A stretch of 64,000 nt of DNA from the NCBI RefSeq assembly GCF_035918095.1, contig NZ_CP109137.1, positions 3,660,001 through 3,724,000 of the forward strand, read 5' to 3'. The notes under the pieces were generated by a model. It saw only the letters and a program-made list of their open reading frames with translations. It had not been told where the DNA came from and did not search any database. Of this stretch, positions 1 to 64,000 are shown piece after piece. How positions within the stretch are numbered: the first letter of the stretch is position 1; each line of letters begins with the position of its first letter. The position numbers and the translations under genes were made by a program. The DNA is from Streptomyces sp. NBC_01750. GTDB lineage: Bacteria; Actinomycetota; Actinomycetes; Streptomycetales; Streptomycetaceae.

Positions 1-489
1 CAATTCCGCGTCCGCCAGCTGCACCCTGGGGTGCTTCTCGAGCATCAAGCGCCATGCGGTCGCGACCGCATGGCCACTCAGGTGGGCCTCGGCCAGCGGC
101 TCAAACTCAATGAAGGGCCACGTTTCGACCATCTCCTGCACTGGCTTTCCTGAACTCCAGCCGTGCACCGCGGCTGCCACGTCATTCAGATTCCCGCAGG
201 CCCCGCTTCCAAGTTCAACGCCAGGAGCCCAGATGGAGATACGAAATACACGCTTGGTCGTTGAGTCGGCAGAAACGAGGAAGGTGCCCCGATTCGTGAC
301 CGCCCATGCGCGGATCAACTCATCAAGGTGCCCCGGCGGGGCAATCGGACCGATGGCGAAGCCTTGCTCATCAGCCGCCTTCCCCAGTGCGGCGACGAGG
401 CCACCCGCGGCGGCGACGTCCTGATAGTGGGTCGCGTCAACAGGAACGGGAGTCTGCCCACCGCTGCCTGCACCAGCTCTGTCCGCCAT
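1..489 (-). CDS. DUF6193-like protein, 3' end beyond the window
   Basis: An open minus-strand frame of 163 codons runs from an ATG at 489 off the left edge of the window. The start is supported by a GGGAAGG ribosome site five to ten bases upstream. The product begins MADRAGAGSG and contains the pattern FRISIWAPGVELGSGACG followed by a Trp-Ser-Ser-Gly segment and AEAHLSGHAV. This resembles the DUF6193 family of small Streptomyces proteins, recalled from memory rather than searched. It lies directly downstream of the orphan RHS/Hint toxin cassette and is transcribed the same way, which is where an immunity gene would normally be. An immunity role is therefore inferred from position only. The C-terminus is not visible. 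Confidence 0.55.
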   Translation of the reverse strand, partial: MADRAGAGSGGQTPVPVDATHYQDVAAAGGLVAALGKAADEQGFAIGPIAPPGHLDELIRAWAVTNRGTFLVSADSTTKRVFRISIWAPGVELGSGACGNLNDVAAAVHGWSSGKPVQEMVETWPFIEFEPLAEAHLSGHAVATAWRLMLEKHPRVQLADAEL

Positions 490-575
490 CGTACCTTCCC
501 GTCAGCTTTCGTCGCCTGGGCCGGCTTCGGGCAGCAACCCGTTTCAGCTGCCCGAAGCCAAAGGATCATTCTGTA

Positions 576-1877
576 TCAGTCGGCCCAGTCAGGTCGGGTC
601 GGCCTAAACGATTCCCCGCCGTAGTGCCAGTCCACCGAGTCGTACTTACGCTGACCTGTAATGACGGCCATTCTGAGGTTACCCATTTCCCAGGCCGTCT
701 GGTTTCCGTGCTTCACGCCTTCTTCCCAGCCCTTCCTGAACACCGGGACCCCCCGCTCCATCAGCATGGACAACGCATGGTCACCGCTCGTGGCACCGGT
801 GATGCCGTCCAGTGAGACCGACAGGCGTGTCTCGGGCTTCCTGATGGCGTTGCTCACCTCGACCATCCACTCAGGGCGACCGTCGCCGTCCGGGTGCGGC
901 CGGTTGTATTCCCGTCCGGGCGTGAAGCCCTTGTTGAAGGTTCTGCCCCCGAGCTTCCTGGCGAGCGCGTCGGAGTGCTTGCCCACGCCCAGGACGACAT
1001 GGTCGCAGTTGTGGACGAGGACTGGCGTGGCCCCTGCCGCCACGTAGTACGTGTGGGCGGTGTCGATGGTGAGGTTGTAGACGGCGGCCTGCTGGGTCCA
1101 TGCCTGGACCGCGTCGACCTGGACCCAGGTGCCGTTGCCGGTCTGGAGCCATTGGCCGGGCTTGAGTTCGCCGGCCTTCTGCCACTTCTTCAGGGACGGC
1201 ACCCAGAAGGGGTGGCCGGCTGTGGCTGTGATGGTGTCTGTGGCGCTGCCCTTGTCGCCGTCGGTGTCGACCGTGAGTCGGACCAGCTTCTTCAGGCCGC
1301 GACCCTTGATCGTGTCGGTGACTTCCTGCTTGGAGGTCTTGCCGGTCGTCGGATCGGTCGCAAGGACCTGGTCGCCGGCCTCGACCTTCTCGATCGGTTT
1401 ACGGGTGCCGTCGGCCATCAAGACTCTGGTACCGGGCACAAAACTGTTGCCCGTGGCCAGCGACGCCACATCCATGGCTGTGCTCGCGCACTCCACCGCA
1501 GACTCGATCTTGTCGACCTTTTCCTCGACCTTTTCGAGCTTGTTCGCGGCCTTCGCGATCTCGTCCGCGTACTTCGCCGCCTTCGACGCCATCCGCCCGG
1601 CCTTCGCCGCCCGGACCAGCCCCGCCCCCGCGCCGCCCAGTGCCATACCGGCAACCGTCGCGACCGCCCAGGCACACGCCTCCATGTCGCCCTTGGTGAC
1701 GCAGTTCTTGATGTCGTTGAAGCCCGTGACCTCGCCGATCACATTGCCGACGGTCTTCACGCCGTCCCAGACCGCGCCCCAGTCCACCGCCTCACGGACG
1801 GTCTCCACGACATTGCCGACCTGCTCGACCACCGCGTCGCGGATCGCGTCCGTCGCCTTGGCGACGTCCGCGACCAC
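576..1877 (-). CDS. Orphan RHS C-terminal cassette: 5'-truncated Hint + toxin tip
   Basis: This encodes 433 residues matching only the last part of the large RHS protein at 7982-17659. It contains the amphipathic post-core segment, a Hint/pretoxin domain (SFVPGT start, TAGHPFWV histidine motif, C-terminal VHNC), and a different tip of about 140 residues beginning CDHVVLGVGKHSDAL. The tip is possibly a polymorphic toxin type 27-like domain, but I recall that family only loosely. Homology to the parent begins abruptly at about 1893 and the frame meets a TAG at 1938-1940. There is no signal peptide, no YD repeats and no good ribosome site before the nominal GTG at 1877. It is best read as a silent or displaced toxin-tip cassette that could recombine into the full-length gene. 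Whether it is expressed alone is unknown. Confidence 0.75.
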   Translation of the reverse strand: MVADVAKATDAIRDAVVEQVGNVVETVREAVDWGAVWDGVKTVGNVIGEVTGFNDIKNCVTKGDMEACAWAVATVAGMALGGAGAGLVRAAKAGRMASKAAKYADEIAKAANKLEKVEEKVDKIESAVECASTAMDVASLATGNSFVPGTRVLMADGTRKPIEKVEAGDQVLATDPTTGKTSKQEVTDTIKGRGLKKLVRLTVDTDGDKGSATDTITATAGHPFWVPSLKKWQKAGELKPGQWLQTGNGTWVQVDAVQAWTQQAAVYNLTIDTAHTYYVAAGATPVLVHNCDHVVLGVGKHSDALARKLGGRTFNKGFTPGREYNRPHPDGDGRPEWMVEVSNAIRKPETRLSVSLDGITGATSGDHALSMLMERGVPVFRKGWEEGVKHGNQTAWEMGNLRMAVITGQRKYDSVDWHYGGESFRPTRPDWAD

Positions 1878-1893
1878 GTCGCGCGCCGCGCCG
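1035..1893. repeat. Direct repeat copy 1 (RHS post-core + Hint coding)
   Basis: This roughly 860-bp stretch aligns in the same orientation with 8390-9232. The part from about 1540 to 1893 is almost identical between copies, while the Hint-coding part has more substitutions. The repeat ends where the two toxin tips diverge and, at the other side, at the truncation point near 1893. Boundaries were set by eye. Confidence 0.8.
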
Positions 1894-1972
1894 TCATCGG
1901 CCCGAACTGCCTTGGAGCAGAAGCAAGCCCAACGAACCTAGTCTCCAGGAGAGTTGAGGGGCCAGACTCGGC

Positions 1973-2203
1973 TTAGCCATCGAAGTCGGGACGATCTACG
2001 GGGGCGGCTTTTGCCTCCCCCAGGAGCAGCTCATCCCCAGCCGGGAAGCGGGCAGAACCGCCTTGCTCCCAGGCCACGACCACCGCTAACCCGCCCATCG
2101 GCAGCAGTACCGGTCTAACGGCCTTGGCCACGCGCCACTCCCCCTCGTAGCCGATCACGTCGCCCGGCTTGATGATGGCCGCCAGCTTGGTCGGCGTAGT
2201 CAT
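1973..2203 (-). CDS. Small hypothetical protein (76 aa), coupled to the upstream 71-aa gene
   Basis: I place the start at the ATG at 2203 (MTTPTKLAA), because that ATG overlaps the TGA of the preceding gene in an ATGA junction, implying translational coupling. The product has a beta-rich look with KPGDVIGYEGEWRVA and a hydrophobic VLLPMGGLAVVVAW segment. It could be a small SH3/Hfq-like barrel, but I do not recognise a family. It forms a two-gene unit with the 71-aa gene, divergent from the XRE-TPR regulator. A link between the three, with the regulator controlling the pair, is an inference from arrangement. Confidence 0.65.
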   Translation of the reverse strand: MTTPTKLAAIIKPGDVIGYEGEWRVAKAVRPVLLPMGGLAVVVAWEQGGSARFPAGDELLLGEAKAAPVDRPDFDG

Positions 2204-2415
2204 GAGCCGTCCCTCACGAGCTTGATCTGAGCCAACGGCACTTCCCATTCCATACCGCCACCCTCCGGCCGCACGTACGCCTCACGCTTGATCAACTGCC
2301 CTTCCTCGGTGCGCTCCTCGAGCACTCCCATCAGTTCGCCCGTGCGGTGCGAGATCTTGTCCTCAACGAGCGTCCCCTTTGGGTACGGCATCTCCGCGTG
2401 ACCGAGTGTCGGCAT
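2200..2415 (-). CDS. Small hypothetical protein (71 aa) divergent from the XRE regulator
   Basis: The ATG at 2415 (MPTLGHAEMPYPKG) gives a compact 71-residue charged protein. Longer in-frame extensions run into the promoter region and the divergent gene, so the short start is preferred. The visible pattern is a basic/acidic beta-type sequence (GTLVEDKISHRTGELMGVLEE, then EAYVRPEGGGMEWEV). No family is recognised. It overlaps the 76-aa gene by four bases and is separated from the divergent XRE-TPR gene by about 110 bp, which must hold both promoters. Small gene plus XRE-regulator modules of this kind are common in Streptomyces, but no function can be assigned here. Confidence 0.65.
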   Translation of the reverse strand: MPTLGHAEMPYPKGTLVEDKISHRTGELMGVLEERTEEGQLIKREAYVRPEGGGMEWEVPLAQIKLVRDGS

Positions 2416-2527
2416 GGTCCCTGTCCGTTCTGCTGGCGGTGATCTGGCGTGTCCACCAGCGAATCGCGACAAAGGTCGCAACGCAGAGTGCCTACCTGTA
2501 GTCCTCTCTGTAATCCACAATGGAGCT

Positions 2528-3751
2528 ATGACAGGCGGGGAGCCCATCGGGCCGATGATTCGGAGGCTGCGCAAAGAGCGTGGCCTCTCGCAAGCTGACC
2601 TCGCCCGGAAGCTGAACCACGCCGCCGGTGGAGTGGCCACCCTCGACCGCCAGCACATCTACCGATGGGAGACCGGACGTCGGACGCCTCGCGACTGGTT
2701 GCCCTTCCTGGCCGCCGCGTTCCACATTGACGTTGAGGTGTTGGAGCGCGCCACGGCTGTCGCCAAGCCACCTGACCCGGCACCCATGCCGACCGCGGCC
2801 GACTTCCTGCCCAAGGGTGACCCGCTCGCCCCGTTGCAGGTCCGAGAGGGTCGCCGTATCGGTGCCAGCACTGTTGACGACCTGACCAGCCGCGTTCACG
2901 GGCTGCGGCTCGCCGACGATGTGGTCTACGGGCGCGACCTGATCGGCCGCGCGATGCGCGAGCTACGGTCGGCCGTCACCCTGTACCGCGAATCGACGTT
3001 CACGGACGCAACAGGCCGTCAGCTCCTCTCGGCCGTGGGCGAATTGGCTCAGATCGCGGGTTGGATCGCGTCAGACGCCGGCGAGCATGAGGAGGCCGTA
3101 CGCATCTACCGACTCGGCCTCTCGGCAGCGGACCAGGCCGGTGACTCCACCCTCGCGGGCAATCTCCTGGGGTCGCTGGCGTACCAGGTGTCGAACGTCG
3201 GCGACCCCCTCGAAGGGGTCGCCATGGCGCAGGCCGCAGCCCACCAGGCCGCCGACGCGCCGCCCCGGGCCCGAGCCCTGTACCTCGATCGAGTTGCGTG
3301 GGCGCACACGCAGGCCGGGCAGGCTCAACCGGCAATGCGGGCACTCGGTGCGGCAGGGGAGGCGATCCCCGACCACACGCCCGGCACCGAGGAGCCCGGT
3401 TACCTGTACTGGGTGAGCGCCGAGGAGCTTCACGTCATGGAAGCCCGCGTGTATACGGAGCTGCATCGCCCCTTGCGCGCGGTGCCGCTGCTCAATGACG
3501 CACTCGGCAGGTACGACACCAGCCACGCCCGGGAACTGGCCCTGTACCTCTCGTGGCTGGCTATGGCTCTCGCCGACGCGAACGAGCCCGAGGAAGCCGC
3601 AGCCACCGCCAGACGCATGATCCGCATGTCCACCGACGTCGCCAGCGACCGCACGGACGGCCGCACGCGGGTCGTGCTGAAGCGGCTGGCCGACTTCAAG
3701 GACCTGCCCGAAGTGGCCGACCTCCTCAGCCAGTACCCCGCCACAGCTTGA
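2528..3751 (+). CDS. XRE-family HTH regulator with C-terminal TPR-like region
   Basis: The 407-residue protein starts at the ATG at 2528, where a GGAG sits only two bases upstream. An earlier in-frame start cannot be excluded. Residues about 8-65 form a classic XRE helix-turn-helix (IRRLRKERGLSQADLARKL, then HIYRWETGRRTP). The remaining 330 residues are alpha-helical with TPR-like helical pairs (AGWIASDAGEHEEAVRIYRLGL, ALYLSWLAMALADANEPEEAA). This is the layout of Streptomyces XRE-TPR regulators, which often sense small molecules or peptides. It is the only plus-strand gene within the toxin/immunity island and is divergent from two coupled small genes. It may control them or the island, but this is inference. 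Confidence 0.85.
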   Translation: MTGGEPIGPMIRRLRKERGLSQADLARKLNHAAGGVATLDRQHIYRWETGRRTPRDWLPFLAAAFHIDVEVLERATAVAKPPDPAPMPTAADFLPKGDPLAPLQVREGRRIGASTVDDLTSRVHGLRLADDVVYGRDLIGRAMRELRSAVTLYRESTFTDATGRQLLSAVGELAQIAGWIASDAGEHEEAVRIYRLGLSAADQAGDSTLAGNLLGSLAYQVSNVGDPLEGVAMAQAAAHQAADAPPRARALYLDRVAWAHTQAGQAQPAMRALGAAGEAIPDHTPGTEEPGYLYWVSAEELHVMEARVYTELHRPLRAVPLLNDALGRYDTSHARELALYLSWLAMALADANEPEEAAATARRMIRMSTDVASDRTDGRTRVVLKRLADFKDLPEVADLLSQYPATA

Positions 3752-4104
3752 GCGCCAACAACGCCTGTTTTTGCGGAACTCCGCCTCGGCTCTGACGGCC
3801 TCTGCCAACGCGTCGTCCGCCGCCTCCCACTCCGGCAGGCAGCTGGCGACCCTACGAGCTCTTTGGGGCCCGTACGAATCTGGATGGCTTCTGAGTCAGT
3901 GCTCAGCCGCGACCCGGTCGTAAGGATCACCCTCCGGGTCTTCAGGCTCGATGAGGATCGCGCACCGCGACAGTCTCGATGGCGTGCTGCGCAGCGTCGG
4001 CCCGCACTGCACTGTTTCCATCAGACAGCCCTCTCCCTACGGCGAACATCCCAGCGAGGCCATCACCCAGCCCTCAGACAACCGAGCGTCCTGGCGTACT
4101 CCAT
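3752..4104. other. Gap without a convincing gene (353 bp)
   Basis: The stretch lies between the convergent ends of the XRE regulator and the minus-strand gene ending at 4105. Short minus-strand frames occur, for example one ending ...EDPEGDPYDRVAAEH before a stop near 3900. None has a start with a ribosome site or any recognisable family. It may contain eroded remains of another immunity gene. No hairpin of terminator quality was seen. Confidence 0.4.
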
Positions 4105-4842
4105 TCAGGAACCAGGAACCATCCCATTCGATGCGCCAGACTTCGCCGCGGAAGTTTTCGAATTCCACGAAGCTTCCAGTGGCACCTCAAGGAGCCCCAG
4201 TTCCCTGATGAGAACATCGTGGGTGGCGAATCCGCGGTACGGGCCTACGCTACCCCCTCCCGTCTTGCTGTTCTCATACCGCATGCGAAGGTAGGGGACT
4301 GGTGGACGAGAAATTACGGTCGGCCGTAGCATTCGCTTGAACCGATACACCGTTTCCTCGATAAGCTCATTACCAGAGAACTCGCACTGGTATGCCGGGA
4401 AAACTGCGGTAACAACCTCATTCAAGGCCTCATTCCGCCCGATGTGGTATCCGTGAACAGCAGGAGGAACCGCCGCCACGGCATCGAATCCATAGGACGC
4501 GTACGCGAATCCGGGAGCCACGGAGAGCGGTGACGCATCCTGTCCACGCCCAAGGCGATGCCGCCGTGAGAACTCAATGACTGCCCTGACCAGACCTTCA
4601 TCGAAAGCATCGAGAGTATTCATCTGGCAGGCCCGGTCACCTTCAAGGGCCAGCGCCAGGGAGAAAACAAACCTTGACGTGGGCGCCCATCGCCATGCCA
4701 TAGAGAGATCGGAAAAGTCTTCGACGTTCTCGATCTCTGCCACTGCCCGTTCGATGTTCACAGTTGCATCCGTCTTTCCATTTCTAGCGCTAGCAGCCAA
4801 GGGGCAGGCCCGCATACGACCTTTCAGCCCTCGGTTTCTCAT
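4105..4842 (-). CDS. Hypothetical protein of the immunity island (245 aa)
   Basis: This minus-strand frame begins at an ATG at 4842 that overlaps the TGA of the SUFU-like gene (ATGA), so the two are probably translated together. The first 28 residues are arginine-rich and unlike the rest. A GTG giving VNIERAVAEIENVEDF could be the true start. The body is mixed alpha/beta with SDLSMAWRWAPTSRFVFS, FAYASYGFDAVAAVPPAVHGYH and a C-terminal YEN-GGGSVGPYRGF segment. I recognise no family. Its DNA is visibly less GC-rich than the RHS body. Position within a run of immunity-like genes suggests an immunity or toxin-accessory protein. Confidence 0.55.
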   Translation of the reverse strand: MRNRGLKGRMRACPLAASARNGKTDATVNIERAVAEIENVEDFSDLSMAWRWAPTSRFVFSLALALEGDRACQMNTLDAFDEGLVRAVIEFSRRHRLGRGQDASPLSVAPGFAYASYGFDAVAAVPPAVHGYHIGRNEALNEVVTAVFPAYQCEFSGNELIEETVYRFKRMLRPTVISRPPVPYLRMRYENSKTGGGSVGPYRGFATHDVLIRELGLLEVPLEASWNSKTSAAKSGASNGMVPGS

Positions 4843-5412
4843 TCGGGCGGCGTCAGCGAAACCGGCTTCCGGTAAGGATCCCAGAACTCAACCCCGGCCT
4901 GTTCCTGAGCCGTAACCAGCGCCTCAATTCCATGACTTGATGCAAAATCGAGCTCGAAAGAAAAAGCTGGCACAAGCATCAAGAATTCGACGTGCCTCCC
5001 GTCGGCCAACACCATGCTCGTCAATTCATCATCGAACGGACGCGTGATCACGAAACCCGCCAGTTCAGTCCCCGACCAGAGAAGACTGTCCGACCGATAG
5101 ATATTCTGAGCCGAAAGAGCCTTGCCTGTCCTTGCGGAATAGAGGCCCAACTGGGCGATCAATTCGAGCGATTTCATCACACTCCGGGTCGCATCCCAGA
5201 AAGAACTCCTGGCGATGCGTCTCGACTGCGCCCGGCACAGGAATGTCGCAGACACCCGAAGTGCGGTAGAGAGTCAGCTCTTCCTCGCCTTCCCCCTCGA
5301 CCCACTTAAAAACACGGATCGCGTAACCATCACGCGTTTGAAAGAGCGCCTCACGCAGTGGCTCCCCCCACTGCCTGACGAACAGCTCGGCGGGTGTTGA
5401 ACAGAGTTCCAT
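4839..5412 (-). pseudogene. SUFU-domain immunity-like gene split by a frameshift
   Basis: The gene starts at the ATG at 5412 (MELCSTPAELF), with a strong GGAGG nine bases upstream. In the first frame it reads through RVFKWVEGEGEEELTLYRTSG and VETHRQEFFLGCDPECDEI. The matching second half (SLELIAQLGLYSA, then VLADGRHVEFLMLVPAFSFELDF and VEFWDPYRKPVSL) lies one nucleotide further along in another frame. The two joined halves give a normal-length suppressor-of-fused (SUFU) domain, a family known among polymorphic-toxin immunity proteins. The break falls near 5150-5200, around an AAA run. It is either a true inactivating indel or a sequencing error. Alternatively, programmed frameshifting is possible but nothing specific supports it. 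Confidence 0.65.
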
Positions 5413-5567
5413 CGGGGCTTGCCTCCATATGGCCAATACACTCCGGGTTGCCAACCTGGGGGCCACCACTCCCCCGGCCCCATCCCGATCGGCTTGTCCT
5501 GCTTAGACGAGTTGCACGGCTTGCAGGCGCCAATTGTATTGCCGGGCCTGTTCACTCGCGCGGACAT
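5413..5567 (-). pseudogene. Toxin C-terminus remnant with CxxCNSSK motif
   Basis: One minus-strand frame reads NRPGNTIGACKPCNSSKQ followed by IGMGPGEWWPPGWQPGVYWPYGG. The CxxCN-SSK element followed by a Trp/Pro-rich end looks like the second half of an HNH-type or treble-clef nuclease tip of a polymorphic toxin. The frame has no N-terminal half. It overlaps a small lipoprotein-like frame and runs without a stop into the SUFU-like gene. It directly precedes that SUFU-like gene, as a toxin precedes its immunity gene. I read it as the leftover end of a displaced toxin cassette. The family is not certain. Confidence 0.4.
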
Positions 5568-5685
5568 AGCGTCGCGGCTGTTCAGCCGACCACCGTTGTC
5601 CCGGTCCTGGGTGCGCGCTATTGCCGCAGGCGGAGAGGAGGGGCGCGGCGGAGACGGTGAGCACGGTGCGACGGCGGCGGTGCAA
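5503..5685 (-). CDS. Possible small lipoprotein (60 aa, TTG start)
   Basis: A TTG at 5685 is preceded at good spacing by a GGGAGG ribosome site. It begins a frame reading HRRRRTVLTVSAAPLLSACGNS, an arginine n-region, a short hydrophobic stretch and a lipobox-like LLSAC. The remaining 40 residues look unremarkable and overlap, in another frame, the CxxCNSSK toxin remnant. It may be a true small lipoprotein, or the 5' end of a lipoprotein gene broken by the same event that left the toxin fragment. No family is recognised. Confidence 0.3.
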   Translation of the reverse strand: MHRRRRTVLTVSAAPLLSACGNSAHPGPGQRWSAEQPRRYVRASEQARQYNWRLQAVQLV

Positions 5686-5825
5686 AGGAGCCTCCCGGCG
5701 TGATTGTGCTTCGGTGCACAAGGCCCTGCGGTGATCGATGGTAGGCAGTCCCAGGGGTCTGGGCCACTGATTCGCCAAACGATTCGCCTGCGGTTGCGGA
5801 TGCGCGGAACGACGGACCGCTGCCG

Positions 5826-6325
5826 CTACGACTGGTGTCGCTTCAGGCGGGCGGCAAGGGCGGACCGGAAGTACTCGAAGCGCTGCTCGTCGAGATCCAC
5901 GAACTCAAGAATGTCGAGCGCCGTTTCCACATCCCCGGAGGCTGCCTCCTGGTAGAGCTGCCAGATCCCTTCCCATGCCGCCGCGCAGCAGTCCTCTTCG
6001 AGGTCGGGAAGACCGGCCTCGGCCTCGCTGCGGTGGGACTCCCCCGTCACCAGCCGCCACAGCACGGTCAGCAGATGGTTCCTGACGAACCTCGGCAGAT
6101 CCTCCTGGAGCGCTGCCAGGATCACCGGAACGGCGTGCGGTGCCACCTGGAACAGCATCGACTGCTCTTCCAGGTGGCCGTCCAGCCTGTGCCCCACGGT
6201 CTCCTCGACCGCCCTGGCTCGGAGGAGCTTGGAGAAGTCTCCGGGAGATGGGCGCCCGACTCTCCGCACCCACACCGCAGACCGGCCCAGTCATGGCGCG
6301 CCAGTTCAAGGAGCGAGGCTCTCAT
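5826..6325 (-). pseudogene. HEAT-like immunity-type protein, apparently frameshifted
   Basis: The ATG at 6325 overlaps the TGA of the preceding HEAT-like gene (ATGA). It starts MRASLLELARHDWAGLRCGCGESGAHLP in one frame. The continuation FSKLLRARAVEETVGHRLDGHLEEQSMLF, followed by helices with AVPVILAALQEDLPRFV, is in a frame one base back. The change of frame is near 6240. The joined product of about 165 residues is all-helical and resembles the preceding gene (both open with a W-G/A-x-L element and contain APxAVPxxL helices). Either the gene is inactivated or one base is missing from the sequence. A separate shorter gene starting with the GTG at 6275 is the alternative reading. Confidence 0.55.
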
Positions 6326-6840
6326 GGCTTCCAGGTCCCTTCGGTCGCCCGCTCAGAGCCGGAGGAAACATCGTCGAAGGCACACAGCAGCCGGGCGGCA
6401 GCCGCTGCTACCCCGGGCCGCACGGCATCAGCCAGCCCTTCGACAACATGTCGCCCGGCCAGCACGGCCTGCCTGGACGCCACCTCCCAGCCGGGCTGCT
6501 CCTTGTACGAAGAGCTGCCTGGTCCAGCCGCGGCGGCCGCTTCACTCCACTGCTTCGCCGTGAGGATGCGGGTGAGCAGATCCAAGAGCTCTGCCTTGCA
6601 CCGCACCGAAGGCGCACCGGCCAGTTCCAGGAGAAACGGCACTGCGGGAGCGGTCGCCTCGGCCACGACGAACCCCATGGCGCACACGCGGTCTCCGAGT
6701 TCGTCCACGGCGAGACTTCCCGTCTCCTCGTCCCCCCACGCCACCTTGGACAAGAGGGCCGGAATATCGCGCGCAGGCGCCTGGGCACCGTGCAGCTCCC
6801 CCCATCGGACGCAGGGCAAGCCCCTCAACAGACTCCCCAT
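6322..6840 (-). CDS. HEAT-repeat-like protein of the immunity island
   Basis: The start is set at the ATG at 6840 (MGSLLRGLPCVRWGEL), which has a GAGGTGG ribosome site. An earlier in-frame start would overlap the preceding gene. The 172-residue product is all-helical with HEAT-like pairs: DIPALLSKVAWGDEETGSLA, ATAPAVPFLLELAGAPSVRC, KAELLDLLTRIL. HEAT-like proteins of this type frequently sit beside RHS and polymorphic-toxin genes in Streptomyces, where an immunity role is supposed. It is seven bases downstream of the preceding gene and overlaps the next by four, so the three form an operon. Confidence 0.65.
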   Translation of the reverse strand: MGSLLRGLPCVRWGELHGAQAPARDIPALLSKVAWGDEETGSLAVDELGDRVCAMGFVVAEATAPAVPFLLELAGAPSVRCKAELLDLLTRILTAKQWSEAAAAAGPGSSSYKEQPGWEVASRQAVLAGRHVVEGLADAVRPGVAAAAARLLCAFDDVSSGSERATEGTWKP

Positions 6841-6847
6841 GGCCACC

Positions 6848-7381
6848 TCATCCCTGCCATTTCCCTGCCGTCCCATCGGCACCTGAAGACGTCCGTCGCT
6901 CTCTGCCCGCCCGGCATCCGTCAGCGGGCCGACTGAACGGCGCCTCCGACCGGGGGTACTCCCCGGCCTCCTCTTTGTTCCGGGTGTCCAGCGGGCTGAG
7001 CGCGTTGAAGGGGAGCCGGAACTCCGCCCAGTAGACCCGGCCGGCGATCACATAGCTCTCGATGGAGCCCGGCTCCAACAGGAAGACGGACGAGTCCTCC
7101 TCGATCGGCCCGACACGCCCCTCCAGGACCAACCGCTCCTCGTCATGCGCCACACGCAGGTGGAGGGCGCCCATGTCCTTCCAGCAGGAGATCCGGTCGA
7201 CCCCGGCGAAGTAGACCTCCAGAACGGTCCCTTCGAAGCCGTCGTCCGACTCAGGGCCGAGCTCAGGGAAGCCGCGGAGAATGGCGTGGGTGTGACCATG
7301 GCGGTAGTCGATCAGGCTGAAGCTTCTCCGGTCGAGGAACCCGAGTTCGCCCAGCACGGCCCTCACTTCACTCTCCGTCAT
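6848..7381 (-). CDS. Hypothetical immunity-island protein (177 aa)
   Basis: I choose the ATG at 7381 (MTESEVRAVLGELGF). The in-frame extension upstream looks non-coding. The protein has a plausible alpha/beta core: FSLIDYRHGHTHAILRGFP, then VLEVYFAGVDRISCWKDMG, then LHLRVA and SIESYVIAGRVYWAEFRL. The last 40 residues are low-complexity and arginine/serine rich. I do not recognise the family. It follows the Imm21-type gene by about 115 bp in the same direction and precedes the HEAT-like genes by seven bases, so it is part of the presumed immunity string. Confidence 0.6.
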   Translation of the reverse strand: MTESEVRAVLGELGFLDRRSFSLIDYRHGHTHAILRGFPELGPESDDGFEGTVLEVYFAGVDRISCWKDMGALHLRVAHDEERLVLEGRVGPIEEDSSVFLLEPGSIESYVIAGRVYWAEFRLPFNALSPLDTRNKEEAGEYPRSEAPFSRPADGCRAGRERRTSSGADGTAGKWQG

Positions 7382-7497
7382 CAAGCAAGAGGCCTCACAT
7401 AGGGAAGCTGCACAAAGGGGCTGCCGCGCCGGCCCATTGACCGCCCCTCCGGTCCGTCCAGAAGGCACGCCGGGGCGCGCCCCGCTGTTACGGGCTC

Positions 7498-7995
7498 TCA
7501 GTCGGCCTCGCGCTCGAATGCATGCACTCGAGCGCAGACTCCTTCGAGCGTCTCGATGTCAGCAGTCTTGATCCGATAGGCACCGGGCTCCAGATCCAGG
7601 ACCAGCAGATCCCCGTCGGTTTCGTCGCCCGGCAGTGCGGCGTCAAAGACCACGACGGACTTGATAATTCTCATGCACGCGCCCTCGGCCCAGTCGTCGA
7701 TCAGACCGATACCGTCGCGTACCGCGGCCACGAGCCGTTCTTCCGAGGAAGCCGCCATCCACTGGACCACGGCGCTGAATTCCTTCAGGAAGGATGCGGG
7801 AAGGGGATCGTCGTTGATCGCCAGAGCCAAGAATGGGCTGGACCGTTCCCCGAACTCCACCAGACCTACGTATTCCTCGACTTCGCACGCATTCTCGTAG
7901 TCGGAGCCCCTGTACCCGTTCCAGGAATTCATCGCCTCCCGCTCAAGGACAATCAGTGGCCCGCCTTCCGACTCAACCCACTTAAGAGCTCCCAC
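7498..7995 (-). CDS. Imm21-family immunity protein
   Basis: The GTG start at 7995 overlaps the last 14 bases of the RHS toxin gene, so toxin and immunity protein should be co-translated. The 165-residue product opens KWVESEGGPLIVLEREAMNSW, then has a DYENACEVEEYVGLVEFG segment, and ends in a beta-rich DGDLLVLDLEPGAYRI stretch. This opening pattern is characteristic of Imm21 as I remember it. The expected role is cytoplasmic neutralisation of the nuclease-like tip of the adjacent RHS protein. Pairing is supported by adjacency and overlap. Family assignment is from memory. Confidence 0.8.
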   Translation of the reverse strand: MGALKWVESEGGPLIVLEREAMNSWNGYRGSDYENACEVEEYVGLVEFGERSSPFLALAINDDPLPASFLKEFSAVVQWMAASSEERLVAAVRDGIGLIDDWAEGACMRIIKSVVVFDAALPGDETDGDLLVLDLEPGAYRIKTADIETLEGVCARVHAFEREAD

Positions 7996-10900
7996 CGATG
8001 TATCCCTTCAACTTGGCTGCCTCCTCGTAGATCGGTCTCATGATAGGTGCCAGCTGACGTGCCCACCCTGCCTGCTTCCTGCTGCACTCCAGGCATTGCG
8101 GGTAGAGCCGCTGAGGGTATCCGTCCGGCACCCACGAGCTGATGGGCTGGTGATCCGGAACGTAGTTCCCCTTCTTCGAGCCGAACGGGAACTTGCGGCC
8201 ACAAGTATGACACCCGAAAAGGCTGCCTAGTCGGTTGATCTGGTCTCGCTCGCCACCAGGACTCTCATCAAACTTCTGAGACTTGCTCCTGGCAGGAATG
8301 GACTCAACCGCATACTCGCCAATGCTGCACACCTGCTCGGGGTCACTCCTGTTTCCCCGCTTCGCATTGTGTACAAGGACCGCTGAATCGCCGGCCGCGA
8401 CGTAGTAGGTGTGGGCCACGTCGACGGTGAGGTTGTAAACCGCCGCCTGCTGTGTCCACGCACGGACCGCGTCCACCTGGACCCAGGTGCCCGATCCCGT
8501 CTCGAGCCACTGGCCCGGCTTAAGGTCACCGGCCTTCTGCCACTTCTTCAGGGACGGGACCCAGAACGGGTGCCCCTCCGTCGCGGTGATCTTGGCGGTC
8601 GCGTCGCCCTTGTCTCCGTCCGTGTCGACCGTCAGCTCGACCAGGTCCTTCTCGCCCTTACCGACGATGGTGTCGGTGACCTCCTCCTTGGAGGTCTTGC
8701 CCGTCGTCGGATCCGTCGCGATGACCTCGTCGCCGGCGTCGACCTCTTCGATCGGTTTCAGACTGCCGTCGGCCATCAGCACTTCGGTACCGGCTGTGAA
8801 GCTGTTCGCCGACGCCACGGTCGTGGCGCACTCCACGGCGTCGACTGCTGTCTCGACCTTGTCGACGGCTTCGTCCACCTTGTTCGCGGCCTTCGCGATC
8901 TCGTCCGCGTACTTCGCCGCCTTCGACGCCATCCGCCCGGCCTTCGCCGCCCGGACCAAGCCCGCCCCCGCGCCGCCCAGTGCCATACCGGCAACCGTCG
9001 CCACCGCCCAGGCACACGCCTCCATGTCGCCCTTGGTCACGCAGTTCTTGATGTCGTTGAAGCCCGTGACCTCGCCGATCACATTGCCGACGGTCTTCAC
9101 GCCGTCCCAGACCGCGCCCCAGTCCACCGCGTCACGGACGGTCTCCACGACGTTGCCGACCTGCTCGACCACCGCGTCGCGAATCGCGTCCGTCGCCTTG
9201 GCGACGTCCGCGACCACGTCGCGCGCCGCGCCCACCAGGATCGCCGGGAGGTTCGGGTCAGCCGTGACGATCGCCTTGGCCACCGCCATCAGCGGCCTCG
9301 CCGCAGCCACGATCTGCGGGATCGGGTTGTGCTTGGCAGCGAATGATGCCGCCTGCTTCGCCTTCTTTGTGACGTACGCCTTCGCCTGATAGGCCGCTCT
9401 GCGTGCCTCCGCCGCCTTCTCACGCGCCCATTGAGTGAACCCGGTCTTCTGACCGACCCACCTGGCCGCGCTTGCGAGACCGTTGACGACCGACTTCAGG
9501 CCCGACTTCTCATAGGCCCAGCTCGCGGCCCTGCCAAGGAAGTTGAACGAGTTCCTCAGCGCGGCGCCCGGGTGCCGCACCGCGAACATGACGCCGTTCT
9601 TGACCGCGCGGGCGCCCTTGTAGACGTAGCTCGTGCCCTGCGAGACCTTCTTGCTCACCCACTTCTCGGCCTTTTCACAGGCTCCCCAGCCGAAGCACGG
9701 GAAGTGGCCGTCCGGATCCGTGTAATCCATCGGCGCGCCCGCGCCGTACGTGTACCGGTTCGACAGGATCGAGGCACCAGAGGTGGATTGATACGAGTCG
9801 CGGGAGTCGAATGCGCCGGTGGCCGGGTCGTACCAGCGCGCCCCCATGTTCACCTGGTCGGTGTCCGGGTCCGTGTAGTCGCCCTGGTATCCCGCGTTGC
9901 CCGAGACATCGCCCGTGCCCAGCTTCTGGCCGAAGGGGTCGTACGCCGTCGACTGTGTGAGGGAGGCCGCCGCACCGTTCGTCGGCGACAGGTCACCGAC
10001 GACATCTCCGTGCTTGTCGGAGATCGTCAGCTGCGCAGGTCCCGTGCCCTCCGCGACCGACAGCAGCTCGTCCGCCGCACCGCGGCCATATGTGGAGGAG
10101 TTGTCCTTCACCGGGTCCGGGGCCATGCCCGCGTAGCTGAAGTCCACGCCGTTGCGGGAGGCCACCCGGTCCATGGAGTCGTAGGTGTACTCCGTACCCG
10201 ACTCCCCCGCCTTGGTCATCCGGTCGAAGGCGTCGAAGGTGAAGTTCTCCGTCAGACCCGAGCTGGTACGGGTGGCCAGCGTGCCCCGCGGGGTGTGGTC
10301 GTAGGTGTAGTCCCCGTCGGACAGCAGCCGGTTGCGCTCGTCGTACGTGGCGGTCTTGCTGCCGTTCTTGACGCGGTTGCCGCTGTCGTCCCAGTCGTAC
10401 TGTGTGGTCTGGCCCTCGCCCGTCCAGGCCGCGAGGCGGCCGGCGTCGTCGTAGCCGTAGGTGTTCTCCCCGGCCTTCGCCGTGCCGACTGTCGTCTTCG
10501 ACGTCAGGTGATCGTCGGTGTCGTAGCCGTAGTCGGTCGATGCGACCGTGCCACCGCCGCTGCCCTTGACGGTGTCGGTGTCGAGGCGGCCCAGATTGTC
10601 GTAGGTGAAGGAACGGGACTGGCCCGCGGCGTAGTTGACCTGCTTGACAGCGCCCGCGCCGTCGTAGCCGTAGCTCTGCGTCGCGCCTGTGAGCGGGTCT
10701 GTCGCCGAGTTCAGCTGCTGCTTGACGTAGGTGAAGCCCGCCGTGCCGGACGCGTCTGTCCGGCTGACGAGCTGGCCGTCGTCGTTGTATCCGTACTCGG
10801 CCTTTCCGGAAGGTCCGTCCGCCTTGAGCAGTGAGCCCCGGTCGTCGTACTCGTAGGTGTTGTCGCCCTTCGGCGACGACGCCTTGGTGAGGCGTCCCGC

Positions 10901-13900
10901 CGGGTCGTACTGGAACTTCTTCTCCGGCGTCGCGACCTCGGCGCCCGAACCGGTCTCGCGGATCAGCTGTCCGGCCTTGTCGTACTCGCGCTCGCGCAGT
11001 ACTCCGCCCGGCGCGGTCAGCTTCACCACCTGGCCGAGCTGGTCGTACGCGGTGGTCCAGGTGCGGGCCTCCGGCGACGGGTCGCGGTCGGTGGCCGGCT
11101 CGATCACCGATTCCGCCAGCCCGAGGCTGTTGACGGTGTAGAGAGTCTTGTTGCCGCGGCCGTCGGTGTAGCGGGTGCGGTTGCCCAGCGCGTCGTAGCC
11201 GAAGGACGTGGTGATCGACTTGGTCGCCGAGACCGGTTCGGTCTGGCTGGTCAGCCGGTTCAGCGCGTCATACGCGTACGTCGTCGTGTGGTTGAGCGCG
11301 TTGGTCGACGAAGTGAGGTTGCCCGCCTCGTCGTACCCGTAGGAGACCTTCCGCAGCTGGCTGTTCGCCGCATCGAGGTCCGAGTCCTCCACGAGCTGCC
11401 CCAGCCGGTCGTAGACCTTGGCCGAGGTGCGGCCCAGGGCGTCACTGCGACGCACCTCCCGGCCGCTCATGTCGTAGCCGAGGACGGTCTTGGTGCCGCT
11501 CGGGTCGATCAGCTGGGTCATCTGGCCGAGCGCGTCGTACGTGAACTGACTGGCGGCGCCGGTCGGTGAGGTCTGCTTCACCACATTGCCCGCGTCGTCG
11601 TACTCACTACGACTCGTGAACGCGCCGGGCAACGGCTTGCGCTCGATCTGCGTGGTGGTGACCGGACGGTCGAGGTCGTCGTACGTGGTCTCGGCCCGGC
11701 TCCCGTTCGGGTCGGTGACCGAGAGGACCTCACCGGTGCGCGTGTAGGTGTACTTCCACTGCGCGCGCTCGTCGCCGGTGCCGACCGGGACGTCCTTGAC
11801 CATCATGCGGTTCTGGCGGTCGTAGGTGAATTTGGAGACACGGCCCAGCGGGTCGGTGGCCTCCACCACATTGCCCAGCGCGTCGTACTTGTTGCTGGTC
11901 GCCGGTGTGACCGTGTCCGACGTACCCGGGGCGGTGTAGGACGGAGCGGTGCTCGTGACCGCACGGCCGAGCCGGTCATAGGACGTGCGGTTCGTGTTGC
12001 CCAACGCGTCGACCGACTCCGTGACCGCGCCGAAGGCGTCGTAGCCGGTGTACGTGGTGGGGCGCGAGGAGACGGGGGCGGAGCCGTTCGACTCCGTCTG
12101 GACAGCGGGAGCGCCGACCGACAGAGGACGACCCAGCTCGTCGTAGGCGTACTCCGTCTTGTTGCCGGCCGGGTCCGTCTTCGACTTGGCCAGGCCGCGC
12201 TGGTCGTACTCGTAGCGTGTCGTTCGCGAGCCGTTGCTGCCATCGACGGTTTCGTAGGTCGCGTTGCCACCGTCGTCGTACTGGTAGCGGACCGTTTCGG
12301 CGTTGGCGCTCGTCGGCCAGGGAACGTTCGAAGCCGAGCCGCTGGTGGCAGTGGTGAGTACGTTGCCGGCCAGGTCGTAGGTGAAGTCGGTGCGCCGCGA
12401 CAAGTTACCGGGATCGGTGACCTCGGACTTCTTGCGACCCACCGCGTCGTACGCGTACTGCGTGACGAGCTTGCCGTTGTTGGCCGTCTCCGTCAGGACG
12501 TTACCGGCACCGTCATAGGTGTTGGACTCGACGAGGATGTCGCGCTTGGTGCCGTCGGGGTTGTGGAAGTCCTTCATGGTGATGGACTTGATGAGGTCGT
12601 CCCCGAAGTACTGGTAGACCAGGGTGCGACCCATCGAGTCGGTGTGCCGGGCGACCCGGCCGCCCATGTCGTACGCGTACGACTGGAGCACGGTGTAGTC
12701 GTTGTCGCCGCCGTCGTCTTCCCAGTCGTGCAGCCGCGTCTCCGCCATCATGTTCCGCGCGGTGTAGACATAGCTGAACTTGTTGCCGTTGGCATCGACC
12801 ATCGAGGTCTTGTTGCCGAGGGCGTCGTAGGTGTACGTCGTCTCGCTGCCCTCGGCGTCGACCGCCTTCTCGGGACGGCCGTGGTCATCCATCTCGAACG
12901 TCATCACGCGCGGGGCATCGCCGCCGACGAGGTCACTGACCTCGGTACGCACCACGTTTCCGTCGGCGTCGTAGGTGCTGACGGTCTTCTGCTGGTGCTT
13001 GGCGAGCGTGACGGCGTTGGTGGCCGCAGCGTCCGTCGTCGAGACGACATGGGAGAGCTTGTCGTAGGTGATGGTCTTGCTGATGCCGGCCGGCTGCGCG
13101 TCCGAGATCACTGTCTCGGTGAGCTTGCGGCCGAGCGTGTCGTAGGTGAACTTCGTGACCAGGCCGGACGGTTCGGTCACGGTGGCCATGTCACCGGACT
13201 TGAAGTACTGGTAGCGGGTGATCTTGCCGCGCGGGTCGGTCGTGGTCAGCGGCAGCCCGGTGGGTGTGTTGCCACCGCCGACGGCCGGCTCGGCGCCGGT
13301 CGTGTATGTGTTCTTGACCGTGCCGGCGTCGGCCGCCGTCTGCTGGGTCAGCGCGCCACTCGCGTTGTACTGGTACTGAGTGCGGAAGCGATTGTCCGTC
13401 GGGCCCGTCGAGCGACCGTCCCGCGTCTCGGACGGCTGGTCGGCCCGCAGGTCGAAGTCGCCGGACGCCACCGGGTAGGTCGTGTACGAGGTCTGGCAGT
13501 CGTCCTTGGCCCGGCAGGTGGTGCGGCTGATGACATTGCCGCGGTCGTCGTAGCCGAGGCTGACCTTGTCACCGTTCTCACTGATGATCAGGGTCTGGAA
13601 GCCGTTGTCGTTGTACTCGAACAGGCGGATCGCCACCCCGTCCACGGGATGACGGACAAAGTCCGGCTCGGCCCCGGGGTTGCTGGGGGGCGTAGTACAG
13701 AACGAGGGATCGCCGGGGTCCGGCACGGTGCAGAACTCGCCGGGCGGATTGCTGGACGAAGGGGAGGGCGAGGGGGTGGCCGGCTCGCGGGCACCGAGCG
13801 CCATCGGTTCGCCGTAGCGCAGCATCCGCGACGTCATGCCGTCGTACTCGTAGAAGTAGGGGGAGTCCATCGGGTCGTGGACCTCGATGGTGCGCCGCAG

Positions 13901-16900
13901 GTCCTTGTCGTTGCCGAAGACAGCCGGGGCGCCGATCTTCCAGGTGCCGCCGTTGCGGTCGGTGTACTCCTCGACGCGGTCTCGGGTGGTGTCGTACTGC
14001 ACTTCGGAGGCGATACGGCCCGAGGGCAGCGTCGTCTTCGTCAGTACGTCGGCGGCGCGGCCGCCCTCGCGGTAGTGGCCGGCGACGGCGGCGGAGCCGA
14101 GGGGGTGGTGGTAGACGGCGACGTCGTCGATTGTTCCTGCGAAGGACCTCGTGACGGTGGATCCCCAGCCCGGCCAGGAGGCGGGCGTGGTGGCGCCGGC
14201 CGCACCGATCTGGTTGTACGTCAGGTCACCCTGTACGAGCTGCTTGCCGGTGATGGTTCCCGACAGTTTGCCGTCAAGGTAGAGGCTCTGCGTGGAGCCG
14301 GAGGCCGACAGCACGGCATGGTGCCACTTGCCGTCGTTCACGTTCTTCGTGATGTCGGTCATCGGGGCGACGGTTCCGGTGGAGAACTGACCGCGCAGCT
14401 TTCCGTCCGAGCCGACGTAGAGCAAGGGCACACCGCTGGTGGGCGCCGTGCCCCACGCCTTGTTCTGATAGCCGACGAGCGGTCCACCGACTCCGGAGGT
14501 GACGGTCTTGAACCACACTTCGACGGCGGCGTCCCTGCTCTTCTTCAGGGTGCCGGAGGGCAGGTCGATACGGGAGGTCGTCCCGTTGAAGCCGGCAGCC
14601 GCGCCGGGGTCGCCCGCAATCGATCCGGCCGCGCCGAGCGTGACGTTGGAGTACGTACCCCGGTCCTTGCCGAGGTTGGCCTCGATGGTGCTGTTGGCCG
14701 CGGTCCCTTCGTCCTCGCCGAGTTTCCAGTAGGACTCGGGACGGGAATCGAGGACCGTGGTGCCGTAGTGGCTGCCCGAGCCGTGGGTGTACTGCGTACA
14801 GCCCCCCGTCGGGTCGCAGACCTTGTCGAGCAGATCGCCGGTGTAGGTGTACGTCCAGCTCAGCGCAGCTCCGTCGACGGCGTTCGTCGACACCTTGGTG
14901 ACGTGCGCGCCGGTCCAGGTGAAGGTCAGCGAACGGCCGCTGCGTGCGTTGACCGCGGTGGTGAGCTTGCCCGAGCTGTAGGTGTAGGAGATGGCGTTCG
15001 AGTACTTGTCGGTGACCTTCGTCAGCAGGCCCGAGGTACTGAAGTCATAGGTGGTACCTGATTTGTCCTGCAGCTTGTAGGTGAGGGACGTCGAGTCGAG
15101 GGTCAGTTTGGCGAAGCGGCCCGGTGGTGGCGCGAACGTGCCGTCGGAGTTCTTGCCGAAGCGGACGTCCTGGCCGTCCGGATAGCGGATGACAACATTG
15201 CCCGTGCCGTCGTCGTCCGGGGTGAGCCGCATGTCGTACCGGGTCGACCAACCCGCACCGAAGGCGAGGTCACGCCGCGGGTCGAGGCTGTTGTACGTCC
15301 GCACCAGGGTGAGCTCGGGACCCACGCCGGTGATCGAGGCGTCGATCGCCGCGCTCGTGAAGTTGCCGACGTTCGGGTCGAACTCCTTGCCCTGCGCCTC
15401 CGAGAGCCGTGAGGTGATCTCCGGCTGCGGGACGGCTGCGACCAGCGCGATCTGCGCGGTCGGCAACTCGTTGGAGGCGTCCTTGACGAAGCCGCGCCAC
15501 AGATAGGTCTTGCCCCACTTCAGCCGTCCGGCGGGAATCGGATAGGCCGAGCTCGTCTGGTAGGCGGAGGTGGTGCAGCCGGTCGGCTTGCCGTCTTTGT
15601 CGGCCTCACAGATCTCGTACTTGTACTGGAGCGACGAGCCGGCCGGCGCGTCGATGTCCACACCGCTCGCCCACAGCTGCGGGGTCAGCGTCTGCGCCTG
15701 GTAGCCGTTGGGCGGAAACTGCTCCTTGACTACCGGCGCGATGTCGAAGACCTGGAGGGTCAGTCGGCCGGGGGGTACCTGCTCGTCGGTGAAGACCTTG
15801 CCGCCCTGGCGCACCATGGTGAAGTCGAGCATGTACGTGCCCGGGGGCAGCGCCTTGATGGTCGCGTCCAGGGTGACCTTCGCGCCGTAGGCGACATTGC
15901 CGGCGAGGTTGGCCGCGCGCTGCTGGGTGACCAGCTTGCCCTTGGAGTTGTAGGCCCGGTACGCGAGGTAGTAGCCGCTCGGCGTCCAGGTCTCTGCGCC
16001 CTTGTTGGTGACGGAGATCTTGATCTTGCCGGCCTGGTTCTGCAGCACCGGGGGGTCGGGCACGGGCTTGGGAAAGGCGTACGTCGCGCTGTAGGGCGAG
16101 TGGGTGACGAACAGCTTCGGCGGATTCGCGGTGGAGTGGCCGGTGAACTTCTTGAACGCCAGGGAATCGGAGGCCGAAGCGCGCAGTGACAGACCGTAGT
16201 TGGGCTGGGTACCGTCCACCCAGCGCTGTACCAGGTCGCGGCCGCCCTTGCCGAGGTCGAACAGCTCCCCGGAGGCCGGACAGCCGGACTGCGACTGCCC
16301 GAAGCCGATATAGCCGTAGGCGAAGGACTTGGATGCCAGTGCGCTACCGACCGAGGGGCCCGGATACGACGTTCCGGTGCCGGCGGACCACGATCCGGTC
16401 ACCGGATGCACCGAGACCGAACGCGGCTTGCAGGACGCCGAGTCGAAGTTCACGATCTGCAGCTGGGCTCCGAAGATCCGGTGCCGTCTGAGCTCCTCGT
16501 CCAGGCCCGGGAAGCCAAGGAAGGAGTATGTGGCACCCGTCGGCCCCTTGCCCACCTGAAGCTCGCTGGAACCGACGACGGACCCACCGCCGTCACGCAC
16601 GTACATGGACGTGGAGGCCGCAGTCGTGTCGACGGAGGGGTCGAGGCGGACCGGATAGGCGCGGGCGGGATCCGTGAGCCAGGCGTCGTCGGCGCTGACC
16701 CTCAGCGCCTGCGTCCCGCCCTCCTGGACGATGTCGTAGCGCACGCCGTGGGAGACCGCGCCCTTGGCGTCCTCCATGAAGCCTGCCGGCACGACGACCT
16801 TGGTGCGGCCTTCGGAGTCGGCGAGGACAATCGTTCCTTCAACAGACTTGGCGGTGAGGCCGGTCAGGCGCAGAGGGAAGACGAAGCTGCCGGGGGCATC

Positions 16901-17659
16901 GGCGGAGCGCAGCACGAGGGTCTCCTTGACCCCGCCGGCCTGCGAGTCCAGCCACAGATCGGTGGCGGGCAGAACCTTCTCGTACGCGACACGGTTCCCG
17001 TCGACGCTGCCCCGGGCGGCGGCCGCGCCGCTCAGCCCGTAGCCGAAGGATTCGCCTGAGGGGAGGGTGACCGACGCGAGTTCCGAGGCGTCGGACCGGT
17101 CGGCGATCCGCAGGCGCACGGAGTCTGCGGCATTGGCCCAGCCGCCTTCGGCCTTCCCCAGGCTCGCGTCGATGGGCCGCCAGATGCCCTGCTCGTCACG
17201 GTAGTTGATGGGAGTCGTCGACAGCTCACTGGTGCTGGTGCCGTCCTGGTTCGCGTAGGTACGACTGCGCGCATCACGCTCAGAGACGATCTCCCGGCTG
17301 GTCCTGCGGTCGAAACCCTTCACCTTCGGCGCGGGCGGTGAGGACACCTCGGCGGTGTTGCGCCGGGCGGCGGGTCTCGCCGAAGGCGGGCTCTTCAGTG
17401 GGTACTTGGAGCGCAGCGACTCCGGCGCCTCGCTGTTGCCCGAGCCGTCGGCGAAGTGGCTGCGCCCCTCCGCACTGCCCCAGCGCTGCCCCGGCCCCTC
17501 GGCGGCGGCAGGCGCCTCCGGGAAGAGCGGGAAACCCACACCGGCCACGGCGAGCGACCCCACCGCGATCACCAGGGCGACGGCGGCGCCGATGACCTTG
17601 AACCATCTGCTGCGACGCAACTTGGTCATCAGGAAATTGCGCACACGCGTCCGGTACAC
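7982..17659 (-). CDS. Large secreted RHS-repeat polymorphic toxin with Hint domain and Cys/His nuclease-like tip
   Basis: This 3225-residue protein starts at a GTG with a G-rich ribosome site upstream. It has a basic n-region and one hydrophobic segment (about residues 22-42), so it is exported or membrane-anchored. By eye it then has a DNRLRE-like region (~350-490), a CARDB-like Ig fold (~535-635), a LamG-like domain (~965-1200) and YD/RHS repeats to about 2620. The core YDPATGAFDSRDSY comes next, followed by an amphipathic linker, a Hint domain (~2950-3103; SFTAGT start, EGHPFWV, terminal VHN) and a tip of about 120 residues. The tip has CHTCG, VPDHQP and CLECSRKQAG, a CxxC-DH-CxxC arrangement typical of treble-clef nucleases. 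The usual Cys at the Hint start is Ser, and VHN is followed by Ala. Imm21 overlaps its end. Confidence 0.93.
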   Translation of the reverse strand: MYRTRVRNFLMTKLRRSRWFKVIGAAVALVIAVGSLAVAGVGFPLFPEAPAAAEGPGQRWGSAEGRSHFADGSGNSEAPESLRSKYPLKSPPSARPAARRNTAEVSSPPAPKVKGFDRRTSREIVSERDARSRTYANQDGTSTSELSTTPINYRDEQGIWRPIDASLGKAEGGWANAADSVRLRIADRSDASELASVTLPSGESFGYGLSGAAAARGSVDGNRVAYEKVLPATDLWLDSQAGGVKETLVLRSADAPGSFVFPLRLTGLTAKSVEGTIVLADSEGRTKVVVPAGFMEDAKGAVSHGVRYDIVQEGGTQALRVSADDAWLTDPARAYPVRLDPSVDTTAASTSMYVRDGGGSVVGSSELQVGKGPTGATYSFLGFPGLDEELRRHRIFGAQLQIVNFDSASCKPRSVSVHPVTGSWSAGTGTSYPGPSVGSALASKSFAYGYIGFGQSQSGCPASGELFDLGKGGRDLVQRWVDGTQPNYGLSLRASASDSLAFKKFTGHSTANPPKLFVTHSPYSATYAFPKPVPDPPVLQNQAGKIKISVTNKGAETWTPSGYYLAYRAYNSKGKLVTQQRAANLAGNVAYGAKVTLDATIKALPPGTYMLDFTMVRQGGKVFTDEQVPPGRLTLQVFDIAPVVKEQFPPNGYQAQTLTPQLWASGVDIDAPAGSSLQYKYEICEADKDGKPTGCTTSAYQTSSAYPIPAGRLKWGKTYLWRGFVKDASNELPTAQIALVAAVPQPEITSRLSEAQGKEFDPNVGNFTSAAIDASITGVGPELTLVRTYNSLDPRRDLAFGAGWSTRYDMRLTPDDDGTGNVVIRYPDGQDVRFGKNSDGTFAPPPGRFAKLTLDSTSLTYKLQDKSGTTYDFSTSGLLTKVTDKYSNAISYTYSSGKLTTAVNARSGRSLTFTWTGAHVTKVSTNAVDGAALSWTYTYTGDLLDKVCDPTGGCTQYTHGSGSHYGTTVLDSRPESYWKLGEDEGTAANSTIEANLGKDRGTYSNVTLGAAGSIAGDPGAAAGFNGTTSRIDLPSGTLKKSRDAAVEVWFKTVTSGVGGPLVGYQNKAWGTAPTSGVPLLYVGSDGKLRGQFSTGTVAPMTDITKNVNDGKWHHAVLSASGSTQSLYLDGKLSGTITGKQLVQGDLTYNQIGAAGATTPASWPGWGSTVTRSFAGTIDDVAVYHHPLGSAAVAGHYREGGRAADVLTKTTLPSGRIASEVQYDTTRDRVEEYTDRNGGTWKIGAPAVFGNDKDLRRTIEVHDPMDSPYFYEYDGMTSRMLRYGEPMALGAREPATPSPSPSSSNPPGEFCTVPDPGDPSFCTTPPSNPGAEPDFVRHPVDGVAIRLFEYNDNGFQTLIISENGDKVSLGYDDRGNVISRTTCRAKDDCQTSYTTYPVASGDFDLRADQPSETRDGRSTGPTDNRFRTQYQYNASGALTQQTAADAGTVKNTYTTGAEPAVGGGNTPTGLPLTTTDPRGKITRYQYFKSGDMATVTEPSGLVTKFTYDTLGRKLTETVISDAQPAGISKTITYDKLSHVVSTTDAAATNAVTLAKHQQKTVSTYDADGNVVRTEVSDLVGGDAPRVMTFEMDDHGRPEKAVDAEGSETTYTYDALGNKTSMVDANGNKFSYVYTARNMMAETRLHDWEDDGGDNDYTVLQSYAYDMGGRVARHTDSMGRTLVYQYFGDDLIKSITMKDFHNPDGTKRDILVESNTYDGAGNVLTETANNGKLVTQYAYDAVGRKKSEVTDPGNLSRRTDFTYDLAGNVLTTATSGSASNVPWPTSANAETVRYQYDDGGNATYETVDGSNGSRTTRYEYDQRGLAKSKTDPAGNKTEYAYDELGRPLSVGAPAVQTESNGSAPVSSRPTTYTGYDAFGAVTESVDALGNTNRTSYDRLGRAVTSTAPSYTAPGTSDTVTPATSNKYDALGNVVEATDPLGRVSKFTYDRQNRMMVKDVPVGTGDERAQWKYTYTRTGEVLSVTDPNGSRAETTYDDLDRPVTTTQIERKPLPGAFTSRSEYDDAGNVVKQTSPTGAASQFTYDALGQMTQLIDPSGTKTVLGYDMSGREVRRSDALGRTSAKVYDRLGQLVEDSDLDAANSQLRKVSYGYDEAGNLTSSTNALNHTTTYAYDALNRLTSQTEPVSATKSITTSFGYDALGNRTRYTDGRGNKTLYTVNSLGLAESVIEPATDRDPSPEARTWTTAYDQLGQVVKLTAPGGVLREREYDKAGQLIRETGSGAEVATPEKKFQYDPAGRLTKASSPKGDNTYEYDDRGSLLKADGPSGKAEYGYNDDGQLVSRTDASGTAGFTYVKQQLNSATDPLTGATQSYGYDGAGAVKQVNYAAGQSRSFTYDNLGRLDTDTVKGSGGGTVASTDYGYDTDDHLTSKTTVGTAKAGENTYGYDDAGRLAAWTGEGQTTQYDWDDSGNRVKNGSKTATYDERNRLLSDGDYTYDHTPRGTLATRTSSGLTENFTFDAFDRMTKAGESGTEYTYDSMDRVASRNGVDFSYAGMAPDPVKDNSSTYGRGAADELLSVAEGTGPAQLTISDKHGDVVGDLSPTNGAAASLTQSTAYDPFGQKLGTGDVSGNAGYQGDYTDPDTDQVNMGARWYDPATGAFDSRDSYQSTSGASILSNRYTYGAGAPMDYTDPDGHFPCFGWGACEKAEKWVSKKVSQGTSYVYKGARAVKNGVMFAVRHPGAALRNSFNFLGRAASWAYEKSGLKSVVNGLASAARWVGQKTGFTQWAREKAAEARRAAYQAKAYVTKKAKQAASFAAKHNPIPQIVAAARPLMAVAKAIVTADPNLPAILVGAARDVVADVAKATDAIRDAVVEQVGNVVETVRDAVDWGAVWDGVKTVGNVIGEVTGFNDIKNCVTKGDMEACAWAVATVAGMALGGAGAGLVRAAKAGRMASKAAKYADEIAKAANKVDEAVDKVETAVDAVECATTVASANSFTAGTEVLMADGSLKPIEEVDAGDEVIATDPTTGKTSKEEVTDTIVGKGEKDLVELTVDTDGDKGDATAKITATEGHPFWVPSLKKWQKAGDLKPGQWLETGSGTWVQVDAVRAWTQQAAVYNLTVDVAHTYYVAAGDSAVLVHNAKRGNRSDPEQVCSIGEYAVESIPARSKSQKFDESPGGERDQINRLGSLFGCHTCGRKFPFGSKKGNYVPDHQPISSWVPDGYPQRLYPQCLECSRKQAGWARQLAPIMRPIYEEAAKLKGYIGGSS
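8390..9232. repeat. Direct repeat copy 2 (RHS post-core + Hint coding)
   Basis: This is the counterpart of 1035-1893, inside the full-length RHS gene. It is nearly identical over the segment coding for the post-core linker and diverges gradually through the Hint-coding part. The two copies are co-directional and about 7.3 kb apart, so recombination between them could exchange toxin tips or delete the immunity string between. Boundaries are by eye. Confidence 0.8.
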
Positions 17660-17837
17660 CGGCGGTCCCCCCCAGGACAGAAGTCAGAACAATGTAGAGA
17701 TCTTGAGACACATGTGACTAGCCTGTCGAATGTTTGTGTGAGCATACCACCGGAACGTTACCCAACCGATACGCAAGGTGACCGCAAGGCCAACTGCTCG
17801 CACATCACGGTTACTTGTCCCAGGGGGGAAGATCATC
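17660..17837. promoter_or_regulatory. Divergent intergenic region between RHS toxin and lectin 1
   Basis: These 178 bp must carry promoters for the minus-strand RHS gene and the plus-strand lectin gene. They are less GC-rich than the flanks. A GGAACGTT element lies at about 17753, similar to the -35 of ECF-sigma promoters, but no matching -10 was convincing. A GGGGGGAA ribosome site at 17823-17830 serves the lectin ATG at 17838. Confidence 0.45.
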
Positions 17838-19781
17838 ATGCCCATCGTCGGTTCATGGAGACGCCGCAGCCTGACCGTTGCAGCCACCGCGGTCGCCTGC
17901 TCGATGTCACTGCTCGCGCTCGCGCCGGGGGCGGCCCAGGCCGCGGAGTCCGCAACATGCTCCGCCAACGGCCTCACCTTCGTCACCAATTCGTCGGGTG
18001 ACCTTCTGCAGTACAGCATGGCCACGCCGCTGACCGGATCGACGTTCTCCGCGTACAGCAAGATCGCCACGAATTGGGGCGCCTACGGCAAGGTGCTCGC
18101 CGGTCCGGCCGGCGAGTTCTACGCCTTCAAGTCGGACGGGACCTACTACGCCCACCGCACCACGAGCGGCACGTGGGACGTCGCCCCGAAGAAGATCAGC
18201 ACCGCCCTGGGCTGGCTGGCCAACGCCGCGGACCACGACCAGGCAACCGTGGACCGCAATGGATGGCTGTGGGTATCGGACAACCTCGGCCAGTTGTACG
18301 CCTACCGGTACGACTCGACCATCGGTACCACCGGCGGCCTCCGCTCCCTCAAGGTCGTGGACAAGGGGTGGAACCGGTACAACCTGATCACCGCCGGCGA
18401 CGCCGGCGTGCTCTACGGACGTGCGGCCGACGGCAAGCTGTACCGCTCTCGTTTCGACTACACGAGCCAGCGCTGGCTCGAGCGCCACGTGCTGGTCGGC
18501 TCGGCGGCATGGGGGACCTTCAAGACGATCACAGCCGGTGGTGGTGACACCCTCCTGGCTGTGAAGACCTCGGGGGAAGCGCTGCACTACCGCTACGACG
18601 AGAACACGGACACATGGCCGGTCGTCGCGAAAGAAGTTGCCGCCGGTGGCTGGCAGAACTTCACCAATGTCACGTCACGGCCGGACAACTGCAAGCTCAC
18701 CAAGAACCACACTCCGGCGTCCCCGTCCGTCCCCCTCGAGGACTACAGCCGTACATCCGCCCTTGAGGTCTCGACTCTGGAACTGGCATACAGCGATCAG
18801 AACGGCACCTTGAAGCACGGCCGCACGGATGTGGCGAACCTGAACGGCGCACAGTGGACGACCATTTCCGGTGACGAAGCATTCTCGGGCCAGCCCGCGC
18901 TGAACGAGCTCGCCGACGGACGAGTTGTCGTGACTGCCCACACCGCCTCGGGGGGAATCCAGCAGCGCGTCCAGAAGGAGAAGGGCAGCGCCGACTGGAA
19001 CCCCTGGAAGGATCTGGGCGGTGCGATGGCGCAGCATCCAGCCAGCGCCAAGGCTCCCAGCGGCGCAGTCGCCCTGTTTTCCGTGGATGCGGGCGGCAAC
19101 GCCTGGTACCGCATCCCGCCCAAGGAGAACGAGGAATACATGGGCTGGATGCCGCTGCCTGGCTCGACTTTCTCCGGCCCCCTCACAGCTGCGACCGTAC
19201 GTGACGGTGTCCAGCTCTTCGGCAGAAACACCGCCGGGGTGCTGATCACAGCCGTGTTCAAGGAGGACGGCACGGTCTCCGCCTGGACACCTCTCGGCAC
19301 GCAGACGGTCACCGGCACCCCGTCCGTAGTCGTGTTCCCCGGCTCCCGCATCCGCGTATTCGCAACCGACGCGAATGGCACGGTCATCACGGCCGGTCAG
19401 TCCACAGAAGGCGGCGTCTTCGGCGCATGGTCCCCCCTGAACGGAGTGACGGCCGCGGGGCCCCCCAGTGCGGTGATCAACCCGCTGGACGGCTTCATCC
19501 AGGTTGTGGTCCGCGGCACGGACAACCACCTCTATGCCACGGGCGAGACGGCACCGGGAGCCGCCTCGTGGCGCACGTGGAGCACAACCGTGCCGGAGAC
19601 TCTCGCCACCGACCCCACGGCGTTCGTCTACAGCACCGGAAGCGCCGACAACTGGGCCTACGTCTTCCGCACTGCGAACAACAGCACCTTGGTTTACAGC
19701 CTGGACACACGCTCCGCGAGCGTTTCTCGATCCGCCGGCGCGCCGTCATTCGCCAGGCACGCCTACGCCGCGTCGAAGTAG
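17838..19781 (+). CDS. Secreted tachylectin-like double beta-propeller lectin 1
   Basis: Translation from the ATG at 17838 is backed by GGGGGGAA just upstream. The 647-residue protein has a signal peptide (RRRSLTVAATAVACSMS then GAAQA-AES). Residues about 40-285 form a tachylectin-2-like propeller with blade motifs such as FYAFKSDGTYYAH, GVLYGRAADGKLYRSRFDY and DTLLAVKTSGEALHYRYDE. The second half has PLL/sialidase-like blades (GQPALNELADGRVVV, GVQLFGRNTAGVLITAVF, IRVFATDANGTVI). The mature chain has two cysteines, at the start and at the domain junction, also seen in the two paralogues here. Both fold types bind sugars in known families. It is followed by a perfect inverted repeat and an epimerase gene. 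The ligand is unknown. Confidence 0.88.
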   Translation: MPIVGSWRRRSLTVAATAVACSMSLLALAPGAAQAAESATCSANGLTFVTNSSGDLLQYSMATPLTGSTFSAYSKIATNWGAYGKVLAGPAGEFYAFKSDGTYYAHRTTSGTWDVAPKKISTALGWLANAADHDQATVDRNGWLWVSDNLGQLYAYRYDSTIGTTGGLRSLKVVDKGWNRYNLITAGDAGVLYGRAADGKLYRSRFDYTSQRWLERHVLVGSAAWGTFKTITAGGGDTLLAVKTSGEALHYRYDENTDTWPVVAKEVAAGGWQNFTNVTSRPDNCKLTKNHTPASPSVPLEDYSRTSALEVSTLELAYSDQNGTLKHGRTDVANLNGAQWTTISGDEAFSGQPALNELADGRVVVTAHTASGGIQQRVQKEKGSADWNPWKDLGGAMAQHPASAKAPSGAVALFSVDAGGNAWYRIPPKENEEYMGWMPLPGSTFSGPLTAATVRDGVQLFGRNTAGVLITAVFKEDGTVSAWTPLGTQTVTGTPSVVVFPGSRIRVFATDANGTVITAGQSTEGGVFGAWSPLNGVTAAGPPSAVINPLDGFIQVVVRGTDNHLYATGETAPGAASWRTWSTTVPETLATDPTAFVYSTGSADNWAYVFRTANNSTLVYSLDTRSASVSRSAGAPSFARHAYAASK

Positions 19782-19789
19782 TCCCCCGG

Positions 19790-19821
19790 CCTGTCGGGGC
19801 GGCCCGGGCCGCCCCGACAGG
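19790..19821. terminator. Perfect 16-bp inverted repeat after lectin 1
   Basis: A 32-base perfect palindrome rich in G and C begins nine bases after the lectin stop codon. As RNA it folds into a long stem with a small CCCGGG-centred loop. No U-tract follows, as is usual for Streptomyces terminators. Confidence 0.75.
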
Positions 19822-19863
19822 TTCCGCCCATTGCAGAGACCGACATCACGAGGGGACTGCTTC

Positions 19864-21513
19864 ATGTCCAGCCGTATTCCGAGCGGGATCGACCGCCGGC
19901 GATTCATCCAGTTCGCGGGAACCGCTGCGGCGGGTATGGGTGTCGTTGGTGGCGTCGCGTCCACTGCCTCGGCTCGCGATCTCCAACCAACGCCAGTGGG
20001 GCGGGCGATACCGGGAAATCCCAGCATGCCGGTGCCGCCGCTGCCCGATCCGCTGAGGGAGGGGCGGGCAGGCGTACCACGCAGCTCGACGCGCATTCCC
20101 TACGCCAATAAGCCGCTTCGCTCGGCAAGGGTCGAAGGCGACGTCCCGACCACTCTGCCCTTCGCGTTCAAGACATCTGGATACACGTGTGCCTTAGACG
20201 TACCGGAATCCATGCAGCCGTGGCGCGACCGGGGCGCCGAGAAGGTCGACACGGCACCGCACGACGCGGAGGGGGTCCGGATGTTCGATGTGGCCGGGAA
20301 GCTGTACGACCACCCGGTCGGGCAGATCCAGTTCGGCCTGCAGAACATCACGAGTTACCGGCAGACCGGCGACGTCTTCTATCTGAACCGCGCCGCGGCT
20401 CAGGCCAAGCGTCTGATCGACAGGAGGGTGGAAGCGCGTGGCGCCTGGTACTTCCCCTACCCGTTCGACTGGACCCAAGCCGTACACACCGGCATTGCCT
20501 ACAAGGCACCCTGGTATTCCGGAATGGCTCAGGGTGAGGCTCTGAGCCTTTTCTCCCAACTGGTTGAGCTGGGTGCCGTTTCGGATGAGGAAAGCACCTC
20601 CTACAAAGCTGCAGCCGACGGCGCGTTCGCTTCACTACTGCGGGCGGACGACGCGAAGCCGTGGGTGGTGGCCAAGGACGATTCTGGATACCTCTGGATC
20701 CACGAGTACCCCATCGACTCCCCCGGTACGTCCGATTACACCTTCAACGGCTTCATGTTCGCGGCTCTGGGACTGTGGGACTACTACCAGCTCACCCGCA
20801 ACCCGCTTGCCGAACAGCTCTTCGACGGTGCGCTGACCACCGTCAACGCCTACTTCCCCGTCATGCGGAACAAGGGATGGCTCTCGCACTACTGCCGGAC
20901 CCACCAGATTCCGTCCTCCTCCTACCACCCCATCCACATCAACCTGTTGCGTCAGCTGCACTGGCTGTCCGGCAGTGTCCGCCACGCCTATCTGTCGGAC
21001 GTGCTGATGGACGACTACCCGCACCCGAGTCTGGGCCCGGCCGGCGGGACGGCGGCCTTCACCGCGGGCAGCTACACGCTCTACAAATTCGACGGCGCCG
21101 GAGAGGTGACTGCCTCCAAGGCTGTGTCCTTCGCGCGCAACACACAGGCCCCGGTGGCGGAGCGGCTGCGGATCGAGGGGCGCGGAGTGCACTACCTGAT
21201 CAACGCAGGTGCGTACGCGGGCTGGTACGTACCGGAGTTCTTCCCCAAGGTGTACCTCCTGGGGGAGTGGTTCCGGTCCGTCTACCGGCCGGAACGAACT
21301 GCCACATTCCCAGCAAACGTGAGTATCGCCTGCCAGAAGATTGACGCATACGGCACAGTCATCGGAACGAAGACGGTTGAGTTCGCCAATGACTCGAACG
21401 CCCCCTTCGACAGAAGATCCGTAGTCAATGGCCGGCCCATGGTGTACATCACAGCAGGCGGACTCTCAGGCTTCTGGGCACCGAGCTCTCAGGTGCTGAG
21501 CGACGGGCGCTGA
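19864..21513 (+). CDS. Tat-exported D-glucuronyl C5-epimerase-like protein 1 (TTA codon)
   Basis: The 549-residue protein starts at an ATG with AGGGGA upstream. A twin-arginine signal (DRRRFIQFAG, then AAAGMGVVGGVA) predicts export of a folded protein. The central region has the D-glucuronyl C5-epimerase C-terminal-domain patterns GAWYFPYPF, YKAPWYSGMAQGEALSLF, WIHEYPI and GFMFAALGLWDYY. In animals this fold converts GlcA to IdoA in heparan precursors. The last ~130 residues hold two copies of a short beta module (GRGVHYLINAGAYAGWYV and NGRPMVYITAGGLSGFWAP). Codon 111 is TTA at 20194-20196, so translation probably depends on the bldA tRNA and developmental stage. Substrate and true reaction are unknown. 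Close paralogue follows. Confidence 0.87.
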   Translation: MSSRIPSGIDRRRFIQFAGTAAAGMGVVGGVASTASARDLQPTPVGRAIPGNPSMPVPPLPDPLREGRAGVPRSSTRIPYANKPLRSARVEGDVPTTLPFAFKTSGYTCALDVPESMQPWRDRGAEKVDTAPHDAEGVRMFDVAGKLYDHPVGQIQFGLQNITSYRQTGDVFYLNRAAAQAKRLIDRRVEARGAWYFPYPFDWTQAVHTGIAYKAPWYSGMAQGEALSLFSQLVELGAVSDEESTSYKAAADGAFASLLRADDAKPWVVAKDDSGYLWIHEYPIDSPGTSDYTFNGFMFAALGLWDYYQLTRNPLAEQLFDGALTTVNAYFPVMRNKGWLSHYCRTHQIPSSSYHPIHINLLRQLHWLSGSVRHAYLSDVLMDDYPHPSLGPAGGTAAFTAGSYTLYKFDGAGEVTASKAVSFARNTQAPVAERLRIEGRGVHYLINAGAYAGWYVPEFFPKVYLLGEWFRSVYRPERTATFPANVSIACQKIDAYGTVIGTKTVEFANDSNAPFDRRSVVNGRPMVYITAGGLSGFWAPSSQVLSDGR

Positions 21514-21532
21514 CCTGCCGGTCACACTCCCT

Positions 21533-21578
21533 GTTGTTCGCGTCGGCGAGGGGACGACGTCTCGCCGACGCGAACAAC
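21533..21578. terminator. Perfect 18-bp stem hairpin between the two epimerase genes
   Basis: Arms at 21533-21550 and 21561-21578 are exact reverse complements, with a 10-base loop. It lies 19 bases after the first epimerase stop codon and about 100 bases before the second gene. It is read as a terminator separating the paralogues. A few T residues precede rather than follow the hairpin. Confidence 0.75.
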
Positions 21579-21676
21579 GGGCTTGCAGGATCGCCATGTA
21601 GGCGTCACAACTTCCGCACAGGTCGCATAAGGTCTCTCTATTCACTGATACTTGATGCCCGTGGGGGGTTTCAGTC

Positions 21677-23440
21677 ATGGCTGGAAAAAGACGTGTCGAT
21701 ATTGGCCGCAGACGCTTTATCCGTGTGGCCGGGGGCACCGTCGCCGGCGCAGCCGTGGCGGGCGGGGGGACCTTCACCGCCATGGCGACCGGGGTGTTCG
21801 AGACGCCGAAGCCGGACCCCTTCGGCGGGATGCCGAGGTCGCTCGCGCTGAGCCTGCCTGCGGCACCGGGCGGCGATACCGCGCCGCTGCCGCCGCTGCC
21901 GGACCAGATGTCCGAGGGCACTCTCTCCAAACCCGGCGCCCGGGTGGACATACCGTACGCCGACGAGCCGGTGAACCCGAAGGTCGTCGAGGACTCCGTA
22001 CCGACGGCCCTGCCGTTCGAGTTCAAGACGTCCGGCTACAAGTGCGTGACCGACCTGCCCGAGGCGCTGCGGCCGTGGCGGGACCGCCCGACGAGCTGGG
22101 CGAATGTCACGCCCAACAGCGAGCACGTGTATCTGGACAGCAAGGGCGTCGTCCAGTACCGGCCGAACAAGACTGCGGCCGGGTACGACCAGCCCGTCAC
22201 CCAGATCCAGTTCGGTCTGGGCTGCATCACCAGCTACCGCACCGAGAAGGACGCCGCCCGCAAGGCGCTCTTCCTCAAGCGCGCCAAGGCACAGGCGGAC
22301 CGTCTGATCGAGAAGCGGGTGGAGGCCCGCGGCGCCTGGTACTTCCCGTACCCCTTCAACTTCACGCACGCGGCGCACAGCGGCATCACCTACAAGGCGC
22401 CCTGGTACTCCGGCATGGCGCAGGGTGAGGCCATCAGCCTCTTCACCCAGCTCTCCCAGCTCGACGGGCTCACCGAGCAGGAGCGCACGCTCTACAAGGC
22501 GGCCGCCGACGGAGCCTTCGCCTCGCTGCTGCGCGCCGACGACGCCAAGCCGTGGGCGGTGAACAAGGACAAGAACGGGTACCTGTGGATACAGGAGTAT
22601 CCGATCAACGCCCCGGGCACCTCGGACTACACCTACAACGGCATGATCTTCGCCATGTTCGGCATCTGGGACTACTTCCAGGCAACCGGCAATCCGCTGG
22701 CGGAGCAGCTGTACGACGGTTCGCTCACCACGATCCGTGACCACTTCCCCCGGCTGCGGAACACCCGCTGGTTCTCGTACTACTGCGACACCCACCGGAT
22801 ACCCGCGCCGACCTACCACCAGCACCACATCAACCTGCTGCGGCAGCTGCACTGGCAGACCGGCAGCCCCACCATCGCCAACCGGCACGACCAGCTGATC
22901 GACGACTTCCCGGCGTACGGCCTGCGCTCGGGCTCCGTCGCGGCCATCGCCGCCGGCACGCACACCCTCTACAAGCTCGACACCCTCGGCGCGGCGGACA
23001 GCTTCGGCTGGTCCTCCTCGAAGGCAGACAAGCAGCTGGCCACGAAGAAGGTGACCTTCTCCAAGGCCACCCAGGCGCCGGTCAACGTACGCCGCCGCAT
23101 CATGGGCCGCGGCATCTACTACCGCATCAACGCCGGTGCGTACGCGGGCTGGTGGATCGGCGAGGCGTTCCCGAAGGCCTTCCTGCGCGGTGAGTACGTC
23201 TCCACCACCTACCTCCCGCAGCGCACCGCGACCTTCCCCGCCAATGTGGAAGTCACCTGCGTCAAGTTCGGCACCGACGGGACGACCGGCTCCACCAAGA
23301 CGGTGAAGTTCGCCAAGGAGTCCAACGCCCCCTTCGACCGCAGGGCCGTCGTGAACGGCAGGCCCATGGTCCGGATCACCGCCGGCGGACTGAACGGGTA
23401 CTGGGCACCCACCGCCCAGGTACTCACCGACGGGCGCTGA
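21677..23440 (+). CDS. Tat-exported D-glucuronyl C5-epimerase-like protein 2
   Basis: This 587-residue paralogue of the preceding gene starts at an ATG with a GTGGGGGG stretch upstream. The twin-arginine signal is GRRRFIRVAGG followed by a long Ala/Gly hydrophobic segment. The epimerase-domain patterns are all present (GAWYFPYPF, YKAPWYSGMAQGEAISLF, WIQEYPI, GMIFAMFGIWDYFQ), as are the two C-terminal beta modules (GRGIYYRINAGAYAGWWI and NGRPMVRITAGGLNGYWAP). It lacks the TTA codon of its neighbour, so it should not share bldA dependence. It is more GC-rich than copy 1, hinting at different ages or sources. Two epimerases may act on different glycans or positions. That is speculation. Confidence 0.88.
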   Translation: MAGKRRVDIGRRRFIRVAGGTVAGAAVAGGGTFTAMATGVFETPKPDPFGGMPRSLALSLPAAPGGDTAPLPPLPDQMSEGTLSKPGARVDIPYADEPVNPKVVEDSVPTALPFEFKTSGYKCVTDLPEALRPWRDRPTSWANVTPNSEHVYLDSKGVVQYRPNKTAAGYDQPVTQIQFGLGCITSYRTEKDAARKALFLKRAKAQADRLIEKRVEARGAWYFPYPFNFTHAAHSGITYKAPWYSGMAQGEAISLFTQLSQLDGLTEQERTLYKAAADGAFASLLRADDAKPWAVNKDKNGYLWIQEYPINAPGTSDYTYNGMIFAMFGIWDYFQATGNPLAEQLYDGSLTTIRDHFPRLRNTRWFSYYCDTHRIPAPTYHQHHINLLRQLHWQTGSPTIANRHDQLIDDFPAYGLRSGSVAAIAAGTHTLYKLDTLGAADSFGWSSSKADKQLATKKVTFSKATQAPVNVRRRIMGRGIYYRINAGAYAGWWIGEAFPKAFLRGEYVSTTYLPQRTATFPANVEVTCVKFGTDGTTGSTKTVKFAKESNAPFDRRAVVNGRPMVRITAGGLNGYWAPTAQVLTDGR

Positions 23441-23867
23441 GCCGACCGGCCACTGGGTCGGCACCGCGAGAACAGCGGCTCCGTGCGACCGTCCAGTGCG
23501 GCGAACGCGGAGCGCCTCTCCGTTGGGCGTAAGGGCGGGTCCCTGCCACGTGGCAGGGACCCGGTCCAACGTGCCGGCACAACGTTGTGCGGATGCTCAG
23601 GCCGACAGCCCAAGGGCAATTGCCGTGCCCTAACGCACCGACGCGGCGGATGAACGCGGCGCAGAGGCGCGAACCGGTCGGCCGTTCAAAGGCCATCCGG
23701 GACGGTGTCAGCCATCGGTAACGGTGCGATCTTCCTTCCGGCGCCCGGACGAAGTGTTCGTGGTCGCCACGGAGACGGCTGGCTGACATTGGAGGGGCTT
23801 CCGCCGCCTTGGATCCTCAAGAGACGGCTTCACCACGTTATTTGACGGAAGGACAGCAAGGATTCAC
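23441..23867. other. 427-bp gap with a perfect 26-bp palindrome
   Basis: This gap holds no supported gene. Its one clear element is the palindrome at 23537-23562, listed separately. The bases before 23868 should contain the promoter of lectin 2, with a GGAAGGA ribosome-site-like stretch near 23848. Short frames across it lack starts with ribosome sites. Confidence 0.5.
23537..23562. terminator. Perfect 26-bp palindrome centred on CACGTG
   Basis: Twelve-base arms flank a central CG, giving an uninterrupted two-fold symmetric site about 100 bp after the epimerase 2 stop codon. RNA from it would make a strong hairpin, so terminator is the default call. The distance from the gene and perfect symmetry also allow a protein-binding operator for lectin 2. 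Confidence 0.55.
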
Positions 23868-25763
23868 ATGACATACAACTTGCATCACAGACCCCGCCGA
23901 CTGACGGTGGTGGCCACGGCCGCAGCCGCAGCCCTGCCACTGCTCATCGCGCTTCCCGGCACCGCACAGGCCGCCGACGCGGCGAGCTGCGTCGCGGGCG
24001 GACCAACGCACGCGGTGAACAGCGCGGGGTCGCTGCTCCAGTACAAGCTGAAGTCACCGATCGACGGGGCCGGTGGCTACGTCAACCCCACCACCATCGG
24101 CTCCAGTTGGAACCTCTACCCGCTGGTGCTCTCCGGCCCGCACGGGAAGTTCTACCTGTTCAAGGCGGACGGCACGTACTACGGCCGGCGGGACAACGCC
24201 ACCGGCACCTGGCCCGTGAGCGTCAGGAAGATCACCAGCGACTTCGGCTGGCTGGCGGACGCGGCGGACCGCAACCAGGTCACCGTCGACCGGTCCGGAC
24301 GGATGTGGGTCCTGCTCAACAACGGCCAGCTGAACCTGTACCAGTACGACGGTTCCGGCGACGTCTGGAACGCCGCCTCCACCGGTGGCGTGGTCGACAC
24401 GGGCTGGAACCGCTACGACCTGATCACCGCGGCCGACGACGGCGTGATCTACGGTCGTTCGGCGACCGACGGCAAGCTCTACCGCTCCCGCTACGACGCC
24501 ACCAGCCAGCGCTGGACCGAGCGCCATGTGGAGGTGAGCACGAGCGACTGGCGCCAGTTCAAGTCGCTCAGCTCCAACGGCGGCGACACCCTGCTGGCGG
24601 TGAAGACCACCGGCGAGGCGTACTACTACCGCTTCGACGAGAACAACCGGACCTGGCCGGTGAACAGGGTCCAGGTCGGCACCTCGGGCTGGCAGAACCT
24701 GCTCAGCGTCTCCGCCGCGCCCGACAGCTGCAAGATCCTGGCCGGTCACACGCCCGCGGCACCCGCGCGCGCTCAGGAGACGTACACCCGCGCCTCGGTG
24801 ATGCAATCCTCGACCGGATCGCTGGAGATCGCGTACACGGACAACATCGGCCGTCTGGTGCACGGCCGGATGAAGGACGCGTCCAACATCAACGACGTGC
24901 AGTGGACGACGCTCTCCGGTAACGAGAACGCCTTCACCGGGCAGCCGTCGCTGGCCGAGCACACCGACGGCCGGGTGGTCGTCAGCGCGCACAACACCTC
25001 CGGCAGTGTCTGGCAGCGCAACCAGACCGCCAAGTCCGCTGCGGACTGGGGCAGCTGGACCGACCTCGCGGGCGCGATGGCGCAGCAGGCCGTCACCGCC
25101 AAGACCCCGTCCGGGCTGTTGGCGCAGTTCGCCGCGGACAAGGACGGGAAGCCCTGGTACCGCCTCCAGGCCGCGGCCAACGGCAGCTTCAAGGGCTGGA
25201 TGCCCCTGGCCGGCACCGGCTTCACCGGCCCCTTCACGACCGTGGTCGTGCAGGACGGAATCCAGCTCTTCGGCAAGGACGCCTCCGGCCTGCTGAACAC
25301 CGCCCTCTTCAAGGACGACGGCACCCTGTCGGCCTGGACCCCGCTGGGCGCGCAGGCGATCACCGGCACCCCGGCCCCGGTCGTCTACCCCGGCTACCGC
25401 ATCCGCGTCTTCGCCACCGACCCGAACGGCACTGTGGTGAGCACCACCCAGTCCACCGCGGGCGGGGCGTACGGCGACTGGACCCCGGTCGGCGACCTGA
25501 CGGCCAAGGGCTCTCCGAGCGCGGTGATCTCCCCGCTCAACGGCATCACCGAGATCGTCGTCCGCGGCGCCGACGACACCATCTACAGCACCGGTGAGAC
25601 CACTCAGGGCAGCGGAGCCTGGCGCACCTGGAGGTCGGTGAGCGTCGAGACCGCGGCGACCGAGCCCACGGCCTTCGCGTACACCAACGCGAGCGGCCCG
25701 ACCTGGGCCTACTCCTTCCGTACGGCCGACAACCAGACCCGTATCTACCAGGTCCAGCAGTGA
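23868..25763 (+). CDS. Secreted tachylectin-like double beta-propeller lectin 2
   Basis: The 631-residue paralogue has a signal peptide (HHRPRRLTVVATAAAAALPLL to TAQA-ADA). An N-terminal tachylectin-like propeller follows (FYLFKADGTYYGRRD, GVIYGRSATDGKLYRSRYD, TLLAVKTTGEAYYYRFDE). The second, PLL-like propeller has GQPSLAEHTDGRVVVSAH, GIQLFGKDASGLLNTALF and IRVFATDPNGTVV. The paired cysteines are conserved (ASCVAGG and PDSCKIL). It is closer to lectin 3 than to lectin 1 in the second half (TDNIGRLVHGRM and GSVWQRNQTAKS are shared). It is the last plus-strand gene before the GT2/GtrA pair and ends at a palindromic terminator shared with it. No catalytic residues are apparent, so binding is the likely role. 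Confidence 0.88.
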   Translation: MTYNLHHRPRRLTVVATAAAAALPLLIALPGTAQAADAASCVAGGPTHAVNSAGSLLQYKLKSPIDGAGGYVNPTTIGSSWNLYPLVLSGPHGKFYLFKADGTYYGRRDNATGTWPVSVRKITSDFGWLADAADRNQVTVDRSGRMWVLLNNGQLNLYQYDGSGDVWNAASTGGVVDTGWNRYDLITAADDGVIYGRSATDGKLYRSRYDATSQRWTERHVEVSTSDWRQFKSLSSNGGDTLLAVKTTGEAYYYRFDENNRTWPVNRVQVGTSGWQNLLSVSAAPDSCKILAGHTPAAPARAQETYTRASVMQSSTGSLEIAYTDNIGRLVHGRMKDASNINDVQWTTLSGNENAFTGQPSLAEHTDGRVVVSAHNTSGSVWQRNQTAKSAADWGSWTDLAGAMAQQAVTAKTPSGLLAQFAADKDGKPWYRLQAAANGSFKGWMPLAGTGFTGPFTTVVVQDGIQLFGKDASGLLNTALFKDDGTLSAWTPLGAQAITGTPAPVVYPGYRIRVFATDPNGTVVSTTQSTAGGAYGDWTPVGDLTAKGSPSAVISPLNGITEIVVRGADDTIYSTGETTQGSGAWRTWRSVSVETAATEPTAFAYTNASGPTWAYSFRTADNQTRIYQVQQ

Positions 25764-25769
25764 CGACTC

Positions 25770-25793
25770 GGGGGCGGCCGGCCGGCCGCCCCC
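25770..25793. terminator. Bidirectional terminator between lectin 2 and the GtrA gene
   Basis: A perfect 24-base G/C palindrome sits seven bases after the lectin 2 stop and 17 bases beyond the end of the convergent GtrA-family gene. Its position lets it stop transcription from both sides. Confidence 0.78.
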
Positions 25794-25809
25794 GTGAGTC
25801 CGGCCCGCA

Positions 25810-26229
25810 TCAGGCCTGCGGGACCCGCTCCGGCTCCGGCTCCCGCCCGCGCGGGGCCGGCTCCGGTCGGAGCATGATCGTCCGGGAGACCACAAAGGTG
25901 ATCGGGATCGCCGCGCCCGCCGCGATCAGCGGCGCGTAGCGGCTGCCGAAGTGCAGTACGTCCACCAGCAGATAGACGCCGATCGTGGTGACGACGAAGT
26001 TCGCGGCGTTGGTGAGCGGGAAGAGCAGGAACTTCCGCCAGGTCGGCCGGGTCCTGTAGGTGAAGTACGAGGTCAGGAAGAAGGACCCGACCATGCTGAG
26101 CGCGAAGGCGATGACATGCGCCGCGACATACGGCAGCCAGGTCAGCAGGGCCAGATAGATCCCGTAGTACGTCCCGGTGTTCACCACCCCTACCAGGGCG
26201 AATCTGACCATCTGGACCTGGACCGTCAT
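25810..26229 (-). CDS. GtrA-family membrane protein (putative polyprenyl-phosphate-sugar flippase)
   Basis: The ATG at 26229 overlaps the TGA of the glycosyltransferase gene (ATGA), so both are translated from one mRNA. The 139-residue protein has four predicted membrane helices: FALVGVVNTGTYYGIYLALL, AAHVIAFALSMVGSFFLTSY, LTNAANFVVTTIGVYLLVDV and YAPLIAAGAAIPITFVVSR. The opening VRFALVGVVNTGTYYG and the FLTSYFTYR motif are typical of GtrA. The family generally works with a GtrB-like GT2 that makes a polyprenyl-phosphate sugar, which GtrA is thought to move across the membrane. The C-terminal tail is basic/proline-rich. The pair is the only minus-strand unit in the glycan module. Confidence 0.88.
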   Translation of the reverse strand: MTVQVQMVRFALVGVVNTGTYYGIYLALLTWLPYVAAHVIAFALSMVGSFFLTSYFTYRTRPTWRKFLLFPLTNAANFVVTTIGVYLLVDVLHFGSRYAPLIAAGAAIPITFVVSRTIMLRPEPAPRGREPEPERVPQA

Positions 26230-27203
26230 CGTTTTACGAGCTCCCCCGTGCGTGTACGCCGCTCTCCTTCCTGCTGGTGCGGAAGGTCGGCGTTGGTGGC
26301 CTTCACCAGGAAGTGCGGTCGCCGCTTCACCTCGTAGTAAATACGGCCGACGTACTCGCCGACCACCCCCAGCATCAGCATCTGTACGCCGGCGAGTGCG
26401 GTGACCGCCACCAGAAGGGTGACATACCCGGGGGTGTCCACGCCGTTCACCAGGGCGACACCGACAATCCAGGCGGCATACGCCATGGCGAGCGTGACAA
26501 GCAGCAGCCCGAGATAGACGGCGGCCCGCAACGGCTTGTTGTTGAAGGAGAGAAGACCGTCGAGGCCGTAGTTGAGCAGCTTTCCGAAACTCCATTTGGA
26601 GCGTCCCTGCTCACGCAGCGCATTCTCGTACTCGAAGGTCGTGGTGCGGAATCCGACCCAGGCGAAGATGCCCTTGGAGAACCGGTTGTACTCGGTGAGT
26701 TCGAGGATCGCATCCACGGTACGGCGCGACAGCAGCCGGAAATCGCCCACGCCGTCAACGAGTTCCACGTCGACGAGGCGGTTGATCAGCCAGTAGTAGG
26801 CGCGGGCGGTGACGGTGCGGGTAACCCGGTCGCCCTTGCGGGTGCGCCGGGCGATGACCTGGTCGAATCCCTCCCGGTGCAGCTGCAGCATGCGCCGGAC
26901 CAGCTCCGGCGGGTGCTGGAGGTCGGCATCCATGATGACGACGGCGTCTCCCTCGGCATGCTGGAGGCCGGCGAGCATCGCCGCTTCCTTGCCGAAGTTG
27001 CGGCTGAAGGAGACATAGCGGGTACGAGGGTCGGCCGCGGCGATCTCCTCGAGGAGAGGGAGCGTCCGGTCCTGGCTTCCGTCGTCCACATAGACCAACT
27101 CGAATTCGTCCCCGAGCAGGGAGAGTTCTGCGGTCACATGTTCATGGAAGCGGCCGATGATCTCCTCTTCGTTGAAGCACGGAACAACTATCGAGATCAG
27201 CAC
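26226..27203 (-). CDS. GT2 glycosyltransferase, polyprenyl-phosphate sugar synthase type (GtrB-like)
   Basis: The catalytic domain occupies residues about 1-230 with IVVPCFNEEE, LVYVDDGSQDRT, SFSRNFGKEAAMLAG, VIMDADLQHPPE (metal-binding DAD) and RSKW. Two C-terminal membrane helices follow, then a basic tail. This is the GtrB/DPM1-type architecture that transfers a sugar from NDP-sugar to a lipid phosphate on the inner face of the membrane. I set the start at the GTG at 27203, because the family normally begins right at LISIVVP. An ATG at 27266 gives 21 extra residues, and neither has a strong ribosome site. It is coupled to the GtrA gene and divergent from the YfhO-like gene. The sugar is unknown. 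Confidence 0.88.
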   Translation of the reverse strand: MLISIVVPCFNEEEIIGRFHEHVTAELSLLGDEFELVYVDDGSQDRTLPLLEEIAAADPRTRYVSFSRNFGKEAAMLAGLQHAEGDAVVIMDADLQHPPELVRRMLQLHREGFDQVIARRTRKGDRVTRTVTARAYYWLINRLVDVELVDGVGDFRLLSRRTVDAILELTEYNRFSKGIFAWVGFRTTTFEYENALREQGRSKWSFGKLLNYGLDGLLSFNNKPLRAAVYLGLLLVTLAMAYAAWIVGVALVNGVDTPGYVTLLVAVTALAGVQMLMLGVVGEYVGRIYYEVKRRPHFLVKATNADLPHQQEGERRTRTGELVKR

Positions 27204-27327
27204 GGAAGAACAACATCCCACCCGAATGTCCCGTGCGGATTCCCTGCGTGACGCGTAGGCGACCATTGCGTGAACTGGGCTTCCCGGTGGATGTTTTCAC
27301 GATCGGCGCTGGCATATTCAAGGAATC

Positions 27328-29742
27328 ATGTCGACTCTGCAATCCGCGCGCGGCCGCGCCGCCGCCCTCGCCGCGCTGATCACCGTGGGGACCGTGTGCG
27401 GCGGTGACGCCGTCGCCCGCAGCTTCCCCTTCGGACCGCACACCCGCAGCGTGAACGACCTCGGCAATCAGTTTGTGCCGTTCCATGCCCATCTGTGGGA
27501 TCTGCTGCATGGCCGTGCGGACGGTGGGCTGCTGCTCAACTGGCAGTCCGGCTACGGAACCAGCTTCCTTCCCGACCTCGGGACCTATCTGACCAGCCCG
27601 TTCTCCCTGCTGGTCGGGCTCTTCCCGCGGGACGAGATCGATCTCGCCGTCTATGTGGTCACACTGCTGAAGATGGCGGCGGCGGCCGCTGCCATGACCT
27701 GGCTGCTGTTCTCCCTGCACCAGGGCGGACGCTGGTGGATGGCGGCGGTGCTCGGCGGCTCGTACGCACTGTGCGGTTGGTCGGTCGTCGAGGCCTCGTA
27801 CAACCCCATGTGGATGGACGGCCTGGTCGCCTTCCCCCTGCTGTGCCTGGCCGGCGAGTGGGCGCGCACGGCACGGCGGCCGCTGCTCGGCCCGTTGATC
27901 GTCGCGGTGGCGTGGATCGCCAACTTCTACACCGCCTACATGGCGACCATCGGGGCCGCACTGGTGCTCGCGGTGCGGCTGCTGACGGCGGATACGGACG
28001 CACGGGAGCGGATGCGGGCGCTGCTGCGGGCCACCCGGACCGTGCTGCTCGGTATCGCGCTGGCAGGGCCCGTGCTCATCCCCGTCTTCCTCGGTTCCCA
28101 GCACGCCTATCCGGGGTGGACGAGGCAGTTCTCGCCGGCCGGCTGGGCCGATGTGTTCGCGCGGACGCTGCCCGCGACGTACAGCTTCTTCACTCCCGCC
28201 GTCTTCCTGGGCAGCGGTGCGCTGCTGCTGGCGTGCACGCTCGCCTTCAACGGCGCCGTCCCGCGGCGCGAGCGCTGGGTGTGGACCGGTCTTGCCGTGT
28301 CGGTCGCGCTCTCCCTCCAGTGGGGGCCGACCCATCTGGTGTGGCATGTCTTCGCGACGCCCAACGGCAGCCCGTACCGGCAGACCTTCGTCTTCGCCGG
28401 AATCCTGGTGATCGCCGCCTGGATCTGTCTCTCCTCCGACTGGCCGGGGCGGCGTGCCCTGCTCGGCGGCGGCGCCGTGGTCACGGCGACCGCGCTCGCC
28501 GGCGCCACCAGTGAGCTGGTCACCGTCTGGACGCTTCTGCTGTTCGCGGCCGGGTTCGCGGCGGTCGTCGGCGGTCTGCTCCTGGCCGGCCGTGGCACAT
28601 ACACCGTCCTCGCCGCGCTGCTGCTCAGCGGCACGCTGGTCGGCCAGGCCGCGGCGACCACCGCATACGCCGACCGGATGAAGCTCGGCAGGCTGGACGA
28701 CTACCCGGCCTGGGGCGAGCCCCACAGCGAGCGCGCGGCGGCGGTGGCGAAGGCCGACGGCTGGCCGCGCTACCGCACCGACCCCGGCCGCGACCAGATC
28801 ACCGGGAACGATCCGGTCCTGCTGGGCGGCCAGGGCGGCCAGTACTACAGCAGCCACACCCCGGATGTGTACACGCGCACGCTGGCCGCACTCGGCGCGG
28901 GCTGGACGTCCAACGGCCGCAGTGTGCAGTCCCTCGACAACCCGGTCACGGACGCGATCTTCGCCGTCGGAGCACGGGTGCGCACCGCTCCCGGGAAGCA
29001 CCCGGAGGCGACCCGGGCCGAGCAGGTGCCGCCGCTGGTGACCGTGCGGCCGCCCGGGGCCGAGCCGCGGTACGACTGGAACCCCTTCCGCAACCAGGAG
29101 CGGCTGCTCGGCTCCGCGGTCTACGACACCCCCGCCGGTGGCTCCTGCCCGGTCGGCAGCGAGGTCTTCCTCTGGGCACCCGACTACACCGGCAGGGCAA
29201 GGCTCGGCGACTCGCCGTGGGTGACGCTGCGCGGCGGACAGCCGAAGCGGCGTGCCGCGCTCACGTCGCTCGGGACGGTGAACTCGCCGGGCGAGAAGGT
29301 CGGTTACAGCAAGGACCCCCACCGCACGACGCTCGGCTGTCTGGACCGGGCGAAGCTGACCGCCGCCGTGGACCGGCTGAAGAGGACCGGCGCGCTCTCG
29401 GTCGAGGTGTCCGACAGCGGCGTACGGGCAGAGCTCCCGCCCGGCACCAAGGGGACTGCTGTCCTCGCCGCGACCCGGATCGCGGGCTGGACCTGCAACG
29501 GCAAGCCGGCCGGCTCCCACCTGGGGCTCGTCGCCGTACCGCTGGACGGCTCCACGACACGGGTGGACTGCTCCTTCCGCCCTCCCGGCCTGAAGGCGGG
29601 TGCGGCGATGGGATCCACGGGCCTGCTGGGGCTCGTACTGATGGCGTTGCTGCCCGGGGTCCGCAAGCGGTCGCGCCGCGCCCCGGAAGCCGCAGACACC
29701 ACCAGCGACACGAACAACAGCCAACTACAGAAGTCACACTGA
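27328..29742 (+). CDS. YfhO-family multipass membrane protein
   Basis: The 804-residue protein starts at an ATG at 27328. It has a long N-terminal region with about a dozen hydrophobic helices to about residue 460 (VGTVCGGDAVA, GSYALCGWSVVEASYNPMWMDG, FYTAYMATIGAALVLAV). A roughly 300-residue extracytoplasmic part and one last helix (GSTGLLGLVLMALLP) plus a basic end follow. The early NDLGNQFVPFHAHLWD and GTSFLPDLGTYLTSP patterns match the YfhO family. Members belong to the GT-C-like membrane glycosyltransferases linked to glycosylation of teichoic-type polymers. Together with the divergent GtrB/GtrA pair this forms a plausible three-component system that decorates a surface polymer outside the membrane. 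Confidence 0.85.
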   Translation: MSTLQSARGRAAALAALITVGTVCGGDAVARSFPFGPHTRSVNDLGNQFVPFHAHLWDLLHGRADGGLLLNWQSGYGTSFLPDLGTYLTSPFSLLVGLFPRDEIDLAVYVVTLLKMAAAAAAMTWLLFSLHQGGRWWMAAVLGGSYALCGWSVVEASYNPMWMDGLVAFPLLCLAGEWARTARRPLLGPLIVAVAWIANFYTAYMATIGAALVLAVRLLTADTDARERMRALLRATRTVLLGIALAGPVLIPVFLGSQHAYPGWTRQFSPAGWADVFARTLPATYSFFTPAVFLGSGALLLACTLAFNGAVPRRERWVWTGLAVSVALSLQWGPTHLVWHVFATPNGSPYRQTFVFAGILVIAAWICLSSDWPGRRALLGGGAVVTATALAGATSELVTVWTLLLFAAGFAAVVGGLLLAGRGTYTVLAALLLSGTLVGQAAATTAYADRMKLGRLDDYPAWGEPHSERAAAVAKADGWPRYRTDPGRDQITGNDPVLLGGQGGQYYSSHTPDVYTRTLAALGAGWTSNGRSVQSLDNPVTDAIFAVGARVRTAPGKHPEATRAEQVPPLVTVRPPGAEPRYDWNPFRNQERLLGSAVYDTPAGGSCPVGSEVFLWAPDYTGRARLGDSPWVTLRGGQPKRRAALTSLGTVNSPGEKVGYSKDPHRTTLGCLDRAKLTAAVDRLKRTGALSVEVSDSGVRAELPPGTKGTAVLAATRIAGWTCNGKPAGSHLGLVAVPLDGSTTRVDCSFRPPGLKAGAAMGSTGLLGLVLMALLPGVRKRSRRAPEAADTTSDTNNSQLQKSH

Positions 29743-29829
29743 CTGTTCATCAACTCGTGAGCTTGCAAGGGATCTTGTTCATCTGAGGGCCACCGCACCG
29801 TTCACCATTCGACGCCTAACGTCCAGCCC

Positions 29830-31797
29830 ATGACGAGGATTTCACCGCGTGCTCACATAAGACGCACTGCCCTGACCGCAGCCCTTGCCGTCGCCGTTCC
29901 CGTGCTCGTGGCGCTGCCCGCCGGAACCGCCCAGGCGGCCAACGCGCCGGTGACCTGCACCACCACCGGCCCGACGTACACGCTGGACCCGGCGGGCAAG
30001 CTGTACCGGCAGGACATGCCGACGCCCATGACGGGCGCCGCGCTGCCGAACGGGAGCGTCATCGACTCCACCTGGACCGGCTACGGCCAGATGATGGCGG
30101 GCCCGGCCGCCACCTTCTACGGGATCAAGTCGGACGGCCTCTACTACTCCCATCGCATCAGCGCCTCGGCGACCTGGGACGTCCACCACAAGAAGATCAG
30201 CTCCGGCTTCACGGAGTTCAAGGCCGCGGGCAAGACCGATGAGATCACCATCGACCGCGGCGGCTACATCTGGACGCTGGCGGGCTCCACCGGCGGACTG
30301 CGCTGGTACAAGTACGACGCCGCTGCCGGGGACTTCATCACCGGCAGCGGAAAGATCGTCGACATGGGCTGGGACCGCTACGACGCGATCTACGCCGCCG
30401 ACAAGGGCGTGATCTACGGCCGCTCGGCGACCGACGGCAAGCTCTACCGCTCCCGCTACGACGTGACCAGCCAGCGCTGGATCGAGCGGCATGTCCTGGA
30501 GTCCGCGGCCGACTGGAGCGACTCCAAGACGATCACCTCCTTCGGCGGCGACACGCTCTTCCGTGTCAAGGGCAACGGCGCGGTCACGTACTACCGCTTC
30601 GACGAGGGCATCCGCGACTTCCCGGTCTACAACAAGCAGCTCGAGGCGAGCGGCTGGGCCGCGTTCACGTCGGTGTCCGGCGCGCCCGACGCCTGCCGGA
30701 TCGATGTCAACCACACCCCGGCCTCGCCGTCCGTGCCGCTGGAGAACTACAGCCGGGCCTCGGTGATGCAGTCCTCGGCCGGCTCCCTGGAGCTGGCGTA
30801 CACCGACAACATCGGCCGTCTCGTGCACGGCCGGATGGGCGATCCGAACGACATCAACGGCGTCCAGTGGACGACCATCTCCGGCAACGAGGCGTTCTCC
30901 GGGCAACCGACGCTGGCCGAGCACACCGACGGACGCGTGGTCGTCACCGGGCACAACACCTCCGGCAGCGTCTGGCAGCGCAACCAGACCGCCAAGTCCG
31001 GTGCGGACTGGGGCAACTGGATCGATCTCGCGGGCGCGATGGCGCAGCACGCCGTCACCGCCAGGACCCCGTCCGGTCTCCTGGTGCAGTTCTCCGCGGA
31101 CGCGGACGGCAAGCCCTGGTACCGCATCCAGCAGCGTGCCAACGTGGACTTCATGGGCTGGACACCGCTCGCGGGCTCCGGCTTCACCGGTCCCTTCACC
31201 GCCGTGACCGTACGGGACGGCATCCAGCTCTTCGGCAAGAACGCCTCCGGGGTCCTGAGCACCGCGCTGTTCAAGGAGGCCGGTTCGCTCTCCTCCTGGT
31301 CGTCGCTGGGCGCGCAGGCCGTCACCGGCACGCCGACCGTGGTCATCTACCCCGGCTACCGTCTCCGCGTCTTCGCCACGGACGGTCTCGGCAAGGTGGT
31401 GACCACGGCCCAGTCCGCCGAGGGCAGCACCTACGGCGAGTGGAGCACCGTCGAGGGGCTCACCGCCAACGGCTCCCCCAGCGCCGTGATCTCCCCGCTC
31501 ACCGGACTCACCGAGATCGTCGTACGCGGCGAGGACGGCTACACCTACAACACGGGTGAGACTGTCCAGGGCAGCGGCACCTGGCGCACCTGGCAGCAGG
31601 CCTCCTTCGAGGCCTCCGCCACCGAGCCCACCGCGTTCACCTACACCAACGCGACCGGCCCGACCTGGGCGTACTCCTTCCGTACGGCCGACAACCAGAC
31701 CCGCGTCTACCAGGTGCAGCAGACCTCGTCGCTGAGCGCGATGCGCGCCGGGGACAAGGCACCGGCCTTCACCGGCCGCGCGCTGCCCCGCCCGTAA
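29830..31797 (+). CDS. Secreted tachylectin-like double beta-propeller lectin 3
   Basis: The start is the ATG at 29830. The 655-residue protein has a signal peptide (RRTALTAALAVAVPVLVALPAG, ending TAQA-ANA). Propeller one shows FYGIKSDGLYYSHRI, GVIYGRSATDGKLYRSRYD and TLFRVKGNGAVTYYRFDE. Propeller two shows GQPTLAEHTDGRVVVTGH, GIQLFGKNASGVLSTALF and LRVFATDGLGKVV. The two-cysteine pattern is kept (VTCTTTG and PDACRID). Compared with lectin 2 it has a C-terminal extension of about 22 residues (SSLSAMRAGDKAPAF) after the QVYQVQQ-like end. It lies between the YfhO-like gene and the sialidase and ends before a strong hairpin. Ligand unknown; a sugar on the local glycan is the natural guess. Confidence 0.88.
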   Translation: MTRISPRAHIRRTALTAALAVAVPVLVALPAGTAQAANAPVTCTTTGPTYTLDPAGKLYRQDMPTPMTGAALPNGSVIDSTWTGYGQMMAGPAATFYGIKSDGLYYSHRISASATWDVHHKKISSGFTEFKAAGKTDEITIDRGGYIWTLAGSTGGLRWYKYDAAAGDFITGSGKIVDMGWDRYDAIYAADKGVIYGRSATDGKLYRSRYDVTSQRWIERHVLESAADWSDSKTITSFGGDTLFRVKGNGAVTYYRFDEGIRDFPVYNKQLEASGWAAFTSVSGAPDACRIDVNHTPASPSVPLENYSRASVMQSSAGSLELAYTDNIGRLVHGRMGDPNDINGVQWTTISGNEAFSGQPTLAEHTDGRVVVTGHNTSGSVWQRNQTAKSGADWGNWIDLAGAMAQHAVTARTPSGLLVQFSADADGKPWYRIQQRANVDFMGWTPLAGSGFTGPFTAVTVRDGIQLFGKNASGVLSTALFKEAGSLSSWSSLGAQAVTGTPTVVIYPGYRLRVFATDGLGKVVTTAQSAEGSTYGEWSTVEGLTANGSPSAVISPLTGLTEIVVRGEDGYTYNTGETVQGSGTWRTWQQASFEASATEPTAFTYTNATGPTWAYSFRTADNQTRVYQVQQTSSLSAMRAGDKAPAFTGRALPRP

Positions 31798-31814
31798 ACG
31801 GCACACGACACCTA

Positions 31815-31847
31815 CCGCCGTCCGGTCCCGCAAGGACCGGACGGCGG
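31815..31847. terminator. Strong hairpin between lectin 3 and the sialidase
   Basis: Exact 14-bp arms (31815-31828 and 31834-31847) enclose a CGCAA loop. It begins 17 bases after the lectin 3 stop codon and ends only eight bases before the assigned sialidase start. It should end lectin transcription. If read through, the same stem would sit over the sialidase ribosome-binding region. Confidence 0.85.
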
Positions 31848-31855
31848 TCGGCGTT

Positions 31856-34800
31856 GTGCCCGAGGCCATAACGAGAAAGGCCCGAAATCCCTTGGCCCAC
31901 ATACGAACCCGGCTCAGAACCGCCCTGGTGGGGCTGAGCCTTCTGCTCGCGGCCACCGCCGCCCCTTCGGTCACCGCACCACCCGCCGCCGCCAGCGGCA
32001 CCCAGAAATCCGCCGACGCCCTGACCGGCACCGAGCAGATCCTCTTCCGCTCCGGTACCGCGGGCTACGGCTGCTTCCGCATCCCCTCCCTCGTACGCAC
32101 CAAGGCCGGCACGCTCCTCGCCTTCGCCGAGGGCCGCAAGTCCCCCTCGTGCGCCGACCGCGGTGCCATCGACATCGTGGTCCGCCGCTCCACCAACGAG
32201 GGGCGCACCTGGGGCCCGGTGCGCGTGGCGCTCTCCGGCAGCGAGAGCGACCGGGAGGCTCCGTACACCAGGGGCAACGCCTCGCCCGTCGCCGACGGGA
32301 CGACCGGGGAGGTCTTCCTGCTCTCCACCTCGGAGCCGGCCACCGCCGAGCCCGGCGGCAAGCGTCTGCCGTGGCTGCAGCGCAGCACGGACGACGGTCT
32401 CAGCTTCGATACTCCGGTGCCACTGCCGCGGTTCAGCGGCGGGGACGTGGGCTGGTACGGCACGGGGCCCGCGCACGGCATCCAGCTGCGCAACGGCCCC
32501 GCCAAGGGCCGGCTGGTGGTCGGCGCGTACGAGAGTCCCACGTCCCATTCGCAGTACGTCGGCCTCATCTACAGCGACGACCACGGCGCTCACTGGAAGA
32601 CCAGCGAAACCGCCGACTCCTTCGAGAAGGACGTACTGCTGCCGGGCGAGCCGGCCGTCGCCGAACTCGACGACGGCGGTGTCTACATCGCCGCCCGGAA
32701 CAACACCGACGCAGGACACCGCAGCCATGCGGTCAGCACCGACGGCGGTGTCACCGTCCCCGCGCAGCGACTCGTGCCCGGCCTGGTCACCCCCCAGGTG
32801 CAGGGCTCCGTGCTCGCGTTGCGGCAGACCTACCGGAGTGTGCCCGGCGACACGCTCGTCTTCGCCGCTCCCTCCCACGCCACCGACCGGCAGTCCATGC
32901 GCATCCGTTACTCGACGGACCGCGGTGCCACCTGGCGCGACGCGTCCGGCGGCCTGATCAACAACAAGCGCGCGGGCTACTCGGACATGGCCGAGCTCGG
33001 TGACGGACAGCTCGGGCTCGTCTACGAGGGAGGCACCGACTTCTCCGCCGCGAACATCTACTTCAACCGCTTCACGCCCGGCTCGGTCGGCGTGCCGGGC
33101 ACCTTCACCGGCTCGCCGAATCCGCAGCCGTCGCCGGCCGCCGGCCGCACCACGCCCGACTCCGGTCCCGAGGCGAACGACGCTTATCTGGGCGGCAGTT
33201 CGGCGCTCGGCGCCGGGCGCTTCGGCCAGGGCCTGGCGCTGGACGGAACGGGCGACTTCGCCGATCTCCCCTACACCCCGTCCCTCGATCCGGGTGCGGG
33301 TGATGTCACATACTCGTTCTTCTTCCGGTACTCGGCGACCGCGAGCAGCCCGCAGCAGGCGCTGATGTGGGCGTACGGATTCGGCACGGGCAAGCCGCAG
33401 CTGTGGATCCGCGCGCAGCCCGCCCAGGACCGGATCCTGGCCCTCGCGGAGACCGCCGCGGGCTCGGTGCAGATACCGCTGCCCGACGCCGGGACCTCGA
33501 CTGCGTACGGCGACGGTGCCTGGCACCAGCTGTCGCTGGTGCGCTCCGCCGACCAGATCCGTATCTCCGTGGACGGCAGGATCCCCGCCATCGCGACCGG
33601 GGTCACCGGCTCGCTGACCGACACCCGCGCCAAGGGCGTCGACGGTATCCGTCTCGGTGCCAAGCCGGACGCGGGCGCCGGCGAGTACTTCACCGGCTCG
33701 ATCGACGAATTCCGGGTCCACCGGACAGTCCTCACCGACGCTCAGCTGGATGCGCTGCGCACGGCGAACAGCGCGCGGGACGCGGAGGCCGCCCAGTCCG
33801 TCCGGCTGGCCTTCCAGGTCGCCGACACCGCCGACGTGCCCGCGCTGACGTCGGTCGGCGTCGAGGACGATGTCTCCGGGCACTGCGCCGACGGCACCCT
33901 CCTCGGCGGACTGCCCGACGAGGACGCGGGCCGGATCGGCAAGGGCGCGATCGGCGTCTCGGCCACCCGGCCCGGTGTCGAGACGCCGTACGTCCCCACC
34001 CTCGATGTCGGGGCGGACGACTTCACCTACACGCTGTGGTTCTCGCACTCGGCGACCGCGTCGACCCCGAACTCGGCGCTGCTGTGGGCCTACGGCTCCA
34101 CGTCCGGGCAGCCTGCCCTGTGGGTGCGCGCCCAGCCCGCCCAGGACCGGCTGTTCGCCTGGGCGGAAACCGCGGCGGGGCCCGTCCAGATCGCTCTGCC
34201 CGACCCCGGGACCTCGGTCGCCTACGGCGACGGCACATGGCATCTGCTGGCCGTCAGCCGCAGCGGCGACCGGCTGCGGCTGAGCGTGGACGGGGCCCCC
34301 GCCACCGAGGCTGCCGGTCTGTCCGGGTCCCTGACCAGCGCCGCGAATCCGGAGGGGGTCCGGGTCGGGTCCAAGCCGGGCAGTCTCGACATCCTCACCG
34401 GCCGTCTCGACGACGTCCGGCTCTACCGGCGCGCCCTCACGGAAGCCGAGTTGAAGAAGGTGACCGGATCCGCGGCGGGTTCGGCCGGCGGCTATCCGGC
34501 CGACCCGCCCGCGCTGTGGTGGTCGATGGAGGCCGGCAACACCGAGGTCCACTCGGTCGCACGGCCGGCGTCCGGGCCCGCGACGCCCGACTCCTCCGTC
34601 CACTGCAGCCACGCCTATGTCCGGGGCGGTGCACTGCCCTCGTCCTGGTCGGGCGGGGGCAGGTTCGGCTCCGGGCTGCCGCTCGACGGCACGGACGACA
34701 GCGTCGAACTGCCCTATGGCTCCGACAAGGCGCTGGGCGGCGGCGACTTCACGGTCGCGACTTGGCTCAAGTACACCGCCGGCCCCACAACCGGCAGCCA

Positions 34801-35281
34801 GGTCATCCTGTGGTCGTACGGGGTGGGTGGCGCGGAACGGCAGTTGTGGCTGCGGGCCCAGCCCTCCCAGGACCGGCTCACCGCACTCCTCCAGACGGAC
34901 ACCGCCACGGTCCAGCTGTACGGGGCCGACAGCGGCAGCGCGTCCGGTTTCGGCGACGGCGCCTGGCACCATGTCGCACTCGAGCGCTCCGGCGGTCTGC
35001 TGTCCCTCTCGGTGGACGGCAAGCTGCTGGACGACGCTCCGGTGCCGGCCGGCTCGGTGACGTACGGGGACAGCTTCGCGGTGTCCGGGATCCAGCTGGG
35101 CACGCGGCCGGACGGCGTGGAACGGTTCAAGGGCTCCCTGGACGAATTCCGTCTCGTGCGGCGGGCATTGACCGATCAGGAGCTGACCGCGCTGCGGTCG
35201 TCGAACGCGGACACCGGGACGGCCACCACCGTCCGGCTGCCCTTCGACACGCTGTCACCGCAGGGGCACGCCCGGATGTGA
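31856..35281 (+). CDS. Secreted exo-sialidase (GH33-like) with three LamG domains
   Basis: The 1141-residue protein starts at a GTG at 31856, close behind a hairpin. The start is slightly uncertain, with no clear ribosome site. A signal peptide (TRLRTALVGLSLLLAATAAP) precedes a six-bladed sialidase domain (~55-420) with the FRIPSLV arginine motif, CADRGAIDIVV and several Asp-box motifs (STNEGRTWG, SDDHGAHWK, STDRGATWR). GYSDMAELGDGQLGLVYEGG also fits. Three concanavalin/LamG-like domains follow (~445-640, 650-865, 880-1125), each with a WAYG/WSYG, LWxRAQP-QDR and DGxWH signature. The enzyme should release terminal sialic-type sugars outside the cell, and the LamG repeats may anchor it to glycan. 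It converges on the kinase gene with only 13 bp between. Confidence 0.9.
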   Translation: MPEAITRKARNPLAHIRTRLRTALVGLSLLLAATAAPSVTAPPAAASGTQKSADALTGTEQILFRSGTAGYGCFRIPSLVRTKAGTLLAFAEGRKSPSCADRGAIDIVVRRSTNEGRTWGPVRVALSGSESDREAPYTRGNASPVADGTTGEVFLLSTSEPATAEPGGKRLPWLQRSTDDGLSFDTPVPLPRFSGGDVGWYGTGPAHGIQLRNGPAKGRLVVGAYESPTSHSQYVGLIYSDDHGAHWKTSETADSFEKDVLLPGEPAVAELDDGGVYIAARNNTDAGHRSHAVSTDGGVTVPAQRLVPGLVTPQVQGSVLALRQTYRSVPGDTLVFAAPSHATDRQSMRIRYSTDRGATWRDASGGLINNKRAGYSDMAELGDGQLGLVYEGGTDFSAANIYFNRFTPGSVGVPGTFTGSPNPQPSPAAGRTTPDSGPEANDAYLGGSSALGAGRFGQGLALDGTGDFADLPYTPSLDPGAGDVTYSFFFRYSATASSPQQALMWAYGFGTGKPQLWIRAQPAQDRILALAETAAGSVQIPLPDAGTSTAYGDGAWHQLSLVRSADQIRISVDGRIPAIATGVTGSLTDTRAKGVDGIRLGAKPDAGAGEYFTGSIDEFRVHRTVLTDAQLDALRTANSARDAEAAQSVRLAFQVADTADVPALTSVGVEDDVSGHCADGTLLGGLPDEDAGRIGKGAIGVSATRPGVETPYVPTLDVGADDFTYTLWFSHSATASTPNSALLWAYGSTSGQPALWVRAQPAQDRLFAWAETAAGPVQIALPDPGTSVAYGDGTWHLLAVSRSGDRLRLSVDGAPATEAAGLSGSLTSAANPEGVRVGSKPGSLDILTGRLDDVRLYRRALTEAELKKVTGSAAGSAGGYPADPPALWWSMEAGNTEVHSVARPASGPATPDSSVHCSHAYVRGGALPSSWSGGGRFGSGLPLDGTDDSVELPYGSDKALGGGDFTVATWLKYTAGPTTGSQVILWSYGVGGAERQLWLRAQPSQDRLTALLQTDTATVQLYGADSGSASGFGDGAWHHVALERSGGLLSLSVDGKLLDDAPVPAGSVTYGDSFAVSGIQLGTRPDGVERFKGSLDEFRLVRRALTDQELTALRSSNADTGTATTVRLPFDTLSPQGHARM

Positions 35282-35294
35282 CCGGCCGGCCCGG

Positions 35295-36812
35295 TCAGCC
35301 ACTGTGAAACTGCTGCTGCCGGTCGAGCGCACGCCGCAGCTCGACCGGCAGCTGGTGGTAGGGCCCGTACGTCCGCTCCGCGTCGTACAGCAGGGCCTGC
35401 AGCTGCTGCCGCGCCGCCGCATGGTCACCCACCGCGAGCAGCAGATTCCCGATGCGGTGGCGTACGTCGAAGGCGCGGGCGGGGTCGGAGGCCTGCTGGT
35501 TCTCGTAGTACGGCAGCACGGCCCGGTACTCCGCGAGAGCGGCGGCCGCCTCACCCAGCTGTTCCAGGCAGAGTGCGGCGTCGTAGCGGAACTGCAGCGT
35601 CTGCGGGTCGGCCGGGCCCGCCTCGGCGGTCCGGTCGTCGGCGAGCCGCCGCAGCTCGGGCAGCGCACGCCGGTACTGCCCGTCGTCCAGCAGCGTCGTC
35701 GCGTACTGCTTGCGCAGGATCCGTACGACCGGCGAGTGCTCACCGTGCTCGGCGGCGGCCGCCGGGAGGATCCCGCCGAGGATGTCCACGGCCTGGGTGA
35801 TGCTGCCCTCGCCGAGGAGGCGCTTGACCTCGTCGACCGCGGCCGCCACATCCGGGCGGGGCGCCACCGGGGCGGCGGAGCGGGGATCCGGGGGCGGGCC
35901 GGTGACCCGGTCAGGCCACGGGGCGTGCGGGCGCAGAAACGGGCGGGTCGGGTCGAGCGGACCGCCGGGCGCACCGCGACTCGGCAGCAGCGGTGCGAGC
36001 GACTCGTACACCTCTTGCGCACCGGACGGGCGGTGCTGCGGGTCCTTGGCGAGCAGGCGCAGCACGAGCGCTTCGAGCGGCTCGGGTATCTCGGGGCGCA
36101 GCTGGCGGACCGGGAGCGGCGGCTCGTAGAGATGGCGGTGCAGCACGCCGAGGGCGGTGGAGCCCGCGAACGGGACGTTCCCGCTGAGGAGTTCGTGCAG
36201 CAGCACACCGAGCGCGTAGAGATCGGTGTACGGGCCGACCGCGCCGCCCATCGCCTGCTCGGGGGCCATATAGGCAGGGCTGCCGATGGGCGATCCGGTG
36301 TGGGTGAGGCGGGTGGTGTCGGTGTCGATGACGGAGGCGACACCGAGGTCGAGGACGGTGACCGTGCCATCGGGCTTGACCATCACATTCCGCGGTTTGA
36401 GGTCACGGTGGACGATCGGCACGGCGTGCACGGCGGCGAGCACGGCACAGAGCTGGGCGGCGACCGAGACGGCCCACTGCCACGGGTACGGGTCGTGCTC
36501 GGCGAGATGGTCGGCGAGGTCCGCGCCCTCGACGTACTGCATGACGAGATAGAGGTCGTCCTCGTCGCTGCCCGCGTCATGGACGGTGACCAGGCCGGGA
36601 TGGGAGACCTGCGCGGTGACCCGGCACTCGCGGACGAAGCGGCGGCGCATCTCGTCGGCGTCGGTGGCCGCCGCCATGTGGTCGGGGCGGAGCAGCTTGA
36701 CGGCGACGCGGCGGTCGAGGCGGCCGTCGTAGGCCGTCCAGACCTGCCCCATGCCGCCCTGGCCGATGACGGTCGAGAGCTCGTAACGGCCCCCGATGAC
36801 GCGTCCGTTCAC
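35295..36812 (-). CDS. Serine/threonine protein kinase with TPR-like C-terminus
   Basis: The GTG at 36812 overlaps the TGA of the upstream membrane-protein gene (GTGA), which fixes the start. The 505-residue protein has a PASTA-less Hanks-type kinase domain (residues 1-275). It shows the glycine loop IGQGGMGQVW, lysine in VAVKLL, the catalytic loop HRDLKPRNVM, DLG in place of DFG, and MAPEQ. A proline/alanine linker is followed by helical, TPR-like repeats (VVRILRKQYATTLLDDGQYRRALPEL, ALCLEQLGEAAAALAEYRAVL). No membrane helix is present, so it is cytoplasmic. The coupled membrane protein may be partner or substrate. The target is unknown. Confidence 0.92.
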   Translation of the reverse strand: MNGRVIGGRYELSTVIGQGGMGQVWTAYDGRLDRRVAVKLLRPDHMAAATDADEMRRRFVRECRVTAQVSHPGLVTVHDAGSDEDDLYLVMQYVEGADLADHLAEHDPYPWQWAVSVAAQLCAVLAAVHAVPIVHRDLKPRNVMVKPDGTVTVLDLGVASVIDTDTTRLTHTGSPIGSPAYMAPEQAMGGAVGPYTDLYALGVLLHELLSGNVPFAGSTALGVLHRHLYEPPLPVRQLRPEIPEPLEALVLRLLAKDPQHRPSGAQEVYESLAPLLPSRGAPGGPLDPTRPFLRPHAPWPDRVTGPPPDPRSAAPVAPRPDVAAAVDEVKRLLGEGSITQAVDILGGILPAAAAEHGEHSPVVRILRKQYATTLLDDGQYRRALPELRRLADDRTAEAGPADPQTLQFRYDAALCLEQLGEAAAALAEYRAVLPYYENQQASDPARAFDVRHRIGNLLLAVGDHAAARQQLQALLYDAERTYGPYHQLPVELRRALDRQQQFHSG

Positions 36813-37447
36813 CGGCCCTGCTCCTTGCGGAGGTAGTCGCTGAGCTCGTCGAGCTCGGCACGCACCTGGTCGATACGGGGCTTGTCGGCAGGGGACTGCG
36901 GCGGAACCGGGGGCGGGGACTGCGGCGGGACGGGCGGGTAGCCGTATCCCGGCCTCTGGGATGGCTGAGGCGTCTGGGATGTGGGCGGCGTCCGGGATGT
37001 CTGCGGCGTCTGCCCCGGCTGCGGCGGCAGCCCGTACGGCACGGTCGGCGCGGCGTAGGGCGGCGGCGCCCAGCCCGTCCGGGGTTCCTGGTAATGGCGG
37101 ATGTCGGCCACCAGATAGTGCGTGGGCACCCCGATCGCGAGCCCGAGCAGAAGCGGCAGGAACACAAGGTCGAGGGCGGTCATCTCGTCCTGCTCGGCCG
37201 ACTCGGCCCCGGCGTCGGGACCGTATTCGCCGATGACGACAAGCGCGGTGACGGCGATGGCGAGGCTGACCCAGAACAGCAGCCAGTCGAGCCTTCGGCG
37301 GCGCAGGATCGCTATTCGCAGCATCGTGCCCCAGGCGAGCATGCCGAAGCTGAGCAGCGCGAGCGCCACGAAGAGTACGCGTATGGCGATGAGCAGCGCG
37401 GTGGGCGGTCGCTTGGGCTGCGGCGGCGCATAGCCGTGGCCGTGCAT
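36809..37447 (-). CDS. Small integral membrane protein coupled to the kinase
   Basis: The 212-residue protein starts at an ATG at 37447. It has three probable membrane helices: ALLIAIRVLFVALALLSFGMLAW, LDWLLFWVSLAIAVTALVVIG and LDLVFLPLLLGLAIGVPTHYLV. A cytoplasmic-looking Pro/Gln/Thr-rich repeat region (TPQTSRTPPTSQTPQPSQ) then precedes a short charged helix (IDQVRAELDELSDYLRKEQ). It overlaps the kinase gene by four bases. The Thr/Ser-rich tail is a reasonable phosphorylation target for the kinase, which is inference. A hairpin at 37505-37542 isolates it from the upstream methylase gene, so its promoter must lie in the 58 bp between. Confidence 0.8.
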   Translation of the reverse strand: MHGHGYAPPQPKRPPTALLIAIRVLFVALALLSFGMLAWGTMLRIAILRRRRLDWLLFWVSLAIAVTALVVIGEYGPDAGAESAEQDEMTALDLVFLPLLLGLAIGVPTHYLVADIRHYQEPRTGWAPPPYAAPTVPYGLPPQPGQTPQTSRTPPTSQTPQPSQRPGYGYPPVPPQSPPPVPPQSPADKPRIDQVRAELDELSDYLRKEQGR

Positions 37448-37504
37448 TACTGCTCCTGGGGGCCTGGGGACGAGGCAGATAGGGGACGAGCGTATACACC
37501 GACA

Positions 37505-37542
37505 CGGACATCGGGTCCTGGGTTGTACGGACCCGATGTCCG
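37505..37542 (-). terminator. Terminator after the N6-methylase-like gene
   Basis: Exact 14-bp arms (37505-37518 and 37529-37542) with a 10-base loop lie about 20 bp beyond the minus-strand stop codon at 37562. Confidence 0.78.
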
Positions 37543-37561
37543 ATGCGTCACGCCCCGGCTC

Positions 37562-39676
37562 TCACTCCCGCGTGACCGTGCCGTCCGTCAGCCCGTCGTA
37601 CAGCCCCTGGACGAGCTGCTCGCCGAGCCGCCCGGCCTGCTTGAGAGCGTCCTCGAATTCGGCGAGCGCACGGAAGCGTTCGCCGTAGCGCTGCTGGTCG
37701 GCGAGCGGCAGCCGGGGCAGCTGGAGCCGCCGGACATCGAGTCGGGTCGCGGTCGACGCATAGCTGCTGGCCTGCCGGGTGTTGGCGGTGCCGCGGAGGA
37801 AGCCGGCGAGGAACCAGGGGTCGAGCGCGGCCGGATCGGGGTGCAACAGCTGGAGGTTACGGCCCAGGGCCGCTCCCGCGGTTGCCTCGTCGATGACGCG
37901 TACGACGGATCCGCCACCGAGCACGGGCACGACGACATCGCCCTCCTCGAGGCGTACGGGCTCCTCGTCGGGGCCTTCGGGAAGCGTGCCCGAGGGCGCG
38001 GTGCCGGAGAGCACGTCCTGCTCGGTGAGTACGGGCACGGCCTCGGTGCTCGTACTGCCAGTGCCGCCCGCGCTGATCACCAGCGCTCCCGCGCGGGCCA
38101 GTTCGCCGACGGTGGTGGCGGGCCAGGGCACGGGCTCCGCGTGGGCGGCGGGCGCGGGAGTGAGCTCTCGGGTCAGCCGGAGGGTGTCGGCCAGCCGGTC
38201 CCGCACCCGCAGCAGCTCGTCCGCGCCGCCGGCGGCGGCCGGGGGCGGCAGGTGCCGGGCGGGGGCCAGGTCCACGTCGTCGTCGAGGAGTTCGATGACG
38301 GGGACCGAGCGGCTGACGCCCGGCTGCTCCTCGGCAGTGCCGTGCTTGTCGAAGGGCTGCCAGGCATCGAGTACGGCGCTGTGGACGGCCTGCCAGTCGA
38401 GCTTGTCGCGGCCACCGCCCGCCCCGGCGAGCTCCGCGGTGTCGACGAACAGCAGCTCGGGCGGAGCCGCCCGGCCCGGATCCGGCTTGCGCAGCACCCA
38501 GATGTGCAGGGGGATGCCGTACGGGGGCGCGGCGCCGGCGGGCAGGGCGATGACGGCCCGCAGCGCACCGCGGCGCAGCAGCCCGGCGCGGATACGGCGG
38601 CCGGAACGGCGGGACGCGGCCGCGGGCGGCATCAGCAGCACGGCGGCGCCGCCGGGGCGCAGCCGGGCGAGCGTGTGCTGGACCCAGGCCAGTTCGGACT
38701 CGGTACGGGCCGGGAAGCCGTACTCCCAGCGGGGGTCGTAGGCGAGTTCGTCGTGGCCCCAGTTGCGCTCGTTGAACGGCGGGTGGCAGAGCACAGCGTC
38801 GAAGGCGGGCTTCGGGAACGCGTCGCCGCGCAGGGTGTCGCCCGCGCGGGCGCGCACGGTGGCGTCGGAGTGCAGGGCGAGGCGCAGACCGGTGAGCGCG
38901 GCGAGGTCGGGGTCGGCGTCCTGTGCGTACAGGGCGTTGGGGCGTTCGACGGCGCGCAGCAGTGTCCCGGTCCCGGCAGCGGGATCGAGTACGTCGCGGG
39001 CGCCGGCCCCGGCAAGCCCGGCCATGAGCGCGGCGGGTCCGGGCGGGGTGAGGGTGTACTGCCGCGGGTTGGCGTCCAGGTACCGCCCCAGCAGAAACTC
39101 GAAGGCCTGACGTGCGCCGAGTTCGGCGGCCAGCTCGGCGACACCACGCAGGAAGGGAACGGACGCCGGCAACGGCGCCTCCGGCCCGGAGGAGGAGCCC
39201 ACCGCCTCTGTGAGCGGTTCTGTACGCGTCGCCGGGCCCGTCTGCGCTGTGAACACTTCCATGAAGAGCCCCACCGCGTCCTCGCCGAAGCGCGCCGTGA
39301 GTACCTGCTCCAGCGCGGCGGGCAGCAACTCCGCCAGGCGCTCGTCCGAGACCGCCGTCAGCTCCAGCCAGGCCGGGTGACGGTCCCTCACGAGCAGCAG
39401 TGTGCAGCCCGCCTGCACCAACGCCGGTACGGGGCCCGCGAGATGATCCGCGAGATGTTGCCAAACCCTTTCACGGAGCGGGATTTCTGCGAGCTTGCCC
39501 TGGTCACGGAGCCACTGCTCGACCTCGGGGAGTGCGAACGACGGGCTTGTCTCCGTGCCGCCGACCGGCTTGGGGAAGTCGGCGTGACGGCGCCGCCAGT
39601 TGCTGACCGCGGCGCGTCCGACTCCCGCCAGCCGGGCGATTTCGGCCGCCGTCACCTCGCTCGCTCTGTCCGGCAC
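37562..39676 (-). CDS. HTH + N6-adenine DNA methylase-like protein with atypical catalytic motif
   Basis: The GTG at 39676 has GAGGGAG upstream and gives 704 residues. Residues 5-60 are a winged/MerR-like HTH (TAAEIARLAGVGRAAVSNWRRRH). The middle has an N6-methylase fold: SAM motif DPAAGTGTLLRAVE, then DAVLCHPPFNERNW where family members have N/D-PP-F/Y, then a GGAAVLLMPP strand. The C-terminal ~200 residues resemble a type I S-type recognition part (ATTVGELARAGALVIS, EEGDVVVPVLGGGSVV, LPRLPLADQQRYGERFRAL). HPPF instead of NPPF may weaken or remove catalysis, so the protein may act as a DNA-binding regulator rather than a methylase. No restriction subunit is adjacent. Confidence 0.85.
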   Translation of the reverse strand: MPDRASEVTAAEIARLAGVGRAAVSNWRRRHADFPKPVGGTETSPSFALPEVEQWLRDQGKLAEIPLRERVWQHLADHLAGPVPALVQAGCTLLLVRDRHPAWLELTAVSDERLAELLPAALEQVLTARFGEDAVGLFMEVFTAQTGPATRTEPLTEAVGSSSGPEAPLPASVPFLRGVAELAAELGARQAFEFLLGRYLDANPRQYTLTPPGPAALMAGLAGAGARDVLDPAAGTGTLLRAVERPNALYAQDADPDLAALTGLRLALHSDATVRARAGDTLRGDAFPKPAFDAVLCHPPFNERNWGHDELAYDPRWEYGFPARTESELAWVQHTLARLRPGGAAVLLMPPAAASRRSGRRIRAGLLRRGALRAVIALPAGAAPPYGIPLHIWVLRKPDPGRAAPPELLFVDTAELAGAGGGRDKLDWQAVHSAVLDAWQPFDKHGTAEEQPGVSRSVPVIELLDDDVDLAPARHLPPPAAAGGADELLRVRDRLADTLRLTRELTPAPAAHAEPVPWPATTVGELARAGALVISAGGTGSTSTEAVPVLTEQDVLSGTAPSGTLPEGPDEEPVRLEEGDVVVPVLGGGSVVRVIDEATAGAALGRNLQLLHPDPAALDPWFLAGFLRGTANTRQASSYASTATRLDVRRLQLPRLPLADQQRYGERFRALAEFEDALKQAGRLGEQLVQGLYDGLTDGTVTRE

Positions 39677-39901
39677 CTGGCTGACTCCCTCGCGTGAGCG
39701 CTGATCCGCACCTGCCTGTTGTGTCGCCGAGCATAGCCGCGCGCACAAGAGAAACCTCTTCACAGTGTGAGCAAATCACGATTCCGTGAACAATGTTGAC
39801 TCGGTTCACAGCCTCTGCTCTTATTGACCCGTCGCCACACGGCGCGCTGAACGGGGCTCACGCCGAGGCCCCGGCCACACTCCACGTCAGGGAGGGCACC
39901 C

Positions 39902-40756
39902 ATGTCCCACTCCACGCAGCAGCCTCAGTACGACCCGCAGCAGCCGCCCGGCGCCGGCCCCTACGCCCCGGCCCCGCAGCAGCTGCGGGGTGGGCTCGGC
40001 ACGGCCGCGCTGGTGCTCGGGATCATCGGAACCATCTCCGGCCTGATCCCCTTCTTCTTCTGGCTGGCCGGCATCCTCGGCCTGATCGCCCTGATCCTGG
40101 GCCTGTCGGGCCGCGGCCGCGTGAAGCGCGGCGAGGCCGCCAACAAGGGCGTGACCACGACCGGAGCGATCCTCGGACTGGTCGCGCTGATCCTCTCGAT
40201 CGTCGGCGCGGTGATCACCTTCAAGGCCGTGGGCGACGCGGTGGACGAGATCAACAAGGCCACCTCGGGCACCACGGCGTCGAAGGCACCGGCCGCCGGA
40301 AAGGGTGACAAGGGCAAGGGCGACACGGCGGACAAGCCCAAGAGCGACGACAAGGCCAAGGCGGCCGACACCCTCGCGGCGGGCGACACCTCCATCTACG
40401 ACGACGACTTGAAGGTCACCGTCTCCGCGCCCAAGGACTTCACTCCCAGCGAGTTCGCCGCCGGGCACACCAAGGGCCACAAGGCCTACGTGGTGACCGT
40501 CGTGATCGAGAACGCCGGCAAGGAGAAGTTCGACGCCGCCCTGCTGACCGCCGAGGCCCGCGCCGGCAAGGACGGCGTCAAGTCCGAGCAGATCTTCGAC
40601 CAAGGGGTCGGCGACGGCTTCAGCGGCAAGATCCTGCCCGGAAAGAAGGCCACGGTGAAGTACGCCTTCGACGCCCCGGCCGACGCCACGATCCTCACGG
40701 TCGAGGTCAGCCCCGGCATCTCGTACGACGCATCGCAGTGGGAGCTGAAGCTCTGA
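39902..40756 (+). CDS. DUF4190/DUF4352-like membrane protein
   Basis: The ATG at 39902 follows a GGGAGGG ribosome site. The 284-residue protein has a Pro/Gln-rich cytoplasmic head, then two hydrophobic segments of DUF4190 type (LGTAALVLGIIGTISGLIPFFFWLAGILGLIALILGL split over two helices, and GAILGLVALILSIVGAVIT). A Lys/Ala/Asp-rich linker follows, and then an extracytoplasmic beta-sandwich of DUF4352 type (LKVTVSAPKDFTPS, YVVTVVIENAGKEKFDAALLTA, GKKATVKYAFDAP). Such proteins are frequent surface-exposed membrane proteins in Streptomyces without known function. It converges with the HNH lipoprotein and shares a terminator with it. Confidence 0.85.
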   Translation: MSHSTQQPQYDPQQPPGAGPYAPAPQQLRGGLGTAALVLGIIGTISGLIPFFFWLAGILGLIALILGLSGRGRVKRGEAANKGVTTTGAILGLVALILSIVGAVITFKAVGDAVDEINKATSGTTASKAPAAGKGDKGKGDTADKPKSDDKAKAADTLAAGDTSIYDDDLKVTVSAPKDFTPSEFAAGHTKGHKAYVVTVVIENAGKEKFDAALLTAEARAGKDGVKSEQIFDQGVGDGFSGKILPGKKATVKYAFDAPADATILTVEVSPGISYDASQWELKL

Positions 40757-40777
40757 CCCGCCGCCGCCCCCCGGGCG

Positions 40778-40804
40778 AAGAGGCCGCCTCCGAGGCGGCC
40801 TCTT
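40778..40804. terminator. Bidirectional terminator with U-tract
   Basis: Exact 12-bp arms around a three-base loop, AAGAGGCC... to ...GGCCTCTT, followed by TTCC on the plus strand. It lies between the convergent stops at 40756 and 40830, so it can serve both genes. Confidence 0.88.
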
Positions 40805-40829
40805 TCCGTTCCCCCGGCAACGGCCTGGT

Positions 40830-41618
40830 TCAGCCGCCGCACTGCGCGAGCATCGTCTTCTTGTCCGCCGTCGTCACCGGCAGTTCGTACTTGACCGCCA
40901 CCTGCGCGACCCGTACCGCGTACGAGCAGCGGATCCGCTTGTTCGGCGGCAGCCAGGACGCCGGGCCCGAGTCGCTCTTCGAGCTGTTGGCGCTGCCCTC
41001 AACGGGCAGCAGGTTCAACGGGTCGTTGGCCAGCCGCTGCCGCTTCGTCCTGTCCCAGCGGGCCGCGCCCATCTGCCAGCCGTAGGAGAGCGGGATGACA
41101 TGGTCGATCTGGACCGCCGATGCCTTCTGCTTCTTCCAGTCGATGACGGTGCCGGTGTACGGATCGTTCAGCGTCATGGCGATGACCACGCAGTCGGATC
41201 CTGAGCGGTAGCGCAGCTCGCGGCCGTCGCGGGCGAGCAGATCGTTCCGCGTATCGCAGCCGTTCCGTGCCAGCGGCACCCCGTCGGCCGTGTCCATCCA
41301 GGCGTATCCGAAGCGGTCCCGGGCGTAACCGGTCTTCGGGCCGCGGCCCTTGGTGGACACCTTCTCGATCAGCCGGCGGGCGGCGGCCCTGTCCTGTTCG
41401 GAGGCGAGGGGGGCGAGGCCGGGCTTCGTCCCCTGGGGGTTGACGAGCGGGCTGGTGCCGGAGCCCGAGCCGCCGGCGGAGGGCACGGAGGCGGCGTCCG
41501 AGGGCTTGGCGTCCCCGGTGAGTCCGCCGCCTTCGCAGCCTGCGAGCAGTGTCCCCGCCACGACTGCCGTCAGTCCGCCTGCGAGCACGCGCGATATTCG
41601 TACCCCGAGTCTGTTCAC
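40830..41618 (-). CDS. Secreted HNH-family nuclease lipoprotein (DUF1524-like)
   Basis: The 262-residue protein begins MNRLGVRISRVLAGG and has a lipobox LLAGC at about residues 24-28, so it should be lipid-anchored outside the membrane after export. A Ser/Gly-rich linker of about 40 residues precedes the nuclease domain. That domain has RNGCDTRNDLLARD, QIDHVIPLSYGW (the His-containing HNH core) and LANDPLNLLPVEGSANSSKSD. These patterns match the actinobacterial DUF1524/HNH secreted nucleases. It probably degrades extracellular nucleic acid. A structural disulfide between the paired cysteines (NGCD and SDCVV) is plausible. It appears monocistronic. Confidence 0.9.
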   Translation of the reverse strand: MNRLGVRISRVLAGGLTAVVAGTLLAGCEGGGLTGDAKPSDAASVPSAGGSGSGTSPLVNPQGTKPGLAPLASEQDRAAARRLIEKVSTKGRGPKTGYARDRFGYAWMDTADGVPLARNGCDTRNDLLARDGRELRYRSGSDCVVIAMTLNDPYTGTVIDWKKQKASAVQIDHVIPLSYGWQMGAARWDRTKRQRLANDPLNLLPVEGSANSSKSDSGPASWLPPNKRIRCSYAVRVAQVAVKYELPVTTADKKTMLAQCGG

Positions 41619-41930
41619 GCTCGCACCCTACTCAAGTCCCGTACGGGGCAGATCAGTTCGGGAGCATTACGGAGCCTATGCTCTGCTATCAACCGCTATG
41701 GGATCGTTCATGCCGCGCTTCGGCGCGCGGAAGGCGGAGGGGGCGCGTAGCGTCGAAAGCACCAAGTCTGCAATCCACCTGTCCCGAGGAGAGCAACAGC
41801 GATACGCGCACAGAGATACACATCCGCACACGCACCGCCCACGGAGCCGAGCCGGCCCCCGCGGGCGGTGTGCCGTTCCGGGCCCGGCGCGCACGGGCCC
41901 GTGCGCGGCGGCCCGGCGCTGTCCGTGGCC
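41619..41930. other. 312-bp gap with a palindrome, no gene
   Basis: Minus-strand promoter sequence for the HNH lipoprotein must lie just above 41618. The far end holds an 18-base perfect palindrome at 41889-41906 beyond the SCO6745-like stop codon at 41931, suitable as its terminator. Frames through the gap are arginine/proline-rich and lack ribosome sites. Confidence 0.5.
41889..41906 (-). terminator. Terminator of the SCO6745-like gene
   Basis: A perfect 18-base palindrome (GCGCACGGG and its complement) is located 25 bases downstream of the minus-strand stop codon. Confidence 0.6.
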
Positions 41931-42797
41931 TCACACCTTGCCGATGCCGAGCGTGGTCACTCCGGGCAGCAGGCCCGTGCCCAGCACCTCGACCCAGAGC
42001 GGCCCGAGCAACTCGACGAGGCGGTCGCGGTCCTCGTCCGCGAGAGCCGCCCAGGGCGCGGCGGCCAGTTCGTCCGTACGCCGCTCGACCTCGGCCCGCA
42101 GCTCCCGCCCGGCCTCGGTCGCCGCACCGTCCGCGTCCAGGAGCCCGCGCGCCACGAGCCGTTCACGCGCCGCGTCCCACTCCTCCCCGCTCCAGCCGCG
42201 GCTCGTGAAGGTCTCCGCCGGGGCCGCACCGATGCCCGCGAAGGAGACCAGCGCCTCGACGGGGTCGAGACCGGCGGTCAGAAGTGCGGCGAGATGGCCG
42301 TCCCCGCGGTGCTCGCGCAGGATGGTCGCGGCCTGCCAGAGCACGAGATGCGGTGCGTCCGGCCAGGACAGCTCGGCATTGGCGGCGGCGAGGGGCCGCC
42401 CTTCGGTGTTCACAGCCTCAGCGGCCCTGCGGGCGAGGGCGGCGGCCTCCGCGAACTCGGGGCTGTCCGCGTTCTCGCCGAATATCGTGCGGTACGCCCG
42501 GTCGATCCCGCGCAGCCGGGCCGCGAGCACCTTGTCCGGCGCGGCGATGTCCCACGCAACGGGGACGTGCTCGGCGACCATGCGCGGGCTGAAGCTGTAG
42601 AACGCCGAGGCCACCTGCCGGGCTCCGGGCGAACCGAGCGGAGCGGACCGCAGCGCGAAGTAGCTCGGCCAGCGCTCCCCGGTCTCGCAGCCCAGCGCGG
42701 CCACCTCGTCGAACACCTGCGGCGCGTAGTAGAGCACGGCGTGCAGGGGCTCCAGCAGATGCCACATCTGACGGACCCGGCCCAGTTCCTCGGACAT
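41931..42797 (-). CDS. SCO6745-family protein
   Basis: I use the ATG at 42797 (MSEELGRVRQMWHLLEP), which has a GGAGGAGA ribosome site. The 288-residue protein is helical, with the family-type opening MWHLLEPLHAVLYYAPQ, then YWPSYFALRSAPLG-like and FYSFSPRMV segments. A C-terminal winged-helix-like part (SGEEWDAARERLVARGLLDADGAAT, then LDALAAAPW-like) follows. This is the SCO6745 family, abundant in Streptomyces and of unknown function. The C-terminal part resembles a MarR-like DNA-binding domain. It is divergent from a TetR gene with a 19-bp symmetric site between, so repression by that regulator is likely. Confidence 0.85.
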   Translation of the reverse strand: MSEELGRVRQMWHLLEPLHAVLYYAPQVFDEVAALGCETGERWPSYFALRSAPLGSPGARQVASAFYSFSPRMVAEHVPVAWDIAAPDKVLAARLRGIDRAYRTIFGENADSPEFAEAAALARRAAEAVNTEGRPLAAANAELSWPDAPHLVLWQAATILREHRGDGHLAALLTAGLDPVEALVSFAGIGAAPAETFTSRGWSGEEWDAARERLVARGLLDADGAATEAGRELRAEVERRTDELAAAPWAALADEDRDRLVELLGPLWVEVLGTGLLPGVTTLGIGKV

Positions 42798-42817
42798 GTC
42801 TCCTCCGCCCATCTCTC

Positions 42818-42888
42818 ATCTTGCCACCGACAAGATTGCCCTTCCACTCTGAACTTGTCAATGCCTAGATCCCGCGTAGCCTGATCCC
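42818..42888 (+). promoter_or_regulatory. Operator and probable leaderless promoter of the TetR gene
   Basis: A symmetric site ATCTTG-N7-CAAGAT lies at 42818-42836, between the divergent SCO6745-like and TetR genes. A further CTTGTC half-site is at 42854-42859. TTGTCA (42855-42860) and TAGCCT (42877-42882), with a 16-base spacer, make a vegetative-type promoter whose start point would fall at the ATG at 42889. No ribosome site precedes that ATG. Both observations fit a leaderless, autoregulated TetR transcript. Confidence 0.6.
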
Positions 42889-43497
42889 ATGAGCGAGCGC
42901 ACGTACCACCACGGAGATCTGCGGCGGGCCGTCCTCACCGCCGCCCTCGACGTCATCCGCACCGAAGGCCCCTCGGCCCTGAGCCTGCGCGACCTGGCCC
43001 GTCGCGCGGGCGTCTCCCACGCGGCCCCCGCCCACCACTTCAAAGACCGCAGCGGCCTGCTCACGGCGATCGCGACGGAGGGCTACGGCCTCCTGGCCGC
43101 CTCCCTGGCCGACGCCCCCGACCTGCGCGAACGGGGCGTGCACTACGTCCGTTTCGCGATCGGGCACCCCGCGCACTTCCAGGTGATGTTCCAGCCGGAC
43201 CTGTACCGCCCCGACGACCCGGAACTCCTGGCGGCCAGGGCCCGGGCCGCGGAGGAACTCCGCGCGGGAGTCGCGGACCGCACCCCCGTAGAGGACGACG
43301 GCCTGATGGGTATCGCGGCGTGGTCGGTCGCCCACGGATTCGCCACGCTGCTGCTGAGCCACAACCTGGACCGGCCGGTGGGCGACCGCGACCCCGAGGA
43401 GGTCTTCCGCGCCCTGACCGGCGTGACCTTCGGAGCCCGGCCGAAGGGTTCGACGGCCGGCGACGACAGGAGCCCTACGAACCCAGAATCGTCGTGA
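42889..43497 (+). CDS. TetR/AcrR-family transcriptional regulator
   Basis: The 202-residue protein has the N-terminal TetR helix-turn-helix (HHGDLRRAVLTAALDVI, then ALSLRDLARRAGVSHAAPAHHF). The ligand-binding part has HYVRFAIGHPAHFQVMF, which places it in the WHG/TetR_C subgroup. The ATG lacks a ribosome site but is positioned for a leaderless mRNA. Its end overlaps the end of the convergent mfd gene by 23 bases. It faces the SCO6745-like gene across a symmetric site and most likely represses it and itself. The ligand is unknown. Confidence 0.9.
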   Translation: MSERTYHHGDLRRAVLTAALDVIRTEGPSALSLRDLARRAGVSHAAPAHHFKDRSGLLTAIATEGYGLLAASLADAPDLRERGVHYVRFAIGHPAHFQVMFQPDLYRPDDPELLAARARAAEELRAGVADRTPVEDDGLMGIAAWSVAHGFATLLLSHNLDRPVGDRDPEEVFRALTGVTFGARPKGSTAGDDRSPTNPESS

Positions 43498-46400
43498 GGA
43501 ACTCGCCCGTCCACGCCAGCAGTTCGCGCCCCACCACCGGCTTGCCGCCGATCTTCCCCGCTGTCGGGCGCGGGACCAGGATCTGGTGGACCGCCGGCTT
43601 GATCACCGTACGCGGATACAGACGCTTCAGCCGCAGCTCCTGCGACTCCCTCAACTCCACCGGCGCGAAGCGGATGTTCGGGCCCTGGAGCACGATCTCG
43701 CCGACCCCGCACGCCCGGGCCAGCATCCGCAGGCCCGCCACCAGGAGCAGGTTCTCCACCGGTTCCGGGAGCTTGCCGTAGCGGTCGGTGAGTTCCTCAC
43801 GGACCGCCTTGATGTCCTCCTCGGAGTTCGCCGAGGCGATCGCGCGGTACGCCTGCAGACGCAGCCGCTCGCCCGGTGCGTAGTCGTGCGGAACATGCGC
43901 GTCGACCGGGAGCTCGATCTTGACCTCGAGCGGGGGCTCCTCCTCCACGCCACCGTCGACCGCGGCGCGGTAGTCCGCCACCGCCTCGCCCACCATGCGG
44001 ATGTACAGGTCGAAGCCGACACCCGCGATATGGCCGGACTGCTCGCCGCCCAGCAGATTGCCCGCGCCGCGGATCTCCAGGTCCTTCATCGCGACATACA
44101 TTCCGGCGCCCATCTCGGTGTGCTGGGCGATCGTCGCGAGGCGCTCGTGGGCGGTCTCGGTGAGCGGCTTCTCCGGCGGGTAGAGGAAGTAGGCGTAACC
44201 GCGCTCGCGGCCCCGGCCCACGCGGCCGCGCAGCTGATGCAGCTGCGAGAGACCGAAGTTGTCGCCGCGCTCGACGATCAGCGTGTTCGCGTTGGAGATG
44301 TCGATGCCGGACTCGACGATCGTCGTGGAGACGAGCACGTCGAACTTCTTCTCCCAGAAGTCCACCACGACCTGCTCGAGCGCCGACTCGGGCATCTGGC
44401 CGTGGGCGGTCGCGATACGGGCCTCGGGCACGATCTCGCGCAGCCGGGCCGCCGCCCGGTCGATCGACTCCACTCGGTTGTGGATGTAGAAGACCTGCCC
44501 CTCGCGCAGCAGTTCCCGGCGGATCGCCGCGCCGAGCTGCTTCTCCTCGTAAGGCCCCACGAAAGTGAGCACCGGGTGGCGCTCCTCCGGCGGCGTGGTG
44601 ATCGTCGACATCTCGCGGATGCCGGTGACCGCCATCTCCAAGGTGCGAGGGATGGGTGTCGCGGACATCGTCAGTACGTCGACGTTGGCGCGCAGCTTCT
44701 TCAGCTGCTCCTTGTGTTCGACGCCGAAGCGCTGCTCCTCGTCGACGATGACCAGTCCCAGGTCCTTGAACGTGGTCTCGGACGAGAACAGCCGGTGCGT
44801 GCCGATGACGATGTCGACCGAGCCGTCCCGCAGGCCCTCCAGTGTCGCCTTCGCTTCCGCGTCCGACTGGAAACGGCTCAACGCCCGCACATTCACAGGG
44901 AATTGGGAGTAACGCTCGGAGAACGTGCCGAAGTGCTGCTGCACCAGCAGTGTCGTCGGCACCAGAACCGCGACCTGCTTGCCGTCCTGGACCGCCTTGA
45001 AGGCCGCCCGTACCGCGATCTCCGTCTTTCCGTAACCGACGTCGCCGCAGATCAGCCGGTCCATCGGGACCGTCTTCTCCATGTCCTCCTTGACCTCGGC
45101 GATCGTGGAGAGCTGGTCGGGCGTCTCCACATACACGAAGGCGTCCTCCAGCTCCCGCTGCCAGGGGGTGTCCGGGCCGAAGGCATGGCCGGGCGCCGCC
45201 ATCCGCGCCGAGTAGAGCTTGATCAGGTCGGCGGCGATCTCCTTGACCGCCTTCTTCGCACGCGCCTTGGTCTTCGTCCAGTCCGCGCCGCCGAGCCGGT
45301 GCAGGGTCGGGGCCTCGCCCCCGACGTACTTGGTGACCTGCTCCAGCTGGTCGGTGGGAATGTAGAGCCGGTCGCCGGGCTGGCCGCGCTTGGCCGGGGC
45401 GTACTCGACGAGCAGATACTCGCGGGTGGCGTTCTGCACGGTCCGCTGCACCATCTCGATGTAGCGGCCCACGCCGTGCTGCTCGTGAACGACGTAGTCG
45501 CCCGCCTCCAGAGTGAGCGGGTCGATGGTCTTGCGACGGCGGGTGGGCATCCGCTGGCCGTCCTTGCCGGCCGCCTTCTGGCCCGACAGGTCGGTCTCCG
45601 TCAGCACGGCGAGCTTGAGGCCCGGGTCGATGAAGCCGTAGTCGATCGAGCCGCACGACACATGGACGACGGACGGGGAGATCTCGTCGAGGTCGGCGTC
45701 GAAGCGGGCCGCGATGCCTTCGCCGCCCAGCACTTCGACCGTACGGGCCGCGGGGCCGTGCGCCTCTGTCACGTACACCGTGCGCCAGCCGTCCGCCAGC
45801 CAGCCCTTGGTGTCGGCGAGCGCCCGCGCGGTGTCGCCGCGGTACGTCTCCGGGGCGTGCATCCCCAGCTTGACGGTCTCGTCCGACAGCTCTTCGTCGG
45901 CCGCGAACGGCGAGACGGACCACCACATCATCCCGAGCTCGCGCGCCCGGTCCCGTACATCCGCGATGCCCCACAGCGACGCTGCGCCGACATCGATCGG
46001 GGCGTCGCCACCGCCGGCCGTCGCCGCCCAGGATGCCTGCAGGAACTCCTGGCTCGTCGCCACCAGGTCCGCGGCCCGCGACCGCACCCGCTCCGGGTCG
46101 CAGACCACGGCCATCGAGCCCTTGGGCAGTACATCGAGCAGCAGCTCCATGTCGTCGACGAGGACCGGCGCGAGGGCCTCCATCCCCTCGACAGCGATGC
46201 CCTCGGCGATCTTGCCGAGCAGCTCACCGAGCTCCGGGTGCTGCTCGGCGAGGGCCGCGGCCCTTTCCCGTACGTCGTCGGTCAGCAGCAGCTCGCGACA
46301 GGGCGGCGCCCACAGCCCGTGTTCCGCGACCTCGAGCGAGCGCTGGTCCGCGATCTTGAAGTAACGGATCTCCTCGACGTCGTCGCCCCAGAACTCCACC

Positions 46401-47005
46401 CGAAGCGGGTGCTCCTCGGTCGGCGGGAAGACGTCCAGGATGCCGCCGCGAACAGCGAACTCACCGCGCTTCTCGACCAGTTCGACCCGGGAGTACGCGG
46501 CTGCGGCCAGCGCCTCGGTGACCTCGCCGAGGTCGGCGGACTGCCCGGTGCGCAGAGCCACCGGCTCCAGGTCGCCGAGCCCCTTGACCTGCGGCTGCAG
46601 TACGGAGCGGATGGGCGCGACCACGACCGACACCGGCCCGGCGGCGGGGTCGTCCTGTGCCGGGTGGGCCAGCCTGCGCAGCACCGCGAGCCGGCGGCCC
46701 ACGGTGTCGGAGCGGGGCGAGAGCCGCTCGTGCGGGAGGGTCTCCCACGAGGGGTACTCGGCGATGCCCTCCTCGGGCAGCAGCGAGCGCAACGCGGCCG
46801 CCAGGTCCTCGGCCTCCCGCCCGGTCGCCGTGACGGCCAGCACCGGGCGCCCGGCCTCCCGGGCGAGCGCGGCCACCGCGAGGGGGCGCGCGGCGGGCGG
46901 GCCGACCAGGTCGACATGCATACGGTGACCGTCCGCGGCAGCCTTCACCGCTTCGGCGAGCGCCGGGTCACGTACGACGGCATCGAGCAGACCGTGCAGG
47001 CTCAT
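43475..47005 (-). CDS. mfd: Transcription-repair coupling factor Mfd
   Basis: The start is the ATG at 47005 (MSLHGLLDAVVRDPAL), giving 1176 residues, a normal length for actinobacteria. The UvrB-like N-terminal part has YPSWETLPHERLSPRSDT and VRGGILDVFPPTEEHPLRVEFWGDD. The RNA-polymerase interaction module has GDYVVHEQHGVGRYI and LLVEYA. The SF2 translocase has DRLICGDVGYGKTEIAVRAAFKA (Walker A as GDVGYGKTE), VDEEQRFGV (DEEQ box) and MSATPIPRTLEMA. The C-terminal TRCF part also has RGRVGRG and GGEQSGHIAGVGFDLY. It removes stalled RNA polymerase at lesions and recruits the Uvr excision system. The gene is transcribed in the same direction as the ABC genes upstream but separated from them by a terminator. 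Confidence 0.98.
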   Translation of the reverse strand: MSLHGLLDAVVRDPALAEAVKAAADGHRMHVDLVGPPAARPLAVAALAREAGRPVLAVTATGREAEDLAAALRSLLPEEGIAEYPSWETLPHERLSPRSDTVGRRLAVLRRLAHPAQDDPAAGPVSVVVAPIRSVLQPQVKGLGDLEPVALRTGQSADLGEVTEALAAAAYSRVELVEKRGEFAVRGGILDVFPPTEEHPLRVEFWGDDVEEIRYFKIADQRSLEVAEHGLWAPPCRELLLTDDVRERAAALAEQHPELGELLGKIAEGIAVEGMEALAPVLVDDMELLLDVLPKGSMAVVCDPERVRSRAADLVATSQEFLQASWAATAGGGDAPIDVGAASLWGIADVRDRARELGMMWWSVSPFAADEELSDETVKLGMHAPETYRGDTARALADTKGWLADGWRTVYVTEAHGPAARTVEVLGGEGIAARFDADLDEISPSVVHVSCGSIDYGFIDPGLKLAVLTETDLSGQKAAGKDGQRMPTRRRKTIDPLTLEAGDYVVHEQHGVGRYIEMVQRTVQNATREYLLVEYAPAKRGQPGDRLYIPTDQLEQVTKYVGGEAPTLHRLGGADWTKTKARAKKAVKEIAADLIKLYSARMAAPGHAFGPDTPWQRELEDAFVYVETPDQLSTIAEVKEDMEKTVPMDRLICGDVGYGKTEIAVRAAFKAVQDGKQVAVLVPTTLLVQQHFGTFSERYSQFPVNVRALSRFQSDAEAKATLEGLRDGSVDIVIGTHRLFSSETTFKDLGLVIVDEEQRFGVEHKEQLKKLRANVDVLTMSATPIPRTLEMAVTGIREMSTITTPPEERHPVLTFVGPYEEKQLGAAIRRELLREGQVFYIHNRVESIDRAAARLREIVPEARIATAHGQMPESALEQVVVDFWEKKFDVLVSTTIVESGIDISNANTLIVERGDNFGLSQLHQLRGRVGRGRERGYAYFLYPPEKPLTETAHERLATIAQHTEMGAGMYVAMKDLEIRGAGNLLGGEQSGHIAGVGFDLYIRMVGEAVADYRAAVDGGVEEEPPLEVKIELPVDAHVPHDYAPGERLRLQAYRAIASANSEEDIKAVREELTDRYGKLPEPVENLLLVAGLRMLARACGVGEIVLQGPNIRFAPVELRESQELRLKRLYPRTVIKPAVHQILVPRPTAGKIGGKPVVGRELLAWTGEFLTTILGS

Positions 47006-47385
47006 GAAGGGCTTCCATCCGGGGAGTGGGCAACGCGAACCGCCCGACACGTCGAACGGGCCGGGGTGCTTCCAGCCTACGGCCGCCGACTGACAGCCGC
47101 GTCCGGAACCCTCGCGGGGCGGGGACACGGCCCGCCGCCGTACGGACGCGGCCGCGTTCCTTGTCCATGTCGTGGCCATGACGGGGCGCGGCGGCGGCGC
47201 GGCTCACCGGGTCGCCGGGGGCCGACGGGCCCCGACCGGATCGCCCAGGAGCCGACGGGGCCGACGCCGGGCACGCCGACCGGGGGGCCTCGGGCACCGG
47301 GCCCGAAGCCGCAAGAAAAACCCCGGCCCCGGGGAGTTTGGAGGAACTCCCCGGGGCCGGGCCCCCTACCGTATCGCCACGCTTC
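47006..47385. other. 380-bp gap upstream of mfd
   Basis: It contains the ABC permease terminator (47322-47361) and, nearer 47005, what must be the mfd promoter, not identified with confidence. Frames through it are very arginine/proline-rich with no ribosome-site-supported start. Confidence 0.5.
47322..47361 (-). terminator. Rho-independent terminator of the ABC permease
   Basis: Exact 17-bp arms (47322-47338 and 47345-47361) with a six-base loop. On the minus strand the hairpin is followed by a run of five T (AAAAA at 47316-47320 on the plus strand), an unusually canonical terminator for this genome. Confidence 0.92.
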
Positions 47386-49956
47386 CTACTCCGTGGCGAT
47401 CGCGTTCAGGACGTTCATCCTGCCCGCCCTGAACGCGGGTACCAGTGCCGCGAACAGACCCACGAACGCAGAGCCCACAAAGACCGTGATGATCGTCGTC
47501 CACGGGATCTCCAGCACTCCCAGGCCCTCGAGCGCCAGCAGCTTCTGGGCCGCCGTGCCCCAGCCCATGCCGAGGCCGAGGCCCAGCAGGGCGCCGAAGA
47601 GCGCGATGACCACGGATTCCAGGCGGATCATCCGGCGCAGCTGGCGGCGCGAGAGGCCGATGGCCCGCATCAGGCCGATCTCCCGGGTCCGCTCGACCAC
47701 GGAGAGAGCCAGGGTGTTCACCACACCCAGCACCGCGACGATGATCGCGAGCGCCAGCAGCCCGTAGACGATGTTCAGCAACTGGCCGATCTGGTCCTTC
47801 AGGTCCTGCTTGAAGTCGGTCTGGTTCTGCACCTTGTACTGCGGGTACTTGACGACCGACGCCTTGAGGGACGCGTACGCCTCCTTCTCCTTGCCGTCCT
47901 CCGCCTTCGCGAACATGATCATGTTCTTCGGCATCTTGTCGGCGGGGACGTACTGTGCGGCGGTCGTGATGTTGGTGTACATCGCGCCCTTGTCGACGTT
48001 CGTGTCGTCGGAGGTGATCGCCGCGACCTTCAGCCCGGCGGTCCGGCCGTTCTTGAACGCGACCTTGATCTCGTCGCCGACCTTGATGCCGTGTTCCTTG
48101 GCGTAGCGGTCGCCCACCGACATCGCGTCCTTGCCGTACGCCGCCGACAGCTCGCCCGCGACGGTCTCGCGGCGCAGATCCTGTGCGTACGTCGGGTTGG
48201 CGGCGATGACTTCCTCGTCCTCCGTCTTGCCGTCAGGGGCGGTCAGCTTCGCCGCCACGCCCTTGTAGTTGGTGACGTGTTCGATGTGCGGGGCCTTCTG
48301 CAGGGCCTTCTCGACCTGCGGCATGATCGGCTGGTTCTTGCCGGACGAGATGATGAAGTCGGCGCCGACCGACCTGTCGAGCTCGTCCGTTGCCGAGGCC
48401 ACCATCGAGGAGCCGACCACCGAGAGGCATGCCACCAGCGCGAGGCCGATCATCAGGGCGGCGCCGGTGGCTCCGGTGCGCCGCGGGTTGCGCAGCGCGT
48501 TGCGCTCCGCGAGCCGCCCGACCGGGCCGAACATCCGCAGCACGACCGCGCTGAGCGCCCGTACCACCACACCGGCGAGCAGCGGGCCGATGACGACGAA
48601 GCCGAGGAGCGAGAGGACCACGCCCAGGCCGAGGAAGATCGAGCCCTCGCTCGCCTTGTCGGCCTGCGTCGCGACAAGGAGCGCCGCGGCACCGGCACCC
48701 GTGAGGAGCAGGCCGATCCCGGCCCGGATCCGGCCGGCCTTGCCGTCGGCCGGTGTACCGGCGTCGCGCAGGGCTGCCATCGGGGAGATCTTCCCGCCCC
48801 GCCGGGCCGGGATGTACGCGGCGACGACGGTGACGACGATGCCGAGTACGAGTCCGACCACCGGGGTCGTCCACTTCACGGTCAGGTCCCTGGTGGAGAG
48901 CTCCATGCCCATGGAACCCATCAGCTTCATCAGCCCGACGGCCAGCCCCACACCTGCGGCGACGCCGGCGATGGAGCCGATGATGCCGAGCAGCAGCGCC
49001 TCGAGCAGTACGGAACGGTTGATCTGCTTGCGGCTGGAGCCGATGGCCCGCATCAGGCCGATCTCGCGGGTGCGCTGGGCGACCAGCATCGAGAAGGTGT
49101 TGACGATCAGGAAGATGCCGACGAGGAGGGCGATCCCGGCGAAGCCGAGCATCGCGTACTTCATGACGTCGAGGAAGGAGCCGACATCTTCACGGCTCGA
49201 GTCGGCGGCCTCCTTCGCCGTCTGCAGCTTGTATGTGCCGTCCAGGGTCTTCGCGACGTTCTGCTTGAGCTGCTCGTCGCTGACACCCGCCGCGGCTGTG
49301 ACGGAGACACCCGTGAACAGGCCTTCCTTCCCGAGCAGTTCACGCTGCGCGGTGGCGGTGTCGAAGTAGACGACCGCCGCGCCCGGGTTGGTGACCTTGA
49401 AGGAGGCGATGCCCGTGATCCTGGCGGTGAGGTCGCCGGTGACGGAGATGGTGCGCAGTTCGTCGCCGAGCTTCAGATGGTGCTTCTCGGCGGTGTCGGC
49501 GTCGACCATCACCTCGGTGGGGCCGCGCGGTGCGTGGCCGGAGCTGATCTCCATCGCCTTGAGGTCGTTCTGGTTCCAGTTGCCGGCGATCGTCGGGGCA
49601 CCGTTGCTGGAACCCATGTCCTTGTTCGCGGAGTTGACGACGGTCACGCTCATGCTGGAGACCGAGCCCTCGGCGGACTTGGCGCCTTCGGCCTTCGCCA
49701 CCTTGTCGACGAGCGAGGCGGGCAGCGACTCGGGCTTGCCGGTACGCGGATTGTCGTCGTCGCCGGAGCCCTTGGGGCTGACCGTGACATCGGAGGCGGT
49801 CGCGGCGAAGAGCTTGTCGAACGTCGTGTTCATCGTGTCGGTGAAGACGAGCGTCCCCGACACAAAGGCCACCGACAGCAGCACCGCCACCGCCGAGAGC
49901 GCCATCCGCCCCTTGTGCGCGAAGAAGTTGCGCATCGAGGTCTTCCATACGGTCAC
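47386..49956 (-). CDS. FtsX/MacB-type ABC transporter permease
   Basis: The GTG at 49956 overlaps the TGA of the ATPase gene (GTGA). The 856-residue protein has the duplicated FtsX layout. The first helix is near residue 20-40 (MALSAVAVLLSVAFVSGTLVF), followed by a large extracytoplasmic MacB-like periplasmic-core domain and three helices with RTREIGLMRAIGSSRKQI. A central set of helices, a second outer domain and a final FtsX block repeating RTREIGLMRAIGLSRRQL complete it. Such permeases move lipoproteins, peptides or drugs, or act as mechanotransmitters. The substrate is unknown. The same order mfd-permease-ATPase occurs, as I recall, in other Streptomyces, so this is core chromosome. Confidence 0.93.
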   Translation of the reverse strand: MTVWKTSMRNFFAHKGRMALSAVAVLLSVAFVSGTLVFTDTMNTTFDKLFAATASDVTVSPKGSGDDDNPRTGKPESLPASLVDKVAKAEGAKSAEGSVSSMSVTVVNSANKDMGSSNGAPTIAGNWNQNDLKAMEISSGHAPRGPTEVMVDADTAEKHHLKLGDELRTISVTGDLTARITGIASFKVTNPGAAVVYFDTATAQRELLGKEGLFTGVSVTAAAGVSDEQLKQNVAKTLDGTYKLQTAKEAADSSREDVGSFLDVMKYAMLGFAGIALLVGIFLIVNTFSMLVAQRTREIGLMRAIGSSRKQINRSVLLEALLLGIIGSIAGVAAGVGLAVGLMKLMGSMGMELSTRDLTVKWTTPVVGLVLGIVVTVVAAYIPARRGGKISPMAALRDAGTPADGKAGRIRAGIGLLLTGAGAAALLVATQADKASEGSIFLGLGVVLSLLGFVVIGPLLAGVVVRALSAVVLRMFGPVGRLAERNALRNPRRTGATGAALMIGLALVACLSVVGSSMVASATDELDRSVGADFIISSGKNQPIMPQVEKALQKAPHIEHVTNYKGVAAKLTAPDGKTEDEEVIAANPTYAQDLRRETVAGELSAAYGKDAMSVGDRYAKEHGIKVGDEIKVAFKNGRTAGLKVAAITSDDTNVDKGAMYTNITTAAQYVPADKMPKNMIMFAKAEDGKEKEAYASLKASVVKYPQYKVQNQTDFKQDLKDQIGQLLNIVYGLLALAIIVAVLGVVNTLALSVVERTREIGLMRAIGLSRRQLRRMIRLESVVIALFGALLGLGLGMGWGTAAQKLLALEGLGVLEIPWTTIITVFVGSAFVGLFAALVPAFRAGRMNVLNAIATE

Positions 49957-50741
49957 GACGTCCGCCCGCGCGCGTCGAAGTCCTTCATCCGGTCCAGTAC
50001 GGCGTCGGCGGTCGGCCGGAACATCTCGTCGACGATCCGGCCGTCGGCGAGGTAGAGGACCCGGTCGGCGTACGAGGCGGCCACCGGGTCGTGCGTGACC
50101 ATCACGATGGTCTGGCCCAGCTCGTCCACCGAGCGGCGCAGGAAGCCCAGGACCTCGGCGCCCGCGCGGGAGTCGAGGTTTCCGGTCGGCTCGTCGCCGA
50201 AGATGATCTGGGGGCGGGCGGCGAGCGCCCTGGCCACCGCGACGCGCTGCTGCTGTCCGCCGGAGAGCTGGGTGGGCCGGTGCTTGAGGCGGTCGGACAG
50301 GCCCACCGTCTCCACGACCCGGTTGAGCCAACCGGCGTCCGGCTTGCGGCCGGCAATGTCCATCGGGAGCGTGATGTTCTCCAGGGCGTTGAGCGTCGGC
50401 AGCAGGTTGAAGGCCTGGAAGATGAAACCGATCCGGTCCCGGCGCAGCTGCGTGAGCTTCTTGTCCTTGAGCTTGGTGATCTCGGTTTCGTCGAGGTAGA
50501 TCTCGCCCGAGGTGACGGTGTCGAGGCCGGCCAGGCAGTGCATCAACGTCGACTTGCCGGAGCCCGACGGGCCCATGATCGCGGTGAACTGTCCGCTGGC
50601 TATGTCGACGTCGACGTGGTCGAGCGCGACGACGCGGGTCTCCCCCGAGCCGTACGCCTTGACGACCTGACGCCCTCGCGCGGCGACGGCCGTACGCCCT
50701 CCGGTGTCCCCATGCGGGGGAATGGTCACAGCCGTTGTCAC
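49953..50741 (-). CDS. ABC transporter ATP-binding protein (MacB-like)
   Basis: The start is the GTG at 50741 (VTTAVTIPPHG), preceded by GAGGAGA. The in-frame ATG five codons earlier would swallow that ribosome site. The 262-residue ATPase has Walker A MGPSGSGKSTLMH, a Q-loop (FIFQAFNLLPTLNALENI), the signature LSGGQQQRVAVARAL, Walker B IIFGDEPTGNLD and H-loop VTHD. The QAFNLLP and PTGNLDSR patterns put it in the LolD/MacB/FtsE group. It powers the permease encoded immediately downstream. The 347 bp upstream separate it from a divergent MFS exporter. Confidence 0.96.
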   Translation of the reverse strand: MTTAVTIPPHGDTGGRTAVAARGRQVVKAYGSGETRVVALDHVDVDIASGQFTAIMGPSGSGKSTLMHCLAGLDTVTSGEIYLDETEITKLKDKKLTQLRRDRIGFIFQAFNLLPTLNALENITLPMDIAGRKPDAGWLNRVVETVGLSDRLKHRPTQLSGGQQQRVAVARALAARPQIIFGDEPTGNLDSRAGAEVLGFLRRSVDELGQTIVMVTHDPVAASYADRVLYLADGRIVDEMFRPTADAVLDRMKDFDARGRTS

Positions 50742-51088
50742 GGTATGTCTCCTCAATCAGTGATGAGCGGTTGTCGCCGCGTGCGGTTCGAGTCTGTCGG
50801 CGGAAGCGGTCCGGCGCGCTGGTGCGCAGCGCAGTCTTGAACCGGGGGTTTTCCCCACCCCCCGGTGGTGCGGGCCTCAGCTGCGCCGTAAGAACAAGCT
50901 AAGGAATCGAGCCGCTCCTCCTCGTCGTCCCCCGGGACGAACGCCCCCTGGCTATCAGTAAGGAGGAGCCCCTAGGGGAACTCCACCTCCGGGTGGACCC
51001 GCACTCGGTGAGCGTGCACCCTCCCCCTGCGTGAGGCTCAAGTGAGAAGGTGTCCGGGGAAATACGTGCAAGGTGAAAGGATCTAGGG
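50742..51088. promoter_or_regulatory. Divergent control region of ABC and MFS transporters (347 bp)
   Basis: No gene is supported here. The region must hold two opposed promoters. Visible elements are a CCCCTAGGGG palindrome at 50969-50978 flanked by GGAG and CTCC, and an AAGGATC...GGGG ribosome-site region before the MFS GTG at 51089. I cannot define the promoters with confidence. Confidence 0.4.
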
Positions 51089-52651
51089 GTGGGCGCCACC
51101 GGCGGCAGCACCGACAGCACCGACAGCACCGACAGCACCGACAGCGAGACATCCGGGGCGGCGACCGAGGCCTCCGCCACCCCGCGCGGCCGGGGCCCGG
51201 TCGTCGCGGCGCTGATGCTCGGCATGGCGCTCGCCGCGCTCGATGGCACCATCGTCTCCACCGCCGTACCGCAGATCGTCGGCGACCTCGGTGGCTTCTC
51301 GGTCTTCTCCTGGCTCTTCTCCGGCTATCTGCTCGCCGTCACGGTGACCCTTCCGGTGTACGGGAAGCTCTCCGACACCTTCGGCCGCAAGCCCGTCCTG
51401 ATCGCCGGCATCGTCCTCTTCCTCCTCGGCTCACTGCTGTGCGCCGGAGCCTGGAGCATGGCCGCGCTGATCGCCTTCCGGGTGGTGCAGGGGCTGGGCG
51501 GCGGGGCTCTCCAGGGCACGGTGCAGACCATCGCCGCCGATCTCTATCCGCTCAAGGAACGCCCCAAGATCCAGGCGAAGTTGTCGACGGTATGGGCGAG
51601 TGCCGCGGTGGCCGGACCTGCGATCGGCGGCCTGCTGGCCTCGTACGCCGACTGGCGCTGGATCTTCCTGATCAACCTCCCGGTCGGCGCGGTCGCCCTC
51701 TGGCTGGTCGCCCGCCATCTGCGCGAACCGTCCCGTACGGACCCGGCCGCCCGCCCCCGGATCGACTGGCCCGGCGCCCTCGCCATCTTCGGCGCCGGAA
51801 CCCTCATGCTCACCGCACTCGTCCAGGGCGGCATCGCCTGGCCCTGGCTCTCCGCACCCTCGCTCGCCCTGTTCGGCACCAGCGCGGTCCTCGTCGCCCT
51901 TACCGTCGTCATCGAACGCCGGGCCGCGGAGCCGATCATCCCGGGCTGGGTCTGGCGCCGCCGCACCATCGCCGCGGTGAACCTCGCGCTGGGAGCGCTG
52001 GGACTCCTGATGGTCGCACCGACGGTCTTCCTCCCCACCTACGCGCAGTCCGTCCTCGGCCTCGGCCCGATCGCGGCGGGCTTCGTGCTCTCGGTGATGA
52101 CCCTGAGCTGGCCGGTCAGCGCCGCGCTGTCCAATCATGTCTACAACCGCGTCGGCTTCCGGCAGACCGCGATCATCGGTATCTCCCTGGCCGGCTTGAT
52201 CCTTGCCGCCTTCCCGCTCCTCCCCTACCCGGGCGAGCCCTGGCAGCCGGCCCTGCTCATGCTGCTGCTGGGCGGGGCGCTCGGCCTGTTCCAGCTCCCG
52301 CTGATCGTCGGCGTCCAGTCGACGGTCGGCTGGTCGGAACGCGGCACCACCACGGCCTCCGTCCTCTTCTGCCGCCAGGTCGGCCAGAGCATGGGCGCCG
52401 CGCTCTTCGGCGCCATCGCCAACACGGTCCTCGCCTCCCGTCTGGGCACCGCGGGCGACCTGGACTCGGTCGCGCACGCCCTGGCTGATCCGTCCTCGCT
52501 GACGGCACAGGCGTCGGACCATCTCCGGCGGGCGGTGGACGCGGCGGTGGACTACGTCTACCTGGGCGCGGCAACGGCGGCGGGCCTGGCACTGCTGGTC
52601 CTCGTCTTCGTCGCGCCGAGGCGCTTCCCGGTCCTCGCCGACCCCGAATGA
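51089..52651 (+). CDS. MFS drug-exporter, DHA2-like (14 membrane helices)
   Basis: The GTG at 51089 opens a 520-residue protein. After a Ser/Thr/Asp repeat head, hydrophobic helices begin at about residue 30 (PVVAALMLGMALAALDGTIVSTAVPQIV, the typical DHA2 LD-T/A motif). FSWLFSGYLLAVTVTLPVYGKLSDTFGRKPVL (MFS motif A) and GLGGGALQGTVQTIAADLYPLKERPKIQ follow. The helix count by eye is 14, and the C-terminal VDAAVDYVYLGAATAAGLALLVLVF is the last. This is the EmrB/QacA-type family, exporting drugs or metabolites with proton exchange. It is divergent from the ABC exporter across a shared control region. The substrate is unknown. Confidence 0.95.
   Translation: MGATGGSTDSTDSTDSTDSETSGAATEASATPRGRGPVVAALMLGMALAALDGTIVSTAVPQIVGDLGGFSVFSWLFSGYLLAVTVTLPVYGKLSDTFGRKPVLIAGIVLFLLGSLLCAGAWSMAALIAFRVVQGLGGGALQGTVQTIAADLYPLKERPKIQAKLSTVWASAAVAGPAIGGLLASYADWRWIFLINLPVGAVALWLVARHLREPSRTDPAARPRIDWPGALAIFGAGTLMLTALVQGGIAWPWLSAPSLALFGTSAVLVALTVVIERRAAEPIIPGWVWRRRTIAAVNLALGALGLLMVAPTVFLPTYAQSVLGLGPIAAGFVLSVMTLSWPVSAALSNHVYNRVGFRQTAIIGISLAGLILAAFPLLPYPGEPWQPALLMLLLGGALGLFQLPLIVGVQSTVGWSERGTTTASVLFCRQVGQSMGAALFGAIANTVLASRLGTAGDLDSVAHALADPSSLTAQASDHLRRAVDAAVDYVYLGAATAAGLALLVLVFVAPRRFPVLADPE
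51107..51142 (+). repeat. Four tandem 9-bp units in the MFS gene head
   Basis: The unit AGCACCGAC is repeated four times without mismatch and encodes Ser-Thr-Asp repeats before the first membrane helix. It is in frame, so copy-number change would alter only the length of a flexible head. Confidence 0.9.
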
Positions 52652-52802
52652 GCATCAGGAGCCGCACTTTGTGCGATCTCTGTGAAGTTCCTCCGCCCAG
52701 GACGGCCCTCCCTGCCCTTTGCTCATGACGCATGGCTACCGTGGAGCGGAGTGTGGTCATGCACATCGCAGGAAGATGACGAGAACGCGACGGGGGCTGT
52801 CA

Positions 52803-53243
52803 ATGGCATGGGACGAGTGGGAGCAGGCCAAGTCCAGTTCGGCGCGGACCCGGCTGAATCAACTGCCGGCCGAAGGCGGCGGCTCGGGTGGCGGGAACAG
52901 TGACCTGACCGTCCATGACGACGAGTTGGGCAAGCTCGGCGACATGGCTCGCTCGTTGCGCGAGCAACTGTCGACCGACGGCGATCATGCCCGCGTGGCC
53001 ACCTTCGAAGCCTCCAACGAGCTCTTCAACGGCGGGCTGGACATGGGTGCGGGCCTCCTCGAGGTGCACGACGCCTGGAGCACCAAGCTGGCCACCCTCA
53101 AGGAGGCCTGCGGGCACATTTCCAACCACCTCGACTATTCGAGCTCCACCCACGCGAAGCAGGAGAAAAAGATCGTTCTGGGAATGCAGGGCGCGGACGG
53201 CAAGACGATGTCCATCTCGCGCATCTACGACCAGATCAAGTAA
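52803..53243 (+). CDS. WXG100/EspC-like helical protein, putative secretion partner
   Basis: The ATG at 52803 is preceded by GGGGGC, and a second ATG two codons on is not preferred. The 146-residue protein is helical apart from a Gly/Ser linker. It has DLTVHDDELGKLGDMARSLREQL and LEVHDAWSTKLATLKEACGHI, a helical hairpin with a Trp at the turn-like region, as in ESX-associated small proteins. No signal peptide is present. It is 33 bp upstream of a large WXG-like protein, so it may form a heterodimer with that protein's N-terminus for type VII-like export. The family call is from pattern only. Confidence 0.6.
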   Translation: MAWDEWEQAKSSSARTRLNQLPAEGGGSGGGNSDLTVHDDELGKLGDMARSLREQLSTDGDHARVATFEASNELFNGGLDMGAGLLEVHDAWSTKLATLKEACGHISNHLDYSSSTHAKQEKKIVLGMQGADGKTMSISRIYDQIK

Positions 53244-53276
53244 CGACGAGGGCAACGGGGAAACGGGTAGCTCGAC

Positions 53277-55562
53277 ATGGTGACGTGCCAGGAACTGCAG
53301 GATCTCAACCTCAGCAAGCTGAACACCGCGGTCACGCAGTGGCAGCAGATGCTCAACAAGCTGGTCACCCTCGCCGACGGGGGTGACGGCGGCATCAACG
53401 CCGCCGATCTGGAGCGCAAGGCCAACGCCGCGGACTGGAAGGGTGACAACGCCACCGTCACCAAGCAGTTCACCACCACCACGGCGCGCCAGTTCGACGA
53501 CATGGTCACCGAGGCCCGCAGCATCCACAAGATCCTTGAAGAGGCCCACGCCAACCTGAAGAAGCACAAGGAAGATCTGAAGACCACGATCGACACGTGG
53601 GCCAAGAAGAACGTCTACATCGACGACAAGGGCGGCGCGATGTACTCCGGCCCGCAACGCGAGGTGGAGGGCGGCCCCAAGGAGCAGACCAGCCAGGAAG
53701 AGGTCGACCAAGCGGCACGCGAGGTCGGCAGGATCCTGGAGGCGGCGAACGAGACCGACCGGATCGCCGCGCGTGCGCTGCGCAAGCACGCCCAGAGCAA
53801 GTACGACTTCGACGAGACGGGCTACAAGGGCCTCAAGGACGCCGACCGGCAGCAGGGCATCGAGGACGCCGACGCGATGGTGAAGCTCGCGTCCAAGGGC
53901 GACGGGATGACCGACGACGAGCTGAAGCGCTTCAACGAGATCTCCAAGTACCACCGCGACAATCCCGCCTTCGCCGAGCGGTTCGCGACCAAGCTGGGGC
54001 CCGAAGGCACGCTCGAGTTCTGGCGCAGCCTCGCCGACCCGGGCAAGGGGCGTACGCCGGACCCGGACGGCGATCGCGCGAAGATCCTCGCCAAGGTGCA
54101 GGACAACCTGGGTATCACCCTCGCCAACGCCACCCGTGCCGACACCCCTGAAATGCAGGCGTGGAAGGACCGGATGATCGAGCTGGGCGACGATCCGATC
54201 AAGGCCAGGAGCGGCATCCCCAGCGCACCGTACGGCTTCCAGGTCCTGGGCCCGCTGATGACCGAAGGCAAGTGGGACACGGCCTTCCTCAACAAGTACG
54301 GCGAGAAGATGCTCGAGTTCGAGCGCAAGTCCGACGACCCGGTGCTGGGCGGCCCGAAAGAGCTCTGGGAGAACCGCTTCAACCCGGCCCAGCTCTCCTA
54401 CCCGCCCGGCGGCACCAAGCCGGACAGCGACCCGGTCGCCAACCTGATGGAGGCGCTCGGCCACAACCCGGAAGCCTCCCTGCAGTTCTTCAACGGCTCG
54501 TCCGGCCAGGGCGACGACGCGATGAACAACTGGGACTACCTGGTCAACAAGGACGGCGAGGGCGCGCGCGAGTGGCCGACCGACGATGACGGGAAGACGA
54601 CGGGGTTCAAGAACCTGGGCCACGCACTGGAGTCGGGGACGCTCGGGTACGCCTACGACCAGGACCCTCCGTCCGTCCCGCCGATGAACACCGACGAGGA
54701 AAAGGTGGCCCGGGACCAGCGCACCCTGCTCATGGACCAGGTCGTCGACCACTACAAGACGGCCGACACGATCGACAAGCAGGACGGGATCCGCGACAGC
54801 CTGGCAAATATGGCGGCCGGCCATATCGACAGCCTCAACTACTCCATGGGCGACTGGGGAGGCACGGGCGAGGCTTCGGGCAGGGACGCATTTTACGGAG
54901 CCAAGGCGGGTCATCTCCATGACTTCGGCGAGACGAGCAGCACGAACTTCCTGCGCGCCCTGGCCTCCGACGAGGGTTCGTACGAGACCGTTTCCACGGC
55001 CCAGCAGGTGTACGGCGCCAGCTCGATGTCCGCACACGGCGACAACCGCGACGACGCGATGAACGCGGGTCTGAAGAGCGTCAGGATGCACGGGCTTCTG
55101 GATGAGGCACGCGCCGAGGCCATCGGCAAGGAATTCGCCGATGACAAGACCCAGAGGAATCTGGAACTCGAAAAGCAGGGCGAGTGGCGCAAATTCGCCG
55201 GCGAAGCCGCGGTCGGCGTCGGTGTCGGCGTCGCGACCGCCATGATCGTCCCCACCGGTGGGGCAGCGCTGGTCGCCGTCCCTCTCGCCATCGAGACGAT
55301 CGGGGGCGCAGCCAACACCCAGATCTCCACGAACACGCTCCAGTGGCTCCAGGACCACGAGTTCGACAACTACGACGATTCGGTCGCGGGCATCGACAAG
55401 GCCAAGTACGACGGAAGCAGAAACGCGATGACCCCTCTCCTGAACTACGCAGAGGCACACGGGATAAGCGGGAAGGAATTCGAATCCTGGGCCTCGCAGG
55501 CTGAGACCAAGTACAACGACGGCGGCAAAATCGGCGACACTGACGACGCCCGGGGCTGGTGA
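53277..55562 (+). CDS. Large WXG-like protein (761 aa), putative type VII substrate
   Basis: The product starts MVTCQELQDL and its first ~110 residues form helical hairpins with ADWKGDNA at residues 52-59, a WXG motif. A further coiled region follows (HKILEEAHANLKKHKEDL). The central ~450 residues are mostly helical with DKQDGIRDSLANMAAGHIDSL and no known enzymatic motif. Near the C-terminus a glycine/alanine hydrophobic stretch (AAVGVGVGVATAMIV...ALVAVPLAIE, about residues 640-680) could cross or insert in a membrane. There is no signal peptide. The layout (WXG head, long body, pore-like hydrophobic tail) suggests a secreted effector or an ESX-associated surface protein. It is flanked by the helical partner and a lipoprotein in the same operon. 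Family not recognised. Confidence 0.65.
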   Translation: MVTCQELQDLNLSKLNTAVTQWQQMLNKLVTLADGGDGGINAADLERKANAADWKGDNATVTKQFTTTTARQFDDMVTEARSIHKILEEAHANLKKHKEDLKTTIDTWAKKNVYIDDKGGAMYSGPQREVEGGPKEQTSQEEVDQAAREVGRILEAANETDRIAARALRKHAQSKYDFDETGYKGLKDADRQQGIEDADAMVKLASKGDGMTDDELKRFNEISKYHRDNPAFAERFATKLGPEGTLEFWRSLADPGKGRTPDPDGDRAKILAKVQDNLGITLANATRADTPEMQAWKDRMIELGDDPIKARSGIPSAPYGFQVLGPLMTEGKWDTAFLNKYGEKMLEFERKSDDPVLGGPKELWENRFNPAQLSYPPGGTKPDSDPVANLMEALGHNPEASLQFFNGSSGQGDDAMNNWDYLVNKDGEGAREWPTDDDGKTTGFKNLGHALESGTLGYAYDQDPPSVPPMNTDEEKVARDQRTLLMDQVVDHYKTADTIDKQDGIRDSLANMAAGHIDSLNYSMGDWGGTGEASGRDAFYGAKAGHLHDFGETSSTNFLRALASDEGSYETVSTAQQVYGASSMSAHGDNRDDAMNAGLKSVRMHGLLDEARAEAIGKEFADDKTQRNLELEKQGEWRKFAGEAAVGVGVGVATAMIVPTGGAALVAVPLAIETIGGAANTQISTNTLQWLQDHEFDNYDDSVAGIDKAKYDGSRNAMTPLLNYAEAHGISGKEFESWASQAETKYNDGGKIGDTDDARGW

Positions 55563-55564
55563 CC

Positions 55565-56263
55565 ATGAAGAGGCATCTCACGCTTGCCGCCGTGGCCGTG
55601 CTCCTGCTGGGTGCGGGCGCATGCACGGCCGACAAGGACCAGGCCAAGGGCAAGGACAAGGTCGAGGACGCTGCCCCCGACGACTCCACCTGCAACGAAC
55701 TCCTGGGCAACGGCGGACTGAAATGGCTCAAGGACCACACGGGGGGCAAGGCACGCCTGAAGGTCCCCGACGATCTGAAGAGCGCGCGTGCGCTGTTCTA
55801 CCGGCAGGTGGAGAACTGGGGCCCCGAAGATACCGGAGCCCCTACATTCCAGAGGGCCGATGTCTGCTTGGCGAGAACGGACGTCGCGGACGCGAAGAAG
55901 CAGCTCGAAATCCGTTACGGGCCCTCCTACTTCACATTCGACACCCCCTTGGACGAGGTTTCCGCAGCCGGCGACAAGGCGATCGAGACACCGGTGAACT
56001 CCGACGTCAAGCTGGTTCACGGGAAGGACCGCGACGGCGGGGTCAGCTACCGCGTGTACGTCAAGTGCAAGATCCCCGGCACGCCTGCGAAGCAGGAGAA
56101 CGAGATTCCTGTCGAAGGCCGGCTGACCGACACGCTCACCGGCGACACCGGCGCCCGGGTCCACCTCACGCACCTGCTGCACTCCGCCAAGGTGGTGGCG
56201 GACAGCTTCGGCTGCGAGAACAAGCCCGTCGTCCCGGATGAGCCGCCCGCGTCGGTGGAGTGA
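55565..56263 (+). CDS. Lipoprotein of the WXG operon
   Basis: The ATG at 55565 (MKRHLTLAAVAVLLLGAGAC) is two codons after a GTG at 55559 that overlaps the preceding stop, so either may be used and coupling is likely. The lipobox is LGAGAC, giving an outward-facing lipid-anchored protein of about 213 residues. The body has cysteines at STCNELLG, DVCLART, YVKCKI and FGCENK, so two disulfides are possible. A beta-rich end has SYRVYVKCKI. I know no family. An operon of helical partner, WXG-like effector and lipoprotein suggests the lipoprotein is an immunity or receptor component, by analogy only. Confidence 0.75.
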   Translation: MKRHLTLAAVAVLLLGAGACTADKDQAKGKDKVEDAAPDDSTCNELLGNGGLKWLKDHTGGKARLKVPDDLKSARALFYRQVENWGPEDTGAPTFQRADVCLARTDVADAKKQLEIRYGPSYFTFDTPLDEVSAAGDKAIETPVNSDVKLVHGKDRDGGVSYRVYVKCKIPGTPAKQENEIPVEGRLTDTLTGDTGARVHLTHLLHSAKVVADSFGCENKPVVPDEPPASVE

Positions 56264-56338
56264 CACACCCGGCAGCGGAGCCTCAGCCTTCCTTCGCTGC
56301 GCGCCCCGGGGTCACGCGAATCCGGACCCGCCCTGCTC

Positions 56339-56527
56339 TCATGCCGCCATCAGAACGGTCGGCCGGCACTCGCGGCAGCGGTCGTCCGGGTCCTGGGACC
56401 GGAAGGCGCGCTCGCAGCCGTCGCAGGTTCGGAGCGGAAGAACTGCCTTGGCGACAGGACCCGGCGGGAGCGGGGGCGGACGAGAGGTGAGTGGGCGGCG
56501 CAAGCGGGTGGAGTTCGCGGACGGCAA
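56339..56527 (-). CDS. Possible small zinc-ribbon protein or fragment (62 aa)
   Basis: A short frame contains CDGCERAFRSQDPDDRCRECR, a four-cysteine zinc-ribbon-like pattern, after a proline-rich head. Similar short sequences occur in proteins of actinobacterial integrative elements, as I remember, but no other element genes are nearby. It could be a remnant, and the start codon is not well supported. The surrounding 464-bp gap (56264-56727) otherwise holds only a terminator for the next minus-strand gene. Confidence 0.3.
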   Translation of the reverse strand: MPSANSTRLRRPLTSRPPPLPPGPVAKAVLPLRTCDGCERAFRSQDPDDRCRECRPTVLMAA

Positions 56528-56688
56528 TGCGTACGTCCTCGGCGCGCGGGTCGCAATCCGAGTGCCCCGGGCATAAGGCAGGGACGCCCGCCGGTTCCTG
56601 TCGGCAGGTGAGGGAGCGCGGCCACCGGCGGCTCAGCCCCGCCGCTCACCCGGGCCCGGGCAGCGGGGCGGCCGTGCTCCCGCAGGAA

Positions 56689-56716
56689 GCGCGGCCGGCG
56701 CGCTGTCCGGCCGCGC
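56689..56716 (-). terminator. Terminator of the small membrane-protein gene
   Basis: Exact 10-bp arms (56689-56698 and 56707-56716) with an eight-base loop lie 12 bases beyond the minus-strand stop codon at 56728. Confidence 0.65.
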
Positions 56717-56727
56717 AGGTGCCTCAG

Positions 56728-57099
56728 TCAGCCGAGATGCCAGAGCGCGGCGCCCGCGAGCACCATCACCAGGCCTGCGAAGGCCATGAACGCCCCCATC
56801 AGCCGTTGGTACCACGGCTGAGCCCACATCGAGGGCGACCTGTCCAGCTGCCCCAGCTGCGCCCCGCCCAGCTGGTAGCGCTGCCTGATGTTCTCGGCCC
56901 GCCGTGTAGCGATGCCCCGCACATTGAACGCCCAGCTCGCACCGCACCACACGGCGATCAGGCCGCCCAGCACCATGACGGCGATGAACACCGGCGACGG
57001 CGCATGCGTCCCGGCCGCCCGAGCGGGGCCGAATCCAGCGTGATCCGCCAGCGTCTCAAGCTTCACTTGATTCCGTTCCCATACTGATTCGTGGACCAT
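56728..57099 (-). CDS. Small two-helix membrane protein
   Basis: An ATG at 57099 (MVHESVWERNQVKLET) gives 123 residues. A longer ATG at 57153 and a shorter GTG at 57066 are also possible, as no ribosome site decides. There are two membrane segments, VFIAVMVLGGLIAVWCGASWAF and LMGAFMAFAGLVMVLAGAALW. Between them is a basic loop with RRAENIRQRYQLGG. It resembles small DUF6199-like membrane proteins of Streptomyces, but I am not sure of the family. It lies downstream of the RHS-immunity gene and may be in the same transcription unit after a 91-bp gap. Confidence 0.6.
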   Translation of the reverse strand: MVHESVWERNQVKLETLADHAGFGPARAAGTHAPSPVFIAVMVLGGLIAVWCGASWAFNVRGIATRRAENIRQRYQLGGAQLGQLDRSPSMWAQPWYQRLMGAFMAFAGLVMVLAGAALWHLG

Positions 57100-57190
57100 T
57101 TCACGGGGCGGTAAAATGTGATTTCCGAGCCATTTACCCACCGATTTGCACATCTATCCTCTTACTACTGACCGTCAACGAAGGATCAGA

Positions 57191-57907
57191 TCAAGTCTGA
57201 TCAGATGACGTCGAGCCCCACGGGATGAACTCCATGAGCCAGCTGGGCAAGTCCTCCGGGTCGGGCCGTTCCGGAGCCGGATGAATCCCGATCCCGAGAC
57301 TTTTCTCCGTGTCGACACGCCCATCCGACCAACTCAACCATTCTCCAATGAATGAGCCGACATTCCACGCCATGGCCAATGCGGGACGGGCTTGTGGCAC
57401 GCCGAACCAGAAGCTGCTGATTGCGGCGGCTCGTTCAATGCCATCTTCCAAGGACGGTCTGGAACCCGACGCCAACCCTGCGGATACCGCAAACCCAGAA
57501 TACGGGTCGCCCGCGAGTAGCGGGGCGCAGTTTCGCAAGATGATTTCCAGCAGCTCATCGGGAACTTTCCGCGCCTGCCGCTCCAGCCTCTCAATCAAGT
57601 CTGGAAAGATCTCCGAGCCGACACCCGGACCGCTCGGACGCACCTCAATGTCCTGCAACAGTTCTTGCGATGCACAAGAAGTCGATACCGCCTGAATATA
57701 GGCCAATCCGCGGAGCGATTGCCATCTACACATGAGGTCGAGGCGGGAAATCGCGGAATGGCGACCACCGAACCTCACCGGCCATTCGGCGGCTCGCAGC
57801 TCCACCCCATAAGACCTCAATTCCGCCGGGACTGGATTCGGGTAGATAAGTCGCTCACCACCGACGCGCGACACAGATTCGTACCCCGGATATCTTCCCG
57901 ACGTCAC
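57191..57907 (-). CDS. Candidate immunity protein for the RHS/WXG toxin
   Basis: The GTG at 57907 overlaps the TGA of the RHS toxin (GTGA), so the two must be made together. The 238-residue protein begins MTSGRYPGYESVSRVGGERLIYPNP. It has beta-type RSYGVELRAAEWPVRFGGRH, a central helical part (IEVRPSGPGVGSEIFPDLIERL, VPDELLEIILRNCAPLLAGD) and DGRVDTEKSLGIGIHP near the end. No signal peptide or membrane segment is seen, as expected of a cytoplasmic immunity protein. I do not recognise the family. The DNA is visibly less GC-rich than the RHS body, as is the toxin tip it follows, suggesting the pair moved together. Confidence 0.75.
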   Translation of the reverse strand: MTSGRYPGYESVSRVGGERLIYPNPVPAELRSYGVELRAAEWPVRFGGRHSAISRLDLMCRWQSLRGLAYIQAVSTSCASQELLQDIEVRPSGPGVGSEIFPDLIERLERQARKVPDELLEIILRNCAPLLAGDPYSGFAVSAGLASGSRPSLEDGIERAAAISSFWFGVPQARPALAMAWNVGSFIGEWLSWSDGRVDTEKSLGIGIHPAPERPDPEDLPSWLMEFIPWGSTSSDQT

Positions 57908-60900
57908 GGTGCGCGCCTCCAGTTGGGTGTCTCGCCGTTTGAATACTTGAAGATGTCGGTTTCGGGAATATGGTACGAGTGAATCATACTCGGACCGCGA
58001 ATAATGACCACAGGATCTCCGTTCGCATCACGAATACTCCTGTCGATGATGATCTCCTTTTGGGTTCTGGTGTCGATGTAGTCAGCCGGCGTGTCCCGCT
58101 TGCCCATCAAATATTTTTCCAGCTTGACGTCATCGTCCCCAATCCCGGCCAGGTAATGATTGACCTTGCCTCCCTCAGCTTCCCTGAGCTGGTGGTCAAC
58201 TCCTTGGAGTACGCGATTGTCGTAGGGAGCGAGACCGAGTGGATCAACCCATGAGTGAGGGTTATGCGTATAGGTGGCGGGGTTGGGGGCGGGGGTGAGG
58301 CCGAGAGGATCCGGCGACAGGTACCGCCCGGTTTCCGGGTCGTAGTAGCGGAAGTGGTTGTAATTCAGGCCCGTTTCGGAGTCGGCGTACTGGCCCGGGA
58401 AGCGGAGAGGGCAGTCCACGGGCGCCGCGTCCGTCGGGGCGGGGAAGGCCGTGCCCCAGAGGGCTGTGCGGCGTTGCCAGGTCAATTCGCCGTCGGGGCC
58501 GATCAGTTCGGCGGGGGTACCTACCGCGTCCGTGATGACGGCGTGGAAGCGGGTGCCGTAGTCGGCCGACGTGTCCTCCGCCAGCTTCGAGAGCAGGGAT
58601 CCGCCCGGCTCCCGGACCAGGGGCTTGTGGTCGGTCTGGGTGAGGGGGCGATGGCTGCCCGGGGCGTAGTCCCAGGTGGTGACCCTGCCGTCGGGCGCCA
58701 TCTGCTCCGCCAGGCGGGTGTCGTCCCAGCTGAAGTCCGTGCGCTCGGCGGCCGAGCCGTCGTCCGCCAGGCGCTGCTTGGATATTCGGCGGCCCAGCGG
58801 GTCGTACGTGTACCGCCAGCGCTCGCCGCCCGGAGTCACCGCCTCGACCAGGCGGTCCTCGGCATTCCAGGCGTACGTCCAGGAGAGTCGCTGCCCGTTG
58901 AGGAGCTTGCGGGTTCTGCGGATCAGGCGGCCCTGCGCGTCATGGTCGTACGAAGTGCGGCCCGCGCGACGGATGAGGGTGCCCTCGAATTCGCGGTCGC
59001 CCGGGGCCTCGTGCGCGGGGGCCGTGGCGTGCGCCAGGTTGCCCGCCGCGTCGTAGGCGTATGTCTCGGTCCAGCCGTGCGCCCGTACGCCCGTGACCCG
59101 GCCCATGCGGTCGAGGTCGAAACGGCGGGTGCCGGAGGTCAGTTCGCGGATCTCGGTGAGGTAGCCATCCTCGCGGTAGGCGTAGGCGCGGTGCTGGAGG
59201 AGCCGGTCCGCGTCCTCCGAGCGCGCCGTCAGGGACTGGGTGGCGAGGCGGTCGGTGACATCCCAGGCCTGGCTGAGGGCGACGACTTCCCCGAGGCGGC
59301 GTTCCGTCTCGCGGCCCGCGGCGTCGTGCGTGAAGGTCAGCTCACCCGCGTCGGAGCGGAGTTCCGTCGGGCGGCCTGCCGGGTCGTAGGACCACCCCGA
59401 GCTCAGCCCGGACGGAGTGACCCTCAGGGTCCGGCGACCCAGAACGTCGTACGCGTAGCTGGTCGTACGGCCGTTGACGGTTTCCGTGAGCGTACGGCCC
59501 AGCACGTCGCGGTCTATGGCGACCTCGGCGTCCGCATTGGCCGTGTGGGTCAGATGGCCCGTCGTGCCGTATGCGTACGTGGTGATGCCGCCCGATTCGG
59601 TCCGCTGCTCCGTCACGCGGCCGAGCACGTCCCGGGTGAAGCGCAGCGTCTCGCCCGCGCCATTCGTACGCGACACCAGACCGCCCGCCGCATCATTCGT
59701 GTACGTCAGCGTCCGGCCGTTGAAGTCGGTCTCCGCGACCAGACGGCCCGCCTGGTCGTACGTATACGACCAGGTCAGCCCCTGCGGGTTGGTGACCCCC
59801 GTCAGCCGCATCTCGGTGTCATAGGCAAAGGCGTACGTCGTGCCGTCCGGGTCGATCCGGGTGGCCGGGACGTCGAAGTGCGTGGCGGTGTGGCGGGTGA
59901 CATTGCCCGCGGGATCGGTGTGGGAGCGGAGGTTGCCCTCTCCGTCCCAGGTCCAGGACTCCCGGGCGCCGTCCGCGTACTGGCGCCACTTCGGCTTGCC
60001 TTCGGTCGTCCAGCCCATGCGGGTGACATGACCCAGCGGGTCGGTCACCTCCATGACCCGGCCGAAGGTGTCCCTGCGCACCTCCGTCACATGCCCGACC
60101 TCGTCGGTTACGGCGATCGGCAGTCCGGCCGCGTTCGACGTGACGGTGCGCGTATGGCCCAGGGCGTCGGTGATCGCTGACAGCCGGCCCAACTCGTCGT
60201 AGTCGCACCGCGTTTCGGCACCGACGGGGTCGATCGTGCTGAGCAGGTTGCCCAGTTCGTCGTACGTGTGGCGCCAGGTCGCACCGCCGGGCTCGACGAC
60301 CTCCGTGGGGTGGCCGAGCGTGTTGTACGTGGCTCGGGCAAGGGACTCGTCCGGCAGGGTTACCGCGGTGAGGTTGCCCGCCTCGTCGTATGCGTAGCGC
60401 GTCGTGCGGCCCAGCGGATCCGTGACCGAGAGCGGCCTGTCGCCCCTCTCGTGCCACTCGGTGCGCGTCGTGTGGCCGAGCGGGTCGGTCTCCTCGACGA
60501 CCTGGCCCTCGGAGTTGTGGCGATGCGTGGACCGCCGGCCGAGCGAGTCGGTGTACGTGGTCGTGCGCGACTCGTCGTCGTAGGCGAGGGCCCCGGAAAG
60601 GAAGCCGTCGCTGCCCTCGGTGCGCTCGACGCGGCCACGGGCGTCGTAGAAGTACGCGAACGACGTGCCGTTGCGGTCCGTCCAGGAAGTGACCCGGCCC
60701 TCCGCGTCGTAGGTGAAACGCAATGGTTCGCCACTGGAGTTGATGATCTCGGTGAGGTTGCCCGCCGCGTCGTACCCGTAGCGCATCACGACCGTACCGC
60801 CGCGGTCGTGCAGTGTCGGCTCGTACCGTGACGGGGTCTCGTCGAGCAGGCGCAGGGCGGTGATGCGCGGGCCCTGGGTGTCGACGGCGAGGTAGTAGCC

Positions 60901-62187
60901 GCCGGAGTGGCGCAGCGCGGTGGGGATGCCGTCGGCAGTGCGTTCGACGTCGATGCGCGCGCCGTTGCGGTCGTGCCAGCTGTCCACGGGGAGGTGGACC
61001 GTTCCGAGCGTGTCCGAGGGAACGGGACTGCTGAAGCTTCGTACGACCCCGGAGTCCGGGTCGGTGATGGTCATGACACCGTCGGGCTTGCCGTCCCACT
61101 CCAACGGCCACATGGCGCCCTTCGCCGGGAGGACGGGTTCACTCACCCGAGGCACCGGATAGACAAGGCGCATGCCGTCCGCGGCGGCGAACACGACGCC
61201 CTCGGCGTCGAGTTGGATGCACTCGTCGAGGTTGGAGACCCAGGTGGGCCCGAAGGACATTCCCCCGCGGTACGTGGACAGGTGGGTGCGCTCAAAAACC
61301 AGTGGGAGGCTCGCCGGCAGCGTGAGATCGGTCTGCGTCATCAGCATGGCGCCGGTCGCCACGTCGATCGGTTCCCCGACGCACGGCGTCCTCCTGGCCG
61401 GGCGGGCCGCAGGTCCGAGTTCGACCAGGTCGGGCCGCAGAGTCGGCGGCCGCAGCATCAGCGGCACCTCGTTGAATTTCCCGAACAGGCTCCCCTCGAC
61501 GCCGGCCTTGGCCACACCGCCCCCCGCGCCGAACGCCCCGCCGTAGATCATGCCGTCCTTCGCCGCGGCATTGATCTCGTCCAGGCTGAAGCCCGTCTGC
61601 AACCCCGTGGCGATCTTCAGCGGCTGGGCGACGGCGAGGTCGACGGCCACCGACTCCACGCCACCGAAGGCCGCGGCGACCAGCGTGCCCGCGGCGATTT
61701 CCGCGACCGTGGCCGTGACGGCGATGCCCAGAGTGCCGGCGAGTTCGAGGACGGCTTCGGCGGCTACGGCCGCGGCGCCCGCCGATATGCCCGCCGTGAA
61801 CCAGGCGAGCCCGAGGCCTGCCACGATGATGGTGGCGTCGATGGCCAGCTCTGTCCGAAGCTTGTTGATGGCGTCATCGACGGCGCCGGCAAGCTTGTCC
61901 AGCACCTCCGCCATCTTGCGGGCCGCCTTCGCCATGTCACTGAGCCAGCCCGCGTCCTTCCCCTTGGCGTAGCGCCCCCAGAACACCTCGAACGCGTCGA
62001 TCGCCTCACCCTTGTTGTTGTGGATGAGCGATGTGGCCGCGTTGTTGACCGGGGTCCGTACGTCGTCGACGGCACCGGCGAAGGTCCGCCAGGCGTCGGC
62101 GGCCTTGCGCAGGGCGCCGGGATCGGCGTCGGGCCACCACATGCCGAGCTTGAGCAGGATCTCCTTGGCCTCGTCCTCGACGTTCAC
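57904..62187 (-). CDS. RHS-repeat toxin with WXG-like N-terminus and unrecognised toxin tip
   Basis: The GTG at 62187 overlaps the stop of the WXG100-like gene (GTGA), fixing the start. Residues 1-110 are a WXG/CpnT-like helical head (LLKLGMWWPDADPGALRKA, FEVFWGRY), followed by hydrophobic Ala/Gly segments to about 200. CVGEPIDVATGAMLMTQTD opens a DUF6531-type region (~270). YD repeats run to about 1240 and the core YYDPETGRYLSPDPLGL lies near 1296. The tip (~1325-1427) begins NRVLQGVDHQLREAEGG, includes KRDTPADYIDTRTQKEIIIDRSI, and ends in NWRRAP. I recognise no toxin family. There is no signal peptide, so export by a type VII-like route is inferred from the head and partner gene. The tip DNA is less GC-rich than the body. 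Confidence 0.92.
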   Translation of the reverse strand: MNVEDEAKEILLKLGMWWPDADPGALRKAADAWRTFAGAVDDVRTPVNNAATSLIHNNKGEAIDAFEVFWGRYAKGKDAGWLSDMAKAARKMAEVLDKLAGAVDDAINKLRTELAIDATIIVAGLGLAWFTAGISAGAAAVAAEAVLELAGTLGIAVTATVAEIAAGTLVAAAFGGVESVAVDLAVAQPLKIATGLQTGFSLDEINAAAKDGMIYGGAFGAGGGVAKAGVEGSLFGKFNEVPLMLRPPTLRPDLVELGPAARPARRTPCVGEPIDVATGAMLMTQTDLTLPASLPLVFERTHLSTYRGGMSFGPTWVSNLDECIQLDAEGVVFAAADGMRLVYPVPRVSEPVLPAKGAMWPLEWDGKPDGVMTITDPDSGVVRSFSSPVPSDTLGTVHLPVDSWHDRNGARIDVERTADGIPTALRHSGGYYLAVDTQGPRITALRLLDETPSRYEPTLHDRGGTVVMRYGYDAAGNLTEIINSSGEPLRFTYDAEGRVTSWTDRNGTSFAYFYDARGRVERTEGSDGFLSGALAYDDESRTTTYTDSLGRRSTHRHNSEGQVVEETDPLGHTTRTEWHERGDRPLSVTDPLGRTTRYAYDEAGNLTAVTLPDESLARATYNTLGHPTEVVEPGGATWRHTYDELGNLLSTIDPVGAETRCDYDELGRLSAITDALGHTRTVTSNAAGLPIAVTDEVGHVTEVRRDTFGRVMEVTDPLGHVTRMGWTTEGKPKWRQYADGARESWTWDGEGNLRSHTDPAGNVTRHTATHFDVPATRIDPDGTTYAFAYDTEMRLTGVTNPQGLTWSYTYDQAGRLVAETDFNGRTLTYTNDAAGGLVSRTNGAGETLRFTRDVLGRVTEQRTESGGITTYAYGTTGHLTHTANADAEVAIDRDVLGRTLTETVNGRTTSYAYDVLGRRTLRVTPSGLSSGWSYDPAGRPTELRSDAGELTFTHDAAGRETERRLGEVVALSQAWDVTDRLATQSLTARSEDADRLLQHRAYAYREDGYLTEIRELTSGTRRFDLDRMGRVTGVRAHGWTETYAYDAAGNLAHATAPAHEAPGDREFEGTLIRRAGRTSYDHDAQGRLIRRTRKLLNGQRLSWTYAWNAEDRLVEAVTPGGERWRYTYDPLGRRISKQRLADDGSAAERTDFSWDDTRLAEQMAPDGRVTTWDYAPGSHRPLTQTDHKPLVREPGGSLLSKLAEDTSADYGTRFHAVITDAVGTPAELIGPDGELTWQRRTALWGTAFPAPTDAAPVDCPLRFPGQYADSETGLNYNHFRYYDPETGRYLSPDPLGLTPAPNPATYTHNPHSWVDPLGLAPYDNRVLQGVDHQLREAEGGKVNHYLAGIGDDDVKLEKYLMGKRDTPADYIDTRTQKEIIIDRSIRDANGDPVVIIRGPSMIHSYHIPETDIFKYSNGETPNWRRAP

Positions 62188-62543
62188 TTGGCGTCCTCGC
62201 CGTCGATCTTCGCCTTCGCCTTGGTGAACATCCCGACGATCAAACGCTCGTTGTCGACATGCCCGTCCGCCATGTCCGACATCGCCTCATGAATGCTGGT
62301 CAGTCCGAGGACGAGGATGCCGGCGGCCCGCTCGATGGCCTTCTGCTGAGGGTGGTAGCCGTCGTAGAACTTCTTGCCCGGCTCGTCGTCTCCCCAGGGC
62401 GCACCGAGCCCGTCCAGGGTGGTGACCAGCGTCGTCAAGGCCGTACTGAGGTTCTTGGCCTGCTCGTGGAAGACCGGCGCCGTCAACTTGATGTCGGCCG
62501 TGTTGATTTCCAGGACTTTGCCGTCGCCCTTGCCATCGCCCAT
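62184..62543 (-). CDS. WXG100-like partner protein
   Basis: The ATG at 62543 (MGDGKGDGKVLEINT) follows a GGGGG ribosome site. The 119-residue helical protein has LTTLVTTLDGLGAPWGDDEPGKKFYDGY, where WGD takes the place of WXG between two helices. A charged C-terminal helix follows. This is a common Streptomyces version of the ESX/WXG100 fold. It overlaps the RHS toxin gene by four bases, and a dimer with the toxin's WXG-like head that delivers it to a type VII machine is the likely role. The ESX core genes are outside this window. Confidence 0.85.
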   Translation of the reverse strand: MGDGKGDGKVLEINTADIKLTAPVFHEQAKNLSTALTTLVTTLDGLGAPWGDDEPGKKFYDGYHPQQKAIERAAGILVLGLTSIHEAMSDMADGHVDNERLIVGMFTKAKAKIDGEDAK

Positions 62544-62679
62544 GCGAAGCACCCCCGTTGTCTTCACGCGCTGCAAACCCCGACCCTAGAAGAGCGTGAT
62601 CAAGATTTGCCCATGCGATGACCATGCCAGGGCAATGGATGACACAAATTGCGCGAACACGCGTGCGGCGTGCGGCCTT

Positions 62680-63570
62680 TCAGCCCTCAGCCGCCGCGCG
62701 GCCCGTCAGCGTCGCCAGACTGTTGCGGATGTGCGCCATATGCGCGTCCATCTCCTCGCGGGACCTGTCGTGCTCGCGCAGCACCCGCTCCGTCTCGCGC
62801 GCGATCCGCTCCTCGCGGGCCCTGGCCTCGGCGATCAGCGCGGCGGCTCGCGCCTCCGCGTCCTCCTGGCCGGGGCGGGTGTTCTCGTCCGCCTCGGCGA
62901 GGGTGCGCTCGGCCTCGGCGAGCCCGGCCTCGGCATAAGCGGCGAGCTCGGCGTGGCGGGCATTCAACTCGGCCTCGTGGTACGCGAGTTCGCGCTCCAT
63001 CGCCTCCCGGCGCTCGGCCTGGTCCCGCTCCAGGTCGGCCAGCATGCCTTCGCAGCGGCGGCGCGTCTCCTTCCAGGCGGCCACGACCTCGCCACGCCGC
63101 TCCTTCACCTCGAGGCGGGCCTCGATACGCGCCTCGTCGGCCGCGGTCTGCGCGGCGAGCGAGATCTGCTGAACGCGCGCCTCGGTCTCCGCCCGGAGCT
63201 CCTCGGCGTACACACGCGCCTCCTCGTACATCTGGCGAGCGCCCTCGTCGGCGGCGTTCCAGATGGCCTGGGCCTCGTCCCGCGTCGCGGCCAGCAGCTG
63301 CTCGGCCTCCTCAACGGTCAACGCCAGCAGGTACTGGGCGCGACTGCCGAGACTTTCGTACGTCTGCGGTGGGAGCGCCTTGACGACCTCGCGCAGGGCG
63401 ACGGCCTCCGCCTCCATCTCCCTGGCGAGGACGGTGAGACGCGCGGCACGCTCCCAGGCGTCGTCGCGGTCCTGGGACAGGGCGGTGACGCAGGCGTCGG
63501 TCTTCCCCATGTGGTAGCCACGGCCCCGTACGGCGACGAAGCCGTGAGGTGACACCGATGCAGCACTCAT
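62680..63570 (-). CDS. DivIVA/cellulose-binding-protein-like coiled-coil protein
   Basis: The ATG at 63570 follows a GGAGAGG ribosome site. The 296-residue protein has a short N-terminal region (SAASVSPHGFVAVRGRGY) similar to the membrane-binding start of DivIVA-like proteins. An almost unbroken Ala/Glu/Arg coiled coil follows (LTVLAREMEAEAVALREVV, LLAATRDEAQAIWNAADEGARQ, RAREERIARETERVLREHDRSREE). Streptomyces proteins of this type are often named cellulose-binding protein, but the sequence shows no carbohydrate-binding fold. It is more likely a polarity or cytoskeletal scaffold, like FilP/Scy-type proteins. It is transcribed in the same direction as the WXG-RHS operon, ending 137 bp before it. 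Confidence 0.85.
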   Translation of the reverse strand: MSAASVSPHGFVAVRGRGYHMGKTDACVTALSQDRDDAWERAARLTVLAREMEAEAVALREVVKALPPQTYESLGSRAQYLLALTVEEAEQLLAATRDEAQAIWNAADEGARQMYEEARVYAEELRAETEARVQQISLAAQTAADEARIEARLEVKERRGEVVAAWKETRRRCEGMLADLERDQAERREAMERELAYHEAELNARHAELAAYAEAGLAEAERTLAEADENTRPGQEDAEARAAALIAEARAREERIARETERVLREHDRSREEMDAHMAHIRNSLATLTGRAAAEG

Positions 63571-63933
63571 CCTTCAAGCCTCTCCGACGCACAACGCAAT
63601 TGGCGCACATCCTGCCGGATCCGAGCTAAGTGGCCATAACGCGACACTTTACCCATCGGCACCGGTCAAGGATGCGCCATTCGGCGAAAGAAGCCGGAAC
63701 CGGACAAGCGGCGGCGCACCCGGCCCGCCATTGCCCCTCCGTACTTCCTCAGCCCCTCCTGCCAACCCGTCCCCGGCGCCTGAGTGAGCGTGATGTCCGT
63801 GAAGATCTGGTGAACACCGTCTCGGTGTGTTGGCGGACGACCGCGGCGGACGACTGCGGCAGGCAGGTCGGCAGACAAGAAGGCGCCCGGCCTGTGTCGC
63901 ACAGGCCGGGCGCCCCTCATCCATACCGTCGCC
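63571..63933. other. 363-bp gap with a terminator
   Basis: The region between the coiled-coil gene and the edge gene holds a strong hairpin (63882-63914). It also has a minus-strand frame reading TDITLTQAPGTGWQEGLRKYGG to a stop at 63666. That frame could be a very small protein or a remnant, but no start with a ribosome site is evident. Confidence 0.45.
63882..63914 (-). terminator. Terminator of the right-edge gene
   Basis: Exact 14-bp arms (63882-63895 and 63901-63914) with a five-base GTCGC loop lie 20 bases beyond the TAA of the partial gene at the window edge. Confidence 0.85.
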
Positions 63934-64000
63934 TTACAGCAGTCCGTCCCACATCTGCTCGAGCAGCACCGACCACCAGCTCTCCGGCGACGCCAGCGCC
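63934..64000 (-). CDS. C-terminal fragment of an unidentified protein
   Basis: The last 21 codons of a minus-strand gene read ALASPESWWSVLLEQMWDGLL before a TAA. A perfect terminator hairpin follows, supporting a real gene end. The rest lies beyond the window and the family cannot be determined. Confidence 0.6.
   Translation of the reverse strand, partial: ALASPESWWSVLLEQMWDGLL

What the first reader, a model, noticed from the sequence alone, without database searches (positions are those of the whole stretch)
17838..35281. Extracellular uronic-glycan module: three lectins, two Tat C5-epimerases, GtrB/GtrA/YfhO-like membrane proteins and a LamG sialidase
Within 17.5 kb, every gene encodes a secreted or membrane protein that handles polysaccharide. 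GT2/GtrA/YfhO sets glycosylate surface polymers. Glucuronyl C5-epimerases act on uronic-acid chains (GlcA to IdoA in heparan-type glycans). Tachylectin and PLL-like propellers bind sugars. The sialidase trims ends. A coherent inference is a Streptomyces surface or matrix glycan carrying uronic acids that are epimerised after export. I know of no described bacterial system with this set.
Basis: partly seen in the sequence, partly recalled or inferred. Interest (0 to 1): 0.8.

Follow-up and report, generated by a model that had tools for sequence, protein, structure and literature searches.

The report
Wall-glycan epimerases inside a toxin–lectin island
A Streptomyces genome carries sugar-flipping enzymes beside a giant toxin-like protein and its sugar-binding partners, and comparison with other genomes suggests that these enzymes remodel a cell-wall sugar polymer that such toxins, and perhaps phages, use to recognise a cell.

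The parts
7982..17659 (-). Giant polymorphic-toxin protein (3225 aa): RHS repeats, LamG domain, pretoxin HINT domain, short C-terminal tip with CxxC...DH...CxxC (nuclease-like by eye only). Outside the stated interval.
   Evidence: Pfam RHS_repeat E 4.6e-97, PT-HINT 2.2e-19, Laminin_G_3 1.2e-14; homologues 45-78% identical divergently beside the lectin in L186, L187, L189, L190, L192, L193, L194
17838..19781 (+). Lectin 1: tachylectin protein with a PLL-like second half (647 aa), signal peptide by eye
   Evidence: PF14517 E 1.9e-23; divergent from the RHS gene as in 7 of 7 stand-alone full-length homologue loci
19864..21513 (+). C5-epimerase 1 (Tat motif DRRRFIQ)
   Evidence: PF06662 E 9.4e-19; catalytic columns invariant; groups with L006, L078, L086 (100/100)
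21677..23440 (+). C5-epimerase 2 (587 aa, Tat motif GRRRFIR)
23868..25763 (+). Lectin 2: tachylectin + PLL-like propeller protein (631 aa), signal peptide by eye
   Evidence: PF14517 E 4.8e-26; PDB lectins PHL/PLL2 E 2.3e-23 and 4.2e-23, tachylectin-2 E 7e-5; 41% and 47% identical to the lectin region of the UmbA-like proteins of L188, L191
25810..26229 (-). GtrA-like membrane protein; conserved backbone
   Evidence: PF04138 E 5.2e-21; in 6 of 6 loci L206-L211
26226..27266 (-). GT2 (GtrB-like by gene order); conserved backbone
   Evidence: PF00535 E 2.9e-34; found by tblastn in 5 of 6 backbone loci, not in L209
27328..29742 (+). YfhO-like membrane protein; conserved backbone
   Evidence: PF09586 E 3.2e-68; homologues in 160 of 392 Streptomyces
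29830..31797 (+). Lectin 3: tachylectin protein with a PLL-like second half (655 aa), between YfhO and the kinase
   Evidence: PF14517 E 6.7e-19; backbone comparison
31856..35281 (+). BNR sialidase-like protein with three LamG domains, signal peptide by eye
   Evidence: BNR_2 1.5e-21, Laminin_G_3 9.1e-50; sialidase 1eur E 6e-27; lectin-sialidase order kept in L190, L193 at 67-70% identity
35295..37511 (-). Ser/Thr protein kinase: first backbone gene right of the island
   Evidence: Pkinase 2.2e-46; on the far side of YfhO from GtrA in 6 of 6 loci L206-L211
7498..7995 (-). Small protein directly downstream of the RHS gene; candidate immunity gene (position only)
   Evidence: ORF and translation; no test of function
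576..1877 (-). Orphan HINT toxin cassette with a different C-terminal tip
   Evidence: translation close to the RHS HINT region, then diverges; matches HINT parts of other toxins

Best explanation
The region is an accessory polymorphic-toxin island placed around a conserved GtrA-GT2-YfhO/kinase backbone. Its toxin part is a giant RHS-HINT protein with separately encoded tachylectin-PLL lectins and a LamG sialidase. The two Tat proteins are C5-epimerases that, after export, invert C5 of diacetamido-uronic acids (ManNAc3NAcA to L-GulNAc3NAcA, or GlcNAc3NAcA to L-IdoNAc3NAcA) in the producer's own wall teichuronic acid. This changes the shape of a receptor glycan, so the producer is less readily bound by lectin-guided toxins (its own or a rival's) and by phages. 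Shown here: gene content, catalytic residues, predicted fold, genus-wide confinement to genomes with the TUA marker, and repeated placement in TUA, umbrella, RHS and phage-tail loci. Inferred: the substrate, the reaction in vivo, the protective effect, and that these lectins guide the RHS protein.
Against: No biochemistry: no TUA with an L-Gul or L-Ido diacetamido-uronic acid is known to me (recall). Species are not independent, so the P values overstate. The marker query came from an epimerase-bearing genome, and the markers closest to it are rich in epimerase genomes, so part of the link is clade structure. One gene stands for TUA; in G229 that gene lies about 15 kb from a shorter epimerase in what looks like another polysaccharide cluster. 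G110 has the same shorter type. Two TUA-positive genomes with the RHS-lectin pair (G340, G376) have no epimerase match, so protection is not obligatory. RHS-lectin pairs also occur in marker-negative genomes (G028, G060, G105, G181, G241). Eight of 35 loci, and four of four Glycomyces loci scored, show no TUA, toxin or phage neighbour. The ligand of the lectins is unknown.
Confidence: 0.55

Rival explanations
1. The enzymes are teichuronic-acid lyases or depolymerases that start with the same C5 proton abstraction but end in beta-elimination; the phage copies open a path through the wall polymer.
For: Phage copies lie between tail genes and the endolysin gene and lack a Tat motif, as a virion depolymerase would.
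Against: The full GLCE catalytic set is kept in host and phage copies, the model is closer to GLCE than to any other fold listed (50 entries shown), and enzymes that degraded the host's own polymer would be odd at its biosynthetic cluster (13 of 35 loci).
Confidence: 0.15
2. The enzymes are secreted to act on the TUA of neighbouring target cells, turning it into the form that the island's lectins bind.
For: Placement beside lectin/toxin genes; phage copies must act on a host's glycan.
Against: It would not require the producer to make TUA, yet 18 of 18 have the marker, and 13 of 35 loci sit at the producer's own TUA cluster.
Confidence: 0.12
3. One reading: one exported GlcA-containing glycan system in which Gtr/YfhO builds, epimerases make IdoA, and lectins and sialidase handle the product.
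For: All gene families present.
Against: Gtr/YfhO is independent backbone; lectin and epimerase families do not co-occur; the linked pathway predicts diacetamido-uronic acids.
Confidence: 0.05
4. Hot-spot accretion: epimerases and toxin genes share an insertion-prone site with no functional link; only the TUA link is real.
For: The island interrupts a conserved backbone; an orphan toxin cassette lies nearby.
Against: The epimerase-toxin pairing recurs at different sites with different toxin types (umbrella 7, RHS genes or pieces 11 of 35), twice in this genome (window and L005). Among 20 loci of mostly weaker tachylectin matches, 0 had an RHS match, 1 a UmbC match and 2 a GalE plus weak FG-GAP match.
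Confidence: 0.2

Closest known systems
D-glucuronyl C5-epimerase (GLCE; PF06662; human 6HZZ, zebrafish 4PW2)
   Different: Bacterial proteins with Tat motifs, and phage copies; linked to teichuronic acid rather than heparosan; a beta-rich C-terminal region (model) outside the aligned part.
Bermanella marisrubri C5-epimerase, called the only identified bacterial one in PMC13308652 (passages read)
   Same: Bacterial member of the GLCE type, per that paper.
   Different: Shown active on O-desulfated heparin; no TUA or toxin context in the passages seen. Not compared by sequence here.
Streptomyces teichuronic acid (utr) system, Zhao et al. 2025, PMC13274773 (abstract, passages, sections 9, 10, 13, 14 read)
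   Same: The window genome carries a gene set of the same functions and place (near rplU); epimerase genes lie at this cluster in 13 of 35 loci.
   Different: The passages and sections seen name nucleotide-sugar epimerases only; the strings glucuronyl, iduron and guluron do not occur in the held main text.
Umbrella toxins UmbA/UmbB/UmbC (PMC11062931, passages; PMC13274773)
   Same: Toxin with separately encoded propeller lectins; tachylectin-PLL regions 41% and 47% identical are the lectin of two UmbA-like proteins; epimerases beside Umb genes in 7 of 35 loci.
   Different: The window lectins lack the trypsin-like domain, and the toxin protein is RHS, not ALF-repeat.
RHS/WapA polymorphic toxins (PMC3482391, search listing only)
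   Same: RHS repeats, HINT pretoxin domain, differing tips, an orphan cassette.
   Different: Recurring divergent pairing with a tachylectin-PLL lectin, and C5-epimerases alongside.

Membership tests
GLCE-type C5-epimerase (PF06662) | C5-epim_C domain over curated cut-off | tested here: met
   68.1 and 76.1 bits against 23.3
GLCE-type C5-epimerase (PF06662) | Catalytic E499, Y500, N510, Y560, Y578 (human numbering) | tested here: met
   E307, Y308, N321, Y369, Y380 in 31 of 31 rows; mapping read from the HMMER alignment
GLCE-type C5-epimerase (PF06662) | Fold | tested here: met
GLCE-type C5-epimerase (PF06662) | Epimerises GlcA in a heparosan-like chain | not testable with these tools
   Context points to TUA instead; needs biochemistry
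Umbrella toxin | UmbA: trypsin-like domain plus lectin | tested here: not met
   Window lectins give only Tachylectin in Pfam; L188 and L191 give Trypsin plus Tachylectin
Umbrella toxin | UmbC with ALF repeats | tested here: not met
   Window toxin gives RHS repeats, no ALF. For the rest of the genome the ALF search found 0 but had no positive control: inconclusive there
Umbrella toxin | UmbB adaptor | tested here: inconclusive
   tblastn (E <= 1e-8) of two UmbB-like proteins gave no match in window, L005 or L006; divergent adaptors could be missed
RHS polymorphic toxin | RHS repeats | tested here: met
   PF05593 E 4.6e-97
RHS polymorphic toxin | Processing domain with variable tip and orphan cassettes | tested here: met
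   PT-HINT E 2.2e-19; orphan at 576-1877 with another tip
RHS polymorphic toxin | Cognate immunity protein | tested here: inconclusive
   Small ORF at 7498-7995 by position only
utr-type teichuronic acid producer (window genome) | Genes for UDP-ManNAc3NAcA and TUA assembly | tested here: met
   utrD 92%, utrH 86%, utrJ 88%, utrE 82%, utrC and two GTs on L103/L104 by homology to other genomes' clusters. utrA: best PDB match a scyllo-inositol transaminase, WbpE E 4.5e-67; utrB: NF040723 below its cut-off; utrJ: 3mqg E 8e-45. The utr names are by function and order; S. griseus sequences were not compared
utr-type teichuronic acid producer (window genome) | TUA present in the wall | not testable with these tools
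   Needs wall chemistry

The most novel reading that the evidence does not exclude
Post-assembly C5 epimerisation of wall teichuronic acid is a receptor-editing (stealth) device shared by three parties of one arms race: producers of lectin-guided umbrella and RHS toxins, strains that keep it inside the TUA cluster itself, and temperate phages that carry it in their tail/lysis cassette. The giant RHS proteins with divergent tachylectin-PLL partners are a second, umbrella-like class of lectin-guided diffusible toxins.
Probability: 0.35. Interest if true: 0.88.

Novelty: new variant of a known kind. Interest (0 to 1): 0.74.

Why it matters
Teichuronic acid was reported in 2025 as a receptor for umbrella toxins, and that paper proposes that differences in TUA structure may explain how a producer avoids adsorbing its own particles (PMC13274773, section 10). 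An exported enzyme family that could invert the uronic acid of that polymer, confined in my sample to genomes with the polymer's marker gene and often placed beside the toxins, makes the idea directly testable by gene deletion and NMR. Phage copies of the same enzyme would be a new kind of phage tool against wall glycans. It would also extend C5-epimerases from heparin-like chains to bacterial walls.

Tried and rejected
Heparan-type GlcA polymer: no UDP-GlcA/heparosan cluster was sought directly; context pointed elsewhere. GT2/GtrA/YfhO as part of the system: rejected, conserved without the island and not positively linked to epimerases or TUA (TUA 19 of 74, expected 30). YfhO is over-represented with tachylectins (46 of 72, expected 29.4, P 1e-5), which I read as shared clade or insertion site; not followed up.

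Phage records: INPHARED gave one weak match (Bradyrhizobium phage, 29%). The viral structure library gave no convincing match (three matches at E <= 0.001, TM-score by model length at most 0.28 in the 50 rows shown). Pfam on the C-terminal region of four epimerases gave nothing of note. My GC-frame gene caller missed the RHS giants; tblastn corrected this. The label 'HINT-cassette' for L110 is in truth an RHS N-terminal piece of 243 aa at the contig end. RHS matches in L077 (524 aa) and L117 (369 aa, C-terminal cassette) are pieces too. The tree (30 rows) left out L096 (same as L073), L099 (not called), the broken first copy in L081, and L070/L071 (not matched). G073 and G251 epimerase loci were not fetched. 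Of the 71 other genomes with a tachylectin match, 31 had a locus fetched. Class-level scan: 14 of 207 with PF06662, 11 of them outside Streptomyces (one, G500, under the cut-off; without it 7 of 10, P 4e-4).

Counting rule for the 35 loci: window, L005, L006, L072-L089, L109-L117, L126-L128, L131 and L145; records seen twice (L108, L119, L120, L122, L125, L129, L130) counted once, told by equal contig length; L070, L071 and Glycomyces L118, L121, L123, L124 left out. Those four Glycomyces loci had none of the contexts. More distant loci (the rest of L132-L185) were not scored.
Full report
What was claimed and what is there. From left to right: lectin 1, epimerase 1, epimerase 2, lectin 2 (all +), GtrA and GT2 (-), YfhO, lectin 3 and a LamG sialidase (+). 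Each lectin has a Tachylectin domain. Lectin 2 was shown to continue as a PLL-type propeller, and lectins 1 and 3 look alike by eye. The interval stops just short of a 3225-aa RHS/PT-HINT protein at 7982-17659 (-), which turned out to matter most for the lectins.

The set is not one module. In 392 Streptomyces genomes PF06662 has a match in 18 (17 over the cut-off) and PF14517 in 72, and only the window's genome has both (expected overlap 3.3). YfhO homologues (E <= 1e-100) occur in 160 genomes and in 5 of the 18 with epimerases. I fetched six of the seven genomes with the closest YfhO homologues (L206-L211; G006 not fetched). All six have GtrA, YfhO and, beyond YfhO, the same kinase as the window, with no lectin, RHS, sialidase or epimerase match; GT2 was not found in L209. 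An ORF of 270-322 aa lies between YfhO and the kinase in four of them (L206, L207, L208, L211); L209 has several genes there and L210 none. In the window lectin 3 and the sialidase lie at that place, and the RHS-to-lectin 2 block lies on the other side of GtrA. G028 (L189) has a kinase piece, GtrA, a lectin and the RHS gene together. So the island was laid around a conserved backbone.

The lectin partner is a toxin-like protein. I fetched 11 loci from the genomes with the best PF14517 matches (G299 and G007, of similar rank, came in the second batch). Seven have a stand-alone full-length lectin, and all seven have a homologue of the RHS giant directly beside it and divergent: L186 46%, L187 45%, L189 76% (contig end), L190 75%, L192 78%, L193 77%, L194 59% identity. 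The lectins of L186 and L187 are only 27-29% identical to lectin 2. In L190 and L193 the sialidase follows the lectin, as lectin 3 and the sialidase do in the window. Two of the other four (L188, L191) have the lectin region fused to a trypsin-like domain, the UmbA architecture, and L191 has a UmbB-like gene next door. The last two (L195, L196) carry other tachylectin proteins beside TUA genes. Twenty further loci of mostly weaker PF14517 matches showed no RHS (0 of 20).

Where the epimerase genes live. Around them in other Streptomyces one cluster recurs, near rplU-obg: nucleotide-sugar dehydrogenase (TIGR03026 over cut-off), wecB-type 2-epimerase (TIGR00236 over cut-off), hexapeptide acetyltransferase, GalE (TIGR01179 over cut-off), a GT with a TarS linker, a TarI-like gene and further GTs. 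In the window genome the acetyltransferase matches 3mqg (E 8e-45) and the aminotransferase matches WbpE (E 4.5e-67) though a scyllo-inositol transaminase scores higher; the oxidoreductase matches a UDP-GlcNAc 3-dehydrogenase model below its cut-off. This is the gene content that Zhao et al. 2025 describe for utr (PMC13274773; abstract, passages and sections 9, 10, 13, 14 read). That paper reports TUA polymers with ManNAc3NAcA or GlcNAc3NAcA as umbrella-toxin receptors; its pathway is predicted too. The window genome has the cluster at C1:3046001-3068700 without an epimerase in it.

The statistical link. Taking the dehydrogenase (utrD; E <= 1e-100) as marker, 74 of 392 Streptomyces are positive, and all 18 epimerase genomes are among them (P 1.4e-14). 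For the 10 whose epimerase was not seen inside the cluster (two of them not fetched) it is 10 of 10; leaving out G110, G229 and G251 too, 7 of 7. Tachylectin genomes show no such link, 12 of 72. In a class-wide draw, outside Streptomyces, 7 of 11 epimerase genomes carry the marker against 36 of 190 overall. A Micromonospora (L132) and an Ornithinibacter MAG (L136) have an epimerase beside TUA genes. Species relatedness is not corrected for, and a single gene stands for the polymer.

The toxin link. In 35 distinct loci (counting rule under Tried and rejected), scored by tblastn with L110 corrected: TUA cluster 13, umbrella genes 7, RHS genes or pieces 11, prophage 1, none 8; categories overlap. 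The window genome shows the pattern twice. At L005 an RHS-like gene (38% over 1602 aa to the L084 toxin) is divergent from a 1465-aa protein whose C-terminal part is 62% identical to a UmbA lectin region, followed by the epimerase 88% identical to epimerase 2. L110 (Streptomyces sp. A012304) has the start of an RHS gene, a tachylectin-PLL lectin, and two epimerases in the TUA cluster. L074 and L079 hold UmbA, UmbC (ALF repeats) and UmbB-like genes beside one and two epimerases.

The phage link. Seven viral contigs, one of them the prophage of S. wuyuanensis (L096 = L073/L130), encode a version without Tat motif, 470-477 aa where complete (517 aa from the first start in L100; L099 and L102 are cut by contig ends). 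In L096, L097, L098 and, by eye, L100 it lies between tail genes and an amidase/endolysin gene; PHROGs names the flanks tape measure, minor tail and endolysin in the three tested, L096-L098. The phage clade is supported 100/100 and lies near the umbrella-linked host enzymes (that grouping 83/63; with the copy of L076, 100/100).

How it most likely works. Tat exports the folded enzyme. It acts on TUA already assembled, as GLCE acts on polymer, and inverts C5 of the diacetamido-uronic acid. The altered ring changes recognition by propeller lectins. That the producer has the TUA marker in 18 of 18 cases argues for self-modification over action on targets. The phage copies then act on the same polymer, either to pass it or to stop re-adsorption; position favours a virion or lysis role, which a lyase would also explain. 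Counter-evidence: G340 and G376 have the marker and the RHS-lectin pair but no epimerase match, five genomes have the pair without the marker, and eight loci have no such neighbours.

Novelty. No paper in the held library contains both 'teichuronic acid' and 'C5-epimerase', and the held main text of PMC13274773 contains none of glucuronyl, tachylectin, iduron, guluron or rhs. Of the 12 papers listed for the RHS/tachylectin search none held 'tachylectin'; 194 papers held two of the three terms and the rest were not seen. Supplementary tables and figures were not available, so epimerase genes may be drawn in that paper's Figure 3C.

Noticed in passing
window 576-1877 (-): Orphan HINT toxin cassette close to the C-terminal part of the RHS giant but with another tip; a related cassette (67% to the RHS giant) lies beside the TUA/epimerase cluster in L117.
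   Followed up: partly
window 57904-62187 (-): A second RHS protein (1427 aa), 46% identical over 1135 aa to the T7SS-signal RHS protein that lies beside an epimerase in L075.
   Followed up: no
L005 (G000:C1:3150001-3170000): Second RHS / UmbA-type lectin / epimerase locus in the same genome, followed by ROK regulator, transporter, GH4 and BadF-type genes.
   Followed up: partly
L070, L071: Short epimerases (open frames about 364 aa) in two genomes, among glycosyltransferase-like genes; they score best to the Pfam model and may be GLCE-like enzymes of another polymer. Tat motif not tested.
   Followed up: no
L195, L196: Tachylectin proteins of 673-691 aa without obvious signal peptide beside TUA genes (utrA and utrJ, with utrD or utrB).
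   Followed up: no
L190, L193, window 31856-35281: Conserved pair of tachylectin-PLL lectin and LamG sialidase, next to the RHS giant in L190 and L193; sialidase substrate unknown.
   Followed up: partly
L081 7623-9397: One of two epimerase copies in this TUA cluster is interrupted (one search lists one stop inside); left as it is.
   Followed up: no
window 37562-39763 and 40830-41618: N-6 DNA methylase and GmrSD-type HNH protein in the backbone right of the island, possible defence genes.
   Followed up: no
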